Shown piece by piece: positions 1 to 64,000 of a stretch of 64,000 nt of DNA. Under the pieces are notes generated by a model, which saw nothing but the letters and a program-made list of their open reading frames with translations, was not told the origin of the DNA and did not search any database. Both the position numbers and the translations under genes were made by a program. Origin of the DNA: Sutcliffiella horikoshii DSM 8719 (GTDB taxonomy: Bacteria > Bacillota > Bacilli > Bacillales > Bacillaceae_I); contig LQXN01000065.1 of assembly GCA_001648575.1 (NCBI GenBank), positions 1 through 64,000 on the forward strand, in the 5' to 3' direction. Each line of letters starts with the position of its first letter. The stretch's first letter is position 1.

Positions 1-88
1 TGAAAGATGATCAGGTAGATAGGTTCGAGGTGGAAGCATGGCGACATGTGGAGCTGACGAATACTAATCGATCGAGGACTTAACCACA
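1..88 (+). rRNA. 23S ribosomal RNA, 3' end (partial)
   Basis: The first ~88 bases match the conserved 3' terminus of Bacillus 23S rRNA (GACGAATACTAATCGATCGA followed by GGACTTAACC). The rest of the gene lies upstream of the window. It is followed after ~85 bases by a 5S gene, the usual 23S-5S order. No tRNA genes follow. The exact 3' end is approximate. Confidence 0.95.
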
Positions 89-173
89 ACATTTAGAGTA
101 GATGAACGATAGGAATTTCTTGATATGAACACATTATCTAGTTTTGAAGGAACAACCTTCAACTGAATAATTG

Positions 174-290
174 TCTGGTAGTGATGGCGAAGAGGCCACA
201 CCCGTTCCCATACCGAACACGGAAGTTAAGCTCTTCAGCGCCGATGGTAGTTGGGGGATCTCCCCCTGTGAGAGTAGGACGTTGCCAGGC
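174..290 (+). rRNA. rrf: 5S ribosomal RNA
   Basis: A ~117 nt stretch matches Bacillus 5S rRNA throughout. It contains CACACCCGTTCCCATACCGA, ACACGGAAGTTAAGCTCTTC and GTGAGAGTAGGACG, and complementary ends (CTGG ... CCAG) close helix I. Its ends were set by comparison with the remembered B. subtilis gene, so they may be off by a base or two. Confidence 0.96.
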
Positions 291-300
291 AAATCAAGGA

Positions 301-338
301 AAACCAGTGCTTATGAAAATAGGCGCTGGTTTTTTTGT
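301..338 (+). terminator. rRNA operon terminator
   Basis: ACCAGTGC and GCGCTGGT can pair around a short AU-rich loop and are followed by TTTTTTT. It lies ten bases after the 5S gene and probably ends the rRNA operon. Confidence 0.85.
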
Positions 339-389
339 GTTGTGTGGGAAGGTGGGGGTGGAGAGGAATGCGGGATGTCGGACGGTGTC

Positions 390-581
390 GAATAGCGGAT
401 ATATCGAAAAGTTAGCGGATAAAATGGAAAAGTCGCGGATATATCGGAAAGTTAGCGGATAAAACGGAAAAGTCGCGGATATATCGGAAAGTTAGCGGAT
501 AAAACAAAAAAGTCGCGGATATATCGAAAAGTTAGCGGATAAAACAAAAAAGTCGCGGATAAAACCGAAACTGCCCGGATC
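390..581. repeat. Phased 20-bp array 1 (core GCGGATAWAWC)
   Basis: GCGGAT starts at 395, 415, 435, 455, 475, 495, 515, 535 and 555, exactly every 20 bases, with a degenerate copy (CCGGAT) at 575. Two spacer types alternate at first (ATATATCGAAAAGTTA and AAAACGGAAAAGTC). A 20-base period is not a multiple of three, so the pattern is not codon-driven. The array fills the gap after the rRNA terminator. The same core word recurs at 44917-45006. Confidence 0.9.
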
Positions 582-628
582 CATAGCAAAGATCTAGTGC
601 TATTAATCCCATTGTCTGGACGATAAAG

Positions 629-735
629 CCCCATTTAATTAGAAATCTTCATCAAAAAAGCCTTCATCGGTGTTATGAAACCCTCGTTAAGTAGAAATCC
701 CCGCCAAGAAAGTCTTCATCGATATCACATGAATC
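629..735. repeat. Diverged direct repeat, ~52 bp period
   Basis: Two imperfect copies follow each other with a shift of ~52 bases. Each carries TAGAAATC, CAA..AAAG and CTTCATCG followed by an ATGAA block, and a third partial copy starts at ~733 (CCCCATTT). No reading frame or RNA family is recognised. The rest of 582-874 shows nothing else beyond a weak promoter-like TATACT at 820-825. Confidence 0.5.
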
Positions 736-874
736 CCCATTTGCCAAAAAACCAAAAATACTTCCCTTCAAAAGCTCTTCCTCACCAATTTCTCTCTAGA
801 TTTTCCAGTCTCAATCCTCTATACTAAATAAACTATACATAAAGCGTACGTTAAAAAGGGGGAAACCAAAATAC

Positions 875-1411
875 ATGAAACGTATTATGGTGATTGGGGC
901 GTCAGCAGGAGTAGGGAAATCCACGTTTGCCACCAGGCTTGGGAAGGCTCTAGACATAAAAGTGTTTCATCTTGATTCGTTCTTTTGGAAATCAGGCTGG
1001 GTGGAGGCGAGCATGGAGGAGTTCACGAATGCGCAACACCAAATGATAAAGAACAACAATTACTGGATCGTAGAAGGAAACTATACAGCTACTTTTGATA
1101 TAAGGGCTGAAAATGCGGATACGATTATTTATTTGGAGCTGCCGTTACGGGTTTGTTTGTATCGCGTGATAAAAAGATGGCTGACTAACCTTGGGAAAAG
1201 GCGTCCAGATCTTGGTGGAGAGTGTACCGAGAGGATGGAATGGAGTTTCCTCAAATTTATTATCACTACTTACCGGGCAAGGAAGAAAACGATGAAGAAG
1301 AGACTGGATTTCTACCAAGAGGACAAGCTGGTAGTAAGGTTGAAGGGGAAAAGAGCAATAGAATACTTTTTACAACAGATAGAAAGATCAAAGAGTAGCT
1401 CGGCTTCTTAA
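875..1411 (+). CDS. P-loop NTPase, topology-modulation / adenylate-kinase-like protein
   Basis: A 178-residue soluble protein. It has a Walker A motif GASAGVGKST at residues ~8-17 and an early HLDSFFWKSGW block typical of the small Bacillus P-loop proteins annotated as DNA topology modulation protein (FlaR-like). These resemble nucleotide kinases, and the true substrate is unknown. The start has an AAAAAGGGGG SD with good spacing. The gene stands alone between the array-rich region and the convergent sigY operon. The C-terminal codons overlap the 5' arm of the terminator hairpin. The family assignment is from motif and length only. Confidence 0.85.
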   Translation: MKRIMVIGASAGVGKSTFATRLGKALDIKVFHLDSFFWKSGWVEASMEEFTNAQHQMIKNNNYWIVEGNYTATFDIRAENADTIIYLELPLRVCLYRVIKRWLTNLGKRRPDLGGECTERMEWSFLKFIITTYRARKKTMKKRLDFYQEDKLVVRLKGKRAIEYFLQQIERSKSSSAS

Positions 1412-1437
1412 ATGAAGAACCGTGGCTACTCTTTTTT
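1392..1437 (+). terminator. Intrinsic terminator overlapping a stop codon
   Basis: AGAGTAGC..CGGCTTCT pairs with AGAA.CCG..GCTACTCT and is followed by TTTTTT. The 5' arm lies inside the last codons of the upstream P-loop gene. Confidence 0.8.
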
Positions 1438-1541
1438 AAGGGTGTTTTCGGAACTTAGTTGCTTTTACGCCAACCGTTATCGTGGCCACTTTCGTACTCT
1501 CTAACATGCACTTCTAATTCTCACTCGTATATTTTAATAGG

Positions 1542-2318
1542 TTAAAACTGTTCAAATCTTTTAAAGTTGAAGGTTGCCAATACTACAAAGAGTACAGAGA
1601 GGCAGATTGTGACTATAATGACGAGTAAACCATTTTCGGCTAGCTCGCCTTGCATAAGGATGGAGGTTGCGTGTTCACGAAGCTTTGCTGGGCTCCATTC
1701 CATGAATTTCGTGAAGAGTCCGGTTGCTACGGTCAGGATTGCAAGGAATGAGACGCTGACGCCTGCAATGCCTCCTGAGGTGCGGAGCAAGGTCCCTGTT
1801 AAGATGGTGACAGAGATAATCAACACGACCCATAAACTATAGACGCCAAGGCTTGCTAGCATGGTTTTCCAGTCTACTTTGTTGAATAGAAGGTTAGTAT
1901 AGTACCAGGTCAGTAAATAGCTCAGGAGCAGGGATGTTAGGGCAATGACGAGTTGAGCTGCCCATTTGCTTAGGATGTACTGCGCCGGTTGGACGGGCCG
2001 GGCCATGACGAGTGTCAGAGTGCCATTTTGGCGTTCAATGGAGATGGCACTCATGGTTGCTAGCACGAAAAGGAGTGTGGCAATCGTGCCGTACTGGCCA
2101 AGGGTGCCGGCAAGCACTTCTTCTCCCGATGGTATCGGGATTTCAATGACAGTCCCTTCCGGAAGGTTTCCTGCGGATTCGATGATTTGCGGCATATAGT
2201 AGCTTGTGATTGGCTGGGATATGCCGATGATCATAAGGACGATAGGCAGCCAGATCCATTTTCCGTTGCGCATGCTTTCTTGCATTTCTTTTATAAAGAG
2301 GGTTGTGAAATTCTTCAT
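1542..2318 (-). CDS. yxlG: ABC-2 type permease, SigY operon (YxlG)
   Basis: A 258-residue integral membrane protein with about six hydrophobic segments and an extracytoplasmic loop after the first. The MSAISIERQNGTL-type block is typical of ABC-2 permeases. Its start overlaps the ATPase gene by four bases, so the two are translationally coupled and probably form one exporter. It is the last gene of a six-gene set matching B. subtilis sigY-yxlC-yxlD-yxlE-yxlF-yxlG in order and size. The exported substrate is unknown. No clear terminator was seen in 1438-1541. Confidence 0.88.
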   Translation of the reverse strand: MKNFTTLFIKEMQESMRNGKWIWLPIVLMIIGISQPITSYYMPQIIESAGNLPEGTVIEIPIPSGEEVLAGTLGQYGTIATLLFVLATMSAISIERQNGTLTLVMARPVQPAQYILSKWAAQLVIALTSLLLSYLLTWYYTNLLFNKVDWKTMLASLGVYSLWVVLIISVTILTGTLLRTSGGIAGVSVSFLAILTVATGLFTKFMEWSPAKLREHATSILMQGELAENGLLVIIVTICLSVLFVVLATFNFKRFEQF

Positions 2319-3211
2319 TGGTTCATCACCTTCATATATGCGTCCTCTAGTGAATCTTGCACTTTTTCATAGTGTGAGAGAGTGAGTTGTTTTTCCAGCA
2401 GCTTCTTTACTATAGCGTTGCTTTGGAAATTTGTTTCGTTTACAAAAAGTGTGGCTGTTTGATTGTCAATATAGTCGATGGATTCTATGCTTGGGATGCC
2501 ATCTAATTGTCCTTTAAGCGACTCTTCTGTCTTGATTTTTACAGCAGAGGTTGTATGCTCGGACCTGAGTGAATCTAGGCTTCCGTCCCATTTGATCTCG
2601 CCGTTCTTAAGCATGATCACTGTATCGCAGACCTGCTCGGCATCGTGAAGGACATGGGTGGAAAAGAGAATAGTCATGCGGGTTTTTAGCTGGGTCAGGA
2701 TTTTCAGGACATCGCGTCTGCCGTCTGGGTCAAGGGCAGAGACTGGTTCATCTAAAATCAGTAATTCCGGATCGTGCAAAAGGGCTTGAGCCAGGCCAAG
2801 GCGCTGTTTCATACCGCCGGAGAAACCACCTATCCGTTTATTCTTTACTTCTGTCAGGCTGACGAACTCCAGAGTTTCTTCTATCTTGGCTTTGAGTTGG
2901 TCTTTAGTAAGGTGTGAGAGTTTGCCGGCGAATTGTAAATATTCTTTCGGTGTCATCCAGGCAAAAAAGGATGGATGTTGCGGCAGGAAGCCAATCTGGT
3001 GGCGGAAGTCCTTTTCTGTGCTACCTGCAAAACGGATTGTGCCTGATGTCGGGGTAAGCAGTCCGGCAAGCATCTGAAGGGAGGTCGTCTTCCCGGCGCC
3101 GTTAGGGCCAAGAAGCGCGACACAACTTCCTTTTTCTATTTGAAAAGAAATGCCTTTGACGGCTTGGTGCTGCTTGAATATTTTTGTTAAGTTGTTGATT
3201 TCAAGTAACAT
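2315..3211 (-). CDS. yxlF: ABC transporter ATP-binding protein, SigY operon (YxlF)
   Basis: A 298-residue ATPase with Walker A GPNGAGKTT (~residues 36-44), signature FSGGMKQRLGLAQAL and Walker B LLILDEP followed by a switch-region STHVL. The C-terminal ~80 residues are the extra domain common in drug or antibiotic exporter ATPases. I place the start at ATG 3211, because AAGGAG sits eight bases upstream; an in-frame GTG at 3220 would overlap that SD. It partners the permease encoded immediately downstream. By synteny it is YxlF of the sigY operon. Confidence 0.9.
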   Translation of the reverse strand: MLLEINNLTKIFKQHQAVKGISFQIEKGSCVALLGPNGAGKTTSLQMLAGLLTPTSGTIRFAGSTEKDFRHQIGFLPQHPSFFAWMTPKEYLQFAGKLSHLTKDQLKAKIEETLEFVSLTEVKNKRIGGFSGGMKQRLGLAQALLHDPELLILDEPVSALDPDGRRDVLKILTQLKTRMTILFSTHVLHDAEQVCDTVIMLKNGEIKWDGSLDSLRSEHTTSAVKIKTEESLKGQLDGIPSIESIDYIDNQTATLFVNETNFQSNAIVKKLLEKQLTLSHYEKVQDSLEDAYMKVMNQ

Positions 3212-3223
3212 TACGGTCACTCC

Positions 3224-3415
3224 TTAGTCGCTTTTTCGTCCGATGACAAAGTATAGAATCGGTCCGATTGTGGTGATGAAAAGAATGATGAGGGCCCAGA
3301 CCCATTTCGGTCCATTTGTATTTTCCTGCTTTACTAGGCTTATGAATGCTGCAATCACTAATATCAATTGCAAGACAATCAGTGGTGCGGCAAGTGACCA
3401 GTTGATGTTTTCCAT
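3224..3415 (-). CDS. yxlE: Small membrane protein with PLD nuclease N-terminal-like fold (YxlE)
   Basis: A 63-residue protein with two transmembrane segments (about residues 8-28 and 38-58) and the GPKWVWALIILF...GPILYFVIGRK pattern of the PLDc_N family. Its ATG overlaps the end of the preceding gene. In B. subtilis, YxlE with YxlC and YxlD is reported to act negatively on SigY. That role is carried over by position and size, not shown here. Confidence 0.85.
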   Translation of the reverse strand: MENINWSLAAPLIVLQLILVIAAFISLVKQENTNGPKWVWALIILFITTIGPILYFVIGRKSD

Positions 3416-3636
3416 TACATTCCTCTCCTTTTTTGCTTTTTCTTATGTGGATAGAACACGAATATCAGATAGAACATGGAAGGCAGCGGGAAGTGGACCA
3501 ATCCCCAGATCCCCCAGAACCAGGCATAGCTTCCTTTTTTCTTCGCATCAATGAATAACAGGATGCTTTGGGTCAGCAGCACAGGGACGAGCCATGGAAG
3601 AATGGTGTATAGTTGCTCCAGTTTTTCCGGCGTCAT
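3415..3636 (-). CDS. yxlD: Small membrane protein of the SigY operon (YxlD)
   Basis: A 73-residue protein with two hydrophobic helices (about 15-30 and 40-62) and a basic C-terminus (HKKKQKRR). It overlaps the preceding gene by four bases and the next by one. Order and size match B. subtilis yxlD, which belongs to the SigY control cluster. No motif indicates a biochemical activity. Confidence 0.82.
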   Translation of the reverse strand: MTPEKLEQLYTILPWLVPVLLTQSILLFIDAKKKGSYAWFWGIWGLVHFPLPSMFYLIFVFYPHKKKQKRRGM

Positions 3637-3968
3637 GATAGGATGCTTCCTTCCTGTTTGGCTTTGCTCTTTTGCAAGATATAAAAGATGATTGGAGCCA
3701 GGACAAGTGCGGACACTTGAATGATTAAAAAGATTTTAGGCGCCTGGAATATTACGGTGGTAAACACTGCTAAAAGGATGAGCGCGGTGATGACAAACAT
3801 GCCGAGCTCTTTTTGGAACGCTTTGCGTTTGGCAGCTTTGGCCAAATGGAGTTGTTCCTGCATTTGATGAGCTGTTGGGATAGGAGGTGACCCTAATTGA
3901 TCTAGTTGTTTCCAGTCCTGGTTGAGCCTAGTTAGAAGGTCTTTGTCTCTTTTATTTTGTTTATTCAT
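3633..3968 (-). CDS. yxlC: SigY-operon membrane protein, candidate anti-sigma factor (YxlC)
   Basis: A 111-residue protein with a charged cytoplasmic N-terminal half (~residues 1-50) and two C-terminal transmembrane helices. This layout is common for small anti-sigma factors. It starts eight bases inside the end of sigY, so its synthesis is coupled to the sigma factor. In B. subtilis the yxlC gene product negatively regulates SigY. Here the assignment rests on synteny and topology. Confidence 0.85.
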   Translation of the reverse strand: MNKQNKRDKDLLTRLNQDWKQLDQLGSPPIPTAHQMQEQLHLAKAAKRKAFQKELGMFVITALILLAVFTTVIFQAPKIFLIIQVSALVLAPIIFYILQKSKAKQEGSILS

Positions 3969-4500
3969 CTTGGTCCCACTCCTTTCTTAGCGTTTTTATT
4001 CCATTGTGGACCCTTGATTTAACCGTCCCTGTTCTGATGCCCAGCATCGTTCCGATTTCGTCATAGGTGTAGCCGTAATAGTGCCTCAGTAAGATCGGGG
4101 TTCTTGTTTCTGGTGGCAGCTGATTGAAATCCGAGAACGTGTCGCTCCACTCCATGCCGTTCGACTCAGAACGGAAGGTAAGCTGTCGGGACAGTACATG
4201 AAAGAGCCGGGTGGCCTTCTTTTTCTCGCGCTCTTTTTTCCGGATGGAGTCGATATAGAGCCTGGAGGCAATCGAGATCATCCAGGTGGAAAATTTCCCT
4301 TCTCCTTTGAAAGAAGTGAGGTTGGTGTAGCATTTCATCATCGTCTCCTGGGCCAGGTCCCTGCTTGTTTCTTCATTCAGTGTAAGTTTGAGCAAGTATT
4401 TATATAGGAAAGTATAGTGCTTCTGAAACAACTGCGTGAAGGCATCGTCGTCGCCTGTTATTGCTTCTTGTATAAGATAAATGTCTTCTTCCTGCTCCAA
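3961..4500 (-). CDS. sigY: ECF sigma factor SigY
   Basis: An extracytoplasmic-function sigma factor of 179 residues. Region 2 contains DAFTQLFQKHY and LTSFKGEGKFSTWMISIASR. Region 4 has LPPETRTPILLRHYYGYTYDEIG and TGTVKSRVHNGIKTLRKE. I use TTG 4500 (LEQEED...) as start. It has GGAAAGGAGG six bases upstream and gives the B. subtilis length. The longer ATG at 4551 lies at or upstream of the expected transcription start of the SigY promoter at 4554-4579. It heads the sigY-yxlCDEFG operon and probably transcribes itself. Confidence 0.92.
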   Translation of the reverse strand: MEQEEDIYLIQEAITGDDDAFTQLFQKHYTFLYKYLLKLTLNEETSRDLAQETMMKCYTNLTSFKGEGKFSTWMISIASRLYIDSIRKKEREKKKATRLFHVLSRQLTFRSESNGMEWSDTFSDFNQLPPETRTPILLRHYYGYTYDEIGTMLGIRTGTVKSRVHNGIKTLRKEWDQDE

Positions 4501-4553
4501 ATCGATGCCTCCTTTCCTTATGATATCGTGCCTTTTTGTCTGTTCAACCATAA

Positions 4554-4579
4554 GACGCCGTGAATTAATAAAGCGTTCA
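4554..4579 (-). promoter_or_regulatory. Autoregulatory SigY-type promoter
   Basis: Read on the minus strand, TGAACGC is followed after 15 bases by CGTC, matching the TGAACGC / CGTC elements known for the B. subtilis sigY promoter. It lies directly upstream of sigY and sets the transcript start near 4547. Confidence 0.75.
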
Positions 4580-4753
4580 TTTTAATTTAAATATTTTTTA
4601 GTGGGATCCATCTAACTTAACTTTCAATGTGACAAAAAGCTCTTTTCCCAAAGATTGTTGCTATTCGCATGTAAAAGATTGCATATAAACTCTTAAATTT
4701 GCAAGTGGCATTCCTAGCACAACAGAGAAAACAGCCCGACAATAAGTAATAAT

Positions 4754-4799
4754 ACGAATGATTAGAATATACGAAAACGCAACAAGGTATACGAAAACA
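4754..4799. repeat. Mini repeat TACGAAAAC, 20-bp step
   Basis: TACGAAAAC occurs at 4770 and 4790 (20 bases apart), with a weaker TACGAATG at 4754. The CGAAAACA word reappears at 50874 and 50895 (21 apart). It may be a short member of the phased-array class. Otherwise 4580-4810 holds no gene that I can support. Confidence 0.4.
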
Positions 4800-4810
4800 A
4801 CCAAACAAAA

Positions 4811-4842
4811 AAGAAAAACCCCCTCTTTAACAGAAGGGGTTC
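4811..4842 (-). terminator. Terminator of hsp20
   Basis: On the minus strand AACCCC pairs with GGGGGTT and is followed by TTTTCTTTTTT. It lies ~27 bases after the hsp20 stop. Confidence 0.7.
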
Positions 4843-4868
4843 TGGATGGAAAAAGCTTAACTTATATA

Positions 4869-5363
4869 TTATTCGACGTCGATGTTGAAATTCCTAGAGG
4901 GGTCTGACCCCTTTTCGCTTTTTTCTTTCCCCCTTCCACCTCTCACATAAATCTGCCGCTTGGTGTCGCTTGTGATGTGGCGGTGGAGTTGGATGAGGAG
5001 GAGGCCGTTTTCGTAGGTGGCGTCGACTTTGTCGTCGCGGACCGGGAATGGGAGTTCGAAGGTGCGTTGGAAGTCGCCTTGTGCGATTCCTTCTTCGATG
5101 AGTTCATATCCTTGGATGTTGAGGTTGATTTGGCCTTTTACTTCAAGTTGCTGGGGGCGAACGAAGAGTTGGACCTGCTCTGGATTAACCAGGCCAGGCA
5201 GGCACATGACGCATAACAACTCATTTTCTTTCTTATAGAGGTTGGTTTGGGTTTGCATGTTCTCAAAGTATGGCTCAAACCCGTTCCAGAATTCATCCCC
5301 AAAGAACTGATCCCACTGTTTGCGCCAGTCTCCCATATTTTTAAACTGATTAAAGGGCATCAT
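4869..5363 (-). CDS. Hsp20 / alpha-crystallin family small heat-shock protein
   Basis: A 164-residue protein. The N-terminal arm is rich in aromatic residues (WRKQWDQFFGDEFW). The alpha-crystallin domain covers roughly residues 45-140, with the family-typical NGLLLIQLHRH strand near its end. Family members hold unfolded proteins and form oligomers. The C-terminal tail is unusual: KGSDPS is encoded by a perfect REP-like palindrome (4898-4912) that also occurs in intergenic DNA of this window, so the tail appears to have been extended or altered by repeat insertion. It is a single-gene unit with its own terminator. Confidence 0.88.
   Translation of the reverse strand: MMPFNQFKNMGDWRKQWDQFFGDEFWNGFEPYFENMQTQTNLYKKENELLCVMCLPGLVNPEQVQLFVRPQQLEVKGQINLNIQGYELIEEGIAQGDFQRTFELPFPVRDDKVDATYENGLLLIQLHRHITSDTKRQIYVRGGRGKEKSEKGSDPSRNFNIDVE
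4898..4912. repeat. REP-like palindrome inside hsp20
   Basis: AGGGGTCTGACCCCT is a perfect inverted repeat about a single central base. It falls within the last ~20 codons of hsp20. Identical or near-identical palindromes lie at 6904, 6945, 24599, 41409 and 41444. Confidence 0.85.
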
Positions 5364-5516
5364 CGGCCATCACGCTTCCTTTCCTGCTTGCGTTCTCTTT
5401 GCCAATAGAATATGCAGAAGTGGGCGGGTAAGTGCCTAGGATCGAGCCTGACCGGGTAAGTTCGCTTCACATTTCTATGTCGAAAATCAATTAAGCACAA
5501 AAAGTAAAAAGCATGG

Positions 5517-5522
5517 TATATT
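5517..5522 (+). promoter_or_regulatory. Possible -10 box for leader peptide and MFS gene
   Basis: TATATT lies seven bases before an SD (GGAGGTG at 5530-5536), so a transcript from here would begin almost at the SD of the small ORF. The -35 is weak (TTAAGC about 20 bases upstream). Confidence 0.35.
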
Positions 5523-5543
5523 TTAAATCGGAGGTGTTTAAAC

Positions 5544-5606
5544 ATGTCAAAAAACTATACATGGATTTTAAACGAAAACACAGAGGGAACAAACATTAGC
5601 AAGTAA
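5544..5606 (+). CDS. Candidate 20-residue leader peptide upstream of MFS exporter
   Basis: ATG at 5544 has an excellent GGAGGTG SD and opens a 20-codon frame ending at TAA 5604-5606, reading MSKNYTWILN then ENTEGTNISK. The end of the frame (AGCAAGTAACGAC, 5598-5610) can pair with GTTGTTGCTTGCT (5627-5639), directly before the SD of the MFS gene. That layout suits translation-coupled attenuation of a drug exporter. Expression and function are inferred; the sequence shows only the SD, frame and hairpin. Confidence 0.5.
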   Translation: MSKNYTWILNENTEGTNISK

Positions 5607-5654
5607 CGACTGGCGTTTAAACCCGTGTTGTTGCTTGCTGGAAAGTAGGTAACA

Positions 5655-6902
5655 ATGAACACATTGGAAACAAAGCATGTGTATTACATCATGCATATGA
5701 TCATTTCGCTTGCGAGTTCGATTATGTTTACGACGTATGCGATCTATTATATCGAAGAATTGGGGCTGAATCCCCTTCAGTTAATTTTGATTGGAACGGC
5801 CATTGAATTGACCGTCATTATATTTGAAAGTGTAACGGGTGTCGTGGCAGACACCTACAGCAGAAGAATATCGATCATCATCGCGACATTCATCTTGGGG
5901 GCTGCCTTTATTTTTGAGGGGAGTATTCCTTATTTGACCGGAAGTACAGTAGTTGCAGGGGTGTTGTCTGCATTTGTCCTATTACTCATCGGCGAGTTTA
6001 TCCGTGGCATCGGGGAGACATTCCTCAGCGGTGCAGACCAGGCATGGCTGACAGATGAAGTGGGCGAAGGGAAGGTCGCTAAGATATTCGTCCGTACCAA
6101 TCAGCTGAGGCTTATCGCAAGCCTTGCAGGAATCATCATCAGTGTTGCCCTTGCAAGCATTGCATTGAATCTGCCCTTCATAGTGGGTGGGGTCCTTTAT
6201 ATTTTGCTCGGGATTTTCTTATGTGTATTCATGAAAGAAAAAAACTTCGAGAAGGTGGATGCGGCTAAGGAGAATCCTTGGAAGGCAATGTCCGCAACTT
6301 TTCTCTCCGGGGTTTCTTTTATAAAAAATAAACCAATACTTGTGATGCTGTTAGTGGTGACCGTATTTATGGGAGCGACCTCGGAAGGCTTCGATCGCCT
6401 TTGGGAGGCACATCTGCTGGAAGCCTTCACTTTTCCGAGCATTGGGCAGTTTGATGTGGTCGTTTGGTTCGGAATCATTCACTTCGTCGGTACATTAATC
6501 AGCATCGGTGCAATGGAAGGGTATCAGAAAAGGTTTGATGTGAACAAGCCAAAGGTAATCAGGTATAGTTTATTCTATTTCACAATCGCCCAAATCGTTT
6601 TCATGATTTTCTTTGCACTAACACCATATTTCTACTTATCCATCTTCTGTTTCTGGATGCTCGGCATCATCGGCTCCATCACGGCCCCGATGTACCAGGC
6701 ATGGCTGAACCAACAGCTTGAAAGCAAATCACGCGCCACCGTCCTATCCATCATGGGCCAGGGCAACGCGGTCGGCCAAGGACTAGGAGGCCCATTTGTA
6801 GGCGTCATCGCCACCAGATACTACATCAGAACCGCACTAGTACTAAGTGCGATCCTGCTGATACCAGCAGTGATTTTGTATGGTAAAGTTATAAAGAGGT
6901 GA
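5655..6902 (+). CDS. MFS transporter, DHA3-like (drug exporter type)
   Basis: A 415-residue membrane protein with about twelve hydrophobic segments. It carries the GVVADTYSRR loop between helices 2 and 3, the family motif A position. Overall it resembles DHA3-type exporters often annotated as macrolide or tetracycline efflux proteins. The substrate cannot be read from sequence. It follows a 20-codon ORF and a hairpin that may control its translation. A pair of REP-like palindromes begins two bases after its stop. Confidence 0.85.
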   Translation: MNTLETKHVYYIMHMIISLASSIMFTTYAIYYIEELGLNPLQLILIGTAIELTVIIFESVTGVVADTYSRRISIIIATFILGAAFIFEGSIPYLTGSTVVAGVLSAFVLLLIGEFIRGIGETFLSGADQAWLTDEVGEGKVAKIFVRTNQLRLIASLAGIIISVALASIALNLPFIVGGVLYILLGIFLCVFMKEKNFEKVDAAKENPWKAMSATFLSGVSFIKNKPILVMLLVVTVFMGATSEGFDRLWEAHLLEAFTFPSIGQFDVVVWFGIIHFVGTLISIGAMEGYQKRFDVNKPKVIRYSLFYFTIAQIVFMIFFALTPYFYLSIFCFWMLGIIGSITAPMYQAWLNQQLESKSRATVLSIMGQGNAVGQGLGGPFVGVIATRYYIRTALVLSAILLIPAVILYGKVIKR

Positions 6903-6903
6903 A

Positions 6904-6959
6904 GAGGGGTCTGACCCTCACTCCGTTAAAGCACTAAAACAAAAAGGGGTCTGACCCCT
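6904..6959. repeat. REP-like palindrome doublet
   Basis: GAGGGGTCTGACCCTC (6904-6919) and AGGGGTCTGACCCCT (6945-6959) flank a spacer TCACTCCGTTAAAGCACTAA. A reverse-complement version of the whole doublet, with a similar spacer, lies at 41409-41458. Confidence 0.85.
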
Positions 6960-7003
6960 CAAAAATAATATTATATCCATAACAACCAATAAGGGGATAT
7001 ATC

Positions 7004-7723
7004 ATGATAAAAAGGAATTTACTGTTATTTGGAAGTGTATTCGTTTTAATTATTCTGGGATGGTTCTCATATGAAAAAGTTCCTGCTGATGCATACGAAG
7101 GTATGACGATTATTCCGGAACAACAAAAGGATATTCCTTTATTTGAAGGCTTAAAGCCATCGAGAAGCCAATATGTTATAGAAGGAGATCGTTGGGAGGA
7201 TATTTTTAATTTCTATAAGACTGAACTGCCTAAACTGGGTTGGGAAGCTCAGAATGTAGAATCGGCTTTAGATGATGATGATTATGAAAATGATTGGGCT
7301 GGGTTTCATTCACTATGGAGAAAAGAAGGTTTCGACGGTGAATTGCGGATTGCAGCAAGTTATGAGCAACATGATAATAAAACCAAGGTTATTTTTGATA
7401 AACATCCTATTTATACAACTACTACTTGGGTAGAAGACTTACCAAACAGCATTTGTATCTATGCAACGCCAGAAGAAGAAAATTGTTCGGAAATATATGA
7501 TTCATCTAAGATTAAAGAGATTCAATCGTTTATAAATAATGCGATTGATTGGGCTGAAGGGGAGCTGCCTCCAAGGAAAAAAGCAAGTGTCATTGATTTT
7601 GGAAGCTTGGAAATTAAGATTTATTATGAAAGTGAAGAAGAAATATATCTCCTATCTGAAAAAGGATGGAAGATAATGAAACCGGACCCAAGATTTTTCG
7701 AACTCACAAACCTTACACAGTAA
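7004..7723 (+). CDS. Unknown membrane-anchored protein
   Basis: A 239-residue protein with one N-terminal hydrophobic helix (about residues 4-23, LLLFGSVFVLIILGWFSY) and an acidic extracytoplasmic domain (for example DDDDYENDW near residue 90). There is no lipobox and I recognise no family. It has an AAGGGG SD about seven bases before the ATG, and its own terminator follows, so it looks like a genuine single gene. Base composition is more AT-rich than its neighbours, which could indicate later acquisition. Confidence 0.75.
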   Translation: MIKRNLLLFGSVFVLIILGWFSYEKVPADAYEGMTIIPEQQKDIPLFEGLKPSRSQYVIEGDRWEDIFNFYKTELPKLGWEAQNVESALDDDDYENDWAGFHSLWRKEGFDGELRIAASYEQHDNKTKVIFDKHPIYTTTTWVEDLPNSICIYATPEEENCSEIYDSSKIKEIQSFINNAIDWAEGELPPRKKASVIDFGSLEIKIYYESEEEIYLLSEKGWKIMKPDPRFFELTNLTQ

Positions 7724-7725
7724 GT

Positions 7726-7760
7726 AAAAAACGCTCAGATCATTCAATCTGAGCGTTTTT
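7726..7760. terminator. Bidirectional terminator
   Basis: AAAAACGCTCAGAT / ATCTGAGCGTTTTT is a perfect stem with a six-base loop between two convergent genes. A on one side and T on the other let it serve both strands. Confidence 0.9.
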
Positions 7761-7781
7761 CTTGTATTTCTTTTTAAAAGG

Positions 7782-9320
7782 TCAGTCCTTCTTCTCCGGA
7801 TTCACCGGCTTCGTGACGTTGACGAACTTCTCACTCTTAAAGGCTTTCATGAGCGAGAAGACCATGAGAATCATGATGATGGCAAATGGGAAGGCGGCGA
7901 TGATGGAAGCAGTTTGAAGCGCTTCGAGGCCACCAGTCCATAATAGGATCGCTGCTGCTGCCGATTGGATGACTCCCCAGATGAACTTGATGGAGTTTGG
8001 CGGATGCAGGCTGCCGTTGGTTGTTTGCATGCCGAGCACAAAGGTTGCTGAATCTGCTGAAGTGATGAAGAACGTGCAGATCAGGAAAATCGCAAGCCCG
8101 GACATGATCATGCCAAGCGGGTAGTTCTGCAAGACAGAGAAAAGTGCTACTTCCATCCCGGATGCCTCAATGACGCTATATACCGGAACTCCTTCAAAGT
8201 ACTCAAGGAATATCGCAGATCCCCCGAATACAGAGAACCATAATCCTCCGAAAACAGTTGGAACCAATAGAACGCCAAGCAAGAATTCACGGATGGTCCG
8301 TCCTTTAGAAATGCGGGCGATGAAGGTACCAACAAATGGTGCCCAGGCAATCCACCATGCCCAGTAGAAGATGGTCCAATCTTGAACCCAAGAGTTATCC
8401 GCATCAAACGGGAATAGACGGAAACTCATCGATGGCAGGTTTTGAATATAGCTACCAACTGTCGTTGTGAACAGATCCATGATGAAATTGGTTGGTCCTG
8501 CAAAAAGCAAGAAGAACATCAACGAGATGGCAAGCACGACGTTCAGGTTACTTAAGTACTTAATTCCCTTGTTCAACCCGGTCTGTGCAGATAGCATAAA
8601 CAATACCGTCACGACTAAAATGACAAGTAATTGGGTGGTGATGTTGTTCGTGATGGCAGGTGTGACACTCGCCAGCCCGCCGCTGATTTGGATTGCCCCC
8701 AGCCCAAGGGAGGTGGCAACACCAAAGATGGTAGCGAAAACTGCAATAAAGTTGATGAAAGTCCCTAGATGGCCATCAACACGGTCTCCTAGAATTGGTC
8801 GTAAGATGGAGCTGATAACCCCTGGAGAGCCTTTTCTGAATTGGAAATACGCTAACGCAAGCGCGATGACAGAATAAATGGCCCAAGGATGCAGACCCCA
8901 ATGGAAAAATGAATAGCGCATTGCTACCCTGGCCGCTTCAGCCGTCTCCCCTTCTCCGGTCGGTGGGGCGAAAAAATGATACATCGGCTCTGAAGCACCC
9001 CAAAATACTAATCCGATACCCATCCCGGCACTAAATAACATCGCAAACCATGTGATGTAATTGTATTCCGGTTCGTCCGTATCTTTACCAAGTTTAATAC
9101 GGCCGAATTTAGTGAATATAAGAATAATGCTAAATAACAAAAATCCTGTTGCGGTTAAAAGGTAAAACCAGCCGAACTTATCAACGATAAAACCTTGAAC
9201 AGCTTCTGTGACAGGTTTTAGAGCGACATCTCCCAATATGCTTGCGGGAATCACGCCCCAGAGAATGAATAAGACGGCAACTATAATAGAAACAATAAAT
9301 ACAGGGGTTGTTTTCTTCAT
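7782..9320 (-). CDS. opuD: Glycine betaine transporter, BCCT family (OpuD-like)
   Basis: A 512-residue secondary transporter with about twelve transmembrane helices. It has the BCCT signature region YWAWWIAWAPFVGTFIARIS near residues 325-345, and the FSAGMGIGLVFWGASEP block near residue 95. It imports betaine-type compatible solutes with Na+ under osmotic stress. Length and sequence suit B. subtilis OpuD. The SD AAAGGAGTG lies 8-9 bases before the ATG. The gene is monocistronic and convergent with the preceding unit. Confidence 0.9.
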   Translation of the reverse strand: MKKTTPVFIVSIIVAVLFILWGVIPASILGDVALKPVTEAVQGFIVDKFGWFYLLTATGFLLFSIILIFTKFGRIKLGKDTDEPEYNYITWFAMLFSAGMGIGLVFWGASEPMYHFFAPPTGEGETAEAARVAMRYSFFHWGLHPWAIYSVIALALAYFQFRKGSPGVISSILRPILGDRVDGHLGTFINFIAVFATIFGVATSLGLGAIQISGGLASVTPAITNNITTQLLVILVVTVLFMLSAQTGLNKGIKYLSNLNVVLAISLMFFLLFAGPTNFIMDLFTTTVGSYIQNLPSMSFRLFPFDADNSWVQDWTIFYWAWWIAWAPFVGTFIARISKGRTIREFLLGVLLVPTVFGGLWFSVFGGSAIFLEYFEGVPVYSVIEASGMEVALFSVLQNYPLGMIMSGLAIFLICTFFITSADSATFVLGMQTTNGSLHPPNSIKFIWGVIQSAAAAILLWTGGLEALQTASIIAAFPFAIIMILMVFSLMKAFKSEKFVNVTKPVNPEKKD

Positions 9321-9445
9321 GATTTTTTCACTCCTTTAATGATTTCTCATCACTTCTTTCATATTTAAAGTATTTGTTACAAAAACGGCAGCTATACCAT
9401 CCTAACACTTCTGGGACTTTAGTCCAAATAAATATACCTTAAGTG

Positions 9446-9475
9446 TTTACAGGTTGTAGTGGGTTCCATTAGAAT
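9446..9475 (+). promoter_or_regulatory. Sigma-A promoter for yebE-yebG
   Basis: TTTACA and TAGAAT are separated by 18 bases. The predicted start lies ~28 bases before the yebE initiation codon. Confidence 0.55.
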
Positions 9476-9510
9476 TAATTACTAGAATTGGCACCTAGGA
9501 GGCAGGTATC

Positions 9511-10086
9511 TTGCTTGAAAACAGTTTAGTCATGGTAGCAATCATCATCATTATCAATATTGTTTATGTTTCTTTTTTCACCATAAGAATGATTCTGACT
9601 TTAAAGGGTCAGCGTTATCTGGCCGCAGGAATCAGCATGGTAGAAGTCGTGATCTATGTGGTAGGGCTTGGGCTGGTTCTGGACAACCTCAATCAGATCC
9701 ATAATCTTGCCGCATATGCACTCGGATATGGAATCGGTGTAATCGTAGGAATGAAAATAGAAGAGAAGCTTGCGCTTGGTTATACCACCGTCAACGTAAT
9801 CACAAAGGAGTACGACAAGGATTTACCAAAGCTTTTGCGTGAAAAAGGTTACGGGGTGACCAATTGGCAGGCGAACGGTCTGGAAGGCGACCGTATGGCA
9901 ATGCAAATTTTAACGCCAAGAAAATACGAAGTGAGCTTGTATCATGCCATCAAAGAACATGATCCAAAGGCCTTCATCATCGCCTACGAACCGAAAACCA
10001 TCCATGGCGGATTCTGGGTAAAGGCTGTTAAGGAAAGGAAAATTAAAGAATGGGTAAAACGCCGCGAAAACGAAAATTCGAAGTAA
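9511..10086 (+). CDS. yebE: UPF0316 / DUF2179 membrane protein YebE
   Basis: A 191-residue protein with three N-terminal transmembrane segments and a C-terminal cytoplasmic DUF2179-like alpha/beta domain (about residues 95-165, starting [24 protein letters not shown]). Translation starts at TTG 9511, with AGGAGG nine bases upstream. In B. subtilis yebE also sits immediately upstream of yebG and purE. Function is unknown; DUF2179 domains are thought to sense small ligands. Confidence 0.9.
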
Positions 10087-10262
10087 TGGAAAACGAAACA
10101 ATCAGTGATTGCCTGGACCGTATGGCAAAAGAAGGCTACATGCCCTCCCGCCGGATGGAAGAACCGATTTTTCAAGAAACAGTAAAAAACGGAAACAAAG
10201 AAGTGCATCCAATCGGAAGAAAAATCGTCTTCGAAGGCAAGTTGATCGATAAACAACACTAA
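10050..10262 (+). CDS. yebG: NETI motif-containing protein YebG
   Basis: A 70-residue soluble basic protein carrying the NETI motif ([12 protein letters not shown]) that names this small Bacillus family. It overlaps the end of yebE by 37 bases in another frame, so the two are probably cotranslated. ATG 10050 has AAGGAAAA upstream; an internal ATG at 10086 just before NETI is a less well-supported alternative. Order yebE-yebG-purE matches B. subtilis. Function is unknown. Confidence 0.88.
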
Positions 10263-10308
10263 AATACGAACAATAATCGACACAAACCATCATATCGTTC
10301 ATGATTTT
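10261..10308 (+). promoter_or_regulatory. PurR operator (paired PurBoxes)
   Basis: AAAATACGAACAAT (10261-10274) matches the PurBox pattern, and ATCGTTCATGATTTT (10294-10308) is its inverted partner. The two are ~20 bases apart, just upstream of the pur promoter, with the same arrangement and near-identical cores as in B. subtilis pur. PurR would repress here, with PRPP relieving repression. Confidence 0.7.
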
Positions 10309-10310
10309 CG

Positions 10311-10339
10311 TTGACATCAATGATAAATGACGGTAAGAT
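10311..10339 (+). promoter_or_regulatory. Sigma-A promoter of the purine operon
   Basis: A consensus TTGACA and TAAGAT are separated by 17 bases. It lies between the PurBoxes and the riboswitch. Confidence 0.85.
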
Positions 10340-10378
10340 AAACGTAGATGAACACGCAATATAAAACAAAATAATGAA

Positions 10379-10450
10379 ACCTCATATAATTTTGGGAATA
10401 TGGCCCATAAGTCTCTACCCGACCGCCGTAAATTGGTCGGACTATGAGGG
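10379..10450 (+). ncRNA. Guanine riboswitch aptamer (purine riboswitch)
   Basis: P1 arms CCTCAT and ATGAGG enclose the conserved ATAAT...GGAATATGG, AAGTCTCTACC and CCGTAAATTGGTCGG segments. The ligand-reading base is C (GGACTATGAGG), which specifies guanine or hypoxanthine rather than adenine. It sits at the head of the pur operon transcript. Confidence 0.95.
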
Positions 10451-10508
10451 GAAGTTACCACCATCTACGTTTTTTCATAGCAAACAAGTTTGTTTACCTA
10501 TGCTATTG

Positions 10509-10566
10509 AAAGCCCAGATGGACTGCTTTCCCTCTAAACAGGGACCAGTCCATTCTGGGCTTTTCT
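10509..10566 (+). terminator. Riboswitch-controlled terminator of the pur operon
   Basis: AGCCCAGATGGACTG pairs with CAGTCCATTCTGGGCT (one bulge) and is followed by TTTT. It lies ~60 bases after the aptamer and is the likely off-state of the guanine riboswitch. Confidence 0.85.
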
Positions 10567-10584
10567 GTTTTCTGGGTAAACTCC

Positions 10585-10862
10585 GCGGTTTCTTTCCGCA
10601 AATGGCTTCGCTTTCCGCGGGGCGACCTTGAGCCTCCTCGGCAAGCCTGCGGGGTCTCAACATTGTCGCTACTCCCCCGCTGGAGTCTTCGCCTTTTGCT
10701 CCAAGAAACCGCTAGGTACTATAGAATCCACCCTGTTGACTGAAGTGCAAGGTGTGAGACTCCAGCGGGAGGTAGCGGTAGCTTGAGACCCCTGAAGCGT
10801 TGTGAGGAGGCTCAAGCACACGCCCCGCGGAAAGCGAACACCTGGAACGAAAGGAAACAGGG
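10585..10862. repeat. Head-to-head pair of ~130 bp palindromic units (copy 1)
   Basis: The left unit (10585-10712) is bounded by GCGGTTTCT / AGAAACCGC, and the right unit (10731-10862) by CCCTGTT / AACAGGG. Both contain the same blocks in opposite orientation (TTTCCGCGGGGCG, TTGAGCCTCCTC, GGGTCTCAA, GGAGTCTTCGCC), so the RNA could fold into one ~280 nt hairpin. It separates the guanine riboswitch terminator from purE. Related units lie at 13844-14147 and 29697-29822. Confidence 0.88.
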
Positions 10863-10906
10863 AGTTAACCTAATACCTACCATTTTACAAAAAGGGAGGC
10901 AACAAA

Positions 10907-11395
10907 ATGAACGCTTTAGTTGGAGTGATCATGGGAAGTACTTCCGATTGGGAAACAATGAAACACGCATGCGACATGCTTGACGAACTACATATACCAT
11001 ACGAAAAGAAAGTCGTATCCGCACACCGCACACCAGACCTCATGTTCACCTACGCAGAACAAGCAAGAGAACGAGGCCTGAAAGTCATCATCGCCGGAGC
11101 GGGAGGGGCAGCACACCTGCCTGGAATGGTAGCCGCAAAAACCACGCTACCGGTAATCGGCGTGCCGGTTCAATCCAAAGCACTGAACGGTTTAGACTCT
11201 TTGCTCTCCATCGTCCAGATGCCAGGCGGAGTGCCAGTCGCAACCGTCGCCATCGGAAAAGCGGGAGCGACAAACGCTGGCCTCCTTGCAGCACAGATGA
11301 TCGGTGCTTATGACAGCAACACGGCAGAGCGCCTGCAAACACGACGAGACAAGACAGAACAACAAGTGATAGAAAGTTGTGATCAGCTTGTTTAA
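10907..11395 (+). CDS. purE: N5-carboxyaminoimidazole ribonucleotide mutase
   Basis: A 162-residue class I PurE. It converts N5-CAIR to CAIR, the step after PurK. GSTSDW (residues ~9-14) and SAHRTP (~residue 40) are the phosphate- and substrate-binding motifs. It is the first gene of the twelve-gene purEKBCSQLFMNHD operon. The SD is AAAGGGAGG. The guanine riboswitch and PurR boxes lie upstream. Confidence 0.96.
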
Positions 11396-12533
11396 ACATA
11401 TCGTACCACCAGCAACCATCGGCATCATCGGCGGCGGCCAATTAGGTCGGATGATGGCCCTATCAGCAAAAGCTATGGGATTCAAGATCGCTGTGCTTGA
11501 CCCGACACCAGATTCCCCATGCGGACAGGTGGCAGACACCGAAATCACCGGGGCATTCAACGACATGGCAGCCATTAAAAAGCTTGCATCCTTATCCGAT
11601 GTCGTCACATATGAATTTGAAAACATCGATTACGAAGCGCTGACTTGGCTCGAGGAGAACGCCTACTTGCCACAAGGCAGTGAAGTGTTGAAAGTAACCC
11701 AGCACCGAGCTACCGAAAAAATGGCGATTGAAGCAGCAGGCCTTCAGGTTGCACCTTTTATGGAAGTAACGACGGAGGCAGAGCTTACCGAAGCCATCCA
11801 GAAAATCGGCTATCCGAGCGTCCTGAAAACGAGCCGTTTTGGTTATGACGGCAAAGGCCAGGTGGTATTAAAAGACGAGACTGCATTCGAACAGGCTGCA
11901 AAACTTCTACAACACGGCGAATGTGTCCTTGAAAAATGGATTCCTTTCGTAAAAGAAATATCCGTTGTGGTCGCACGAAGCACAAATGGTGAAATCAAGG
12001 CTTTCCCAGTCGGAGAAAACGAACATCGGGAAAATATTTTATACAAAACCATCGCACCTGCAAGGGTCGATCAGATCTTAGAAATGAACGCGATTCAAAG
12101 TGCGATGACATTGGCAAGGCACTTCAATCTTATCGGGACACTGGCAGTCGAAATGTTCGTCCTTGAAGATGGAACCTTCTATATAAATGAACTGGCACCA
12201 AGGCCGCACAATTCCGGACATTATACGATGGATGCATGTGAGACTTCACAGTTTGAACAGCACATAAGAGCGGTGACAGGGATGCCCCTTGGAAAAACGA
12301 CCTTATGGAAGCCTGCAGTAATGGTTAATCTATTAGGTGAGCATGTGGATGCGGCAATAGCGCACATTCCTCATTATGAAAATGCAAAGCTTCATTTATA
12401 CGGGAAGCATGAAAAAAAAGAGAAACGAAAAATGGGACATATCAATATTTTAGCTGATACAATAGAACAGGCTTTGGAGCAAGAAGCTTCCTGGCAGATA
12501 TGGAACACAGTTGAACGGAGGATTTTAACATGA
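11379..12533 (+). CDS. purK: N5-carboxyaminoimidazole ribonucleotide synthase
   Basis: A 384-residue ATP-grasp enzyme that carboxylates AIR with ATP and bicarbonate. It opens with a nucleotide-fold motif [12 protein letters not shown]. The central ATP-grasp domain includes [16 protein letters not shown] and [12 protein letters not shown]. It starts at GTG 11379, seventeen bases inside the end of purE, with a weak SD, suggesting translational coupling. It overlaps purB by four bases. Confidence 0.94.
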
Positions 12534-13822
12534 TTGAACGTTATACAAGACCCGAGATGGGCGCGATTTGGACAGAAGAGAACCGTTTTCAGGCTTGGCT
12601 TGAAGTGGAAATCCTAGCTTGTGAAGCATGGGCAGAACTTGGGGACATCCCGAAAGAAGACGTAAAGGTGCTTCGTGAAAAAGCATCATTCGATATCGAG
12701 CGCATCAAAGAGATTGAAGCGGAAACCCGCCATGATGTGGTTGCTTTTACAAGAGCGGTATCTGAAACACTTGGCGACGAGAAAAAATGGGTGCATTACG
12801 GACTAACGTCAACGGACGTAGTAGACACGGCATTATCCTACCAGCTGAAGCAGGCAAACGAGATCTTACTTGCTGACATCGAACGCTTTGTCACTATTTT
12901 AAAAGAAAAAGCGCAAGACCACAAATACACGGTCATGATGGGCCGTACGCACGGTGTGCATGCAGAGCCGACAACATTCGGTTTGAAGCTTGCCCTATGG
13001 TACGAAGAAATGAAACGTAATTTGGAGCGTTTCAAACAAGCGGCAGAAGGCATCGAGTTTGGAAAAATCTCCGGAGCGGTTGGAACTTATGCGAACATCA
13101 ACCCATTTGTAGAAGAGTATGTGTGTGAAAAGCTTGGCTTGCAACGCGCGCCAATCTCCACTCAAACCTTGCAGCGTGACCGTCATGCTCATTACTTAAG
13201 TACACTGGCATTGATCGCAACTTCCGTCGAAAAATTCGCAGTGGAAGTACGTGGACTGCAAAAGAGTGAAACACGTGAAGTGGAAGAGTTCTTTGCAAAA
13301 GGACAAAAAGGATCTTCGGCAATGCCGCATAAACGTAACCCGATCGGTTCGGAAAACATGACAGGCCTTGCACGTGTGATTCGCGGATACATGATGACAG
13401 CTTATGAGAATGTGCCACTATGGCATGAGCGCGATATCTCGCATTCTTCTGCAGAGCGCATCATTTTACCAGACAGCACAATCGCATTGAACTACATGTT
13501 GAACCGTTTTGGCAACATCATCAAAAACTTGACGGTGTTCCCGGAAAACATGAAGCGCAATATGGACCGCACATTGGGTCTTATCTACTCCCAACGCGTG
13601 TTGCTTGCGTTGATCGATACTGGCATGTCTCGTGAGGAAGCGTATGATACGGTTCAACCGAAGGCGATGGAAGCTTGGGAGAAGCAAGTCCACTTCCGCG
13701 AGTTGGTGGAAGGCGAAGAGAAAATCACTTCTCGCCTAACTCCGGCACAGATTGAGGATTGCTTCGACTACAACTACCACTTGCAGCATGTTGATACGAT
13801 TTTTGACCGACTAGGGCTATAA
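12530..13822 (+). CDS. purB: Adenylosuccinate lyase
   Basis: A 430-residue member of the fumarase/aspartase superfamily. It cleaves SAICAR to AICAR and adenylosuccinate to AMP, both with fumarate release. The superfamily signature [11 protein letters not shown] lies at ~261-271, and TSTDVVDTA and [12 protein letters not shown] are active-site segments. It overlaps purK by four bases. A 370-base gap filled by palindromic units separates it from purC. Confidence 0.96.
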
Positions 13823-13843
13823 AATATAAATTGGTGGAGCACC

Positions 13844-14147
13844 GCTGTTGCTTTCCGCACTGGGCTTCGCTTTCCTAGGGGCGCTGCTTGAGCCTCCTCA
13901 CTTCGTTGCGGGGTCTCAAGCTACCGCTATCTCCCTCAGGAGTCTTCGCCCTGTGCTCCAAGCAACAGCTAGGTTGTTTCGTGAAATCTGCAGTACCATT
14001 CATTCAAAGACAGTTTACCCTGTTGATTGAAGTGCAAGTTGTGAGACTCCTGCGGGAGGAAGGGACAGGGGAGACCCCACAGGCGAAGCCGAGGAGGCTC
14101 CCGGACCGCCCGCGGAAAGCGAACAACTGGAACGGAGATAAACAGGG
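13844..14147. repeat. Head-to-head pair of ~125 bp palindromic units (copy 2), inside the pur operon
   Basis: The left unit (13844-13969) is bounded by GCTGTTGCT / AGCAACAGC, and the right unit (14028-14147) by CCCTGTT / AACAGGG. Shared blocks (CTTCGCTTTCC, TTGAGCCTCCTC, GGGTCTCAAGC, GGAGTCTTCGCC) are in opposite orientation in the two halves. The pair fills the purB-purC gap and would be transcribed as a long hairpin. Confidence 0.88.
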
Positions 14148-14191
14148 AGTTATACCAAAAACCCATCTCTCTTTTCATAGGAGGCAAATCC

Positions 14192-14917
14192 ATGACTTTG
14201 CAAAAGCAAGCACTACTATACGAAGGCAAAGCAAAACTGGTCTACTCAACAACCGACGAAAACATCGTCTGGATCCAATATAAAAACTCCGCCACCGCCT
14301 TCAACGGCGAAAAAAAAGCCGACATCACAGGCAAAGGCCGACTCAATAACGAGATTACCAGCTTACTATTTTCCATGCTCACACAAGCCGGCATCGAAAA
14401 CCACTTCATCGAGCGCAAGTCCGAAACAGAACAGCTCGTAAAAAAAGTCGACATCATTCCACTAGAAGTCGTGGTCCGCAACATCACTGCCGGCAGCATG
14501 GCAAAACGCCTTGGCATCGAAGAAGGAGTCCCGCTCGAGCAACCAATCGTCGAGTTCTACTATAAGGATGACTCACTTGGTGATCCGCTCATCACAGAAG
14601 ATCATGTTCAACTTTTGAAGCTTGCAACTCCTGCAGAAGTGGATATTTTGAAGCATGTAGCGCGTAAGGTGAATGTTGTATTATCGGAATTTTTCGAAAA
14701 GAAGAACCTGAGATTAGTAGATTTCAAGCTTGAATTTGGTAAAACAGAGGACGGCAGAATCATTTTGGCAGATGAGGTCTCACCGGATACTTGCCGCCTG
14801 TGGGATAAGGATACGAATGAAAAGTTAGATAAGGATGTCTTCCGCAGAAACCTTGGAAGCCTGACAGATGCATACGAAAAAATACTGGCACGTATTGGAG
14901 GAGAGCAGCATGTATAA
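14192..14917 (+). CDS. purC: SAICAR synthetase
   Basis: A 241-residue phosphoribosylaminoimidazole-succinocarboxamide synthase that joins CAIR and aspartate using ATP. Recognisable segments are YEGKAKLVYST at the N-terminus, VVRNITAGSMAKR and DFKLEFG...DEVSPDTCRLWD, all strongly conserved. The SD ATAGGAGGC is strong, which may matter because purC follows the palindromic insertion and needs independent initiation. It overlaps purS by eight bases. Confidence 0.96.
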   Translation: MTLQKQALLYEGKAKLVYSTTDENIVWIQYKNSATAFNGEKKADITGKGRLNNEITSLLFSMLTQAGIENHFIERKSETEQLVKKVDIIPLEVVVRNITAGSMAKRLGIEEGVPLEQPIVEFYYKDDSLGDPLITEDHVQLLKLATPAEVDILKHVARKVNVVLSEFFEKKNLRLVDFKLEFGKTEDGRIILADEVSPDTCRLWDKDTNEKLDKDVFRRNLGSLTDAYEKILARIGGEQHV

Positions 14918-15164
14918 AGTGAAGGTATTCGTAACGTTAAGAGAGAGCGTATTAGATCCACAAGGAACAGCAGTGAAAAGTTCGCTTCACAGTCTTTCAT
15001 ACAAAGAGGTCGAGGAAGTCCGCATCGGAAAATTTCTAGAGTTGACGATTGCTAAATCTGACCGTGACCTAGACGTGTTAGTAAAAGAAATGTGTGAACG
15101 CTTACTGGCAAATACAGTGATTGAAGACTTCCGTTATGAGGTGGAGGAGGTTGTTGGATCGTGA
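14910..15164 (+). CDS. purS: FGAM synthetase subunit PurS
   Basis: An 84-residue subunit that with PurQ and PurL forms the three-part formylglycinamidine synthetase of Gram-positive bacteria. It bridges the two other subunits during ammonia transfer. I use ATG 14910 ([12 protein letters not shown]), which has GGAGGAG upstream and gives the B. subtilis length. It overlaps purC by eight bases and purQ by four. Confidence 0.95.
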
Positions 15165-15847
15165 AATTTGCAGTCATCGTGTTTCCGGGCTCCAACTGTG
15201 ATGTAGATATGTATCATGCGATCAAAGACGAGCTTGGGGAAGAAGTCGATTATGTGTGGCATGATGCAACAAACTTAGAGGAGTATGACGGGATTTTACT
15301 TCCAGGTGGATTTTCTTATGGGGATTACCTAAGATCTGGTGCGATTGCACGTTTTTCCAATGTGATGCTAGAGGTGCAAAAAGCAGCTGAAGCAGGTAAG
15401 CCGATTTTGGGCGTATGCAATGGGTTTCAAATTTTGCTGGAGTCGGGTCTTCTTCCAGGGGCAATGAGAAGAAACAAGAACTTGAAGTTCATGTGCCGCC
15501 CGGTTGAGTTAAAAGTGGTGAATAACGAGACGATGTTCACGTCGGGGTATGAAAAAGATGAGATCGTCACCATCCCCATTGCACATGGGGAAGGAAATTA
15601 CTACTGTGATGAGAAAACCTTGGGGGAATTAGTAAGCAATGGGCAAATTGCTTTTTCCTATAATGGTGACAATCCAAATGGTAGTCTACAGGATATTGCC
15701 GGGATTGTAAATGAAAAAGGAAATGTATTAGGTATGATGCCACACCCGGAAAGAGCGGTTTCTGAGCTGTTGGGCAGTGCAGATGGCCTTAAACTCTTTC
15801 AATCTATCGTTCGTAATTGGAGGGAATCACATGTCGTTACTTCTTGA
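15161..15847 (+). CDS. purQ: FGAM synthetase glutaminase subunit PurQ
   Basis: A 228-residue class I glutamine amidotransferase that supplies ammonia to PurL. The nucleophile Cys lies in GVCNGFQ (~residue 86). The His of the triad is in MMPHPERA (~194). It starts at GTG 15161, overlapping purS by four bases, with GGAGGAGG upstream. It overlaps purL by 17 bases. Confidence 0.95.
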
Positions 15848-18053
15848 GCCAAATCCAGAGATGATCAAAGCGGAAGGCATTTACCGTGAAATGGGACTAA
15901 GCGATGAAGAGTTCCAGATGGTAGAAAAAATTCTTGGGCGCCTGCCGAACTACACAGAAACCGGACTATTTTCGGTAATGTGGTCCGAGCATTGCAGCTA
16001 CAAGAATTCCAAGCCTGTATTGCGAAAGTTCCCGATTGATGGGCCAAAAGTGTTGCAGGGTCCTGGGGAAGGTGCCGGAATCGTTGACATTGGTGACAAT
16101 CAGGCAGTGGTGTTCAAAATCGAGAGTCATAACCATCCGTCCGCGATCGAGCCTTACCAAGGTGCGGCAACAGGTGTCGGCGGGATCATCCGCGATGTCT
16201 TTTCGATGGGAGCTCGTCCGATTGCATTATTGAATTCTCTGCGCTTTGGAGAGCTGACAACTCCGCGCGTGAAATATTTGTTTGAAGAAGTGGTGGCAGG
16301 AATCGCAGGTTATGGTAACTGTGTGGGCATCCCGACAGTCGGCGGCGAGATCCAGTTCGACCCGGCTTATGATGGCAACCCGCTAGTGAACGCGATGTGT
16401 GTCGGTCTGATCAATCATGAAGATATCAAAAAAGGGCAGGCAAAGGGTGTAGGAAATACCGTCATGTACGTTGGGGCAAAAACGGGACGCGACGGCATTC
16501 ACGGGGCAACTTTTGCATCAGAAGAACTGTCTGAAGCGTCCGAAGAAAAACGTCCGGCGGTTCAAGTCGGCGATCCTTTTATGGAAAAATTATTGCTTGA
16601 AGCATGCTTGGAAATCGTGAAGTGGGATGGATTAGTCGGCATTCAGGATATGGGTGCAGCTGGTTTGACTAGTTCGTCTGCAGAAATGGCATCCAAGGCT
16701 GGTTCCGGAATCGAGATGAACCTGGATCTTGTACCGCAGCGTGAAACAGGCATGACTGGTTATGAAATGATGCTTTCTGAATCTCAAGAGCGCATGTTGA
16801 TTGTCGTAGAAGCGGGCCGTGAGCATGAAGCGCATGAGATCGTTTCAAAATATGGCTTGGAAGCTGTATCAATTGGAAAAGTGACGGATGATAAAATGTT
16901 GCGCCTTGTTCACAAAGGTGAGGTAATTGCAGATGTACCGGTAGATGCGTTGGCTGAAGAGGCACCTGTTTACCACAAACCTTCTAGTGAGCCTGCGTAT
17001 TATCGCGAGTTCCAGGAGATGGAGGTAGCGGTACCGGAAGTGGCGGACTATGAAGAGACATTGGTAGCTTTATTGAAGCAGCCGACGATCGCAAGTAAAG
17101 AGTGGGTTTACGACCAATATGACTATCAAGTACGTACAAATACGGTAGTAGTGCCAGGATCGGACGCGGCAGTTGTCCGTATCCGCGGAACGGAAAAAGC
17201 ATTGGCGATGACAACCGACTGTAACTCCCGTTATCTGTACTTGGATCCGGAAGTCGGCGGGATGATCGCGGTGGCAGAAGCGGCACGTAATATCGTATGT
17301 TCTGGTGCGAAACCGTTGGCTATCACAGACTGCCTGAATTTTGGTAATCCGGAAAAGCCGGAGATCTTCTGGCAGATTGAAAAAGCGACAGACGGTATGA
17401 GTGAAGCATGCCGCAAGCTTGAGTCGCCGGTTATCGGCGGAAATGTTTCCTTATATAACGAAACAAATGGAGTGGCAGTTTATCCAACACCTGTAGTCGG
17501 CATGGTTGGATTGATCGACGACTTGAAGCATGTGACAACTCAGGAATTTAAAAACGAAGGCGACCTGATTTATGTGATTGGAGAAACGGCTTCTGAGTTT
17601 GGCGGAAGTGAGCTGCAAAAGCTTACTTACGGCAAGATTTTCGGGAAGGCGCCTGCCATTGATTTAGACGTGGAAGCTAGACGTCAAGATGAGTTGTTGG
17701 CGGCAATCCGCGTTGGACTTGTGGCATCTGCCCATGATGTATCTGAAGGTGGCGTAGGAGTGTCTTTGGCGGAGAGTGCGATGGGCGCTCGTGGTTTGGG
17801 AGCATCTGTTACGCTTACCGGCGACATGACGTCTGCACTTTTCAGTGAAACGCAATCTCGTTTTGTTGTCTCTGTTCGTCCGGTAAACCAGGTAGCATTT
17901 GAGGCGGCGGTTGCGGATGCTAATTTAATAGGAACTGTGATAAGAACAGGAAATCTTCATATTGAATCGGCATCCCGTGAAGTGGCAGTCCATATGGCTG
18001 TGGACGACCTTCGCGATGCTTGGAAAGGAGCCATTCCATGCTTGCTGAACTAA
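15831..18053 (+). CDS. purL: FGAM synthetase large subunit PurL
   Basis: A 740-residue small-form PurL with duplicated AIR-synthetase-like halves. It converts FGAR, ATP and ammonia to [15 protein letters not shown] near residue 45 and [19 protein letters not shown] near residue 90 are hallmark segments. I start at ATG 15831 ([11 protein letters not shown]), which has GGAGGG seven bases upstream. A longer frame from 15777 has no SD. It overlaps purQ and purF. Confidence 0.96.
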
Positions 18054-19453
18054 AAGGCTTGAATGAAGAATGCGGGGTCTTCGGGATATGGGGACATCCC
18101 GAGGCGGCCCAGATCACCTATTACGGTCTGCACAGCTTGCAGCACCGTGGTCAGGAAGGCGCCGGCATTGTTTCAACAGATGGGGAGAAGCTTGGGGCAG
18201 TCAAAGGGGAAGGCCTTGTGAACGAAGTGTTCGGAAATGGTAGATTGCAAGAATTGGGTGCTGGAAAAGCCGCGATTGGCCATGTGCGTTATGCAACGGC
18301 AGGGGGCGGCGGATTCGAAAATGTGCAGCCCTTATTGTTCCACTCGCAATCTGGCAGTCTTGCACTTGCCCATAACGGGAATCTCGTCAATGCGAATGCA
18401 TTGAAGCACCAGCTAGAAACAATGGGGAGTATTTTACAGACGACATCTGATACGGAAGTGTTGGCTCACTTGATAAAAAGAAGTGGCTACACATTATTGA
18501 AGGATCGTGTGAAAAATGCTTTGTCGATGCTAAAAGGTGCATATGCCTTTTTGATCATGACAGAGACGGAAATGATGGTGGCACTTGATCCGAACGGCTT
18601 GCGTCCACTTTCATTGGGTAAGTTGAATGATGCGTATGTGGTGGCGTCCGAAACTTGTGCGTTTGATGTGGTCGGAGCGGAGTTCATCCGTGACATCGAG
18701 CCAGGGGAACTGTTGATTATCGATAATGGTGGCTTGCATTCTGAGCGGTTCACCTTGCATACCCAGCGATCGATGTGCAGCATGGAATACATTTATTTTT
18801 CCAGACCTGACAGCAATATTGACGGTATCAATGTTCATACAGCCAGAAAAAGCTTGGGCAAGCAGTTGGCAATGGAGTCAGCGGTGGAGGCGGACGTTGT
18901 AACTGGGGTACCGGATTCCAGTATTTCAGCGGCGATCGGCTATGCGGAACTTTCTGGCATTCCGTATGAGCTTGGACTGATCAAAAATAGATATGTAGGC
19001 CGGACGTTCATCCAGCCTTCCCAAGCATTGCGTGAGCAGGGGGTAAAAATGAAGCTTTCACCTGTTCGTGGGGTTGTAGAAGGAAAGCGCGTGGTGATGG
19101 TCGATGATTCGATCGTACGTGGGACGACAAGCAGAAGAATTGTGAAGATGCTTCGTGATGCAGGTGCGACCGAGGTGCATGTGCGCATCAGTTCACCGCC
19201 GATCAAGAATCCATGCTTTTACGGGATTGATACATCAACACATGAAGAGCTGATCGCATCTTCCCATTCCGTGGAGGAAATGCGCGAGATCATTGGTGCA
19301 GATTCGTTGGCATTCTTGAGCCCTGGTGGCATGGTCGAAGCGATCGACCGCCCGTTTGACGGCGAGACTCGCGGTCAGTGCATGGCGTGCTTTACCGGCA
19401 AGTATCCGACGGAAATTTATCCGGACACGGTGCTGCCGCATGAGAAGTGCTAA
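18038..19453 (+). CDS. purF: Amidophosphoribosyltransferase
   Basis: A 471-residue enzyme committing PRPP to purine synthesis. An eleven-residue propeptide ([11 protein letters not shown]) precedes the nucleophile Cys12 (CGVFGIWG), as in B. subtilis PurF, which is processed and carries a 4Fe-4S cluster. Likely cluster cysteines appear in [15 protein letters not shown] and [11 protein letters not shown]. The PRPP loop [14 protein letters not shown] is near residue 350. ATG 18038 has AAAGGAG upstream and lies inside the end of purL. A phased repeat array follows before purM. Confidence 0.96.
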
Positions 19454-19485
19454 CTGTTATTCGGGGGTTGTTTTAGCGGAAAAGT

Positions 19486-19578
19486 TACAATAACAGTGGG
19501 ATATGTCACAATAACTGCTGAAAAACTCACAATAACGCTGCTAAAACTCACAATGACATCATAGAAACTCACAATAAC
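19486..19578. repeat. Phased 21-bp array 2 (core ACTCACAATAAC)
   Basis: Copies of (C/T)ACAATAAC start at 19486, 19507, 19528, 19549 and 19570, exactly 21 bases apart, with variable 12-base spacers. It lies between purF and purM, inside the pur transcript. Its core is the reverse complement of array 4 at 35486. Confidence 0.9.
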
Positions 19579-19644
19579 CATAATTGCGCGCAAATACATG
19601 GAGAAACCAAACATAATTACCTTTTTTCAAAAAAGATGCTAACA

Positions 19645-19680
19645 AAAAAGCGGCGGGATTCTTAAGATTCGTCGCTTTTC
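19645..19680 (+). terminator. Terminator-like hairpin between purF and purM
   Basis: AAAAGCGGCGGGATTC can pair with GATTCGTCGCTTTT (imperfect), with a short T tract. It ends about five bases before the purM SD. It may weaken readthrough or protect one mRNA segment. A role as a true terminator is doubtful because purM lacks an obvious promoter of its own. Confidence 0.45.
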
Positions 19681-19704
19681 CATTGGAAGGGAGACACGAC
19701 ACAT

Positions 19705-20745
19705 ATGGCAAATGCATACAAGCAAGCGGGTGTAGATATAGAAGCGGGCTATGAAGCGGTGACGCGTATGAAAAAACATGTGGCCAGAACGATGAGGCCA
19801 GAGGTGATGGGGGGACTTGGCGGATTTGGCGGCCTGTTTGACCTATCAGCAGTGAATGTGAAAAACCCGGTGCTCGTATCCGGTACGGACGGTGTCGGAA
19901 CAAAGCTGATGCTCGCATTCCAGCTCGACAAGCATGACACCATCGGGGTGGATGCAGTTGCGATGTGTGTCAACGATGTCGTCGTTCAAGGTGCAGAGCC
20001 GCTTTATTTTCTAGATTATATTGCATGCGGCAAAGCGGTGCCGGAACGAATTGAGAATATCGTCAAAGGAATAGCGGATGGCTGTGAACAGGCCGGATGC
20101 GCTTTAGTCGGCGGCGAAACGGCGGAAATGCCTGGCATGTATGATGACACGGAGTATGACCTGGCGGGATTTACGGTAGGTGTGGTGGAGAAAGAGCGAT
20201 TGATCAATGGCTCCAACATCAAACCGGGTAACGTGCTGATCGGCCTGAGCTCAAGTGGTATCCACAGCAATGGTTACTCTTTAGTTCGGAAAATCGTTTT
20301 TGAAAAAGGTCGGCTCGACTTGGACACGAAGTACGAAGGATTAAGCCGCCCACTAGGCGAAGAGCTTTTGACTCCAACGAAAATATATGTCAAACCGATC
20401 CTTGAAGTCTTGAAAAAATATGATATCAACGGCATGGCCCATATCACTGGCGGCGGATTTATCGAAAATATCCCGCGCATGCTTCCAGAAGGCCTGCAAG
20501 CAGAAGTGGATTATGGAACATGGCCGATCCCGCCGATCTTTGATCTTTTGCAAAAAGTTGGAGAATTGAACCGCAAGGAAATGTTCAATATTTTCAACAT
20601 GGGAATCGGAATGGTGCTTGCGATCAATGAAGAGATTTTACCGGAAGTGGTACGTATCCTGGAAGCGAACGGGGAGAAGGCTTATTTGATCGGCCGTGTG
20701 AAAGAGGGCGAAGGAATCACGTTTGGCGGAGGAGTAATCCGATGA
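19705..20745 (+). CDS. purM: AIR synthetase
   Basis: A 346-residue phosphoribosylformylglycinamidine cyclo-ligase, matching the B. subtilis length. It closes the imidazole ring to give AIR with [19 protein letters not shown] and [11 protein letters not shown] are conserved nucleotide- and substrate-binding segments, and a glycine-rich [13 protein letters not shown] lies near residue 250. SD GGAAGGGAG. It overlaps purN by four bases. Confidence 0.96.
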
Positions 20746-21347
20746 CAACAAGGATCGCCATCTTTGCATCAGGGAGTGGTTCTAATTTTCAAGCGTTAAC
20801 GGATGCTTGTCGATCTGGTGAACTGGATGCCACTCCTGCATTGCTTGTCTGTGACAAACCTGGCGCATACGTGGTAGAACGTGCGACGGCAGCAGACATT
20901 CCTTACTTTGCTTTTGCACCAAAAAGCTACAAGGATAAAGCGGAGTTTGAATCCCACATCCTTCAAGAACTAGCGCGCTATGAAGTCGACTTTATTGTCC
21001 TTGCTGGCTATATGCGCCTGATCGGCCCGACATTATTGACTGCTTTCAGAGGAAGGATCGTCAACATCCATCCATCCATTTTACCGGCGTTCCCTGGCCT
21101 TGATGCAGTTGGTCAAGCGCTTGAGTATGGTGTGAAATTGACAGGGGTGACGATTCATTTTGTCGATGAAGGCATGGACACAGGTCCGATCATCGCGCAA
21201 CAGGCAATCGAAGTAGAAGTGGACGATACCCGAGAAACGTTAGAAAAGAAAATTCATCAAGTGGAACATACATTTTACCCAAAAACCCTACAACAACTTT
21301 TAGAGAGGCAGCGATACGATGAGAGCATTAGTGAGTGTTTCCAATAA
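20742..21347 (+). CDS. purN: GAR transformylase
   Basis: A 201-residue 10-formyltetrahydrofolate-dependent phosphoribosylglycinamide formyltransferase. The catalytic Asn/His pair is in [14 protein letters not shown] (~residues 105-118). The Asp lies in [10 protein letters not shown] (~145), and the GSGSNFQ phosphate loop is at the N-terminus. It overlaps purH by 29 bases, so translation of the two is probably linked. Confidence 0.95.
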
Positions 21348-22848
21348 AGAGGGCATTGTCCCATTTGTACAACAATTAGTGGACCTTGGAGTGGAGGTAA
21401 TCTCCACCGGCGGCACCAAGAAAGTTTTGCAGGAAAATGGTGTGAAGGTCATCGGCATTTCTGAAGTGACAGGCTTCCCGGAAATCCTGGATGGCCGCGT
21501 GAAAACCTTGCACCCGATGATCCATGGTGGATTATTGGCGATGCGGGACAACGAAAGTCACAAAGCGCAGCTTGAGGAGCATGGAATTACCCCGATCGAC
21601 TTAGTTGTGGTAAACCTTTACCCATTTAAAGAGACGATCTCTAAAGCGGATTCCACGTTTGAAGATGCGATTGAAAACATTGATATCGGCGGCCCGACGA
21701 TGCTTCGTGCAGCTGCAAAGAATCATAAGGATGTTGCGGTTTTAGTGGATCCGGTTGATTACGAGGGGGTTATTGCTGAGTTAAAAGCAAGCGGGAAAGT
21801 GGAGGTGGCCACACGCCGTCGCCTTGCAGCAAAAGTATTCCGCCATACAGCAGCATACGACGCGATGATCTCCAACTACTTGACAGAAGCGGTGGAAGAA
21901 AAGCATCCCGAGTCCTTGACTGTTACGTTTGAGAAAAAACAAGGTTTGCGATACGGAGAGAATCCACACCAACAGGCAGCATTCTACCAGACGCCACTCG
22001 TGTCCGAATTCTCGATTGCATCTGCCGAACAGCTTCATGGAAAAGAATTATCCTACAACAACATCAATGACGCAGACACTGCTTTGCAGATCGTAAAAGA
22101 ATTCAAAGACCCCGCGGTAGTTGCAGTAAAACATATGAACCCATGTGGTGTGGGTACTGCTGCCACAACAGTGGAAGCATACCGCCGTGCATATGAAGCG
22201 GATCCCGTATCCATTTTCGGCGGCATCATCGCTTTCAACACGGAAGTGGATAAGGAAACGGCAGAGCTTTTGCATGAACTATTTTTAGAGATCGTCATCG
22301 CGCCATCCTTCACTGAGGACGCTTTGGCAGTGTTAAAGCAGAAAAAGAACATCCGATTATTGGTGGTCGAAATGAATGGGCAAGATGTGCTGCAATCCCG
22401 CATGGTTTCTGTTCGCGGAGGTCTTTTGGTGCAGGATGAGGACCAGTTTGGCTTGGAAGATGCGACGGTTAGTGTTCCAACGAAGCGTGAGCCGACAGAG
22501 CAGGAGTGGGCGGACCTGAAGCTTGCATGGAAAGTCGTGAAGCATGTGAAATCCAATGCCATCGTCCTTGCAAAAGAAGGGCAGACGGTCGGCGTCGGTG
22601 CAGGACAGATGAACCGTGTCGGTGCAGCGAAAATTGCCATCGAGCAAGCTGGCGAAAAAGCGGCCGGTTCCGCACTTGGATCAGACGCATTCTTCCCGAT
22701 GAACGACACAGTCGAAGCAGCCGCAAAAGCGGGCGTAACGGCAATCATCCAGCCAGGCGGCTCCATCAAGGATGAAGATTCCATCAAAAAAGCCGACGAA
22801 TACGGCATCACGATGGTATTCACAGGGATGAGACATTTTAAGCATTAA
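21319..22848 (+). CDS. purH: Bifunctional AICAR transformylase / IMP cyclohydrolase
   Basis: A 509-residue enzyme carrying the last two steps to IMP. The N-terminal ~190 residues form the MGS-like cyclohydrolase domain ([23 protein letters not shown]). The remainder is the AICAR transformylase domain ([37 protein letters not shown]). ATG 21319 lies inside purN. An array of 21-bp repeats follows before purD. Confidence 0.96.
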
Positions 22849-22915
22849 GTTAGGGAAGAGGAGGGTGCGGCGGCTTGTGTACGTTTTTACCCTTCTCTTA
22901 CCGCTCTGAATGCTT

Positions 22916-23114
22916 TGAAGGGATTATTGGGGATTGTGACGGGATTTCGTTGAGATATGACGGGATTTTCTCTCGTTATGAAGGGATTTTTCCGACTTAT
23001 GACGGGATTACCTGATAGTTGTATCCTGTACCATTAATATAAAGTAGTCATTTTCATTCATAAGCAGGAATTTGCTGATTATATGACGGGATTAAGGATT
23101 CTTGTGACGGGATT
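22916..23114. repeat. Phased 21-bp array 3 (core TGACGGGATT)
   Basis: TGA(C/A)GGGATT starts at 22916, 22937, 22958, 22979, 23000, 23084 and 23105. All differences are multiples of 21 (the 23000-23084 gap is exactly four units), and a degenerate in-phase copy (AGCAGGAATT) sits at 23063. It fills the purH-purD gap within the pur operon. Keeping phase across the degenerate stretch suggests selection on spacing or an ancient uniform array. Confidence 0.92.
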
Positions 23115-23191
23115 AAACCAATTTACCTTTCGAAGAGAGCATTGTAACGCCAAATCACTAAACAAAACCCCATAACACGTCAGGAGGATAA

Positions 23192-24551
<1,360 letters not shown>

Positions 24552-24593
24552 TGTTCATACCTCCTTATATGGTTCGACGTGAGTGAAGAAAAT

Positions 24594-24628
24594 CCTTTGG
24601 GGGTCTGACCCCCAAAGGTGTTTTTTTT
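24594..24628. terminator. Terminator built on a REP-like palindrome (end of pur operon)
   Basis: CCTTTGGGGGTC and GACCCCCAAAGG form a perfect 12-bp stem around a single T, followed by TGTTTTTTTT on the plus strand. The core GGGGTCTGACCCC is the same palindrome seen elsewhere as a dispersed repeat. It is the only good terminator after purD and may also stop minus-strand transcripts. Confidence 0.85.
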
Positions 24629-24680
24629 AGTCCCTTTAATCCTTTAAGTCCAATAAATCCTCAAAATCCTCTAACCCCCC

Positions 24681-25001
24681 TTAAGAAGGATTATAAGAAT
24701 CCCCAGCACCGCTGTCCCCGCCGTCGGCTTGTGCTTCGAAGTCGTCGAAGTCGAAGTTGTAGTGGTTGTTTTCGCTGTTGTGGTCGTGGCGGTATTCTTG
24801 GAAGCGTTCGAAGCCTTGTGTCAGCGGGCAGTAACGCAGGATGCCTTCTGCGATTTTCATTCCTGCTAGCAGGGCAACGAGCTTGTAGGAATCACGATGC
24901 GGACGACGCACCATTTTGCTTGTGATCCAGGCCAAGATTGCAAAGCCTGCTGAAATGCGGATCATGGCATTGACGATGCTGATATTCGGTTTTACCTTCA
25001 T
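24681..25001 (-). CDS. DUF2892-type membrane protein
   Basis: A 106-residue protein. Residues ~8-28 and ~40-62 are hydrophobic and resemble the DUF2892 / YgaP transmembrane hairpin (NAMIRISAGFAILAW and LLAGMKIAEGILRYCPLT). The C-terminal 40 residues are rich in Asp, Asn and Gly. I use ATG 25001, with TTGGAGGG upstream; a longer frame from 25058 lacks an SD. It precedes and diverges from yerA. Function is unknown. Confidence 0.8.
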   Translation of the reverse strand: MKVKPNISIVNAMIRISAGFAILAWITSKMVRRPHRDSYKLVALLAGMKIAEGILRYCPLTQGFERFQEYRHDHNSENNHYNFDFDDFEAQADGGDSGAGDSYNPS

Positions 25002-25186
25002 AATAAATCCCTCCAATAATATTTTCTGAATTTTCCACAAAGTTTTAAAAATTTTCACATAATTATTACGAACGGTAATGCAAGCTAAACACTGTTATGG
25101 TAACATGGTAAAAAGAGGTTATATCACAATAATTTTCGCGACAAAACCTTAAGCTGATACAATCTCACAAAGAGTGGGTGATAAGC

Positions 25187-26932
25187 ATGCATGAACAAGC
25201 ATATAGATGGAAATGCAAAAAAATACGGGAACAGGTTTCGGTGATTGACGGAAAGAAAGCACCGACCATCCTCCTTACCAATGCCACATACCTTAATGTG
25301 CAACTGAAAACCTGGATGACAGCGAACATCTGGATCCATGAAGACCGAATCGTCTATGTAGGCGACGAGCTTCCTGCTAATACGAAAAATACGGAAGTGG
25401 TCAATTGTGAGTCGTTCTATTTGGTTCCAGGATACATAGAGCCTCATGTACATCCGTTTCAACTTTATAATCCCCTTTCCTTTGCGCAATATGCATCAAA
25501 ATTGGGAACGACAACATTCGTCAATGACAATTTAATGCTTACTTTACAGATGACCAAAAAGAAAGCGTTTACTTTTATAGAGAAAATGAATAAATCAGCA
25601 GCGACCATGTACTGGTGGTGCAGATTCGATGCGCAGACCGAGATAAAAAATGAGGAGCAGATCTTTTCCAACCCAAATATGAAAAGCTGGTTGGATCATC
25701 CTTTAGTCATGCAAGGCGGCGAATTGACAAGCTGGCCGAAGCTGATGGCCGGGGACGATATGATCCTGCAGTGGGTGCAGGAAGCAAAGGCGCGAAGAAA
25801 GCCTGTGGAGGGCCATTTTCCCGGTGCTTCAGAAAAGACGCTGACAAAAATGCAGCTGCTTGGCATCCATAGCGATCATGAAGCGATGACCGGAGCGGAT
25901 GTCATCAAGCGAGTTTCTCAAGGCTATCATGCCTCCCTTCGCTATTCGTCCATCCGACCTGATTTGCCATTGATTCTTGAAGAGCTCGAGGCTTCAGGTG
26001 TTCATTACTATGATCAGACTTTCTTCAATACAGATGGCTCCACGCCAAGTTTTTATGAAAGCGGTGTCATCGACAGAACCATCGCTATCGCACTAGATAA
26101 AGGAGTTCCGACCATCGAAGCTTATCGGATGGCCTCCTATAATGCGGCAAGGCACTTCTCGATCGATGCCCTTCATGGCAGCATTGCGCCTGGGCGGATC
26201 GCCAACATCAATTTCCTGAAGGCAAAAGAAGATCCGACCCCTGTTTCTGTTTTATCAAAGGGAATTTGGGTGACAAGGGAGAACACGCCAAACGCCAAGG
26301 CGTTCCCAGAGCAGGATTGGAACTCCCTTGGACTAGAGCCGCTTAAACTTGATTGGGAGCTTTCCATAGATGACCTGCAATTTTCAATGGCATTAGGGAT
26401 GGAAATGGTCAACGAAGTGATCATCAAACCATATACTATCACGGTGGATGTTTCAGTGGACCGCCTGTCAACAAGGCATGACGAGTCCTTCCTAATGCTC
26501 ATCGACCGGGCTGGAAAGTGGCGTGTGAACACGATCATCAAAGGTTTTGGCACGCATGTACAAGGATTTGCAAGCTCGTATTCCAATACCGGAGACATCG
26601 TGCTGATCGGCAAAGATAAAGAAGCGATGCTGAAAGCTTTTCAACAGATGAAGGAACTTGGTGGAGGAATGGTGCTTGTCGAGGATGATGAAATCATTTG
26701 TGATATCCCGTTGCCGCTTGCTGGAGGCATGTCCAATTGTGACATGGAAGAGCTGATGAAACAGGAAACAGAACTGCGGAATCAACTGTTTGCAAGGGGC
26801 TACAGCTTCAATGATCCAATTTACACTTTACTATTTTTATCGTCTACACATCTTCCTTATATTAGAATAACACCTAGAGGAATCTACGATGTGATGAATA
26901 AAACGGTACTCTTTCCGTCAATAATGCGTTAA
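25187..26932 (+). CDS. yerA: Adenine deaminase-like amidohydrolase YerA
   Basis: A 581-residue amidohydrolase, matching B. subtilis YerA in length and position after the pur operon. The metal-binding H-x-H is in GYIEPHVHPFQ (~residue 88). A second active-site segment reads GHFPGASEKTL...SDHEAM, close to true AdeC. The AdeC HxHIESS stretch is replaced by HVHPFQLYNP, so activity on adenine is uncertain. I use ATG 25187, which has GGGTG seven bases upstream; a GTG at 25178 overlaps that SD. A role in purine salvage is inferred from fold and context. Confidence 0.88.
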   Translation: MHEQAYRWKCKKIREQVSVIDGKKAPTILLTNATYLNVQLKTWMTANIWIHEDRIVYVGDELPANTKNTEVVNCESFYLVPGYIEPHVHPFQLYNPLSFAQYASKLGTTTFVNDNLMLTLQMTKKKAFTFIEKMNKSAATMYWWCRFDAQTEIKNEEQIFSNPNMKSWLDHPLVMQGGELTSWPKLMAGDDMILQWVQEAKARRKPVEGHFPGASEKTLTKMQLLGIHSDHEAMTGADVIKRVSQGYHASLRYSSIRPDLPLILEELEASGVHYYDQTFFNTDGSTPSFYESGVIDRTIAIALDKGVPTIEAYRMASYNAARHFSIDALHGSIAPGRIANINFLKAKEDPTPVSVLSKGIWVTRENTPNAKAFPEQDWNSLGLEPLKLDWELSIDDLQFSMALGMEMVNEVIIKPYTITVDVSVDRLSTRHDESFLMLIDRAGKWRVNTIIKGFGTHVQGFASSYSNTGDIVLIGKDKEAMLKAFQQMKELGGGMVLVEDDEIICDIPLPLAGGMSNCDMEELMKQETELRNQLFARGYSFNDPIYTLLFLSSTHLPYIRITPRGIYDVMNKTVLFPSIMR

Positions 26933-26979
26933 AATGTAAAAGTAAATGAAATTACTTCAAAGGTTGTGTTTTTGTAAGG

Positions 26980-28029
26980 ATGAGTAGTAACAAGTTAGTC
27001 CTGATCGGTACAGTCTTCATGCTTCTTTTAGCTGGCTGTCAATCAGGGAATTCCGATGTCGATACAGCAAAAAAGCCAAAGGAAAGTAATGAACAAGTTG
27101 TCAAAGAGGAAGAAAAAGTGGGAACAGAGGTTTCTGAACCACTCGAAACGGCCCCTTTGACAGGAGAAGCCGTCGAGCGGAAAGTCGAGGCACGCCCAGT
27201 TGCCGTCATGATCAATAATGACGCAAAGGCACGGCCGCAATCAGGCCTTCATAAAGCCGACATTGTGTATGAAGTGCTTGCAGAAGGTGACATAACAAGG
27301 TTTCTCGCGATTTTTCACAGTGAAATGCCTGAGACAGCAGGCCCTGTCAGGAGTGCAAGGGATTATTTCGTTGATTTGACTAAAGCCTATGATGCCCTCT
27401 ATGTTTTTCACGGATGGAGTCCTGAAGCGAAAAATAAAATAGAGAATAAAGAAGTGGACGGGATAAACGGGTTGACTTACGATGGTTCGCTCTTTAAGCG
27501 TGCAAGCTTCCGTAAAGCACCGCATAATTCCTATATCACCTCTGAAAATATTAAAAAAGGCGCCGAACAGCTGAATTATTCATTACAAGCACATGTACCC
27601 TCCTTTACCTTTTTGAAGGAAGGGCAGACCACTCACCTTGATGGAACGGCTGCTGAACAGGTGAAAATAGAATACTCATCAAGAATGACGACACACGTTG
27701 ATTATAAATATGACCCAATACAACAGGCTTATGTCCGTTACAGTGCCGGCGAGAAACTCACCGATCTGGAAACGGAAGAAGACATCGTCGCCCATAACGT
27801 TTTCATCATCGAGACGTCGCACACCGTTATTGACGACCAAGGAAGAAAAGAAATCGATATAACATCCGGTGGAAATGGAGTGCTGATCCAAAACGGAGAG
27901 AGCTTTGAAGTCGAATGGAAATCGGCGGAAGGGAAACTCCTCCCATATGCCAATGGCAAACAAGTGCCGCTCGCTCCGGGAAAAACCTGGATTCAGATCG
28001 TTCCAGATTTAAAAATAGTCTCATACTAG
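26980..28029 (+). CDS. yerB: DUF3048 lipoprotein YerB
   Basis: A 349-residue secreted lipoprotein. A signal peptide ends in the lipobox LLLAGC (Cys ~20). An acidic linker follows, then the DUF3048 N- and C-terminal domains (ARPVAVMINNDAKARPQSGL...DIVYE and WKSAEGKLLPYANGK). The order yerA-yerB-yerC matches B. subtilis. The SD is weak (GTAAGG). Function is unknown; an envelope location is expected. Confidence 0.9.
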   Translation: MSSNKLVLIGTVFMLLLAGCQSGNSDVDTAKKPKESNEQVVKEEEKVGTEVSEPLETAPLTGEAVERKVEARPVAVMINNDAKARPQSGLHKADIVYEVLAEGDITRFLAIFHSEMPETAGPVRSARDYFVDLTKAYDALYVFHGWSPEAKNKIENKEVDGINGLTYDGSLFKRASFRKAPHNSYITSENIKKGAEQLNYSLQAHVPSFTFLKEGQTTHLDGTAAEQVKIEYSSRMTTHVDYKYDPIQQAYVRYSAGEKLTDLETEEDIVAHNVFIIETSHTVIDDQGRKEIDITSGGNGVLIQNGESFEVEWKSAEGKLLPYANGKQVPLAPGKTWIQIVPDLKIVSY

Positions 28030-28056
28030 TCTTACTAAGCAAAGGAGAAATCTATC

Positions 28057-28368
28057 ATGCAAATCAATAAACTACGTGGAAAAGAACTGGACCAACTTTT
28101 TGAGTCGATCCTTTCCTTAAAGGACATGGAAGAATGCTATCGTTTCTTTGATGACCTCTGTACAATCAATGAAATCCAATCCTTGGCACAGCGCCTTGAA
28201 GTGGCAAGAATGCTGCGCGACGGCTTCACCTACCATAAAATCGAAACCGAGACAGGTGCAAGTACAGCAACCATCTCCCGTGTGAAGCGTTGCTTGAACT
28301 ACGGAAATGATGCTTACGAAATGGCACTTGAGCGAATTGCAGACGAAAAGAAAACAGAAGAAGTATAA
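28057..28368 (+). CDS. yerC: TrpR-like DNA-binding protein YerC
   Basis: A 103-residue helix-turn-helix protein of the YerC/YecD TrpR-like family. The putative HTH spans about residues 45-80 (QRLEVARMLRDGFTYHKIE, ETGASTATISRVKRCLNYG). SD AAAGGAGAAA. It forms a likely transcription unit with yerB and is followed by a strong terminator. Its target genes are not known. Confidence 0.9.
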   Translation: MQINKLRGKELDQLFESILSLKDMEECYRFFDDLCTINEIQSLAQRLEVARMLRDGFTYHKIETETGASTATISRVKRCLNYGNDAYEMALERIADEKKTEEV

Positions 28369-28371
28369 GAA

Positions 28372-28412
28372 GAAAAGGTGGCCCGCTGGAAGTGCAGCGG
28401 GCCACCTTTTTC
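28372..28412 (+). terminator. Terminator after yerC
   Basis: AAAAGGTGGCCCGCTG pairs perfectly with CAGCGGGCCACCTTTTT across a six-base loop. Confidence 0.92.
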
Positions 28413-28489
28413 TCGGGGGGGGGACGTTTACTCTAAAGCCCGAACCCCCACTGAACCTTAAGCAAAGGCCAACCACCCGCAAGACAAAA

Positions 28490-28522
28490 TTAAAAACCGC
28501 CTCTTAAACAAGAAGCGGTTCC
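28490..28522 (-). terminator. Terminator of the small membrane-protein gene
   Basis: On the minus strand AACCGCTTC pairs with GAGGCGGTT and is followed by TTTAATTTT. Confidence 0.7.
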
Positions 28523-28555
28523 ACCCAAAAGTAAAATCTTTCAACAAATCATGCA

Positions 28556-28717
28556 TTACCGGTAAAACGTTTCCTGGTTTGATTTTACTTGGTCGACTGT
28601 ATTAGTTGATGCTGCAGGATCGGTTGTTCTCCTCCTTCTTTTCCCGAAAAAATCAACGAGCGCACCAAACACCAAAAGAATAGCGAAACCAATGACGAAC
28701 CAGAGCCACATAGGCAT
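28556..28717 (-). CDS. Small membrane protein, 53 residues
   Basis: Starts MPMWLWFVIGFAIL: one transmembrane helix (about 3-23), then a basic stretch (KRRRR) and a polar Ser/Thr/Gln tail. A textbook SD (AAGGAGG, eight bases before ATG 28717) decides the start; the longer frame to 28786 has none. A terminator follows. I do not recognise the family. Confidence 0.75.
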   Translation of the reverse strand: MPMWLWFVIGFAILLVFGALVDFFGKRRRRTTDPAASTNTVDQVKSNQETFYR

Positions 28718-28947
28718 GTTGGACACCTCCTTATCACCATCATATTTTGGATCAGAAGCGATATGCATCAATCTGTTAAAAGACAACTATTTTCCTAAAT
28801 GCTACTAATGAAGTTATCTATTATTTACCCGTTAACCAAACGGAATAACAGGAAACTGTAAAATATAACTTTGGCGCTATCGGGAAAAGGTCGTAACTTC
28901 CAGTCAACAATCTCCCTTTCCCTTTTTCGTATTGCCTTAGATTTTGA

Positions 28948-28953
28948 TATAAT
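28948..28953 (+). promoter_or_regulatory. Extended -10 promoter of pcrB
   Basis: TGATATAAT is a consensus extended -10. The -35 is poor. Its predicted start is ~30 bases before the pcrB initiation codon. Confidence 0.5.
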
Positions 28954-28988
28954 AAAGGAATGGAAATTTAGAATGGGGGACGTTTGCA

Positions 28989-29678
28989 GTGTTAATGGAA
29001 ATACGGGAGTGGAAGCACGTTTTTAAATTGGATCCAAACAAAGAGATATCGGATGAAGATTTAGAGCTTGTGTGCGAATCCGGTACAGATGCCATTCTTG
29101 TTGGCGGTACGGACGGCGTCACACTTGATAATGTGCTGAGCCTGATGAGCAGGGTGAGAAGGTATTCGTTGCCGTGTGCATTGGAGGTTTCCACCATTGA
29201 ATCGGTCACGCCTGGATTTGATTTTTATTTTATTCCAAGTGTGTTGAACAGCAGAAAAACAGAATGGGTAGTGGACCTTCACATAGAAGCGCTCAAAGAA
29301 TACGGCGACATCATGAACTGGGAGGAAATCGTGGCAGAAGGCTATTGCATCCTGAACGCAGATTGTAAGGCAGCTAAACTGACAGATGCAAAAACCGACC
29401 TGACCCCCGAAGATGTCATCGCTTATGCGAGAATGGCGGAGAAAATGTTTAATCTACCTATCTTTTACTTAGAATATAGTGGTATGTACGGAGACGTCGA
29501 AATAGTACAGGCGACAAAACAAACTCTTGAAAAAACCCAGTTGTTCTACGGAGGCGGCATCTCCACAGCAGAGCGTGCCAAAGAAATGGCAGCCCACGCC
29601 GATACCGTCGTCGTAGGCAATGCAGTGTATGATAACCTGAAAGAAGCACTAAAGACAGTTGACGCTGTGAAAAATTAG
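28989..29678 (+). CDS. pcrB: Heptaprenylglyceryl phosphate synthase
   Basis: A 229-residue TIM-barrel enzyme of the GGGP synthase family. In Bacillus it joins heptaprenyl diphosphate to glycerol-1-phosphate. [14 protein letters not shown] near residue 35 and [13 protein letters not shown] near residue 190 form the phosphate site. Translation likely starts at GTG 28989 behind GGGGG; ATG 28995 is a close alternative. A palindromic unit separates it from pcrA, so the two may not be one transcript here. Confidence 0.93.
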
Positions 29679-29696
29679 TAGAAGCCAGATATTCTA

Positions 29697-29822
29697 GCTG
29701 TTGATTGGAGCACAGGGCGAAGACTCCTTAGGGAGATAGCGGTAGGTTGAGACCCCGCAGCGGAGCGAGGAGGCTCAAGCACCGCCCCTAGAAAAGCGAA
29801 GCCCAGGGCGGAAATCAACAGC
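29697..29822. repeat. Single ~126 bp palindromic unit (copy 3)
   Basis: Bounded by GCTGTTGATT / AATCAACAGC. Internal blocks are GGGCGAAGACTCC, GATAGCGGTAGGTTGAGACC, GAGGAGGCTCAAGC and GCGAAGCCCAGGGCGG. This is one unit in the orientation of the right halves at the pur loci. It fills the pcrB-pcrA gap. Confidence 0.88.
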
Positions 29823-29923
29823 GGCGCAAACGTTAATTTTAAGATTAAAATAAATAGTAATATTCACGACACTTTAGTATGATATAAAATAAGAACATAT
29901 GTTTGTTGGGACGGTGAAAAAAT

Positions 29924-32218
29924 ATGCAATATTTAAGTGAAAGGCTTCTTGAGGGGCTTAACCCGATGCAAAAAGAAGCTGTGAAGAAAACGGACGGACC
30001 CCTACTCATCATGGCCGGAGCGGGAAGTGGAAAAACGAAGGTGCTGACGCATCGCATCGCCTATTTGATGACGGAAAAACAGGTGGCGCCATGGAATATC
30101 CTTGCGATCACCTTTACGAACAAAGCGGCCCGTGAAATGAAAGACCGCGTGGAAAAACTTCTCGGACCTGCAGCGGAAGACATCTGGATCTCGACATTCC
30201 ACTCCATGTGTGTGAGAATCCTGCGCCGTGACATCGACCGCATCGGCATTAACCGCAATTTTACCATTCTTGATACGACGGATCAGCTGTCCGTCATTAA
30301 AAATATTTTAAAAGACCGCAATATCGATCCGAAGAAATTCGAACCAAGAACCATTCTTGGAACCATCAGCTCTGCAAAAAATGAACTGATGAACCCTGAG
30401 CAATATGCGAAACAGCCACTTGGTCCATATGAGCAGCAGGTAGCAGAAATCTATACGGACTATCAAAAACGCTTGAAAAAGAACCAGGCACTTGATTTTG
30501 ACGACTTGATCATGACGACCATCCACTTATTCAAACGTGTGCCGGAAGTGCTTGAATATTACCAGCGTAAATTTCAATACATTCATGTGGATGAGTATCA
30601 GGATACGAACAGAGCGCAATATACACTGGTCAATCTTTTGGCGGACCGCCTCAAAAACCTTTGTGTGGTAGGGGATTCTGATCAATCCATCTATCGCTGG
30701 CGCGGAGCGGATATCGCGAATATCCTTTCTTTTGAAAAAGATTACCCGAATGCGGAAGTTGTGCTGCTTGAGCAGAATTACCGTTCTACAAAACGAATCT
30801 TAGAAGCTGCAAACCGAGTAATTGACAACAATATCGGCCGGAAAAAGAAGAACCTTTGGACGGAAAATGATGAAGGGCAAAAGATCATCCATTATCAAGC
30901 GGATTCCGAGAAATCGGAAGCACAGTTTGTGGTAGGGAAAATGCGTGAACTCATGCAAAAGGACCCAACAAGAACGCTTGGCGACTTTGCGATCCTTTAC
31001 CGCACAAACGCTCAATCGCGTGTGATGGAGGAAATGCTCCTCATGTCCAACATCAACTACACGATCGTCGGCGGAACCAAGTTCTACGACCGTAAGGAAA
31101 TCAAGGACATCCTTGCGTATCTTCGCCTGATTGCCAATCCCGACGATGACATCAGCCTTCAGCGTATCGTAAACGTACCAAAGCGCGGGATCGGGGCGAC
31201 CACCATGGATAAGATCGCCAATTACGCAACGCAGCATGATATCTCCATCTTCACTGCTCTTGCAGAGGTGGACCTGATAGGTGTAAGCGGACGTGCAACT
31301 TCCCAACTGAAGGAGTTCCGCGCACTTATTGAGGGATATGTGCAAATGCAGGAGTATATTTCGGTGACGGAACTTGTGGAAGAGGTTCTTGAAAAGTCAG
31401 GCTACCGTGAAATGTTGAAAGCCGATAAAACGATCGAATCGCAAAGCAGACTGGAAAACATCGATGAGTTCCTGTCTGTTACGAAGAATTTTGAAGAAAA
31501 GTATGATGACAAGAGCCTGGTTGCATTCTTAACTGACCTGGCGCTTGTTGCTGATATCGATAAATTGGACGAGGAAGATCCGGCCCAGCAAGAAGGGGTC
31601 ATTTTAATGACACTTCATGCTGCAAAAGGACTCGAGTTCCCGGTTGTATTTTTAATCGGAATGGAGGAAGGGGTATTCCCTCACAGCCGTTCGCTGTTTG
31701 AAGAAGCAGAGATGGAAGAGGAACGCCGCCTCGCATATGTAGGGATCACACGTGCAGAAGAACAGCTGTACATCACAAATGCCCAGATGCGCACCCTGTT
31801 CGGACGGACGAACATCAACCCTCCTTCCCGTTTTATAAAAGAAATACCGGAAGATTTGCTGGAGAGTGAAGAGAACAAAGAAGCTGTGTCCCGCCCGACA
31901 CCATTTGGCGGCAGGGGCTCAAGCTTTGGAGGTTCCACGTTTGGTGGCACTTCGGCTGCCGGGAGGGCAAGAGCTGCAAGTCCTGCTTCGCAAACTGCAC
32001 GCCGCACGACAGCACCATCACGCGGGCTTACCGCAACAGGCGGAGAAAGCTTAGACTGGATGGTTGGGGACAAAGCAGAACATAAAAAGTGGGGAGTCGG
32101 CACCGTTGTCAGCGTAAAAGGCGATGGCGACAGCAAGGAACTCGACATTGCGTTCCCAAGCCCGACAGGCATCAAACGCCTCCTTGCAAAATTTGCGCCT
32201 GTTACGAAGGTTCAATGA
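29924..32218 (+). CDS. pcrA: ATP-dependent DNA helicase PcrA
   Basis: A 764-residue UvrD/Rep-family superfamily 1 3'-5' helicase used in repair, replication restart and removal of RecA. Walker A is GAGSGKTK (~residues 31-38). The [11 protein letters not shown] motif II lies near residue 225. [28 protein letters not shown] and [12 protein letters not shown] are motifs III, V and VI. After residue ~660 comes a Gly/Ser/Ala-rich linker and then the C-terminal RNA-polymerase-interacting fold ([18 protein letters not shown]). It heads pcrA-ligA-camS. Confidence 0.96.
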
Positions 32219-32224
32219 TAGTGA

Positions 32225-34261
<2,037 letters not shown>

Positions 34262-34273
34262 GAGGTGTTGGAA

Positions 34274-35419
34274 GTGAAAAGGTTTTTGTCGTTGCTCCTT
34301 GTTGTTTCTCTTTTTGCCACCGGATGTGTACCTGGCTTCGAGAAGCAGGAAGAAGTGGTACAAGATCCAGCGCAGCAGGAAAATACGGAACAAGCCATTG
34401 TTCCGCGATATAAAATATCAGATGACTATTACCAAACCATCCTTCCCTACAAGCCCGGGGAAACCCGCGGCCAAATCGCCCCGCGCCTGAACAGCCGGGT
34501 CGATGTGGAGGAGCTGGAGACCGGATTGATGAGAATGGCACAGGAGGTCTTTCCTTCTGACAACTATCTGTATCAGGAAGGACAATATATTAAGCGTGGA
34601 ACGATTTCGGAATGGCTGAAGCGTAAGACTGGTGATGAAAGTTTAGGGCTGAACCCGCCTTTGGTCCGTGGAGAGGATACGGAAGAAACAAATGAAAACA
34701 GCCCAATCTACCTTGCTCATATTCAGGAACAAAACTATCTGATCCGCAGAGGTGAGGACCAGGTAGAACTTGGCGGAGTTGCCATCGGGATCGCGCTTAA
34801 CTCTGTCCATTATTACAATCTTTCGGACGGCGAAGGGGGTTATCCCCGCGAATATGTCATTGACGACGCTGAACTCGAAGCTGAAGGTAAAAAAATCGCA
34901 GAAGAAGTAATCAAAAGGGTCCGCACAATGGAAGGACTGGAAAATGTACCGATCATGATCGGGTTGTACAAGCAAAGTCCTGCAAATGCGGTTGTACCAG
35001 GAAGCTTCATTGCCAAGGCAAATGTTCCTTCCGGCAACAACAGCATCGGAAAATGGGATAGCGTGAATGAGGAATATCACTTATTCCCACACAATAAAAC
35101 CACAGACTTATACCGTGATGACGCTGTACGCTTTGAAAATTTCAAGCTCGATATCGATGATTATTTTCCTAATCATACAGGTGTCATCGGCAAAGGCTAT
35201 TACATTGATGGGGAAATCCAGCAGCTTGCCATTGAAGTGAATATGGAATTCAACGGAAAAGCTGAACTGATCGGATTCACCCAATATGTGACAGGCCTTT
35301 TAGTGGAACACTTCCCGAACTATATGAATCTTCAAGTATCCATTTCTTCCATAAATGGACAGGAAGCCTTGATTGTAAGGGATGCCGGAGCGGAAAAGCC
35401 GTTTGTTCATATTTATTAA
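34274..35419 (+). CDS. camS: CamS family sex-pheromone-type lipoprotein (YerH)
   Basis: A 381-residue lipoprotein with signal peptide KRFLSLLLVVSLFATGC (lipid Cys ~18). The CamS domain covers most of the rest. In staphylococci and enterococci the signal peptide of CamS is processed into a pheromone peptide; in Bacillus (YerH) the role is unknown. I use GTG 34274, with AGAGGTG six bases upstream; the TTG at 34265 overlaps the SD. It is the last gene of the pcrA-ligA-camS unit. Confidence 0.9.
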   Translation: MKRFLSLLLVVSLFATGCVPGFEKQEEVVQDPAQQENTEQAIVPRYKISDDYYQTILPYKPGETRGQIAPRLNSRVDVEELETGLMRMAQEVFPSDNYLYQEGQYIKRGTISEWLKRKTGDESLGLNPPLVRGEDTEETNENSPIYLAHIQEQNYLIRRGEDQVELGGVAIGIALNSVHYYNLSDGEGGYPREYVIDDAELEAEGKKIAEEVIKRVRTMEGLENVPIMIGLYKQSPANAVVPGSFIAKANVPSGNNSIGKWDSVNEEYHLFPHNKTTDLYRDDAVRFENFKLDIDDYFPNHTGVIGKGYYIDGEIQQLAIEVNMEFNGKAELIGFTQYVTGLLVEHFPNYMNLQVSISSINGQEALIVRDAGAEKPFVHIY

Positions 35420-35428
35420 TAGTTTTTG

Positions 35429-35461
35429 ACCTGCTATTCTTAGGGATAGTAGGTTTTTTTA
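35429..35461 (+). terminator. Terminator after camS
   Basis: ACCTGCTAT pairs with ATAGTAGGT (one G-U) and is followed by TTTTTTT. Confidence 0.82.
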
Positions 35462-35482
35462 TATTGCTTGGGGGGAGCTGAG

Positions 35483-35620
35483 GGGATTGTGACATTTGAG
35501 GAGGTTATTGTAACTTTTTCAGGAGGTATTGTGACATTTGCGGAGGTTATTGTGACTTTTTTAAAAGGTATTGTGACTTTCTCCAACGTTATTGTGATTT
35601 TTTCCAAAAGGCACAATCCC
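35483..35620. repeat. Phased 21-bp array 4 (core TTATTGTGACTTTT)
   Basis: ATTGT(G/A)A starts at 35486, 35507, 35528, 35549, 35570 and 35591, exactly every 21 bases. Read on the other strand the core is AAAAGTCACAATAAC, nearly the word of array 2 (19486-19578). The array is closed by GGGATTGTG (35484) and its reverse complement CACAATCCC (35612). It fills the camS-pruA gap after the terminator. Confidence 0.9.
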
Positions 35621-35681
35621 ACATCTGACGCGTCATTCCAGCATCTACAAATTTTTCTTCCTATTAGAATATAAACAATAT

Positions 35682-35710
35682 TTGAAAGACTAGTAATGAT
35701 AAGGTAGAAT
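35682..35710 (+). promoter_or_regulatory. Sigma-A promoter of pruA
   Basis: TTGAAA and TAGAAT are separated by 17 bases. Confidence 0.65.
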
Positions 35711-35719
35711 GAGAATTGT

Positions 35720-35735
35720 ATGCAAACGCTTTAGA
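35720..35735 (+). promoter_or_regulatory. Possible catabolite-responsive element (cre) at pruA
   Basis: ATGCAAACGCTTTAGA resembles the CcpA cre consensus in its AANCGNT centre and lies ~10 bases after the -10, a repressing position. The outer bases fit poorly. Confidence 0.35.
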
Positions 35736-35756
35736 ATGCAAAGGAGGGCGAATGTA

Positions 35757-37304
35757 ATGGTATTACCTTACAAACATGAACCATTTACAGATTTCACTAA
35801 CGAAGAAAACAAACAAGCTTATCTTGAAGGCTTGAAACTAGTGAACTCTTATTTAGGACAAGATTACGACTTAATCATTGGTGGAGAGCGTGTTACGACA
35901 GAAGATAAAATCGTATCCGTGAACCCTTCAAATAAAGAAGAGGTTGTTGGTCGTGTATCAAAGGCGAATCGTGACTTAGCTGAGAAAGCGATGCAAGTTG
36001 CAGACGAAACGTTCAAAACGTGGCGTAAAGTGAAGCCTGAAGTTAGAGCAGACATCTTGTTCCGTGCGGCAGCAATCATTCGCCGTCGTAAGCATGAATT
36101 CTCTGCACTTTTAACAAAAGAAGCAGGTAAGCCTTGGAATGAAGCGGATGCAGATACTGCAGAAGCAATTGATTTCCTTGAGTACTATGCGCGTCAAATG
36201 CTTAAATTGAAAGACGGTATGCCATTAGAAAGCCGTGTTGGCGAATACAACCGTTATAACTATATTCCACTAGGTGTTGGTGTGATCATCTCCCCTTGGA
36301 ACTTCCCATTTGCAATCATGGCTGGTACTGCAGTAGCGGCGATTGTAACGGGTAACACAGTACTATTGAAGCCTGCATCCACAACTCCGGTTGTTGCGGC
36401 TAAATTTGTGGAAGTAATGGAAGAGGCTGGCCTGCCTGCTGGTGTACTAAACTACGTACCTGGTAGCGGCGCGGAAGTTGGGGACTACTTAGTAGACCAC
36501 CCACGCACTCGTTTCATCTCGTTCACTGGATCCCGTGACGTCGGTCTACGTATCTATGAGCGAGCTTCTAAAGTGAACCCAGGCCAAATCTGGCTGAAGC
36601 GTGTAATCGCTGAAATGGGTGGAAAAGATACGATTGTGGTTGACAGCGAGGGCGACCTTGAGTTGGCGGCACAATCCATCGTAAAATCTGCATTCGGATT
36701 CTCCGGTCAAAAATGTTCTGCTTGCTCCCGTGCGGTAATCGTAGAAGATGTGTACGATCAAGTATTGAACCGTGCAGTCGAACTTACAAAAGAATTAACA
36801 GTCGGCGATCCTACAGATCAATCCAACTACATGGGCCCTGTCATCGACCAGGCTGCATTTGATAAAGTAATGAAGTATGTTGGCATCGGTAAAGAAGAAG
36901 GACGCATCCTTGCAGGTGGAGAAGGAGACAACTCCAAAGGATACTTCGTACAACCGACAATCGTTGCTGACGTTGATCCTGAAGCTCGCCTGATGAAAGA
37001 AGAGATCTTCGGACCGGTTGTAGCACTTGCGAAAGCAAAAGACTACGATCATGCACTTGAGATTGCGAACAACACAGAGTATGGCTTGACTGGAGCGGTC
37101 ATCACAAACAACCGCGACAAAATCGAGCAGGCTCGTGAAGACTTCCACGTTGGTAACCTTTACTTCAACCGTGGATGCACAGGTGCAATCGTTGGATACC
37201 AACCATTCGGCGGATTCAACATGTCTGGAACTGACTCCAAAGCGGGCGGACCTGACTATCTATTGCTTCACTTACAAGCAAAAACAACTTCTGAAACATT
37301 ATAA
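35757..37304 (+). CDS. pruA: L-glutamate gamma-semialdehyde dehydrogenase
   Basis: A 515-residue NAD-dependent aldehyde dehydrogenase (RocA/PutC type) that oxidises glutamate semialdehyde to glutamate, the last step of proline and arginine breakdown. The catalytic Cys ~320 lies in [13 protein letters not shown]. The general-base Glu is in [14 protein letters not shown] start at ATG 35757 ([10 protein letters not shown]), with AAAGGAGGG upstream, giving the B. subtilis RocA length. No proline dehydrogenase gene is adjacent. Confidence 0.94.
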
Positions 37305-37320
37305 TTTTTATATTAGAAGG

Positions 37321-37357
37321 AAGGCTGATGCCCACTTGGTGGGTGTCAGCTTTTTTG
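37321..37357 (+). terminator. Terminator after pruA
   Basis: GCTGATGCCCAC pairs with GTGGGTGTCAGC around TTG and is followed by TTTTTT. Confidence 0.9.
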
Positions 37358-37417
37358 CATTGTTGAGCTGGGGAGGGGGCTCGCTAAGGTGGGGGCGATT
37401 TTGGGAGGTGAAATTGG

Positions 37418-37536
37418 TTTTGGCACGAACTTGGGGCTGTTTGGCACGAATTTGCCTTGTTTCCGCACGAACTTGCCTTGTTTTGGCACGAACTCTCCCT
37501 GTTTCCGCATCAACTCATCACTTTTCCGGCACAACC
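37418..37536. repeat. Phased 21-bp array 5 (core GGCACGAACTTG)
   Basis: GCACGAA starts at 37423, 37444, 37465 and 37486 (21-base steps), followed by GCATCAAC at 37507 and GCACAAC at 37529. Spacers alternate between TTTTG and TTTCC types. The 21-base period also creates heptapeptide-repeat reading frames, judged non-coding for lack of SD and codon structure. The same word and the same terminal variant occur in array 6 at 59376. Confidence 0.9.
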
Positions 37537-37659
37537 CCCACCCCCCGTATAAAAATTCTCCTCAAAAACAATATTTAATTACTATTATTTTACATATTAC
37601 GCGAAATTATTTTCATACTAACAATGTGTACAAAAAAAGTTAGGTAAAGGAGACTGAAA

Positions 37660-38322
37660 ATGAAAAAACTCTTAAGTATTTTAGCGGTATTGTTGTTTGT
37701 CCTTGGTGGCGCAATCACTTTGGCAGAAGCCAATACAGAAAATAAGGATGAGGCACAAGTCCGCATCCTGCATGCATCCCCTGATGCCCCGGCTGTAGAC
37801 GTGTATGTGGATGGAAAAGTAGCGGTTGAAGGTGCAAAATTCAAAGACGCAACCGACTATCTGTTCCTCGCTGCTGGTCCGCATAACATCGAAATCTACC
37901 CTGCAGGTAAAAAAGACAAGGCAGTCATTGCTCAGCAGCTTGAAGTAGAAGGCGGCAAGTCCTATACAGTGGCGGCAGTCAACAATCTTGAAAAGCTTGA
38001 AATGATCGCTGTAGCAGATGAAAGAAAAGCGCCAAAAGGCAAAGCATACACTCGCGTGGGTCACCTTTCCCCTGATGCCCCGACAGTTGATGTTGGTGTG
38101 ATCAAAGGAGACACAGTATTCAGCGACCTATCTTTTAAAGACATTTCTGTATATCAAGAACTTGAGCCTGGAACGTACAATTTGGAAATCAGAACGCCAG
38201 ACGGAAAACAGGTACTTGATCTTTCCGGGACAAAGCTTGAAGCTGACACCGTTTACAGTGTATTTGCTGTAAATACGGCTGATAAGCTGGAAGTATTGGT
38301 GTTGGTGGATAATAAGAAATAA
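37660..38322 (+). CDS. Secreted DUF4397 protein
   Basis: A 220-residue exported protein with a signal peptide (about residues 1-25, ending AEAN) and no lipobox. Two tandem copies of a DUF4397-type beta domain follow, each opening with H-x-SPDAP-x-VDV (VRILHASPDAPAVDVYVDG and RVGHLSPDAPTVDVGV). SD AAAGGAGAC. The function of the domain is not established; an adhesion or envelope role is a guess. It stands alone between two terminators. Confidence 0.88.
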   Translation: MKKLLSILAVLLFVLGGAITLAEANTENKDEAQVRILHASPDAPAVDVYVDGKVAVEGAKFKDATDYLFLAAGPHNIEIYPAGKKDKAVIAQQLEVEGGKSYTVAAVNNLEKLEMIAVADERKAPKGKAYTRVGHLSPDAPTVDVGVIKGDTVFSDLSFKDISVYQELEPGTYNLEIRTPDGKQVLDLSGTKLEADTVYSVFAVNTADKLEVLVLVDNKK

Positions 38323-38441
38323 ATTTTTTACAATAGGAATTATTAAACAAACGTTTGATTTAGCTTTCAAATAGCCACTGCGCCCCAAGGGATTCACGCA
38401 AAAAAACAGAATCAACTTTTCAAAAAACTATATAAATAAAA

Positions 38442-38480
38442 CAAAAAGAGAACCCGCAGGAAGATGCGGGTTCTCTTTTT
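38442..38480. terminator. Bidirectional terminator
   Basis: AAAAAGAGAACCCGCA pairs perfectly with TGCGGGTTCTCTTTTT across a six-base loop, between convergent genes. Confidence 0.93.
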
Positions 38481-38493
38481 GTATAATTCAATC

Positions 38494-39999
38494 TTATTCT
38501 TTATTCTGTTCTGTTTCCATTGTTTCTTCCATTTCCGTAAAGCCTTCACGTACTTTTTTACGTGGGAAGTTTGTAATATAACTTACAACGATTACGGCAA
38601 TCGTACTTAGGATGAATCCTGGAATGATCTCGTATAGGAATTCAGTTAGTGGTTCGCCGTTGATGGTGAATGGACCATATATCCATAATAGTACCGTGAA
38701 TGTACCCACCAGCATACCTGCAAGTGCACCCCAACGGTTCATTCGTTTCCAGTAGAGACTTAAGATTACCACTGGACCAAATGCTGCACCAAATCCTGCC
38801 CATGCGTTACCGACAAGGTTAAGGATGGTGTCGTTAGGTGTCAGGGAAAGTGAGATTGCAATGATTGCAACAATCAATACAGAGATACGACCGATAAGGA
38901 CAAGTTCTTTATCGGATGCTTCACGGCGTAAAAATGTTTTATAAAAGTCTTCTGTCAGTGCACTGGATGTTACAAGTAGCTGAGAAGAGATTGTGCTCAT
39001 GATAGCAGCCAGGATTGCTGCAAGTAAGAATCCGCTAATTAGTGGATGAAACAAGAATTGAGAGAAAACAATAAAGATTGTTTCTGAATCTGCCAATTCC
39101 ATTCCTGTACGGTTAACGTAGGCGATACCCACAAGTCCAGTAGCCATCGCACCGATGATGGAAACGATCATCCAGCTCATTCCGATACGGCGTGCAGCTT
39201 TAAAGTCACGGATGGACTTAATTGCCATAAATCGTACGATGATATGTGGCTGTCCAAAATAACCAAGTCCCCAAGCTAGTAAGGATATAATTCCAAGTAC
39301 GGTCGTCCCCCTAAAGAAATCAAGGTATGTTGGGTCAATGGAACGTACTTCATCAAGTGTCACTCCGACACCGCCTAGATCTGTAAAAGCAACAATTGGC
39401 ACTAGTACTAAGGCAAGAAGCATGATGACACCTTGTACAAAGTCAGTTAAACTAACTGCCAAGAATCCTCCAAACAATGTATAGGCTACTACTACACCAG
39501 CCGTTACAAACAATCCGATTTTGTAGTCTAATCCAAATGCACTGTCAAATAGTGTACCACCAGAAACTAAACCAGAGGATGTATAGAGAGTGAAGAATAT
39601 AATGATAACGATTGCTGATACAAAGCGTAAAATACGAGTTCCATCATAAAAGCGGTTTTCAAAGAAATCTGGGATTGTAATGGAGTCATTCGCAGTTTCC
39701 GTATAAATTCTTAAGCGAGGTGCTACGATTAAATAATTCACATATGCTCCTATTGTAAGACCGATTGCGATCCACATGCTGGATACACCACTTGCATACA
39801 TGGCACCAGGTAGACCCATCAGCATCCAACCACTCATATCAGATGCCCCGGCGGATAGTGCTGTTACCCCAGGTCCTAATTTACGACCGCCAAGCATATA
39901 GCCTGAAATATCGTCGGTAGATGTTTTATAGGCATATAAACCTATTCCTAGCATGACGATAAAATAAAGTGCTAGGGAAATAAATACTCCTGTTTCCAC
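38494..39999 (-). CDS. opuE: Sodium/proline symporter (OpuE/PutP)
   Basis: A ~501-residue Na+/solute symporter (SSS family) with about 13 membrane helices. [22 protein letters not shown] near the N-terminus is characteristic of PutP. The longest frame starts at TTG 40056 without an SD. GTG 39999 has AGGAG nine bases upstream and aligns with the start of known PutP/OpuE proteins, so I use it. Position just before gatCAB and a SigB-like promoter upstream both match B. subtilis opuE (osmotic proline uptake), although the pruA neighbour also suits a catabolic PutP. Confidence 0.9.
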
Positions 40000-40112
40000 A
40001 ATATCAACTCCTGAATTGTCTTTAATGTTGTTTAATACATCAGTGGAGATTAGCAATTTCGGCGCCCCAAATTGCTATCATAACGTTTACGAGTATTTAA
40101 GCTAACAAAGTA

Positions 40113-40138
40113 TTTCCCTTAATTCAAGCGATTGAAAC
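40113..40138 (-). promoter_or_regulatory. SigB-like promoter of opuE
   Basis: On the minus strand GTTTCA and GGGAAA are separated by 14 bases, close to the SigB pattern GTTTAA/GGGTAT. B. subtilis opuE has a SigB promoter in the same position. Confidence 0.5.
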
Positions 40139-40347
40139 CTTTTTCAATAGGAAGAAAATCACTGTACCCCTTGATACTATAGGAATACTTCCTTCTTGAC
40201 GATTAATTAAAGTAAAACTATTCGAAATTTTCAGATGTGTAATATCTTTGTAATAAGGGTGATTTTTTTATGGCTATTATTACTTGTACTCGAAAATATT
40301 TTATCCAATATTCCTAAAATATATTTTGTATTTAAAATTGGAGGGAT

Positions 40348-41259
40348 ATGATGGAATTCATCTATTTTAATGGACGTTTTATACCAGAATCGGAAGCGAA
40401 AATAAGTGTGAAAAATAAAACATTCAATTATGGATTGGGGGCGATTGAAGGGATTCGTGGATATTGGAATGAGGAGCAACAGGATCTATACCTTTTTCGT
40501 TTGGAGGACCATTATCAGCGTCTGCTCAATTCCTGCAAAGTGCTGTTCATCAATATTCCCTATACTGTAAAGGAGCTTTGTGAAATAACGGTGGAATTGA
40601 TGAAAATCAACAAGGTGAGAAGGGATATCTATATTCGCCCCATTGCTTTCATCAACCTTCCTTCCCTAAGACCGGATCTCTTCCAAACAGAATATGGATT
40701 GACGATTTTTATCGAGGAAACTTCTTATGTGGGGAAGCCTGCAGTGAATGCGATGATCTCCTCCTGGCTGCGGATAGAGAGCAGCACGATCCCACCGACC
40801 GTCAAGAGCATCGGCGGCTATCTCAACTCGGCTTTGGCTTATTCGCAGGCAATTGCCGAAGGGTCTGATGAAGCCATTTTCCTGACGAGGGAAGGGAATA
40901 TTAGTGAAGCGAGCACAAACAACTTATTCATGGTCAAGAATGGGGAACTCTTAACGCCACCACTCGCTGACAATATCCTGGAGGGGATCACAAGGGATAC
41001 CATCATGGAAATAGCGGAAAAGGAGTTTTCCTTGCAAGTCAATGAAATGAACATTCCCAGAGCCGAACTATACTTTGCCTCAGAAATCTTTTTTACCGGG
41101 ACCGCTGTGGAAGTCCTGCCAGTCATAAATGTGGACAAAAGAAGCATCGGAACGGGAAAAATCGGCCCCATCACCACCAACCTGCAACGGACATACCTCC
41201 AGATCGTGAAGGGGAACAACGGGCAATACACTCGGTGGTTAACGCCAGTATACGGGTAA
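40348..41259 (+). CDS. Branched-chain amino acid aminotransferase-like, class IV PLP enzyme
   Basis: A 303-residue fold-type IV aminotransferase, close in length to E. coli IlvE (type I) and shorter than the usual Bacillus YbgE/YwaA enzymes. NYGLGAIEGIRGYW is the family-typical N-terminal block. The PLP lysine lies in VKSIGGYLNSALA (~residue 155), and EASTNNLFMVKNG binds the cofactor. SD GGAGGG. It stands alone between opuE and gatC. Substrate could be branched-chain amino acids, D-amino acids or another class IV substrate. Confidence 0.85.
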   Translation: MMEFIYFNGRFIPESEAKISVKNKTFNYGLGAIEGIRGYWNEEQQDLYLFRLEDHYQRLLNSCKVLFINIPYTVKELCEITVELMKINKVRRDIYIRPIAFINLPSLRPDLFQTEYGLTIFIEETSYVGKPAVNAMISSWLRIESSTIPPTVKSIGGYLNSALAYSQAIAEGSDEAIFLTREGNISEASTNNLFMVKNGELLTPPLADNILEGITRDTIMEIAEKEFSLQVNEMNIPRAELYFASEIFFTGTAVEVLPVINVDKRSIGTGKIGPITTNLQRTYLQIVKGNNGQYTRWLTPVYG

Positions 41260-41286
41260 CAGAAAGGGAGTTGACGAAAACACGGA

Positions 41287-41380
41287 TATCGGGAAATTAT
41301 GAGATTTATCCTGAAAACTGGGGTGTTTATCCTGAAAACTTGAGATTCACCCTGAAAAAAAAAGAACTTATCAGGAAATC
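41287..41380. repeat. Phased ~20.5-bp array 7 (core TTATCCTGAAAAC)
   Basis: Related words begin at 41287 (TATCGGGAAA), 41307 (TATCCTGAAA), 41328 (TATCCTGAAA), 41348 (CACCCTGAAA) and 41369 (TATCAGGAAA), with steps of 20, 21, 20 and 21. It follows the aminotransferase gene. Confidence 0.8.
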
Positions 41381-41408
41381 GACAAGTTTTCCTTTATTTC
41401 GACACCAA

Positions 41409-41458
41409 AGGGGTCAGACCCCTCTTTAACACTCTAACGCACTGAGGGTCAGACCCCC
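41409..41458. repeat. REP-like palindrome doublet, inverted copy
   Basis: AGGGGTCAGACCCCT (41409-41423) and GAGGGTCAGACCCCC (41444-41458) with a spacer ~20 bases long. As a block this is the reverse complement of the doublet at 6904-6959, including much of the spacer. Confidence 0.85.
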
Positions 41459-41536
41459 CTTCACCCCAACACCGCACTAAATCACCGCCCCCCTCTTCAT
41501 CCAACTAAAGAAATCTCCCTCTTAACCCTCTCATGA

Positions 41537-41566
41537 TTGCTTGTGGGGGTTAAAGTTTAGTATGAT
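41537..41566 (+). promoter_or_regulatory. Likely promoter of gatCAB
   Basis: TTGCTT and TATGAT are separated by 18 bases, ~45 bases before gatC. Confidence 0.45.
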
Positions 41567-41609
41567 AGGTGTATTGTGCAAGTTCGAATTTTTGCGGAGG
41601 TGAAAGAGG

Positions 41610-41900
41610 ATGTCACGTATTTCGGAGGATCAGGTGAAGCATGTGGCGAATTTGGCTCGTCTTGCGATCAGCGATGACGAGGTGGTTATGTTCACAAGTC
41701 AATTGGATGCCATTATCTCATTCGCGGAGAAGCTGAATGAGTTGGATACAGAAGATGTTCAGCCAACTTCTCATGTGCTACATATGAAGAATGTCATGAG
41801 GGAAGATGTTGCGAAGGATGGGCTGCCGGTGGATGAGGTATTGAAGAACGCACCTGACCACAAAAATGGCCATATTCGCGTACCAAGCATTATTGAATAG
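41610..41900 (+). CDS. gatC: Asp-tRNA(Asn)/Glu-tRNA(Gln) amidotransferase subunit C
   Basis: A 96-residue subunit that stabilises GatA in the trimeric amidotransferase converting misacylated Glu-tRNA(Gln) and Asp-tRNA(Asn). [16 protein letters not shown] at the N-terminus and the LREDV-like [13 protein letters not shown] segment are typical. SD CGGAGGTG. First of three genes in the usual gatCAB order. Confidence 0.95.
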
Positions 41901-41922
41901 GAAGAAGTAAGGAGGGAACCTC

Positions 41923-43380
41923 ATGTCATTGTTTGATAAAAAGCTATCGGAATTACATAGCCTTTTACATAAAAAAGAAATCACTGTCACGGATCTAGTT
42001 GATACGTCATACAAGCGCATCGACGAAGTCGAAGACAAAGTACAAGCATTCCTAACACTTGATGAAGAGAATGCCCGTAAATACGCAAAAGTGCTCGACG
42101 AAGCGCTTGGCTTGGAAAAAGACCATGGCTTATTGTTCGGAATTCCGATCGGAGTTAAAGATAACATCGTAACAAAAGGTCTCCGTACAACAGCTGCAAG
42201 TAAAATTCTTGGTGACTTCAACCCGATTTACAATGCTACGGTTGTCGAAAAATTAAACCAAGCAGAAACGGTCACTATCGGGAAAATAAATATGGATGAG
42301 TTTGCAATGGGTTCTTCCAACGAAAACTCTGCATTTGCGGCTACAAAAAACCCTTGGGATCTTGACCGTGTACCAGGTGGATCCAGCGGTGCCTCGGCTG
42401 CGGCAGTCGCGGCAGGGGAAGTATTTTTCTCTCTGGGCACTGATACAGGCGGATCCATCCGCCAGCCTGCAGCATTCTGCGGGGTTGTCGGTCTCAAGCC
42501 AACCTATGGCCGTGTTTCCCGTTACGGCTTGATCGCCTTTGCATCATCCCTTGATCAAATCGGCCCGATCACGCGTACGGTAGAAGACAATGCCTATCTT
42601 TTACAAGCGATCTCTGGAATCGACCTGTTGGATTCAACGTCAGCAAATGCCGATGTGCCAGACTTCCTTTCCAGCCTGACTGGCGACGTTAAAGGCCTGA
42701 AGATCGGTGTTCCAAAAGAATACCTTGCGGAAGGTGTCAGCGAAGAAGTTCGTCAATCCGTCATGGACGCTTTAAAAGTCTTGGAAGGACTTGGCGCGAC
42801 ATGGGAAGAAGTTTCCCTGCCGCACTCCCAATATGCACTGGCGACTTATTATCTATTGTCTTCCTCGGAAGCATCTGCGAACCTTGCCCGGTTTGACGGT
42901 GTTCGTTATGGATATCGCACGGACAATGCGAAGAATCTTCTCGACATGTACAAGCAGACACGCAGCGAAGGATTCGGTCCTGAGGTGAAACGCCGTATCA
43001 TGCTTGGAACATATGCATTGAGCGCTGGTCATTATGATGCTTACTATATAAAAGCACAAAAAGTGCGCACGCTAATCAAGCAGGATTTTGAAGACGTTTT
43101 TGAAAAGTATGACGTGATCGTCGGGCCTACTACGCCGACGCCGGCATTCAAAATTGGCGAAAATACGAAGGATCCGTTAACGATGTATGCAAACGATATC
43201 TTGACAATACCAGTCAACCTTGCAGGAGTACCGGGAATCTCTGTACCTGCAGGCTTTGTAGACGGGCTGCCTGTCGGCTTGCAGATCATCGGGAACCATT
43301 TTGACGAGAGCACCATTTACCGCGTTGCCCATGCTTTTGAGCAAGCAACCGACCATCATAAACAAAAACCACAACTGTAA
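41923..43380 (+). CDS. gatA: Asp-tRNA(Asn)/Glu-tRNA(Gln) amidotransferase subunit A
   Basis: A 485-residue amidase-signature subunit that releases ammonia from glutamine. The Ser-cisSer-Lys triad is provided by GVKDN (Lys ~80), the [14 protein letters not shown] segment and [10 protein letters not shown]. It follows gatC by 22 bases with AAGGAGG, and precedes gatB by 17. Confidence 0.96.
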
Positions 43381-43397
43381 AGGGGTGAGAACAAGAC

Positions 43398-44828
43398 ATG
43401 AAATATGAAACGATCATTGGACTCGAGGTACACGTCGAGTTGAAAACTAAATCAAAAATCTTTTCGGCAAGTCCGAACAAATTCGGCTCGGAACCGAATA
43501 CAAACACGAGTGTCGTGGAACTTGGTTATCCAGGAACCCTGCCTGTACTTAACAAGCAGGCGGTCGAATATGCGATAAAGGCTGCGATGGCATTGAACTG
43601 TGAAGTCGCAACCGACACGAAATTTGACCGTAAAAACTATTTTTATCCAGACAACCCGAAGGCATACCAGATCTCTCAACATGACAAGCCGATCGGTGAA
43701 AACGGTTGGATCGATATCGAAGTGAACGGAGAAAAGAAACGCATCGGCATCACCCGCCTTCATCTTGAAGAGGATGCCGGAAAGCTAATGCACACAGGCG
43801 ACGGCTACTCCCTTGTCGACTATAACCGTCAGGGGACACCGCTTGTAGAAATCGTATCCGAGCCAGATATCCGAACGCCGGAAGAGGCATATGCCTATTT
43901 GGAAAAGTTGAAATCCATCATTCAATATACAGGTGTTTCCGATTGTAAAATGGAAGAGGGTTCCCTTCGTTGCGATGCGAACATCTCACTCCGTCCGGTC
44001 GGCCAGGAAAAATTCGGAACGAAAACAGAACTGAAAAACCTGAACAGCTTCAACTTTGTCCAAAAAGGATTGGAATATGAAGTGATTCGCCAAGAAGAAG
44101 TTCTTTCATCTGGAGGCGTCATCGAACAGGAAACCCGTCGCTATGATGAGGCGAAAAAAGAGACCACCCTGATGCGTGTAAAAGAAGGCTCCGACGATTA
44201 CCGTTACTTCCCGGAACCGGACCTTGTGGCACTTCACATCGATGACGACTGGAAGGAGCGCGTGCGTGCAGACATCCCGACGCTTCCGGACGAGCGCAAA
44301 AAGCGTTACGTGGAAGAACTGGGCTTGCCGCCATACGATGCCCAAGTCCTTACCATCACAAAAGAAATGTCCGATTTCTTTGATGGAACAATTGAGGCCG
44401 GTGCTGACGCAAAGCTTGCCTCCAACTGGCTGATGGGTGAGGTTTCCGCCTACTTGAACGCCGAAAACAAGGAATTAGAAGATACTTCTTTGACTCCTGA
44501 AGGTTTGGCGGGCATGATCAAGCTTCTTAAAGACGGCACCATTTCATCCAAAATTGCCAAAAAAGTCTTTAAAGAACTAATCGAAAACGGCGGTGACGCT
44601 GAAAAGATCGTCAAAGATAAAGGCCTTGTCCAAATTTCAGACGAAGGCACCCTTCGTAAAATGGTCGGCGAAACCTTGGATGCAAATCCAAAATCCGTCC
44701 AGGATTATAAAGAAGGAACAGAACGTGCCATCGGCTTCCTTGTCGGCCAGATCATGAAAGCCTCCAAAGGCCAGGCCAACCCGCAAATGGTGAACAAGAT
44801 TTTGATTGAAGAGATTAAGAAACGCTAA
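43398..44828 (+). CDS. gatB: Asp-tRNA(Asn)/Glu-tRNA(Gln) amidotransferase subunit B
   Basis: A 476-residue tRNA-binding and kinase-like subunit. It opens with [20 protein letters not shown], a GatB signature, and contains [14 protein letters not shown] and KLNSFNF-like segments. A C-terminal YqeY-like helical tail spans about residues 330-476. SD AAAGGGGTG. A terminator follows. Confidence 0.96.
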
Positions 44829-44844
44829 GTTATTAAAGATACAA

Positions 44845-44884
44845 GCAGGGCCCCGGCGTCTTATACGGGGTTCGGCTTTTTTTT
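44845..44884 (+). terminator. Terminator after gatB
   Basis: GGCCCCG can pair with CGGGGTT and is followed after TCGGC by TTTTTTT. The stem is shorter than at other sites. Confidence 0.65.
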
Positions 44885-44910
44885 ATGGCTGGGAGTGTAT
44901 CGGTTTGAGT

Positions 44911-45006
44911 CGAATAGCGGTTATCTACCTTGAATTCGCGGTTAAAAAGAAAACTTCGCGGATAAAATGAAAACTTCGCGGATAAATATAAAATCTCGCG
45001 GATAAC
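44911..45006. repeat. Phased 20-bp array 8 (core TTCGCGGATAAA)
   Basis: GCGG starts at 44917, 44938, 44958, 44978 and 44998 (steps 21, 20, 20, 20). The first copy is preceded by GTCGAATA, exactly as in array 1 (GTCGAATAGCGG at ~388). Arrays 1 and 8 therefore belong to one family 44 kb apart. It fills the gap between gatB and vanY. Confidence 0.88.
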
Positions 45007-45051
45007 CCCACCCCAAATCCCCCGCGCCACCACGTGTGAAAACAAACACAC

Positions 45052-45080
45052 AAAAAAAAGAGCCGCAAATGCGCACTCTC
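45052..45080 (-). terminator. Possible terminator of the VanY-like gene
   Basis: On the minus strand GAGTGCGC ... GCGGCTC forms an imperfect stem followed by TTTTTTTT. Confidence 0.5.
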
Positions 45081-45094
45081 CATCCCCTTAAAAC

Positions 45095-45988
45095 CTAAAA
45101 CTCCCTAACATCCCCCATATACTCCTCAAAAGTAAGCCCTTTCGCGTAAATCTCGCCCGCGATATCCACTCCCACATACCTGAAGTGCCATGGTTCGAAC
45201 GCATACCCCGTGATATTGGTCTTTCCTTTCGGATAACGCAGGATGAACCCATAATGATGGGCGTTATCGGCCAACCACTTGCCCTCAGCCGTACTTTCAA
45301 ACTCCTCCACAAGCTCAAGGCCCACGCTTTTAGCGGTAATGTCCATGGCAAGCCCAGTCTGGTGCTCGCTCGTGCCGGGCAGGGCCACATAAAGGACCGC
45401 ACGCTCATAGCCAAAAGCTGCTACCTCATTTTCAAAGATTGCAGCCTGTGACTCATAAGAACGGAAGCCGGAACGCGCATAAAGCTCGATGCCCTCGCCC
45501 TTTGCGACCTGGAACATAACCTCAAGCGACTCGGCAGCTTCCGCCCGCAACTTAGAACGATCGCTGTTTTCATCCCCAAAGGAAAACGGCACATTCGGCT
45601 TGATCAAGTCCCCAGGGCGGTGTCCCTCCGGAAGCGACCAGAATTTATTGACCATGACATTAATGGCGCCAGGATTGGCAACAACCGGGATTGCTTCAGG
45701 CTCCGCCGCTTCTTCCCCGTCAGCAGGCCGGGAAGGTTCCTCCTCGTTTGCCGCAGTTTCAGAATCCTCCTCCGCAGAAGCAACCTCCTCACGGCCGTCC
45801 GACCCGGCAACTTCTCTTTCAAAGAAAGCATCCCATTCCATATCATAATCCGTCATTTGCGGAACCGCGGTTTTAGTCATATGGGGAGTCCCAAACAATG
45901 CACCTTTTTTAGCTAGTAAACTATCAAAGCTCGAACAACCTGCCAAAATGCTCAGGCTTATACCGCAAATCAGGCAATTTTTTATCAT
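45095..45988 (-). CDS. Lipoprotein D-alanyl-D-alanine carboxypeptidase, VanY/M15B family
   Basis: A 297-residue exported enzyme with lipobox LSILAGC (Cys ~18), an acidic Glu/Ala/Pro linker (about residues 60-100) and a VanY domain. Zinc ligands are in SEHQTGLAMD (SxHxxGxxxD) and EPWHFRYVG; YARSGFRSYESQ is also typical. It should trim D-Ala from peptidoglycan stem peptides at the outer membrane face. SD AAAGGGGAA. Divergent from nfeD-floT. Confidence 0.9.
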   Translation of the reverse strand: MIKNCLICGISLSILAGCSSFDSLLAKKGALFGTPHMTKTAVPQMTDYDMEWDAFFEREVAGSDGREEVASAEEDSETAANEEEPSRPADGEEAAEPEAIPVVANPGAINVMVNKFWSLPEGHRPGDLIKPNVPFSFGDENSDRSKLRAEAAESLEVMFQVAKGEGIELYARSGFRSYESQAAIFENEVAAFGYERAVLYVALPGTSEHQTGLAMDITAKSVGLELVEEFESTAEGKWLADNAHHYGFILRYPKGKTNITGYAFEPWHFRYVGVDIAGEIYAKGLTFEEYMGDVREF

Positions 45989-46107
45989 AAGCTTATAGTT
46001 TTCCCCTTTAGTTTGGTTTATGATGAAATAGGTATATTTCTGTAAATTCCTACTATTATTTTACACCTATCATCGTCCTAGAAAAAGGTAGAAAAAAAGA
46101 AAAAATC

Positions 46108-46136
46108 TGAAACCTTTAGGAGTATGGACCCGTATA
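46108..46136 (+). promoter_or_regulatory. SigW-type promoter of nfeD-floT
   Basis: TGAAAC and CGTATA are separated by 17 bases, matching the TGAAAC/CGTA elements used by SigW. B. subtilis yuaF-floT-yuaI is a SigW operon. The predicted start (~46143) lies downstream of the upstream in-frame ATG at 46124. Confidence 0.7.
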
Positions 46137-46219
46137 TAATAGCGGAAGGAAGTTTTGGAAAAGAGATCAGGTTCCAAAGGAGAATGCCTTCAATACAACA
46201 GGAAAGGAAACGATGGCTT

Positions 46220-46759
46220 ATGACGATGTTTGGAATGGATATGATGACACTCTATTTTTGGTGCCTTGTCATCTTTGGCGGCTTGACGCTGATCTATGTT
46301 TTATTAGCTGATGTGGTGGACGGGATATTCGACGTATTCCCTATTGATCCAGCTCTTATCTTTTCGTTTTTTACAGTGTTTGGAGCAACAGGTTATCTTG
46401 TTGAAAAGTACTCACCATTATCAGGATTTCTGGTGCTGGCCATTGCCACCGTCCTTGCACTTCTTTTAGTCATTTTGCTTCATATGTTTGTTTTTGTGCC
46501 ACTCAAGTCCGCCGATGCATCACTGGGATATTCGGACGATGACTTAAAAGGAAAGCTTGCACGAGTCATCATCTCGGTTCCGAAAGACGGGTTTGGGGAA
46601 GTGGTACTAAACATCGGGGGAAGCACCGTTTCGCGATCTGCACAGAGCTTTGAAAATGAGGAAATCCCTTATGATACGGAAGTCCTGATCATCGATGCCC
46701 AAACCGGAGTGGTTTCTGTCACTCCATATGAAAAAGTATTAGAAAACTATAATAAGTAG
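46220..46759 (+). CDS. NfeD-family membrane protein (YuaF-like)
   Basis: A 179-residue protein with three to four N-terminal membrane helices (about residues 8-110) and a C-terminal OB-fold (GKLARVIISVPKDGFGEVVLNIGGS and LIIDAQTGVVSVTPY). NfeD proteins accompany flotillins. I use ATG 46220, with GGAAAGGAAA upstream. In-frame ATGs at 46124 and 46184 are excluded by the SigW promoter position or by poor SD spacing. It precedes floT by 12 bases. Confidence 0.88.
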   Translation: MTMFGMDMMTLYFWCLVIFGGLTLIYVLLADVVDGIFDVFPIDPALIFSFFTVFGATGYLVEKYSPLSGFLVLAIATVLALLLVILLHMFVFVPLKSADASLGYSDDDLKGKLARVIISVPKDGFGEVVLNIGGSTVSRSAQSFENEEIPYDTEVLIIDAQTGVVSVTPYEKVLENYNK

Positions 46760-46771
46760 GGGGAAGAGTAA

Positions 46772-48310
46772 ATGGAAATGGAAATGTTAATTGTCATTGG
46801 TGCCGTCGTTGCACTTATTTTCGTCCTGATCGTCGTTTTCGTAGCACGCTACAAAACAGTTGGTCCAGATGAAGCCTTGATCATCACAGGTAGCTACCTA
46901 GGTGGGAAAAATGTCCACACAGACGAATCAGGAAACAAGATTAAGATCGTACGAGGTGGCGGTGCGTTCATCGTGCCGGTATTCCAACAATCCGAGCCAT
47001 TAAGCTTGCTATCTATTAAACTAGATGTAAGAACTCCAGAAGTTTACACGGAGCAAGGTGTACCGGTTATGGCGGACGGTACGGCGATCATCAAGATCGG
47101 TAATTCCATCGGCGACATCGCAACAGCAGCCGAGCAATTTTTAGGGAAAAGCAAAGAGGACTTAGAAAACGAAGCACGTGAAGTACTAGAAGGTCACCTT
47201 CGTTCCATCCTAGGTTCCATGACAGTGGAAGAAATCTATAAAAATCGTGAAAAATTCTCTCAAGAAGTACAACGTGTTGCATCTCAGGATCTAGCGAAAA
47301 TGGGATTGATCATCGTATCCTTCACCATCCGCGATATCCGTGACAGCAACGGATACTTAGAGTCTTTAGGTAAACCACGTATCGCGCAAGTTAAGCGTGA
47401 CGCAGACATTGCAACAGCAGAAGCGGACAAAGAAACTCGTATCAAGCGTGCGGAAGCGGCAAAAGACGCACAACGCGCCGAGATTGAGCGTGCGACTGAA
47501 ATCGCGGAAGCGGAAAAAGAGAATCAAATGAAGGTTGCTGAGTACCGCCGCGAGCAAGACATCGCGAAAGCCCGTGCCGACCAGGCGTACCACTTAGAGG
47601 AAGCGCGTGCGAAGCAGGAAGTTACCGAGCAGCAAATGCAGATCCAAATCATCGAGCGTCAAAAGCAAATCGAGCTTGAGGAAAAAGAGATCCTGCGTCG
47701 TGAGCGTCAATACGACTCCGAAGTGAAGAAAAAAGCCGATGCAGACCGCTACTCTGTTGAGCAAGCAGCATCTGCAGATAAGATGAAGCAAATGGCAGAA
47801 GCGGATGCACACAAATATCGCATTGAAGCGATGGCAAAAGCCGAAGCGGAAAAAGTACGTATCGACGGTATTGCGATTGCCGATGCACAAAGAGCACAAG
47901 GTGAATCCGAAGCAGAAGTCATCCGCCTGAAAGGTCTTGCAGAAGCGGAAGCGAAAGAAAAGATCGCAGAAGCATTCGAGCAGTTCGGCCAAGCCGCTAT
48001 CCTGGACATGATCATCAAAATGCTTCCTGAATACGCGAAACAAGTTGCAGCTCCACTTGGAAACATCGATAAGATCACAGTTGTAGACACAGGCGGAAGC
48101 GGCGAAAACAGCGGTGCCAACAAAGTGACCGGCTACGCTACAAACCTGATGTCCACTCTACAAGAATCCCTAAAGGCATCTTCCGGGATCGATGTAAAAG
48201 AACTAATCGAAAACTTCTCAGGTAAAGCGAACGTGCGTCACAGCATCGACAGCCTAACAAGCGAAATCGCTACCGGCAAAAAGAGCGAAGAGAAGAAGTC
48301 AGAAGAATAA
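46772..48310 (+). CDS. floT: Flotillin FloT
   Basis: A 512-residue scaffold protein of functional membrane microdomains. It has an N-terminal membrane hairpin (about 5-27), an SPFH domain (about 30-200), then a long Glu/Ala-rich coiled coil with EAEAKEK-type repeats (about 200-420) and a C-terminal oligomerisation tail. Coupled to an NfeD partner under a SigW promoter, it probably responds to envelope stress. SD AGGGGGAAG. A yuaI-like third gene is absent. Confidence 0.94.
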   Translation: MEMEMLIVIGAVVALIFVLIVVFVARYKTVGPDEALIITGSYLGGKNVHTDESGNKIKIVRGGGAFIVPVFQQSEPLSLLSIKLDVRTPEVYTEQGVPVMADGTAIIKIGNSIGDIATAAEQFLGKSKEDLENEAREVLEGHLRSILGSMTVEEIYKNREKFSQEVQRVASQDLAKMGLIIVSFTIRDIRDSNGYLESLGKPRIAQVKRDADIATAEADKETRIKRAEAAKDAQRAEIERATEIAEAEKENQMKVAEYRREQDIAKARADQAYHLEEARAKQEVTEQQMQIQIIERQKQIELEEKEILRRERQYDSEVKKKADADRYSVEQAASADKMKQMAEADAHKYRIEAMAKAEAEKVRIDGIAIADAQRAQGESEAEVIRLKGLAEAEAKEKIAEAFEQFGQAAILDMIIKMLPEYAKQVAAPLGNIDKITVVDTGGSGENSGANKVTGYATNLMSTLQESLKASSGIDVKELIENFSGKANVRHSIDSLTSEIATGKKSEEKKSEE

Positions 48311-48322
48311 TCAAGAGCATTG

Positions 48323-48379
48323 TGCCCCCATCTGCAGCTGTTGCTTCCGAGAGAAGTAAAGATGCGGGTGGGGGTTTTA
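48323..48379 (+). terminator. Terminator after floT
   Basis: CCCCCATCTGC and GCGGGTGGGGG form a stem with a long loop, followed by TTTTATTTT. Confidence 0.65.
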
Positions 48380-48590
48380 TTTTCAGGGGACGCCAACAGC
48401 ATTTCTCAAAATTTTCATTTTAATTGCATATTCTATATCGAATAGGCTAATATGTTATCAGTAGTGGGTTAAAGGTTCACTACTTAGTGGTATTGGTAAA
48501 TATAACTATCTTATCAAACAACATACAGAGCAGAATAGCACATAGATATAAAAGAGGGCTTAGTTAAATATAATTTTAGGATGATGGTAA
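48380..48590. other. Gap before dgkB
   Basis: An AT-rich stretch with no reading frame, array or RNA family that I recognise. It presumably carries the dgkB promoter, but no convincing -35/-10 pair stood out. Confidence 0.5.
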
Positions 48591-49511
48591 ATGAAACGAG
48601 CTAGGGTTATTTATAATCCAACATCTGGGCGGGAATTGTTCAAAAAGCACTTGCCAGAAGTGTTGGTTAGATTAGAAAAGGCTGGTTATGAGGCATCATG
48701 TCACGCGACTACGGGGCATGGGGATGCAACGAAGGCAGCAGAATTAGCTGTGGAGCGTCGTTATGACCTTGTCGTGGCAGCTGGCGGAGACGGTACAATC
48801 AATGAAGTGGTCAACGGGATTGCTGAAAAGGATTACCGTCCACAAATTGGTGTTATACCGGTCGGCACAACCAACGACTTCGCAAGGGCGCTGGATCTTC
48901 CGCGCGACGATATTTTAGGCTGTGTGGATGTCATTACAACAGGTGTCCCGATGCCTGTCGATATCGGAAAAGCGAATGACCAGTATTTCATGAACATTGC
49001 CGGTGGCGGAAAAATGACCGAGCTATCCTATGAAGTGCCCATCAAAATGAAAACGATGCTTGGCCAATTAGCGTACTATTTAAAAGGAATCGAGATGCTT
49101 CCATCGATTCGTCCGACAAATGTAACGATTGAATACGATGGAAAAATCTTTGAAGGTGAAATCATGCTCTTCCTCGTTTCCCTATCCAACTCTGTGGGAG
49201 GGTTTGAGAAGCTCGCTCCCGCTTCTTGTATGAACGACGGCATGTTCGACCTGATCATTCTTAAAAAGGCAAACATTGCTGACTTTATCCGCATTGCATC
49301 CATGGCACTCCGCGGTGATCATGTAAAAGATCCGCTAGTCATCTATACCAAAGCCAACCGGGTAAAGGTGAGCACCCATGAAAAAATGCAGCTGAATCTT
49401 GACGGAGAATACGGTGGACTGCTTCCGGGCGAGTTCGTTAATCTATACCGTCATATAGACGTACTTGTAGCCGAAAAACGCAAAGATTTCGAAATGGCTA
49501 AATGTAAATAG
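48591..49511 (+). CDS. dgkB: Diacylglycerol kinase DgkB
   Basis: A 306-residue soluble lipid kinase of the DAGK catalytic fold. It recycles diacylglycerol from lipoteichoic acid synthesis to phosphatidic acid. GGDGTINEVVNGI (~residue 62) binds ATP, and PVGTTNDFARALDLP follows. Position after gatCAB matches B. subtilis yerQ. The usual downstream rlmCD gene is absent; a lipoprotein and the sulfur operon follow. Confidence 0.93.
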   Translation: MKRARVIYNPTSGRELFKKHLPEVLVRLEKAGYEASCHATTGHGDATKAAELAVERRYDLVVAAGGDGTINEVVNGIAEKDYRPQIGVIPVGTTNDFARALDLPRDDILGCVDVITTGVPMPVDIGKANDQYFMNIAGGGKMTELSYEVPIKMKTMLGQLAYYLKGIEMLPSIRPTNVTIEYDGKIFEGEIMLFLVSLSNSVGGFEKLAPASCMNDGMFDLIILKKANIADFIRIASMALRGDHVKDPLVIYTKANRVKVSTHEKMQLNLDGEYGGLLPGEFVNLYRHIDVLVAEKRKDFEMAKCK

Positions 49512-49520
49512 AAATAGAAA

Positions 49521-49558
49521 TAAGCAGCGGTGCATATAGCCGCTGCTTAATTTTTTTA
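49521..49558 (+). terminator. Terminator after dgkB
   Basis: AAGCAGCGG pairs with CCGCTGCTT and is followed by AATTTTTTT. Confidence 0.88.
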
Positions 49559-49691
49559 TTCTCATGGTCCCGTTTGGAATCCCTGTAAAATTTCGCCTGC
49601 TAATTAAATCAAGTTAAGAAGTGGGAGCGGCTAAGTTTCTGGTGGAGTGCGCAAAATCCAGCTAAGTGTAAATGAATCTGTTTAAAAAATA

Positions 49692-49730
49692 GTGCCAGCC
49701 CCCTCCTATAGGTGTCTGGCACCATTTTTC
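49692..49730. repeat. GTGCCAG/CTGGCAC palindrome
   Basis: GTGCCAGCCCCCT and AGGTGTCTGGCAC form an imperfect inverted repeat followed by CATTTTT. It resembles the second common REP-like family of Bacillaceae, distinct in sequence from the GGGGTCTGACCCC family, and may double as a terminator. Confidence 0.6.
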
Positions 49731-49837
49731 AGTTTCCTATAACGGATCTAAGGAAATATATGTTAAGGTATGAGGTAGGAAAGCCTTTTCATATAGGGAT
49801 AGTTTTTAGTTGTAAATGGAAAAAGGGGGAAGTGGCT

Positions 49838-50299
49838 TTGAGGAAAACCATGGCATTAATCTGTCTGTTGTTTCTTTTATCCGCATGCAGTTTTTCAGCC
49901 GAAAGTAAGTCGGAACCGGAGTTGCAAATATCGTCCCTCTCGCTTGGGATGGGGGAAAATGAGTATGGGACGGTTCAGTATGTCCGATATTCTATGATTC
50001 TTACATATAGTGATGATTTGAGAATAAATGAAAAAACGCTGGAGCCTTTACTTGCAGGTTGGATTGAGGAGCGTGTTCTGGATCATGAAATCGAGCAGGG
50101 TGATGAAATCGATGACGGTCAGATCAAGCTGGAAGGAAAAGTCACGTTTGATTCTAATGGCCTCACGAAACGAGATATCATCACCTTTGAGAAAATAGAG
50201 GAAACCATCCAAGGAGTCGTGTTTGAAACAAAGGCTGGAAAGATGTATCAGGCTGTGCTGATGAAAGATGAAACAAAGCTTAAGAAAATAGGGGATTGA
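49838..50299 (+). CDS. Small lipoprotein of unknown function
   Basis: A 153-residue protein with a signal peptide and lipobox LLFLLSAC (Cys ~16). The mature part is acidic and mixed beta-rich in appearance, and I recognise no domain. I start at TTG 49838, eight bases after AAAGGGGG. A GTG at 49832 touches the SD, and the frame back to 49712 runs through a palindrome and has no signal. It stands alone before the sulfur operon. Confidence 0.75.
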   Translation: MRKTMALICLLFLLSACSFSAESKSEPELQISSLSLGMGENEYGTVQYVRYSMILTYSDDLRINEKTLEPLLAGWIEERVLDHEIEQGDEIDDGQIKLEGKVTFDSNGLTKRDIITFEKIEETIQGVVFETKAGKMYQAVLMKDETKLKKIGD

Positions 50300-50363
50300 A
50301 CGAAGCTGGCTAGGACCAAGTTCCTAAATTCGAAAAAATCGAAAAAAACAGTCAATAACTTTG

Positions 50364-50391
50364 TTGACAATTCATATAAGTATGGTAGGAT
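50364..50391 (+). promoter_or_regulatory. Promoter of the sulfate-assimilation operon
   Basis: TTGACA and TAGGAT are separated by 16 bases, so the transcript would start near 50398. The leader before cysH is then ~875 nt long. Confidence 0.6.
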
Positions 50392-50405
50392 TAATTTTAT
50401 TAAAA

Positions 50406-50490
50406 AGCTCTTTGCTATTCACTGGTAAAACTTTTTACAGCAAAGATTGTATTAGCCGGAAAAAGAGCACACCACCAAGGAAAATGACGG
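50406..50490. repeat. Hairpin-bounded block A (duplicated around the riboswitch)
   Basis: GCTCTTT (50407) and AAAGAGC (50462) bound the block, with an inner CTTTGCT/AGCAAAG stem. It contains TTGCTATTCACTGGTAAAA, and after the right arm CAC...AAGGAAAATGACGG. A related block lies at 50721-50859. It is the first element of the predicted operon leader. Confidence 0.6.
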
Positions 50491-50491
50491 T

Positions 50492-50539
50492 ATGTGTGAA
50501 ATTTTGAAAATGCAATGTAGTAGTTTGCAGAAAGATTGA
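50492..50539 (+). CDS. Possible 15-residue cysteine-containing leader peptide
   Basis: ATG 50492 opens MCEILKMQCSSLQKD with two cysteines, between block A and the SAM aptamer. An overlapping 7-codon frame (MTVCVKF, 50484-50507) has the better SD (AAGGAAA). Either could sense cysteinyl-tRNA supply, but both are short enough to arise by chance. Confidence 0.2.
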   Translation: MCEILKMQCSSLQKD

Positions 50540-50566
50540 TCCTATTAAAAACAACAATTGAAAAAC

Positions 50567-50669
50567 GCTTATCTAGAGCGGCTGAGGGACTGGCCCGATG
50601 ATGCCCGGCAACCTGCGAACAGCAAGGTGCCAATTCCAGCAAAATGGATACCCATTTTGGAAGATAAGG
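50567..50669 (+). ncRNA. SAM-I (S-box) riboswitch aptamer
   Basis: P1 arms CTTATC and GATAAG enclose the conserved AGAGCGGCTGAGGGACTGGC, CCGATGATGCCCGGCAACC and AAGGTGCCAATTCCAGC segments. It should turn the sulfate operon off when S-adenosylmethionine is abundant. Confidence 0.97.
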
Positions 50670-50683
50670 TGCAGTATACATAC

Positions 50684-50717
50684 GATGCGCCTTTCCAAAT
50701 GGGAGAGGCGTTTTTTT
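50684..50717 (+). terminator. SAM riboswitch terminator
   Basis: CGCCTTTCC pairs with GGGAGAGGCG around AAAT and is followed by TTTTTTT, directly after the aptamer. Confidence 0.92.
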
Positions 50718-50720
50718 ATT

Positions 50721-50859
50721 GGCTCTTTTCTAAAAGGTCGTTGCTATTCACTAGTGAAAAATCGGCAATTGGACTTTTTACTGCTTACTTACTCTAGAAA
50801 TAGCAAGTAGTATGCTTTATATGACAGAGAAAAGAGCACGATGGTAAGAAATATTACGG
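50721..50859. repeat. Hairpin-bounded block B (related to block A)
   Basis: GGCTCTTTTCT (50721) and AGAGAAAAGAGC (50826-50837) bound the block. It shares TTGCTATTCACTRGTRAAAA near its left end and GAGCAC...AAG.AAA...ACGG near its right end with block A. An inner TACTGCTTACT / AGCAAGTAGTA stem is present. CGAAAACA words at 50874 and 50895 follow. Confidence 0.6.
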
Positions 50860-50935
50860 CTAATTTAACTAATCGAAAACAGCAACTAACTTTACGAAAA
50901 CAGTATTTTGATTTGGTGAAACGGAGGCGAGCCAA

Positions 50936-51082
50936 CTGTCACAATCGGAATGGGAAGATGTCGTAACCCACTTGGAAAGAATGCTGCAATCAGTCAAATT
51001 TGGATCTATCACACTTGTTGTACAGGATGGAAAAGTCATTCAAATAGAGAAAAATGAGAAGGTTCGCCTTCAGAAAAAGTAA
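50936..51082 (+). CDS. YezD family protein with CTG start
   Basis: A 48-residue protein whose body (WEDVVTHLERML then FGSITLVVQDGKVIQIEKNE) matches the YezD/DUF2292 family found with sulfate-assimilation genes. The frame is closed by TGA at about codon -9 and has no ATG, GTG or TTG before the conserved domain. CTG 50936 has GGAGG eight bases upstream and gives the expected start MSQSEWEDVV. A TTG at 50972 has no SD and would remove conserved residues. Function is unknown. Confidence 0.8.
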   Translation: MSQSEWEDVVTHLERMLQSVKFGSITLVVQDGKVIQIEKNEKVRLQKK

Positions 51083-51192
51083 AGGCTGTTGATTAAAGAT
51101 CGGAAAGTGCTCCAAGTAATACCGCGTTGTGAAAATCAACCGCATGTTTAGTAGAATCCAATAATGAACAGTCGCTGACCAGACAAACTGGA
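51083..51192 (+). ncRNA. Unassigned structured leader before cysH
   Basis: A 110-nt stretch with several hairpin options (GCGTTG...CAACCGC; CCAG ACAAA CTGG) precedes an intrinsic terminator. The CCGC segments could compete with the GGCGGT arm of that terminator. I cannot match it to SAM, T-box, or another riboswitch class known to me. Confidence 0.4.
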
Positions 51193-51245
51193 GGCGGTCT
51201 TTTTACATGATGCTTAGTTCACATGTAAAGGGACTGCCTTTTTTC
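51193..51245 (+). terminator. Terminator-attenuator immediately upstream of cysH
   Basis: GGCGGTCTTTTTACATG pairs with CATGTAAAGGGACTGCC, followed by TTTTTT. It lies between yezD and cysH, so transcripts that pass the SAM switch meet a second conditional stop. Confidence 0.75.
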
Positions 51246-51272
51246 GTTGGAAAAGAAAGGAGCAGCTAGAAA

Positions 51273-51989
51273 ATGAATCAGAAAATAACGTATGAGGATT
51301 GGAGTGATATCTCGTCCTCCTTCCCATTGGATGATCCGTCCAAAGGTGCCAAGAACGTCCTGGAGTGGGCGTACGGCACCTACTTACCGGATGAAATCAT
51401 CTATGCCTCAAGCTTTGGTGCAGAGGCGGTGGTCCTGATAGATCTCATCCAAGAGGTAAAGTCAGATGCCAGGATTGTATTTTTGGATACCGACCTGCAT
51501 TTTCCGGAAACCTACCAGGTCATTGAACAGATAGAAAGTAGATTCCCAGGCTTACAGATTGAAAAGAGGAAGCCTTCCCTCACTTTGGAAGAGCAAGCAT
51601 CAGCGCATGGCACGGCCCTTTGGAAAAGGGATCCAGGCCTCTGCTGCCAGATCCGCAAGGTGGAGCCGCTTAGAAAAGCGCTCACGCCGAAAAAGGCATG
51701 GATTTCCGGTCTGAGAAGGGAGCAGTCACCGACAAGGGCAAACACCAACTTTCTGAACCGTGATGATAAATTCCAAAACATCAAAATTTGTCCCCTGATC
51801 CATTGGTCATGGGAGGATGTCTGGGATCACATCCGCACCAGGGAGCTTCCGTATAACGAGCTTCATGATCAAGGATATCCGAGCATCGGCTGCTTTCCCT
51901 GTACCCAGGCAGTCGGAACGGAGGGGGATTCCCGCGCCGGACGTTGGGTGGGGAGCGGAAAGACGGAGTGCGGACTGCATACAAAGTAA
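51273..51989 (+). CDS. cysH: Phosphoadenylyl-/adenylyl-sulfate reductase
   Basis: A 238-residue thiol-dependent reductase producing sulfite from PAPS or APS. Paired cysteines (GLCCQIRK ~residue 122, and GCFPCT ~209) are the 4Fe-4S ligands of APS-type and Bacillus bifunctional enzymes. The catalytic Cys is in TECGLH at the C-terminus. YASSFGAEAVVLID binds the nucleotide. SD GAAAGGAGC. First enzyme gene of the operon. As cysC is also present, PAPS is a likely substrate. Confidence 0.95.
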   Translation: MNQKITYEDWSDISSSFPLDDPSKGAKNVLEWAYGTYLPDEIIYASSFGAEAVVLIDLIQEVKSDARIVFLDTDLHFPETYQVIEQIESRFPGLQIEKRKPSLTLEEQASAHGTALWKRDPGLCCQIRKVEPLRKALTPKKAWISGLRREQSPTRANTNFLNRDDKFQNIKICPLIHWSWEDVWDHIRTRELPYNELHDQGYPSIGCFPCTQAVGTEGDSRAGRWVGSGKTECGLHTK

Positions 51990-52019
51990 GGTTGTCAGTG
52001 AAGTGAAGGAGGAAAAAGA

Positions 52020-53093
52020 ATGCTAATTACGATAGCCGTCATCGTTGGTCTATTTTTCGCCATGAATATCGGGGCGAGCGGTGCGGCGGCATCCATGGGG
52101 ATTGCCTATGGATCAGGAGTTGTCAAAAGGAATCTGGCATTGGTGCTGTGTGGCATCGCGGTGTTTTTTGGTGCCTGGCTTGGCGGGGGAGAGGTCGTCA
52201 AGACGATGGGAAGCGGAATCGTGCCACAAAGCACTTTTACCGTTGCCATCGCACTGATTGTGATTGCATCTGCGGCACTATCATTATTTTTGGCCAATGT
52301 ATTTGGCATCCCGCTTTCCACGAGTGAAGTGACGGTAGGGGCGGTCGTCGGTGCGGGGATTGTCTATCAATCGGTGTTTGTCGGAAAGCTCGCCTGGATC
52401 GTTTCATTCTGGCTGCTGACCCCGGTCCTTGCATTCTTATTGGCAATCGTGGCCACCTGGGTGCTGAAACATAGAGTGATAGACCGATGGGTGAAATCAT
52501 CCCGGGCCGTACCTGTCTTGTCGGTGCTGGTCGTGGTGATGGGGGTGTTCGAGGCATTCTCAGCAGGGATGAACAATGTCGCCAATGCGGTGGGACCGCT
52601 TGTCGGGGCAGGCATCATGAGCACCGGACAAGGGATTCTCTGGGGAGGATTATTCGTTGCACTGGGCGCGTTGTTGCTCGGCCAGCGGGTCATGGAGACC
52701 AACGGAAAGAAGATTACCCAGTTGCGGCTGGAGGAAGGCTGCGTCATTTCTGGCACGGGAGCCGGCATCGTAACAGCTGCTTCTGTATTTGGCATCCCGG
52801 TGCCATTGACACAGATCACGACCTCTTCCATTATCGGAATCGGCTTTGTGAAGCAGGGGCGTTCTGTTTTGAAAAAAGATATTGTCGTGCAGCTGCTCGT
52901 TGTCTGGGTGGTGTCACCGGTGCTTTCGATGGTGCTTTCCTACACGCTGATCCAGCTATTGATCGAGCAGAATGTGTATCCGGTGATTGCAATGATCGGG
53001 GTGCTGGTATCGGTGTTCGGGGTGAAGTTTCTGATGCAGCGGTCGGGGACGGCATCTAGAGCGGCGGTGGTATCTACAGTAAGCAAGGAGTGA
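52020..53093 (+). CDS. cysP: Sulfate permease CysP (PiT family)
   Basis: A 357-residue inorganic phosphate transporter-family protein with about eleven helices. The duplicated family motifs are FAMNIGASGAAASMGIAYG and GMNNVANAVGPLVGAG. In Bacillus this member imports sulfate and is encoded next to cysH, as here. SD GGAGGAAAAA. Confidence 0.93.
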   Translation: MLITIAVIVGLFFAMNIGASGAAASMGIAYGSGVVKRNLALVLCGIAVFFGAWLGGGEVVKTMGSGIVPQSTFTVAIALIVIASAALSLFLANVFGIPLSTSEVTVGAVVGAGIVYQSVFVGKLAWIVSFWLLTPVLAFLLAIVATWVLKHRVIDRWVKSSRAVPVLSVLVVVMGVFEAFSAGMNNVANAVGPLVGAGIMSTGQGILWGGLFVALGALLLGQRVMETNGKKITQLRLEEGCVISGTGAGIVTAASVFGIPVPLTQITTSSIIGIGFVKQGRSVLKKDIVVQLLVVWVVSPVLSMVLSYTLIQLLIEQNVYPVIAMIGVLVSVFGVKFLMQRSGTASRAAVVSTVSKE

Positions 53094-53203
53094 GGGGTGT
53101 AACGGAATATGTTTGGCTTGAGGTGCAACTGACCGAAGTTTTCCTGCCACATTTTCAAATAAAACCAATACCAAAATCCATTTTAAAAGCGAGGTAAATA
53201 AAA

Positions 53204-54355
53204 ATGTCCTTACCAAAACCACACGGAGGCACACTTGTACAGGCCTACCAACCAAACTATGACACAACCAATCTTACAAAGGAAATCGAGATCGACGTGA
53301 TCGCACTCAGCGATTTGGAGCTCATCGGGGTCGGTCTCTTCAGCCCACTTAAAGGATTCCTGCCAAAGTCCGATTACGAATCTGTCGTCGAAAAGCTTCG
53401 ACTCCAAAACGGCACGGTCTGGTCAGTCCCTGTCACACTTCCTGTCACAAAAGAAGTGGCAGCCACCTTGCAACAAGGGGAAACCTACAAACTTATCCAT
53501 CAACAAACCACTTACGGAGTCATCACCGTCTCCGAATGGTACGAACCAGACCTCGAAAAAGAGGCCCGCGAAGTATATAAAACGGAGGAACTCGCACACC
53601 CTGGGGTCAAGCGTCTATTCGAAAGAGGCGACATCTACGTTGCCGGGGAAGTCAAATTAACCAAAAAACCTAGCAAAGGCGTGGCCGAGGATGTTTGGCT
53701 GGAACCAAAAGAAACCCGTGAGCTTTTCCAGCAAAAAGGCTGGAAGACAATCGTGGGCTTCCAAACGAGAAATCCTGTCCACCGCGCCCATGAATACATC
53801 CAAAAAGCGGCGCTCGAAACAGTGGATGGACTTTTTCTCAATCCACTCGTAGGCGAGACAAAATCAGATGATATCCCGGCGGATGTCAGGCTGAGAAGCT
53901 ATCGTGTCCTCCTTGAAAACTACTATCCAACCGACCGTGTCCAGCTAGCGGTGTACCCAGCCGCCATGCGCTATGCCGGACCGAGGGAAGCCATTTTCCA
54001 CGCCATCGCCAGGAAGAACTTTGGCTGCACCCATTTCATAGTAGGGCGCGACCATGCCGGGGTCGGCGATTATTACGGGACATATGATGCGCAGCATATT
54101 TTCCATCAGTTCACAGAGGAAGAGCTTGGCATCAAGCCATTATTTTTCGAGCATAGCTTTTATTGCACTAAATGCGAGGGCATGGCCTCAGATAAAACCT
54201 GCCCGCATCCTAAGGAAGACAGAGTCATATTATCAGGAACGAAGGTGAGGGAGCTGCTGAGAGCAGGGGAGCTGCCGCCGTCTACCTTTAGCCGAAAAGA
54301 AGTCATCGAAGTCTTGATCGATGGGCTCCAACAACAGAAATCAGCTGCCGTATAA
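53204..54355 (+). CDS. sat: Sulfate adenylyltransferase
   Basis: A 383-residue homo-oligomeric ATP sulfurylase forming APS from sulfate and ATP. The nucleotide-binding [12 protein letters not shown] (~residues 189-200) and [12 protein letters not shown] motifs are intact. Cysteines CTKCEG...TCPHP form the zinc-like cluster seen in bacterial Sat. SD AAAGCGAGGT. It lies between cysP and cysC in the B. subtilis order. Confidence 0.96.
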
Positions 54356-54370
54356 GGGGGAAGTAAAAAA

Positions 54371-54973
54371 ATGAGCTCAAAAGCTACAAACATCACCTGG
54401 CACGAACAGACTATAACAAAAGAGGAGCGCCGTGCACAAAATGGACATGGCAGCTGCGTCCTTTGGTTCACCGGACTCTCGGGATCTGGTAAATCCACCA
54501 TCGCAAACGCCGTGTCCACAGAACTATACCGCCAAAGCATTAATGAATATGTGCTGGACGGGGACAATGTCCGTCATGGGCTCAACAAGGACCTTGGATT
54601 TTCCGAAGCGGACCGCAATGAAAACATTCGACGCATCGGGGAAGTGGCAAAACTTTTCGTGGACAGTGGAAAGATCGTGACCACCGCATTCATCTCCCCG
54701 TTCCGATCGGACAGGGATCAAGTCCGTGCTTTGTTTGAGGACGGCGAGTTCATCGAAGTGTTCGTGGATTGCCCCTTGGAAGAATGTGAAAAAAGAGATC
54801 CGAAAGAGCTGTACAAAAAGGCAAGACGGGGAGAAATCAAGGACTTCACCGGCATTGATTCACCTTACGAGGAGCCCCCTCATGCGGAACTCACCATCGC
54901 TTCCGGCACACAGTCGGTGGAAGAAGCAGTCAATACTATACTCCAATACTTAAGAGATCGAAAAATTATCTAG
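54371..54973 (+). CDS. cysC: Adenylylsulfate kinase
   Basis: A 200-residue APS kinase that phosphorylates APS to PAPS. Walker [10 protein letters not shown] (~residues 36-44). [16 protein letters not shown] and [13 protein letters not shown] are APS-binding segments, and [11 protein letters not shown] is the lid. It follows sat by 15 bases. Confidence 0.96.
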
Positions 54974-54988
54974 AAGGGGGAAACGCTC

Positions 54989-56620
54989 ATGGCATATGTA
55001 AAACACTGGGCAGATAACGAAAAGCTAAACAAAACGGAAAAAGCAAAACTCGAAAAGGATGGACTCCGGATCCTTGATGACATCCCACATTATGCAAAGA
55101 ATGGATTCGATTCGATCCCAAAAGATCAATGGGACTTGTTCAAATGGGCAGGGCTTTATCTTCAACGCCCGAAAGAGGACGGCTACTTCATGATGAGGGT
55201 CAATGTTCCATCCGGCATCCTCACCAAGCCGCAGGTGGAAGCATTGGCAGCCATCGCCCGCGATTATGGCAGGGGCGTATTTGATATCACGACAAGGCAG
55301 GCGATCCAATTCCACTGGTTGGAAATCGGGCAGATCCCTGATATCTTCAACCGTTTGGAAGCGGTGGGACTATCCAGTGCCGGGGCATGCGGGGATATCA
55401 CCCGGACCATTGTCGGCAATCCGATTGCCGGACTTGACCCAGACGAGCTTTTTGATACAACTGCGATTGTAAAAGAAGTGTATGAATTCTTCCAGAAGAA
55501 TGAGGACTTCTCCAACCTGCCGCGAAAATACAAGATGTCCATCAGTGCCAATACGAAAAATGCGTCCAATGCCGAAATCAACTGTGTTTCTTTTACACCG
55601 GCGACGAAAACGATAGATGGCGTCACAAAAAATGGATTCCACCTGAAAGTCGGGGGCGGGCTCTCTTCAAGGCCATTCCTGGCAGAAACGATCGATGTCT
55701 TTGTGGAGCCGGAACGGACACTTGAAATCGCGATTGCCGTCACGACCATCTTCCGCGATTTCGGGTACAGGGAAAAACGCCACCTTGCTCGCCTGAAATT
55801 TCTGATTGCCGATTGGGGGCCGGAAAAATTCAAGGAGAAGCTGCTTGAGCACACTGGTCCGCTTCCTACCAAAGGCGAAGAGCCAAAAGAGGAATGGAAT
55901 GCTGGTTACTTTTACGGCATTCATGACCAGAAGCAGGAGGGATTGAAGTTTCTCGGCTTTAACGTACCGGTGGGGCGACTCGATGCTGAAGAAGTTTTCG
56001 AGCTTGCAAGAATATCTGGAGAGTACGGAAATGGAGAGATAAGAACCTGTAACTCTCAGAATCTCATCATCCCGAACATTCCAGCTGAAAATGTGGAAGC
56101 ATTACTGAAGGAACCGATTTTCGAACGCATTTCGATCAACCCGAACTCCTTCCTCGGCCATGCCGTTTCCTGCACCGGGATCGAGTACTGCAATCTGGCT
56201 TTGGTGGAGACGAAGGAGCGCATGCGGCTGATAGCGGAGGAGCTTGATCAGCGCATAAGCCTTGATGTCCCTATCCGCACCCATATGGTGGGCTGTCCGA
56301 ACTCATGCGGTCAGCGCCAGATTGGGGACATCGGCCTGCAGGGGATGAAAATGCGCAATGAGCAAAAAGAGATGGTGGAAGCCTATGAAATTTATGTAGG
56401 CGGGACCTTGAACAAAGGCGGCAAGTTCAATGAAAAGCTCAAAGGGAAAGTGGCGGCAGAGGAATTGACGGATGTCCTCGAGGAGCTATTAATCTATTTC
56501 CGCGACCAGAAAACAAAAGGGGAATCCTTCTTCGACTTTGTCGGAAGAGTGGAAGTTTCCACCTTACAAGGTGTGCTAGATACTATTTTAGGAAAAGAAA
56601 CCGATGGCGTATCTGTATAG
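54989..56620 (+). CDS. Ferredoxin-type sulfite (nitrite) reductase, siroheme protein
   Basis: A 543-residue siroheme/4Fe-4S reductase with two ferrodoxin-like repeats. Cluster cysteines are in SCTGIEYCNLAL and VGCPNSCGQRQIGDIG. The operon setting between APS kinase and siroheme genes indicates sulfite reduction to sulfide. The NirA/Sir type replaces the NADPH-dependent CysJI pair used by B. subtilis. SD AAGGGGGAAA. It overlaps the next small gene by 17 bases. Nitrite reduction cannot be excluded from sequence alone. Confidence 0.9.
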   Translation: MAYVKHWADNEKLNKTEKAKLEKDGLRILDDIPHYAKNGFDSIPKDQWDLFKWAGLYLQRPKEDGYFMMRVNVPSGILTKPQVEALAAIARDYGRGVFDITTRQAIQFHWLEIGQIPDIFNRLEAVGLSSAGACGDITRTIVGNPIAGLDPDELFDTTAIVKEVYEFFQKNEDFSNLPRKYKMSISANTKNASNAEINCVSFTPATKTIDGVTKNGFHLKVGGGLSSRPFLAETIDVFVEPERTLEIAIAVTTIFRDFGYREKRHLARLKFLIADWGPEKFKEKLLEHTGPLPTKGEEPKEEWNAGYFYGIHDQKQEGLKFLGFNVPVGRLDAEEVFELARISGEYGNGEIRTCNSQNLIIPNIPAENVEALLKEPIFERISINPNSFLGHAVSCTGIEYCNLALVETKERMRLIAEELDQRISLDVPIRTHMVGCPNSCGQRQIGDIGLQGMKMRNEQKEMVEAYEIYVGGTLNKGGKFNEKLKGKVAAEELTDVLEELLIYFRDQKTKGESFFDFVGRVEVSTLQGVLDTILGKETDGVSV

Positions 56621-56822
56621 ATTTGATGTAACCATAGAGGCAAAGGAAATCATATCCGTCATCTTTGCCGAGAACGATGAAGCTGCTTTTGAACACTTGG
56701 ATGTGGAGCTTGAAAAGTTTTACCTGAAGGAGCCTGCAGTGAAGGAAGTTATTTTACGAGAGAAAAAACGTCTTGGAAAGAAGAGCGGATATATTTTAGA
56801 TCCAGAGGAGAAAGGGTGGTAG
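56604..56822 (+). CDS. DUF3906-like small protein in the sulfur operon
   Basis: A 72-residue soluble protein (MAYLYRFDVTIEAKEIISV... with a basic KKRLGKKSGYI near the end), resembling the Bacillus DUF3906 family. It starts 17 bases inside the reductase gene and ends three bases before sumT, so it is tightly coupled to both. It has no cysteines. Its place suggests a partner or regulator of the reductase or of siroheme supply. No function is known to me. Confidence 0.8.
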   Translation: MAYLYRFDVTIEAKEIISVIFAENDEAAFEHLDVELEKFYLKEPAVKEVILREKKRLGKKSGYILDPEEKGW

Positions 56823-56825
56823 CGC

Positions 56826-57602
56826 ATGACCGGAAAAGTATATTTGGTGGGAGCGGGTCCCGGGGATCCCGATTTGATTACGGTGAAGGGGCTGCGCCTA
56901 CTAGAGCAGGCCGATGTCATTCTTTATGACCGCCTTGTGAACCCTGAACTACTAAACTATGCAAAAAAGGACGCGCAGCTCGTCTACTGCGGAAAGCTGC
57001 CACACTATCACACGATGAAGCAGGAGACAATCAATCACTTTCTTGTAAAATATGCGAAAAAAGGGTTGCAGGTCGTGCGTTTGAAGGGGGGAGACCCGTT
57101 TGTATTCGGCCGTGGCGGCGAGGAGGCAGAGGAATGCTTCAAGCAGGATGTCCCTTTTGAAGTGATACCTGGAATTACCGCTGGGATTGGAGCTGCAGCC
57201 TACGCAGGCATTCCAGTCACCCACAGGACCTTGAGCAAAAGTTTCGCCTTTGTCACCGGACACCAGGCAGGCGACAAGGAGGCGGAGCATCAATGGGCAA
57301 ATCTTGCACATGCGGTGGATACGATCTGTGTGTACATGGGGGTTTCCCAGCTGCCGAATATACTCAAGCGACTTCAGGAAAACGGGAAGTCGCCTAAAAC
57401 ACCGATCGCCCTTGTCCACTGGGGAACGTTACACGAACAACGGACCGTCGTTGGCACGCTTGCCAATATCGAGCGAAAAGTGAAGGATGCCAACATCTCC
57501 AATCCAAGCATGATTGTGATAGGGGAAGTGGTAAAGCTTCATGAAAGATTGCACTGGTTCGAGGAGGAGGTCGTGCCACATTTGCCGGTGGTGCACGGAT
57601 AG
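56826..57602 (+). CDS. sumT: Uroporphyrinogen-III C-methyltransferase
   Basis: A 258-residue SAM-dependent enzyme making precorrin-2 from uroporphyrinogen III, the first siroheme step (B. subtilis YlnD). VYLVGAGPGDPDLITVKG at the N-terminus, LKGGDPFVFGRGGEEAE and PGITAGIGAAAYAGIPVTHR are the family motifs. SD GGTGG. It supplies cofactor for the sulfite reductase encoded upstream. Confidence 0.95.
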   Translation: MTGKVYLVGAGPGDPDLITVKGLRLLEQADVILYDRLVNPELLNYAKKDAQLVYCGKLPHYHTMKQETINHFLVKYAKKGLQVVRLKGGDPFVFGRGGEEAEECFKQDVPFEVIPGITAGIGAAAYAGIPVTHRTLSKSFAFVTGHQAGDKEAEHQWANLAHAVDTICVYMGVSQLPNILKRLQENGKSPKTPIALVHWGTLHEQRTVVGTLANIERKVKDANISNPSMIVIGEVVKLHERLHWFEEEVVPHLPVVHG

Positions 57603-57617
57603 AAGGGAGGGGCTAAA

Positions 57618-58382
57618 GTGACTAAAGCCATTTTATATGTGGGGCATGGAACGCGGTCAAAAAAAGGTGCGGAGGAAGCGAAAGAGTTTTTGGGGCGGGT
57701 TATTGGCAGGGTTGATGCACCAATCCAGGAAATCAGTTTTCTGGAACTGACAGAGCCGTATATCCCGGAAGGATTCGAACGTTGTGTGGCAAAAGGAGCG
57801 ACCGAGATCACCGTCGTCCCCATCTTTCTTTTGACAGCAGGGCATATAAAAGAGGACATCCCGGAGGCGCTTGAGCCGCTTCGGGTGAAATATCCAGAGG
57901 TGTGCGTGGAAATCGCCCCGGCATTTGGGGTGCAGGAGCGGATTGTAGAAGCGATAAGTGAGTTGGTGAGGGCGGCTGTTGGGAAGGTGGATGCTGCAGA
58001 TTCTATTTTGCTTGTGGGCAGGGGGAGCAGTGATCCCACTATTCATGAGGCATTTGCGGAGATAAAAGCGGGACTCGGCTTGCGTCTTGGTGTTTCCCGT
58101 ATAGAGGTTTGCTTTTTGGCTGCCACCACGCCATTATTCGCTGAAGGTATAGAGGAAATAAGTTCCAATGCGCGAGGCAGGGTGCTGGTAGTGCCATACC
58201 TGTTATTCGCTGGCTTGTTGTTAAGTGAAGTCGAGAGGGAAGTTCGGATAAGGCGACGTGCAGGGCAGGATATTTTGTTGATGGAGCCGTTGAGCCGGCA
58301 CGGGGTGATTCAGGATATTGTCGTGGAACGGGCTTCTGTTTCAGGGAAGGAGGAGGCGGGGTTTGCAACCGTTAATCATTGA
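57618..58382 (+). CDS. sirB: Sirohydrochlorin ferrochelatase SirB
   Basis: A 254-residue CbiX-type chelatase inserting iron into sirohydrochlorin. The metal His is in YVGHGTRS (~residue 10), and TAGHIKEDIP (~73) carries the second. A repeated half follows (GRGSSDPTIHEAF), as in the two-domain CbiX/SirB enzymes. It starts at GTG 57618 behind AAGGGAGGG. It overlaps sirC. Confidence 0.92.
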   Translation: MTKAILYVGHGTRSKKGAEEAKEFLGRVIGRVDAPIQEISFLELTEPYIPEGFERCVAKGATEITVVPIFLLTAGHIKEDIPEALEPLRVKYPEVCVEIAPAFGVQERIVEAISELVRAAVGKVDAADSILLVGRGSSDPTIHEAFAEIKAGLGLRLGVSRIEVCFLAATTPLFAEGIEEISSNARGRVLVVPYLLFAGLLLSEVEREVRIRRRAGQDILLMEPLSRHGVIQDIVVERASVSGKEEAGFATVNH

Positions 58383-58986
58383 TTTAAAAGGAAAGAAAGT
58401 AGTCATTGCGGGAGGCGGGAGGATTGCCGCACGTAAAGCGAAGGTGCTGGATGCGGAGCGGGCGGATATTACCTTCATCGCACCGGAATTATCTGAGGAA
58501 GTGCGCGAGCTGTCAGCGTTGAGAGGTTATAGGCTGGTGGAGCGTGGAGCGAAGGTGGAAGATTTTGATGATGCCTTTCTTGCAATACTTGCAACAAATG
58601 ACAGAGAGGTGAACGCCTCTTTGGTCCGCGGGCTGCGACCGTCACAGCTCGTATGTGTGGTAGATGAGTCAGGAGAAGGGAATGTCACATTCCCGGCAAC
58701 CGTCAGGCGTGGGAATCTGCAAATCGCGGTGACCTCCAATGGCTCCAGTCCCAAGCTGACCAGAAAGCTAAAAAGAGAGCTTGAGGAGCAATTTGATTAT
58801 TCCTGGATTTCTTATACTGAGTTTCTAGCGGAATATCGGGAAGCGGTAAAGCGGCTGCCCTTGTCTTTTGAAGAGAAGGGGGAGCTGTTATGGGAGATAT
58901 TGGAGGATAGGTATCGGTTGGATGAAGTGGCAAGGGGGGAGAAACTGGGGGAATTGTTGCGGTTGAAGGAAAGGTTGATATCATAA
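58363..58986 (+). CDS. sirC: Precorrin-2 dehydrogenase SirC
   Basis: A 207-residue NAD-dependent enzyme oxidising precorrin-2 to sirohydrochlorin. A dinucleotide-binding VVIAGGGRIAARKA lies near the start, followed by NVTFPATVRRGNLQIAVTSN. I use TTG 58363 (LQPLIIDLKGK), with AAGGAGG upstream; the longer frame lacks an SD. It overlaps sirB by 20 bases and is the last gene before the operon terminator. It is longer than B. subtilis YlnF by about 45 residues at the C-terminus. Confidence 0.9.
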   Translation: MQPLIIDLKGKKVVIAGGGRIAARKAKVLDAERADITFIAPELSEEVRELSALRGYRLVERGAKVEDFDDAFLAILATNDREVNASLVRGLRPSQLVCVVDESGEGNVTFPATVRRGNLQIAVTSNGSSPKLTRKLKRELEEQFDYSWISYTEFLAEYREAVKRLPLSFEEKGELLWEILEDRYRLDEVARGEKLGELLRLKERLIS

Positions 58987-59002
58987 TTGCAGGTAAAGAG
59001 AG

Positions 59003-59038
59003 ACGGCCGTACTTGTCGGATTGTACGGGCGTTTTTTT
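59003..59038 (+). terminator. Terminator of the sulfur operon
   Basis: CGGCCGTAC pairs with GTACGGGCG and is followed by TTTTTTT. Confidence 0.88.
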
Positions 59039-59092
59039 GTGTGAAAGAAGTTTAAAAATCAAAAAACAATCTAATACTAGTAAAATAATAGA

Positions 59093-59122
59093 TTGACAAA
59101 TTTTCCAACAAACCTATATAAT
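59093..59122 (+). promoter_or_regulatory. Sigma-A promoter of proS
   Basis: Consensus TTGACA and TATAAT are separated by 18 bases, upstream of the T-box. Confidence 0.85.
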
Positions 59123-59139
59123 CTTCTCAATATCAAACG

Positions 59140-59355
59140 TAGAAGAGGACCAGTAAAATGATTTCGTCTATCCAAGAGAGGGTGCCGAGTGGTGGGAGGC
59201 AGCTATAGGTGAGCATTTGAACCTGCCTCGGAGTTCTGCATCAGAAACGGTGCAGCGGTTCAAAACCGTTACCATGAAAGAGAGTGAAGCTTTGCTTTGA
59301 ATGAGGGTGGTACCGCCAGAAATGGTCCCTTATTTATGGCGGGGCTTTTTTTATT
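59140..59355 (+). ncRNA. T-box leader, likely tRNA(Pro)-responsive
   Basis: Stem I begins at GTAGAAGAGGACCAGTAA. The T-box sequence GAGGGTGGTACCGCC lies at 59304-59317. A competing terminator follows (CCGCCA ... TGGCGG then TTTTTTT). CCT triplets at 59222 and 59226 in the likely specifier loop (TTTGAACCTGCC) fit a proline specifier and the downstream proS gene. Confidence 0.93.
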
Positions 59356-59370
59356 TAGCTGTAAAATTGG

Positions 59371-59468
59371 TTTTGGCACGAACTTGGGGTGTTTTGGCAC
59401 GAACTCGACCGGTTTTGGCACGAACTTGGACCATTTCCGCACGAACTTGCTTCATTTCCGCATCAACT
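59371..59468. repeat. Phased 21-bp array 6 (core GGCACGAACTTG)
   Basis: GCACGAAC starts at 59376, 59397, 59418 and 59439, and the variant GCATCAAC at 59460, all exactly 21 apart. Core word, the TTTTG/TTTCC alternation and the last-unit variant match array 5 (37423-37535). It lies between the T-box terminator and proS, so it is transcribed as part of the proS leader. Confidence 0.92.
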
Positions 59469-59604
59469 TTCAAAAATAAGCGCTTTCGGTTACTTTCATA
59501 GGTCCCACAATCAACCAATCAACCGTTAACAGCAGCAGATTTTGACCAGTTCTCAACTATTGTTACTGGCAACTAGAATATTTTTAAAAAAGGAGCAAAA
59601 CCAC

Positions 59605-61041
59605 ATGTCCAATAATAAAAATTTTGTTGAAAAAATCACCAACATGGACGAAGATTTCGCCCAGTGGTATACAGACGTCGTCACCAAAGCGGAACTCGTC
59701 GACTACTCGAGCGTCCGCGGCAGCATGATCATCCGCCCATACGGCTACGCACTATGGGAAAACATCAAAGACGCACTCGACAAACGGATCAAAGAAACCG
59801 GCCACGAGAATGTCTATATGCCACTTTTCATACCGGAGAGTCTCCTCCAAAAAGAAAAGGATCACATCGAAGGCTTCGCACCGGAAGTCGCCTGGGTCAC
59901 CCACGGCGGTGACGAAAAGCTACAAGAACGCTTGGTGGTTCGCCCAACTTCAGAAGTGCTTTTCGGCGAGCATTATAAAAACATCATCCATTCCTACCGT
60001 GACCTGCCGAAGCTCTACAACCAATGGGCAAACGTCGTCCGCTGGGAAAAGACAACACGGCCATTCCTGAGAACCCTGGAATTCCTCTGGCAAGAAGGGC
60101 ACACCTGCCATGAGACAGACGAACAGGCACACGAGGAAACAGTGAAAATGCTCAATGTTTACGCGGAAATCTGTGAGGACATCCTTGCAATCCCAGTCAT
60201 AAAAGGCCAGAAGACGGAAAAAGAAAAATTCGCTGGAGCCAAATACACCTACACGATTGAAAGCTTGATGCACGACGGGAAGGCATTGCAATCAGCAACC
60301 TCCCATCACCTTGGCGATGGTTTTGCCAAAGCATTCGGCATTCAATTCTTGAACCGTGAAGGTAAGCAGGAGTACGTGCAACAAACTTCTTGGGGTTTCA
60401 CGACCCGTATCATCGGCGCCATGATCATGGTACACGGTGATGACCGCGGTCTTGTCGTTCCTCCGAGGATTGCACCGACGCAGGTCATGATCGTCCCAAT
60501 CGCTCAGCATAAGGAAGGGGTCCTTGATTTTTCCTATGATTTAAAAGAAAAGTTATCCCAAACTGTCCGAGTCGGAATTGACGCAAGCGACAAAAAGCCT
60601 GGCTGGAAATTCAATGAGTATGAAATGAAGGGAATTCCACTAAGACTGGAAGCGGGTCCACGTGATATTGAACAACAACAGGTTGTCCTTGTTCGCCGTG
60701 ACACAGGAGAGAAGCTGATCACACCTATGGAAGGACTGGAAGCAAAAATCCAAGAAATCCTCGAAGACATCCAGAAAAACCTTTTAGAAAAAGCGCGTTC
60801 TCACCGCGAATCGAAAACGAGTGTGGCAACGACTTTCCAAGATTTCAAAGAGAAAATCGAACACAAAGGCGGCTTCATCAAAGCGATGTGGTGCGGCGAT
60901 CAAGCGTGTGAGGACAAGATAAAAGAGGAAACAAGCGCCACTTCCCGTTGTATGCCTTTTGAACAAGAAAAGGTAGCCGAAACTTGTGTATGTTGCGGAA
61001 ATGAGGCAAAACATATGGTATATTGGGCTAAGGCATACTAG
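59605..61041 (+). CDS. proS: Prolyl-tRNA synthetase, short (archaeal/eukaryal-like) type
   Basis: A 478-residue class II synthetase, far shorter than the ~565-residue bacterial ProRS and lacking the editing insertion. Motif 2 reads [30 protein letters not shown] and [20 protein letters not shown] are the proline and ATP sites. The C-terminal zinc-like cysteines (CGDQACE, TCVCCG) are typical of the archaeal type. I use ATG 59605, with AAAGGAGC upstream. It is controlled by a T-box; a second, long proS may exist elsewhere in the genome. Confidence 0.94.
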
Positions 61042-61062
61042 ATCGTTTAAGGGGAGAAAGCC

Positions 61063-62226
61063 ATGCAACTGGAAAAATTCATCGATCGCAGAAAAACGCA
61101 TTCTGTCAAATGGTTCATCGAAGATCAAGACATCATTCCACTTTGTATCGCGGATATGGATTTTCAGGTTTCAGAAGAGATTGTCAGTGCCATCAGCCAA
61201 AAAGCCACTCATGGTATTTACGGGTATAGTACGTTTTGCGCAAGATATTATGACGCGGTGGAATACTGGTGGAAAACGCAATACGATTGGGAGTTGAAGC
61301 AAGAATGGATCTCGTTCAGTCCCGGCATCATCCCAGGGATGAATCTTTTGCTGAAAGCTTTGACCCAACCAGGTGATTCCGTGATCGTGCAGGACCCTGT
61401 GTATTATCCTTTCTTTTCTACCATCCAAACTCAAGGCTGTACCATTTTGCACAATTCCCTCCTCTATTCCGAGGATGGGTATAAAATGGACTTCGAAGAT
61501 TTTGAAGAGAAAGCAGCTCAGCCTGAAACAAAGGTGTTCATCCTCTGCAGCCCGCACAATCCAGTCGGCAGAGTCTGGACTCATGAAGAGTTGCGGAGGA
61601 TAGGAGAGATTTGTGAAAAGCATGGTGTGATCGTCATCTCAGACGAAATGCATGCAGACCTTACCTATCCCGGTCACAAACATATTCCGTTTGCTAAAGT
61701 GCATCAGGACCATCTTGATTTTTCCATCACCTGCGCGGCACCAAGCAAAACATTCAACATCGCGGGAATGCAAAGCTCTATTTTCATCATTCCAAACAAA
61801 GACATCAAAGAAAAATATGAAACGTTGTTGACCGGCTTCGGGCTGATGCGTCCAAATGCGTTCGCGGTAGAAGGAACCATCGCAGCCTACTATAAAGGGT
61901 TACCGTGGCTTCAAGAAGTGAAGGAATATTTGAATGCTAACTTGGAGTATGTGTGCACCTACTTGAAAGAGCATATTCCAGCCATAAAAGTAGTGAAACC
62001 GGAGGCTACCCATTTAATCTGGCTGGACTGCCGGGAGCTCGGAATCCCAGCAGAAGAATTGCACGCCTTCTTTTTAGAAAAAGCGGGAGTCCGCCTTGAT
62101 GAAGGAATGAAATTCGGTGCAGGAGGCCAAGGCTTCGAACGCATAAACATCGCCTGCCCGCGTGAGGTGCTGACGGAAGCGCTGCTTAGAATAAAAGCTG
62201 CTATAAAGGAAATAGAGACCTGCTGA
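61063..62226 (+). CDS. patB: MalY/PatB aminotransferase, cystathionine beta-lyase type
   Basis: A 387-residue fold-type I PLP enzyme. The PLP lysine is in APSKTFNIAGMQ (~residue 228). CSPHNPVGRVW and VISDEMHADL are cofactor-binding segments. PatB/MalY members cleave C-S bonds of cystathionine or cysteine, consistent with the sulfur-metabolism neighbourhood, although some act as aminotransferases. SD AAGGGGAGAAA. It follows proS by 21 bases and may be cotranscribed. Confidence 0.9.
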   Translation: MQLEKFIDRRKTHSVKWFIEDQDIIPLCIADMDFQVSEEIVSAISQKATHGIYGYSTFCARYYDAVEYWWKTQYDWELKQEWISFSPGIIPGMNLLLKALTQPGDSVIVQDPVYYPFFSTIQTQGCTILHNSLLYSEDGYKMDFEDFEEKAAQPETKVFILCSPHNPVGRVWTHEELRRIGEICEKHGVIVISDEMHADLTYPGHKHIPFAKVHQDHLDFSITCAAPSKTFNIAGMQSSIFIIPNKDIKEKYETLLTGFGLMRPNAFAVEGTIAAYYKGLPWLQEVKEYLNANLEYVCTYLKEHIPAIKVVKPEATHLIWLDCRELGIPAEELHAFFLEKAGVRLDEGMKFGAGGQGFERINIACPREVLTEALLRIKAAIKEIETC

Positions 62227-62250
62227 CGTAGACATGTTAGCAGGTTTTTT
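62217..62250 (+). terminator. Terminator after patB
   Basis: ACCTGCTGAC pairs with GTTAGCAGGT and is followed by TTTTTT. Confidence 0.9.
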
Positions 62251-62265
62251 GAATGCTCCTACTTG

Positions 62266-62305
62266 TAACAAAAAAGCCTAAAGCCAAAATGGCCTTAAGC
62301 TTTCA
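62266..62305 (-). terminator. Terminator of the panE-like gene
   Basis: On the minus strand AAGCTTAAGGCCA pairs with TGGCTTTAGGCTT, followed by TTTTT. It lies just after the stop codon of the minus-strand gene. Confidence 0.75.
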
Positions 62306-62318
62306 ATATTCCATCCGA

Positions 62319-63233
62319 TTATCTTTGCCCCTCATAAATGCGCAGATTGGCATAAATCTTCTCAAGGGTAGGAGCGGATACTCCTCGCTCTTTTGCAATT
62401 TCAAGCAGATATCCGTAAAAATGTTCGGCTTCTACGGACACTCCCTTTTCCATATCCCTTTGCATCGAAGATTTCATGCCTGCTCCAATAGAATGAAGCT
62501 TCTCCAAGTTTACGTCCGCAATATTTTCCGCAAGTGGAGCTTCTGCACTTTTCATAATTCCGGCGACTTCTTCTAGGGTTTGTTTGATGGTAGCAGAACC
62601 GAATTCATCTTCCCGTATCGGGCCGATTGGCGAACGGAACAAGGTTGTCACCCCGGCCAAGGTCGCAATGAAAAGATACTTATGCCACATGGCTTGTCCG
62701 ATATCTTCGGAAAGGACAAAGTTTGCTTTGGTGCCACTGAATGTGTGAACGAGTTTTTCCATGCGTTCTGTCTTTCTCGCACTTAACTCACCGAAAACGA
62801 GATCATGAATCGGGCTCGTCTGAATGATGGCCCCCTGTTCGTCCAAGGTCGATTCTACGAAACAAAGTCCACCAATAACATTGGATTCATGGAAAGCAGC
62901 ATGTAATTTCTCCATATGTGCCATCCCATTAAGTAAAGGGACAATGATGGTATTTTCGCCAACATAGCTTCTGAAATCCTCAACAGCAGCATCTAAATGA
63001 TAGGCTTTCATCGATAACAAAATGACATCATATGCTTCGACCTTTTCTCCACTGACAAGCAGCTTCGGTTTAAGTGTGGCATCCCCATGGTCACTTTTGA
63101 TGACAAGACCCGTTTCTTCTAATTGATTCTTACGCTTTTCCCGCACAAGGAACGTCACATCCTCACCTTTCTCCAACAAACGCCCACCAAAGTATCCACC
63201 CACAGCACCCGCACCGACAACAAGTATCTTCAT
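62319..63233 (-). CDS. Ketopantoate reductase family protein (PanE/ApbA)
   Basis: A 304-residue NADPH-dependent 2-dehydropantoate reductase-type enzyme. VVGAGAVGGYFGGRL at the N-terminus is the dinucleotide site. KAYHLD and LLNGMAHME are substrate-site segments, and MWHKYLFIATLAGVTTL carries the catalytic Lys region. It may make pantoate, or be one of the several PanE paralogues Bacillus carries with unknown substrate, so I give no symbol. Its own terminator follows. Confidence 0.88.
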   Translation of the reverse strand: MKILVVGAGAVGGYFGGRLLEKGEDVTFLVREKRKNQLEETGLVIKSDHGDATLKPKLLVSGEKVEAYDVILLSMKAYHLDAAVEDFRSYVGENTIIVPLLNGMAHMEKLHAAFHESNVIGGLCFVESTLDEQGAIIQTSPIHDLVFGELSARKTERMEKLVHTFSGTKANFVLSEDIGQAMWHKYLFIATLAGVTTLFRSPIGPIREDEFGSATIKQTLEEVAGIMKSAEAPLAENIADVNLEKLHSIGAGMKSSMQRDMEKGVSVEAEHFYGYLLEIAKERGVSAPTLEKIYANLRIYEGQR

Positions 63234-63512
63234 CTAGAATCCCTCCCCGTTATGTATGGATTTATTTTAACAGTTTCACCATAAAAAAGGGGCTGGGATG
63301 CTTAGTGGCATTCTTTCCATGTTTGTCGAACTGTGTCGTTTGGCATGTATTGGTTTGGTTTTGGACAGTAATCGGGAAAACCCGATGCTTTCCTGTGAAA
63401 GTTCCGGCCCTAATAGCCTAAATTTTGTGATAATATATATTTTGAGTCCATAACCGCATATATATTGTCACCCGTCCACCGAGCCAAAAGGATATAAAGG
63501 GGTTTAGCCGCT
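63234..63512. other. Intergenic gap before serine hydrolase
   Basis: No gene seen. The only structure noted is a short perfect hairpin ATCGGG AAAA CCCGAT (63371-63386). A promoter for the downstream gene is not evident. Confidence 0.5.
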
Positions 63513-64000
63513 ATGAAAGTGAAAAAGGTAGAATTAGAAACGATATTAGCTAACAAAATAAGTGAAATAGATTTTTCAGGTGTTGTTCATGTGGAGGATC
63601 GCAGTGGAGTCATCCATGCCAGTGCGCACGGCTTCTCCAATCGTGCAGAGGCCATCTCCAATACTGCTGATACGAGATTTGGAATTGCCTCAGGCTGCAA
63701 GCTTTTCACGGCAATTGGCATATGCCAGTTGGTGGAGAATGGAGCTTTGACGTTTGAATCAAAATTAAGCAGTTTGCTGGATCATTCTTTCCCGCATTTC
63801 GATAAAGAGGTGACTGTCCATCAACTGCTGACCCATTCATCTGGTGTACCGGATTATTTTGACGAGGATGTAATGGATGATTTTGAAGAGCTTTGGGTGG
63901 AAAATCCAATGTACCACATGAGGCAAATAGAGAATTTCCTCCCGTTGTTTCAGGACCAACAGATGAAATTCAACCCTGGCGAAAAGTTCCACTATAATAA
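63513..64000 (+). CDS. Beta-lactamase-fold serine hydrolase (truncated by window end)
   Basis: The first ~162 residues of a class C-like serine hydrolase (penicillin-binding-protein-like, COG1680 type). The SxxK nucleophile motif is SGCK in FGIASGCKLFTAIG (~residues 58-61), followed by LLTHSSGVPDYF (~110-121), typical of esterase or D-aminopeptidase-like members. No signal peptide is visible, suggesting a cytoplasmic enzyme. SD AAAGGGG. The 3' end lies beyond position 64000. Confidence 0.85.
   Translation, partial: MKVKKVELETILANKISEIDFSGVVHVEDRSGVIHASAHGFSNRAEAISNTADTRFGIASGCKLFTAIGICQLVENGALTFESKLSSLLDHSFPHFDKEVTVHQLLTHSSGVPDYFDEDVMDDFEELWVENPMYHMRQIENFLPLFQDQQMKFNPGEKFHYN

Follow-up and report, generated by a model that had tools for sequence, protein, structure and literature searches.

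Intergenic arrays of short words phased at two helical turns in Sutcliffiella horikoshii and its relatives: candidate sites for cooperative protein binding

Operators of the LytTR family are built from 9-bp direct repeats separated by about 12 bp, normally two at a promoter, and in plasmid iterons and centromere repeats, cooperative proteins bind directly repeated units about two helical turns long. CRISPR arrays have cas genes and repeats of about 24–47 bp that alternate with unique spacers, minisatellites (VNTRs) are made up of tandem units in varying number, and REPs are palindromes of 20–40 bp, with alternating orientation in BIMEs. In Bacillus, the target sites of RemA are described, in passages of one report, as periodic and poorly conserved direct repeats, with the DNA thought to be wrapped on the ring protein; the same passages give its protections as 7 bp every 10 bp, AT-rich and located upstream of promoters (PMC8481266). 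Among the matches listed in a search of the open-access literature, no description of arrays like those reported below was found.

The window analysed here, a stretch of 64,000 nucleotides from S. horikoshii DSM 8719 (contig LQXN01000065.1), carries eight arrays of short words repeated at a pitch of 20 or 21 bp. As the first-pass annotation had proposed, all eight are present and phased. They are intergenic, and their coordinates were found right to within a few bases, with Tandem Repeats Finder among the checks:
390..581, plus strand: 20-bp array of about nine units, word GCGGATAAA / GCGGATATA, family A, 3' of the 5S rRNA gene
19486..19578, plus strand: 21-bp array of five units, word CACAATAAC, family C, in the purF-purM gap
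22916..23114, plus strand: 21-bp array of two groups in register, word TGACGGGATT / TGAAGGGATT, family D, in the purH-purD gap
35483..35620, minus strand: 21-bp array of six units, family C inverted (GTTATTGTGAC on the plus strand), between the upstream gene's terminator and rocA
37418..37536, plus strand: 21-bp array of five to six units, word TTTTGGCACGAACT, family B, 3' of the rocA terminator
41287..41380, minus strand: weak array of about three to four units, TTATCCTGAAAAC on the plus strand (GGATAA, family A, on the minus strand), in the ilvE-gatC gap
44911..45006, plus strand: 20-bp array of four to five units, word GCGGATAAA, family A, in the gap between the gatB terminator and a convergent gene
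59371..59468, plus strand: 21-bp array of five units, word TTTTGGCACGAACT, family B, between the proS start and the T-box leader with its T-run

The array at 41287..41380 has a pitch of about 20–21 bp and, with about three units, lies under our own scan threshold. The array at 22916..23114 is interrupted by a gap across which the register is kept, with same-strand spacings of 21, 42, 63, 84, 105 and 126. When the window was scanned for self-matches in 42-base windows at lags of 10–59, at least 29 matches were reached only at lags 20, 21, 40 and 42, plus one segment at 52; relaxing the cutoff to 27 brought in a few further lags, each once or twice. A single locally shuffled control reached 27 matches in two segments and 29 in none. 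Arrays occur at matching places in independently sequenced genomes, which makes an assembly artefact unlikely. An array with the 35483..35620 word occupies the equivalent position in several related genomes, and the 44911..45006 locus carries a different word in several related genomes. At Rfam gathering scores, no known RNA was found over the window arrays or over the arrays in L213, L302, L189 and L199.

In 464 kb of the genome, randomly spaced copies as frequent as phased ones were not seen for five words: 14 of the 15 GGCACGAACT copies are in phase (0.6 expected in all), as are 5 of 6 for TGACGGGATT (0.8 expected), 9 of 14 for GCGGATAAA (3.7 expected), 5 of 9 for CACAATAAC (5.1 expected) and 2 of 3 for TTATCCTGAAAAC (0.0 expected), and the out-of-phase copies are about as numerous as composition predicts. 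The intergenic lags of these 464 kb fall at 20 (5 cases), 21 (14), 40–42 (16) and 60–63 (9), with at most 3 at every other lag. In coding DNA all lags are multiples of 3 except 56, and some of the "coding" lag-21 cases are arrays within spurious ORFs.

The same phasing extends to related genomes. Pairs of GGCACGAACT, searched with any pitch of 14–34 allowed, occur in 13 of 18 genomes from the taxonomic family, with the own genome among them, and have a pitch of 21 in 96 of 97 cases and of 20 in one, with a reversed-pattern control of 0. A Peribacillus-type word, searched with a pattern that itself sets the pitch at 21, turned up in two genomes among 299, one with 185 pairs and the other with 219 (control 0), and is absent from the 18 genomes of the window's taxonomic family. 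Among 112 intergenic arrays over 3.6 Mb, the leading periods are 20/21 (48 arrays), 40–42 (15) and 52 (17), no other period exceeding 3, and the peak is much weaker outside Sutcliffiella and Peribacillus. Array periods cluster near 2, 4 and 5 helical turns. The common 20–21 bp pitch first proposed is thus correct for the window arrays but not as the sole pitch, a second set of arrays being at 52 bp.

About five word families had been distinguished in the window. The words are mostly unrelated, and about four families are left, as the TTATCC array at 41287 looks like an inverted member of the GGATAA family; the two were merged because TTATCC and GGATAA are reverse complements of each other and because both are linked through the C61:70632 array (p = 0.007 and 0.003; direct comparison, only p = 0.08). 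A suggested mini-family, CGAAAACA, is put down to chance, with 24 copies versus 17.5 expected and one in-phase pair in the 464 kb, where the exact word of family F, a family based on few arrays, is not enriched either (3 copies, 3.7 expected, 0 in phase). Pairwise comparison of consensus units, typed by hand from outputs, gave 14 of 210 pairs at p ≤ 0.05 versus 10.5 expected and 5 at 0.01, all of them inside a GGATAA-type group composed of A1, A2, A3, C61:70632, the inverted 41287 array and TTCGCCGATAAA of G001. Only this group stands out, and a single ancestral word for all arrays was rejected. A search for an "ATAAA core" was uninformative by count owing to its high control background (e.g. 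G002, 155+57 versus 111+50); the counts were set aside as evidence, and only sequences among the matches listed were used. A match of TTGGCACGAACTTGC to the sigma-54 promoter consensus was dropped, its spacing being one base short and its second half unconserved. Apparent flank pairing was also observed.

Words and spacers differ in their conservation. When orthologous arrays from four related genomes are compared, 17 of 411 word sites are changed (4.1%), versus 31 of 156 spacer sites (19.9%) and 81 of 388 flank sites (20.9%; p = 2e-8); the corresponding word and spacer counts are 33 of 294 versus 61 of 234 in family A (p = 1e-5) and 21 of 165 versus 27 of 120 in family C (p = 0.04), all three sets being non-independent pair counts from 4, 4 and 3 genomes. 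At 11–13% word change, conservation in families A and C falls well short of strict. A column test on 62 arrays, picked by lag alone without use of the word, revealed unequal columns in 48 at p < 0.05 and in 38 at p < 0.01, the contrast being non-significant in 14. At one fixed locus the word differs between species, the difference extending to every unit of the array. Because the words are more protected by evolution than the intervening DNA, the arrays look like landing strips for DNA-binding proteins; judging from these sequence comparisons, they are read, not just generated.

The reading that we favour, with about even confidence, is that the arrays are cooperative same-face protein-binding sites, mostly behind genes, with a gene-boundary job carried out by a putative reader. 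We infer a protein, its cooperativity and a boundary function: each array would be a run of sites for one sequence-specific DNA-binding protein, and a 10–14 bp word every two helical turns would place all sites on one face of the DNA, so that the protein could bind cooperatively along or around it. Whole units would be gained or lost by duplication, with selection holding the word and the pitch and the 6–10 bp spacer free to drift. The different word families would have readers that are different, or differently specific, with the same type of job. This job may well be that of a nucleoprotein boundary or roadblock between a gene and the next promoter, since most arrays sit in the gap behind a gene and, in Sutcliffiella, often just past its terminator.

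The arrays show a bias toward the 3' side of genes. In co-directional gaps, 38 of 49 are closer to the upstream stop, and divergent gaps hold 8 of the 75 placed arrays versus 236 of 939 gaps (p = 0.0045), a depletion that is not significant when syntenic loci are removed (7 of 46, p = 0.16). Terminator enrichment is modest in the own genome and G007 (15 of 22 versus 103 of 253, p = 0.02, the compared stretches being of unequal length), and in Peribacillus-type stretches a terminator is present at just 1 of 7 co-directional arrays. Array orientation follows the strand of the upstream gene in 53 of 73 cases (p = 0.00014, with orthologous loci that are not independent) and is opposite in the other 20, the window arrays at 35483 and 41287 being inverted. 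The gene calls behind the lag, gap, terminator and orientation counts are based on ORF length only, and probable coding repeats (e.g. L217 19114, L187 18074 and L181 926) are kept within these counts. Additional own-genome contigs were selected among those with word matches, the matches on C5 and C61 themselves lying outside the stretches analysed; the G007 stretches were spaced by position, whereas the three stretches of G285 and 5 of 20 of G196 were placed on known matches. The proS array, located in a leader, and the purF-purM and purH-purD arrays, which are probably intra-operon to judge from the gene order, do not fit the boundary role. A word that differs at one locus between close species would also be odd for a normal regulon.

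Neutral minisatellites, in which slippage or unequal crossing-over multiplies the units and 20–21 bp is merely the favoured unit size of the process, seem an unlikely explanation. Slippage would duplicate the spacers along with the words, yet spacer identity within an array is low, 0.40–0.50 versus 0.33–0.37 between arrays (units chosen by word), while the words are kept; it would also hardly focus periods at 20/21, 40–42 and 52. The word/spacer contrast in orthologous arrays already strains this reading, and the unit is not homogeneous as a whole, spacer included, as it would be in a minisatellite. Duplication as such is nevertheless visible in L025, where a 21-bp unit has been duplicated exactly, in higher-order repeats in L232, in unit numbers that differ between species and at gatB, where units resemble each other more within an array than across orthologous arrays; spacers, too, are somewhat more similar within than between arrays.

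Copying of the arrays into new intergenic sites by a transposase or by gene conversion, in the manner of REP/BIME- or MITE-like repeats, is similarly improbable. One word does occur at many loci of a single genome, a whole segment is present or absent, by eye, 3' of the rocA terminator, a TGTCGAAT-like leader precedes several family A arrays, and family B loci share an excess of spacers (5 and 10, for which the null means are 1.06 and 2.47, respectively), which the Peribacillus set lacks. However, no palindromic unit or dyad was seen on reading the array units and their profile, no insertion boundary with target duplication was recognised by eye, and array positions are common to several species with the word differing in place. 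The Y1 (RAYT-type) transposase domain PF01797 (Y1_Tnp), found in 11 of 14 genomes, the own genome included, was not found in G196 and G285, the two genomes richest in in-phase pairs, and a RAYT/REP origin was rejected.

We consider it equally doubtful that the arrays are architectural DNA without a specific reader, in which phased A/T tracts downstream of transcribed genes would bend the DNA or recruit either gyrase or a nucleoid protein. The position behind genes would suit this role, and the curvature predicted for 21-bp arrays, in comparison with shuffles, has z values of about 1.2 to 3.9, and z is above 2 in 15 of 24 arrays; a model of this kind, though, adds up curvature over any repeat of 21 bp. 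For the five family A arrays, z is −1.5, −1.3, −0.4, 0.0 and 1.1, and bending alone gives no reason for the conservation of exact GC-containing words. Curvature as a common denominator is ruled out by the 20-bp arrays, which are mostly uncurved. An element acting in 3' untranslated or leader RNA, e.g. by offering an RNA-binding protein a series of sites, is the least probable: the orientation bias and the placement of the proS and pur arrays in DNA expected to be transcribed speak for it, but orientation is loose, many Sutcliffiella arrays lie past a terminator and helical quantisation is meaningless in RNA.

Sites for cooperative, same-face protein binding thus remain our preferred reading. 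The earlier idea of one mechanism with interchangeable words finds partial support in the mostly unrelated words on a shared pitch, in the reading constraint and in the word that varies by species at a fixed locus, but one mechanism reading all families would go beyond these findings; likewise, the arrays are indeed dispersed over many contigs and related genomes, but a single class by descent, or a mobile one, would be a further step. More tentatively, and with much more doubt than belief, some Bacillaceae might possess a general, helically quantised system of intergenic arrays (a 2-turn class of 20/21 bp and a 5-turn class of 52 bp), with a pitch fixed by architecture, an exchangeable word and fast-evolving putative reader proteins. 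Words would be replaced array-wide as the reader changes, and each lineage would thereby have its own code of addresses marking gene boundaries, much like eukaryotic satellite DNA and its binding proteins. If the arrays do bind proteins, they would represent an overlooked layer of chromosome organisation in common soil bacteria, with several independent codes within one cell, and the word/spacer contrast, together with array-free sister loci, makes such binding directly testable.

Judged on repeat dimensions, words of 10–14 bp with spacers of 6–10 bp set the arrays apart from CRISPR. With minisatellites they share tandem units in variable number, and they differ from these by the word-spacer contrast and the fixed pitch. 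A 9-bp word at a pitch of about 21 bp recalls LytTR operators, but the arrays have 3 to about 38 repeats and lie in gaps behind genes, and no link was seen between the number of LytTR genes (0–5 per genome in 14 genomes) and array abundance. With plasmid iterons and centromere repeats they share a direct repeat close to two helical turns in length, but they occupy many chromosomal loci with several words per genome. REPs and BIMEs, the subject of two reports (PMC2817692, PMC3733652), are likewise dispersed, intergenic, species-specific in their words and often clustered, whereas the arrays are direct repeats with a fixed helical pitch. With the RemA sites, as far as the passages of that report describe them (PMC8481266), the arrays have periodic direct repeats in common, and they differ from them by far more exact words and by their pitch of 20–21 bp.

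All eight phased arrays of short words that the first-pass annotation had described in the window are present, and all are intergenic. When the window was matched against itself at lags of 10–59, segments matching at 29 or more of 42 positions occurred at lags 20, 21, 40 and 42, with one at 52, and at no other lag. The host genome (4.68 Mb) lies near that of Sutcliffiella (Bacillus) horikoshii: the rocA product shares 97–99% identity with its counterparts in seven records of the S. horikoshii group, and S. horikoshii strain biET1 is the nearest.

Locations of the window arrays
behind the 5S rRNA
purF/purM gap
purH/purD gap
gap from the gene after ligA to rocA (35483–35620, rocA-up locus)
gap between rocA and its neighbour (37418–37536, rocA-down locus)
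ilvE/gatC gap
gap separating gatB from a convergent gene with carboxypeptidase-like matches that score under curated cut-offs (44911–45006, gatB locus)
between proS and a T-box leader with its T-run (array 59371–59468, in region 59131–59468), family B

Word families seen in the 464-kb sample of this genome
A: GCGGATAAA, GGCTTATAAA, TTGGATAAA; pitch 20
B: TTTTGGCACGAACT; pitch 21
C: CACAATAAC; pitch 21
D: TGACGGGATT / TGAAGGGATT; pitch 21
E: AAAGTATTCAATAAA; pitch 21, one array
F: TGTCCGAAG; pitch 21, weak

A transcript reading through the T-box leader and T-run would include the proS array. G-rich, C-poor DNA immediately precedes several arrays, with C-rich DNA behind (window 330–400, 37360–37415, 44890–44920 and relatives of the gatB gap), a pattern absent at others, such as 22928 and 51882 of contig C5 of the same genome.

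The arrays had been proposed to carry different words on a common pitch. Comparison of consensus units in all rotations and on both strands gave p ≤ 0.05 for 14 of 210 pairs (10.5 expected), and since GGATAA-type units alone stand out, most words are truly different. The proposal is supported in that most words are unrelated. The window TTATCCTGA array is GGATAA on the opposite strand.

The phasing exceeds chance. Across the sampled 464 kb of this genome (the window plus 20 stretches), intergenic lags were 20 (5), 21 (14), 40–42 (16) and 60–63 (9), the remaining lags having at most 3, and lags in coding DNA were multiples of three with the single exception of 56. One local-shuffle control gave two segments at the 27-match threshold and none at the 29-match threshold. 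In-phase pairs numbered 19 for GCGGATA versus 0 in a reversed control, 26 versus 0 for GGCAYSAAC and 5 versus 0 for TTATTGTRAC. Exact copies in the 464 kb lay in phase with another copy in 14 of 15 cases for GGCACGAACT, 22 of 22 for GCACGAACT (total expected, 2.7), 5 of 6 for TGACGGGATT, 9 of 14 for GCGGATAAA, 5 of 9 for CACAATAAC and 2 of 3 for TTATCCTGAAAAC. The suggested CGAAAACA mini-family dissolved in this sample, with only 2 of 24 copies in phase and 17.5 copies expected, and none of three CCGAAGTTT copies (3.7 expected) was in phase. With gaps from 4 to 24 admitted, 18 genomes from the taxonomic family gave 97 GGCACGAACT pairs, spread over 13 of them; by listed places, the pitch was 21 in 96 and 20 in one.

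Fundamental periods of intergenic arrays (20/21; 40–42; 52 bp)
own genome, 23 arrays: 14; 4; 1
G007, another genome, 18 arrays: 8; 2; 6
Peribacillus type, 7 arrays (stretches partly placed on known matches): 5; 1; 0
Sutcliffiella syntenic, 26 arrays (orthologous loci): 14; 2; 6
other syntenic genera, 24 arrays: 5; 4; 1
32 other families, 14 arrays: 2; 2; 3
all sets, 112 arrays over 3.59 Mb: 48; 15; 17; any other period at most 3

Periods 21, 42 and 52 approximate two, four and five turns at 10.5 bp, and arrays cluster strongly at these periods in Sutcliffiella and weakly in other groups. The 52-bp arrays form a second intergenic kind (about five turns) with several different words, and some units contain a dyad, e.g. 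GTCTTCATA-N5-TATGAAGAC.

Arrays of 52-bp pitch (L numbers, stretches from other genomes)
window 622–730
L021 2564–2757
L023 2328–2837
L026 19975–20462
L188 18279–18553
L189 4379–4641 and 10941–11203
L195 19116–19599
L199 947–1360

Of 299 genomes in the order, two contain TTTACTCGTGA at exact pitch 21 (185 and 219 pairs; control 0). We call these two Peribacillus type because an identical or very similar word is present in named Peribacillus loci. Their arrays reach about 38 units in L213, where the array lies behind a 6S RNA gene. Long arrays also occur at L232 8223–9194 (higher-order repeats), L303 2214–2397 and L304 2481–2816, the hosts being Peribacillus-type G196 and G002 (GGTGATAAATAAA words).

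Word and spacer are differently constrained. In 203 family B units, whose selection by word favours the word columns, TTT[T/C]GGCACGAACT columns carry about 1–2 bits (first T 0.8) and the mid-spacer less than 0.2; neighbours lie 21 apart in 150 cases and 11, 15, 20, 22 and 33 apart in one each. Among 62 arrays picked by lag identity alone, which include some orthologous loci and probably a few coding repeats, columns were unequal in 48 at p < 0.05 (38 at p < 0.01) and not in 14; a constant block of about 11–14 bp plus a free block is often seen. Differences between orthologous arrays, counted pairwise over 4, 4 and 3 genomes and so non-independent, were 17/411 in word, 31/156 in spacer and 81/388 in flank at rocA-down (L021, L023, L025, L049; p = 2e-8), 33/294, 61/234 and 53/292 at gatB (p = 1e-5), and 21/165, 27/120 and 42/156 at rocA-up (p = 0.04). 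This evolutionary comparison is the strongest evidence that the arrays are probably read, not merely generated. An exact 21-bp unit duplication at rocA-down in L025 shows how arrays grow.

At fixed loci the word differs between genomes. At gatB, 8 of 12 loci (window, L020–L029, L049) carry an array of pitch 20 at the same position behind the terminator. The window and L020 have GCGGATAAA as the word, L021, L022, L023 and L049 have GGACAATAAA, L024 has GGCTYATAAA and L025 has GGTTGATAAA; L026 and L028 have no array, and L027 and L029 other sequence. Unit likeness is 0.60–0.80 within an array versus 0.45–0.58 between orthologous arrays. At rocA-up, family C occupies the window, L020–L025 and L049, a TTATCGATATTTTC-type array L026 and a GTTAGATGAAATAG-type array L029, and none was recognised in L027 or L028. 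At rocA-down, L024 is without the entire segment from terminator to promoter region, and no family B array was seen by eye in L022, L026, L027, L028 or L029.

We placed 75 arrays (own genome, G007, Peribacillus type and syntenic loci), leaving out four unplaceable ones and five within long ORFs: 49 lie in co-directional, 18 in convergent and 8 in divergent gaps, against 553, 150 and 236 among all gaps of at least 150 bp. Divergent gaps are depleted with the syntenic loci included (p = 0.0045) and not significantly without them (7/46, p = 0.16). Co-directional arrays are closer to the upstream stop in 38 of 49 cases, and a terminator-like hairpin intervenes in 31 of 49, versus 103 of 253 control gaps (own genome plus G007 15/22, p = 0.02, a split array being scored as one; Peribacillus type, mostly directly after the stop codon, 1/7; syntenic 14/19); the compared stretches differ in length, and this enrichment is only suggestive. 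Orientation follows the upstream gene in 53 of 73 arrays (p = 0.00014, edges excluded): genus B 24/32, C 6/7, F 2/2 and A2/A3 0/2, Peribacillus type 14/20, own A 6/6, D 1/3 and F 0/1, own B (5/7) and C (2/3) being omitted as overlapping the genus set.

Array density is very uneven in the own genome (contig C3 1–124000, 15 rows in 124 kb, two of them from a single split array; C5 1–240000, 2 in 240 kb; C61, 5 in 100 kb). Contig C1 of G007 starts with a dnaA-like ORF, and six of its seven family B loci are on the + strand at 0.24–1.26 Mb and one on the − strand at 3.18 Mb, which fits the leading strand, mostly on one arm near the origin. In genome G013 all family B loci are on +, including those at 3.83–3.86 of 4.1 Mb.

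A pitch in whole turns, a word conserved more than its spacer, and arrays running in either orientation point to proteins that would sit side by side along one DNA face. The position behind genes suggests that the arrays may act as a boundary or roadblock, a role that the pur and proS arrays fit poorly. Action at the RNA level is disfavoured, as inverted arrays and arrays beyond terminators exist. Curvature alone, predicted with wedge parameters, fails for most 20-bp arrays. A REP/RAYT origin also fails, PF01797 not being found in the array-richest genomes, G196 and G285; 11 of 14 genomes, the own one among them, do have it. LytTR gene numbers did not correlate with arrays in 14 genomes. RemA (PMC8481266) is a possible model of how DNA of this kind may be wrapped and is no match for these arrays.
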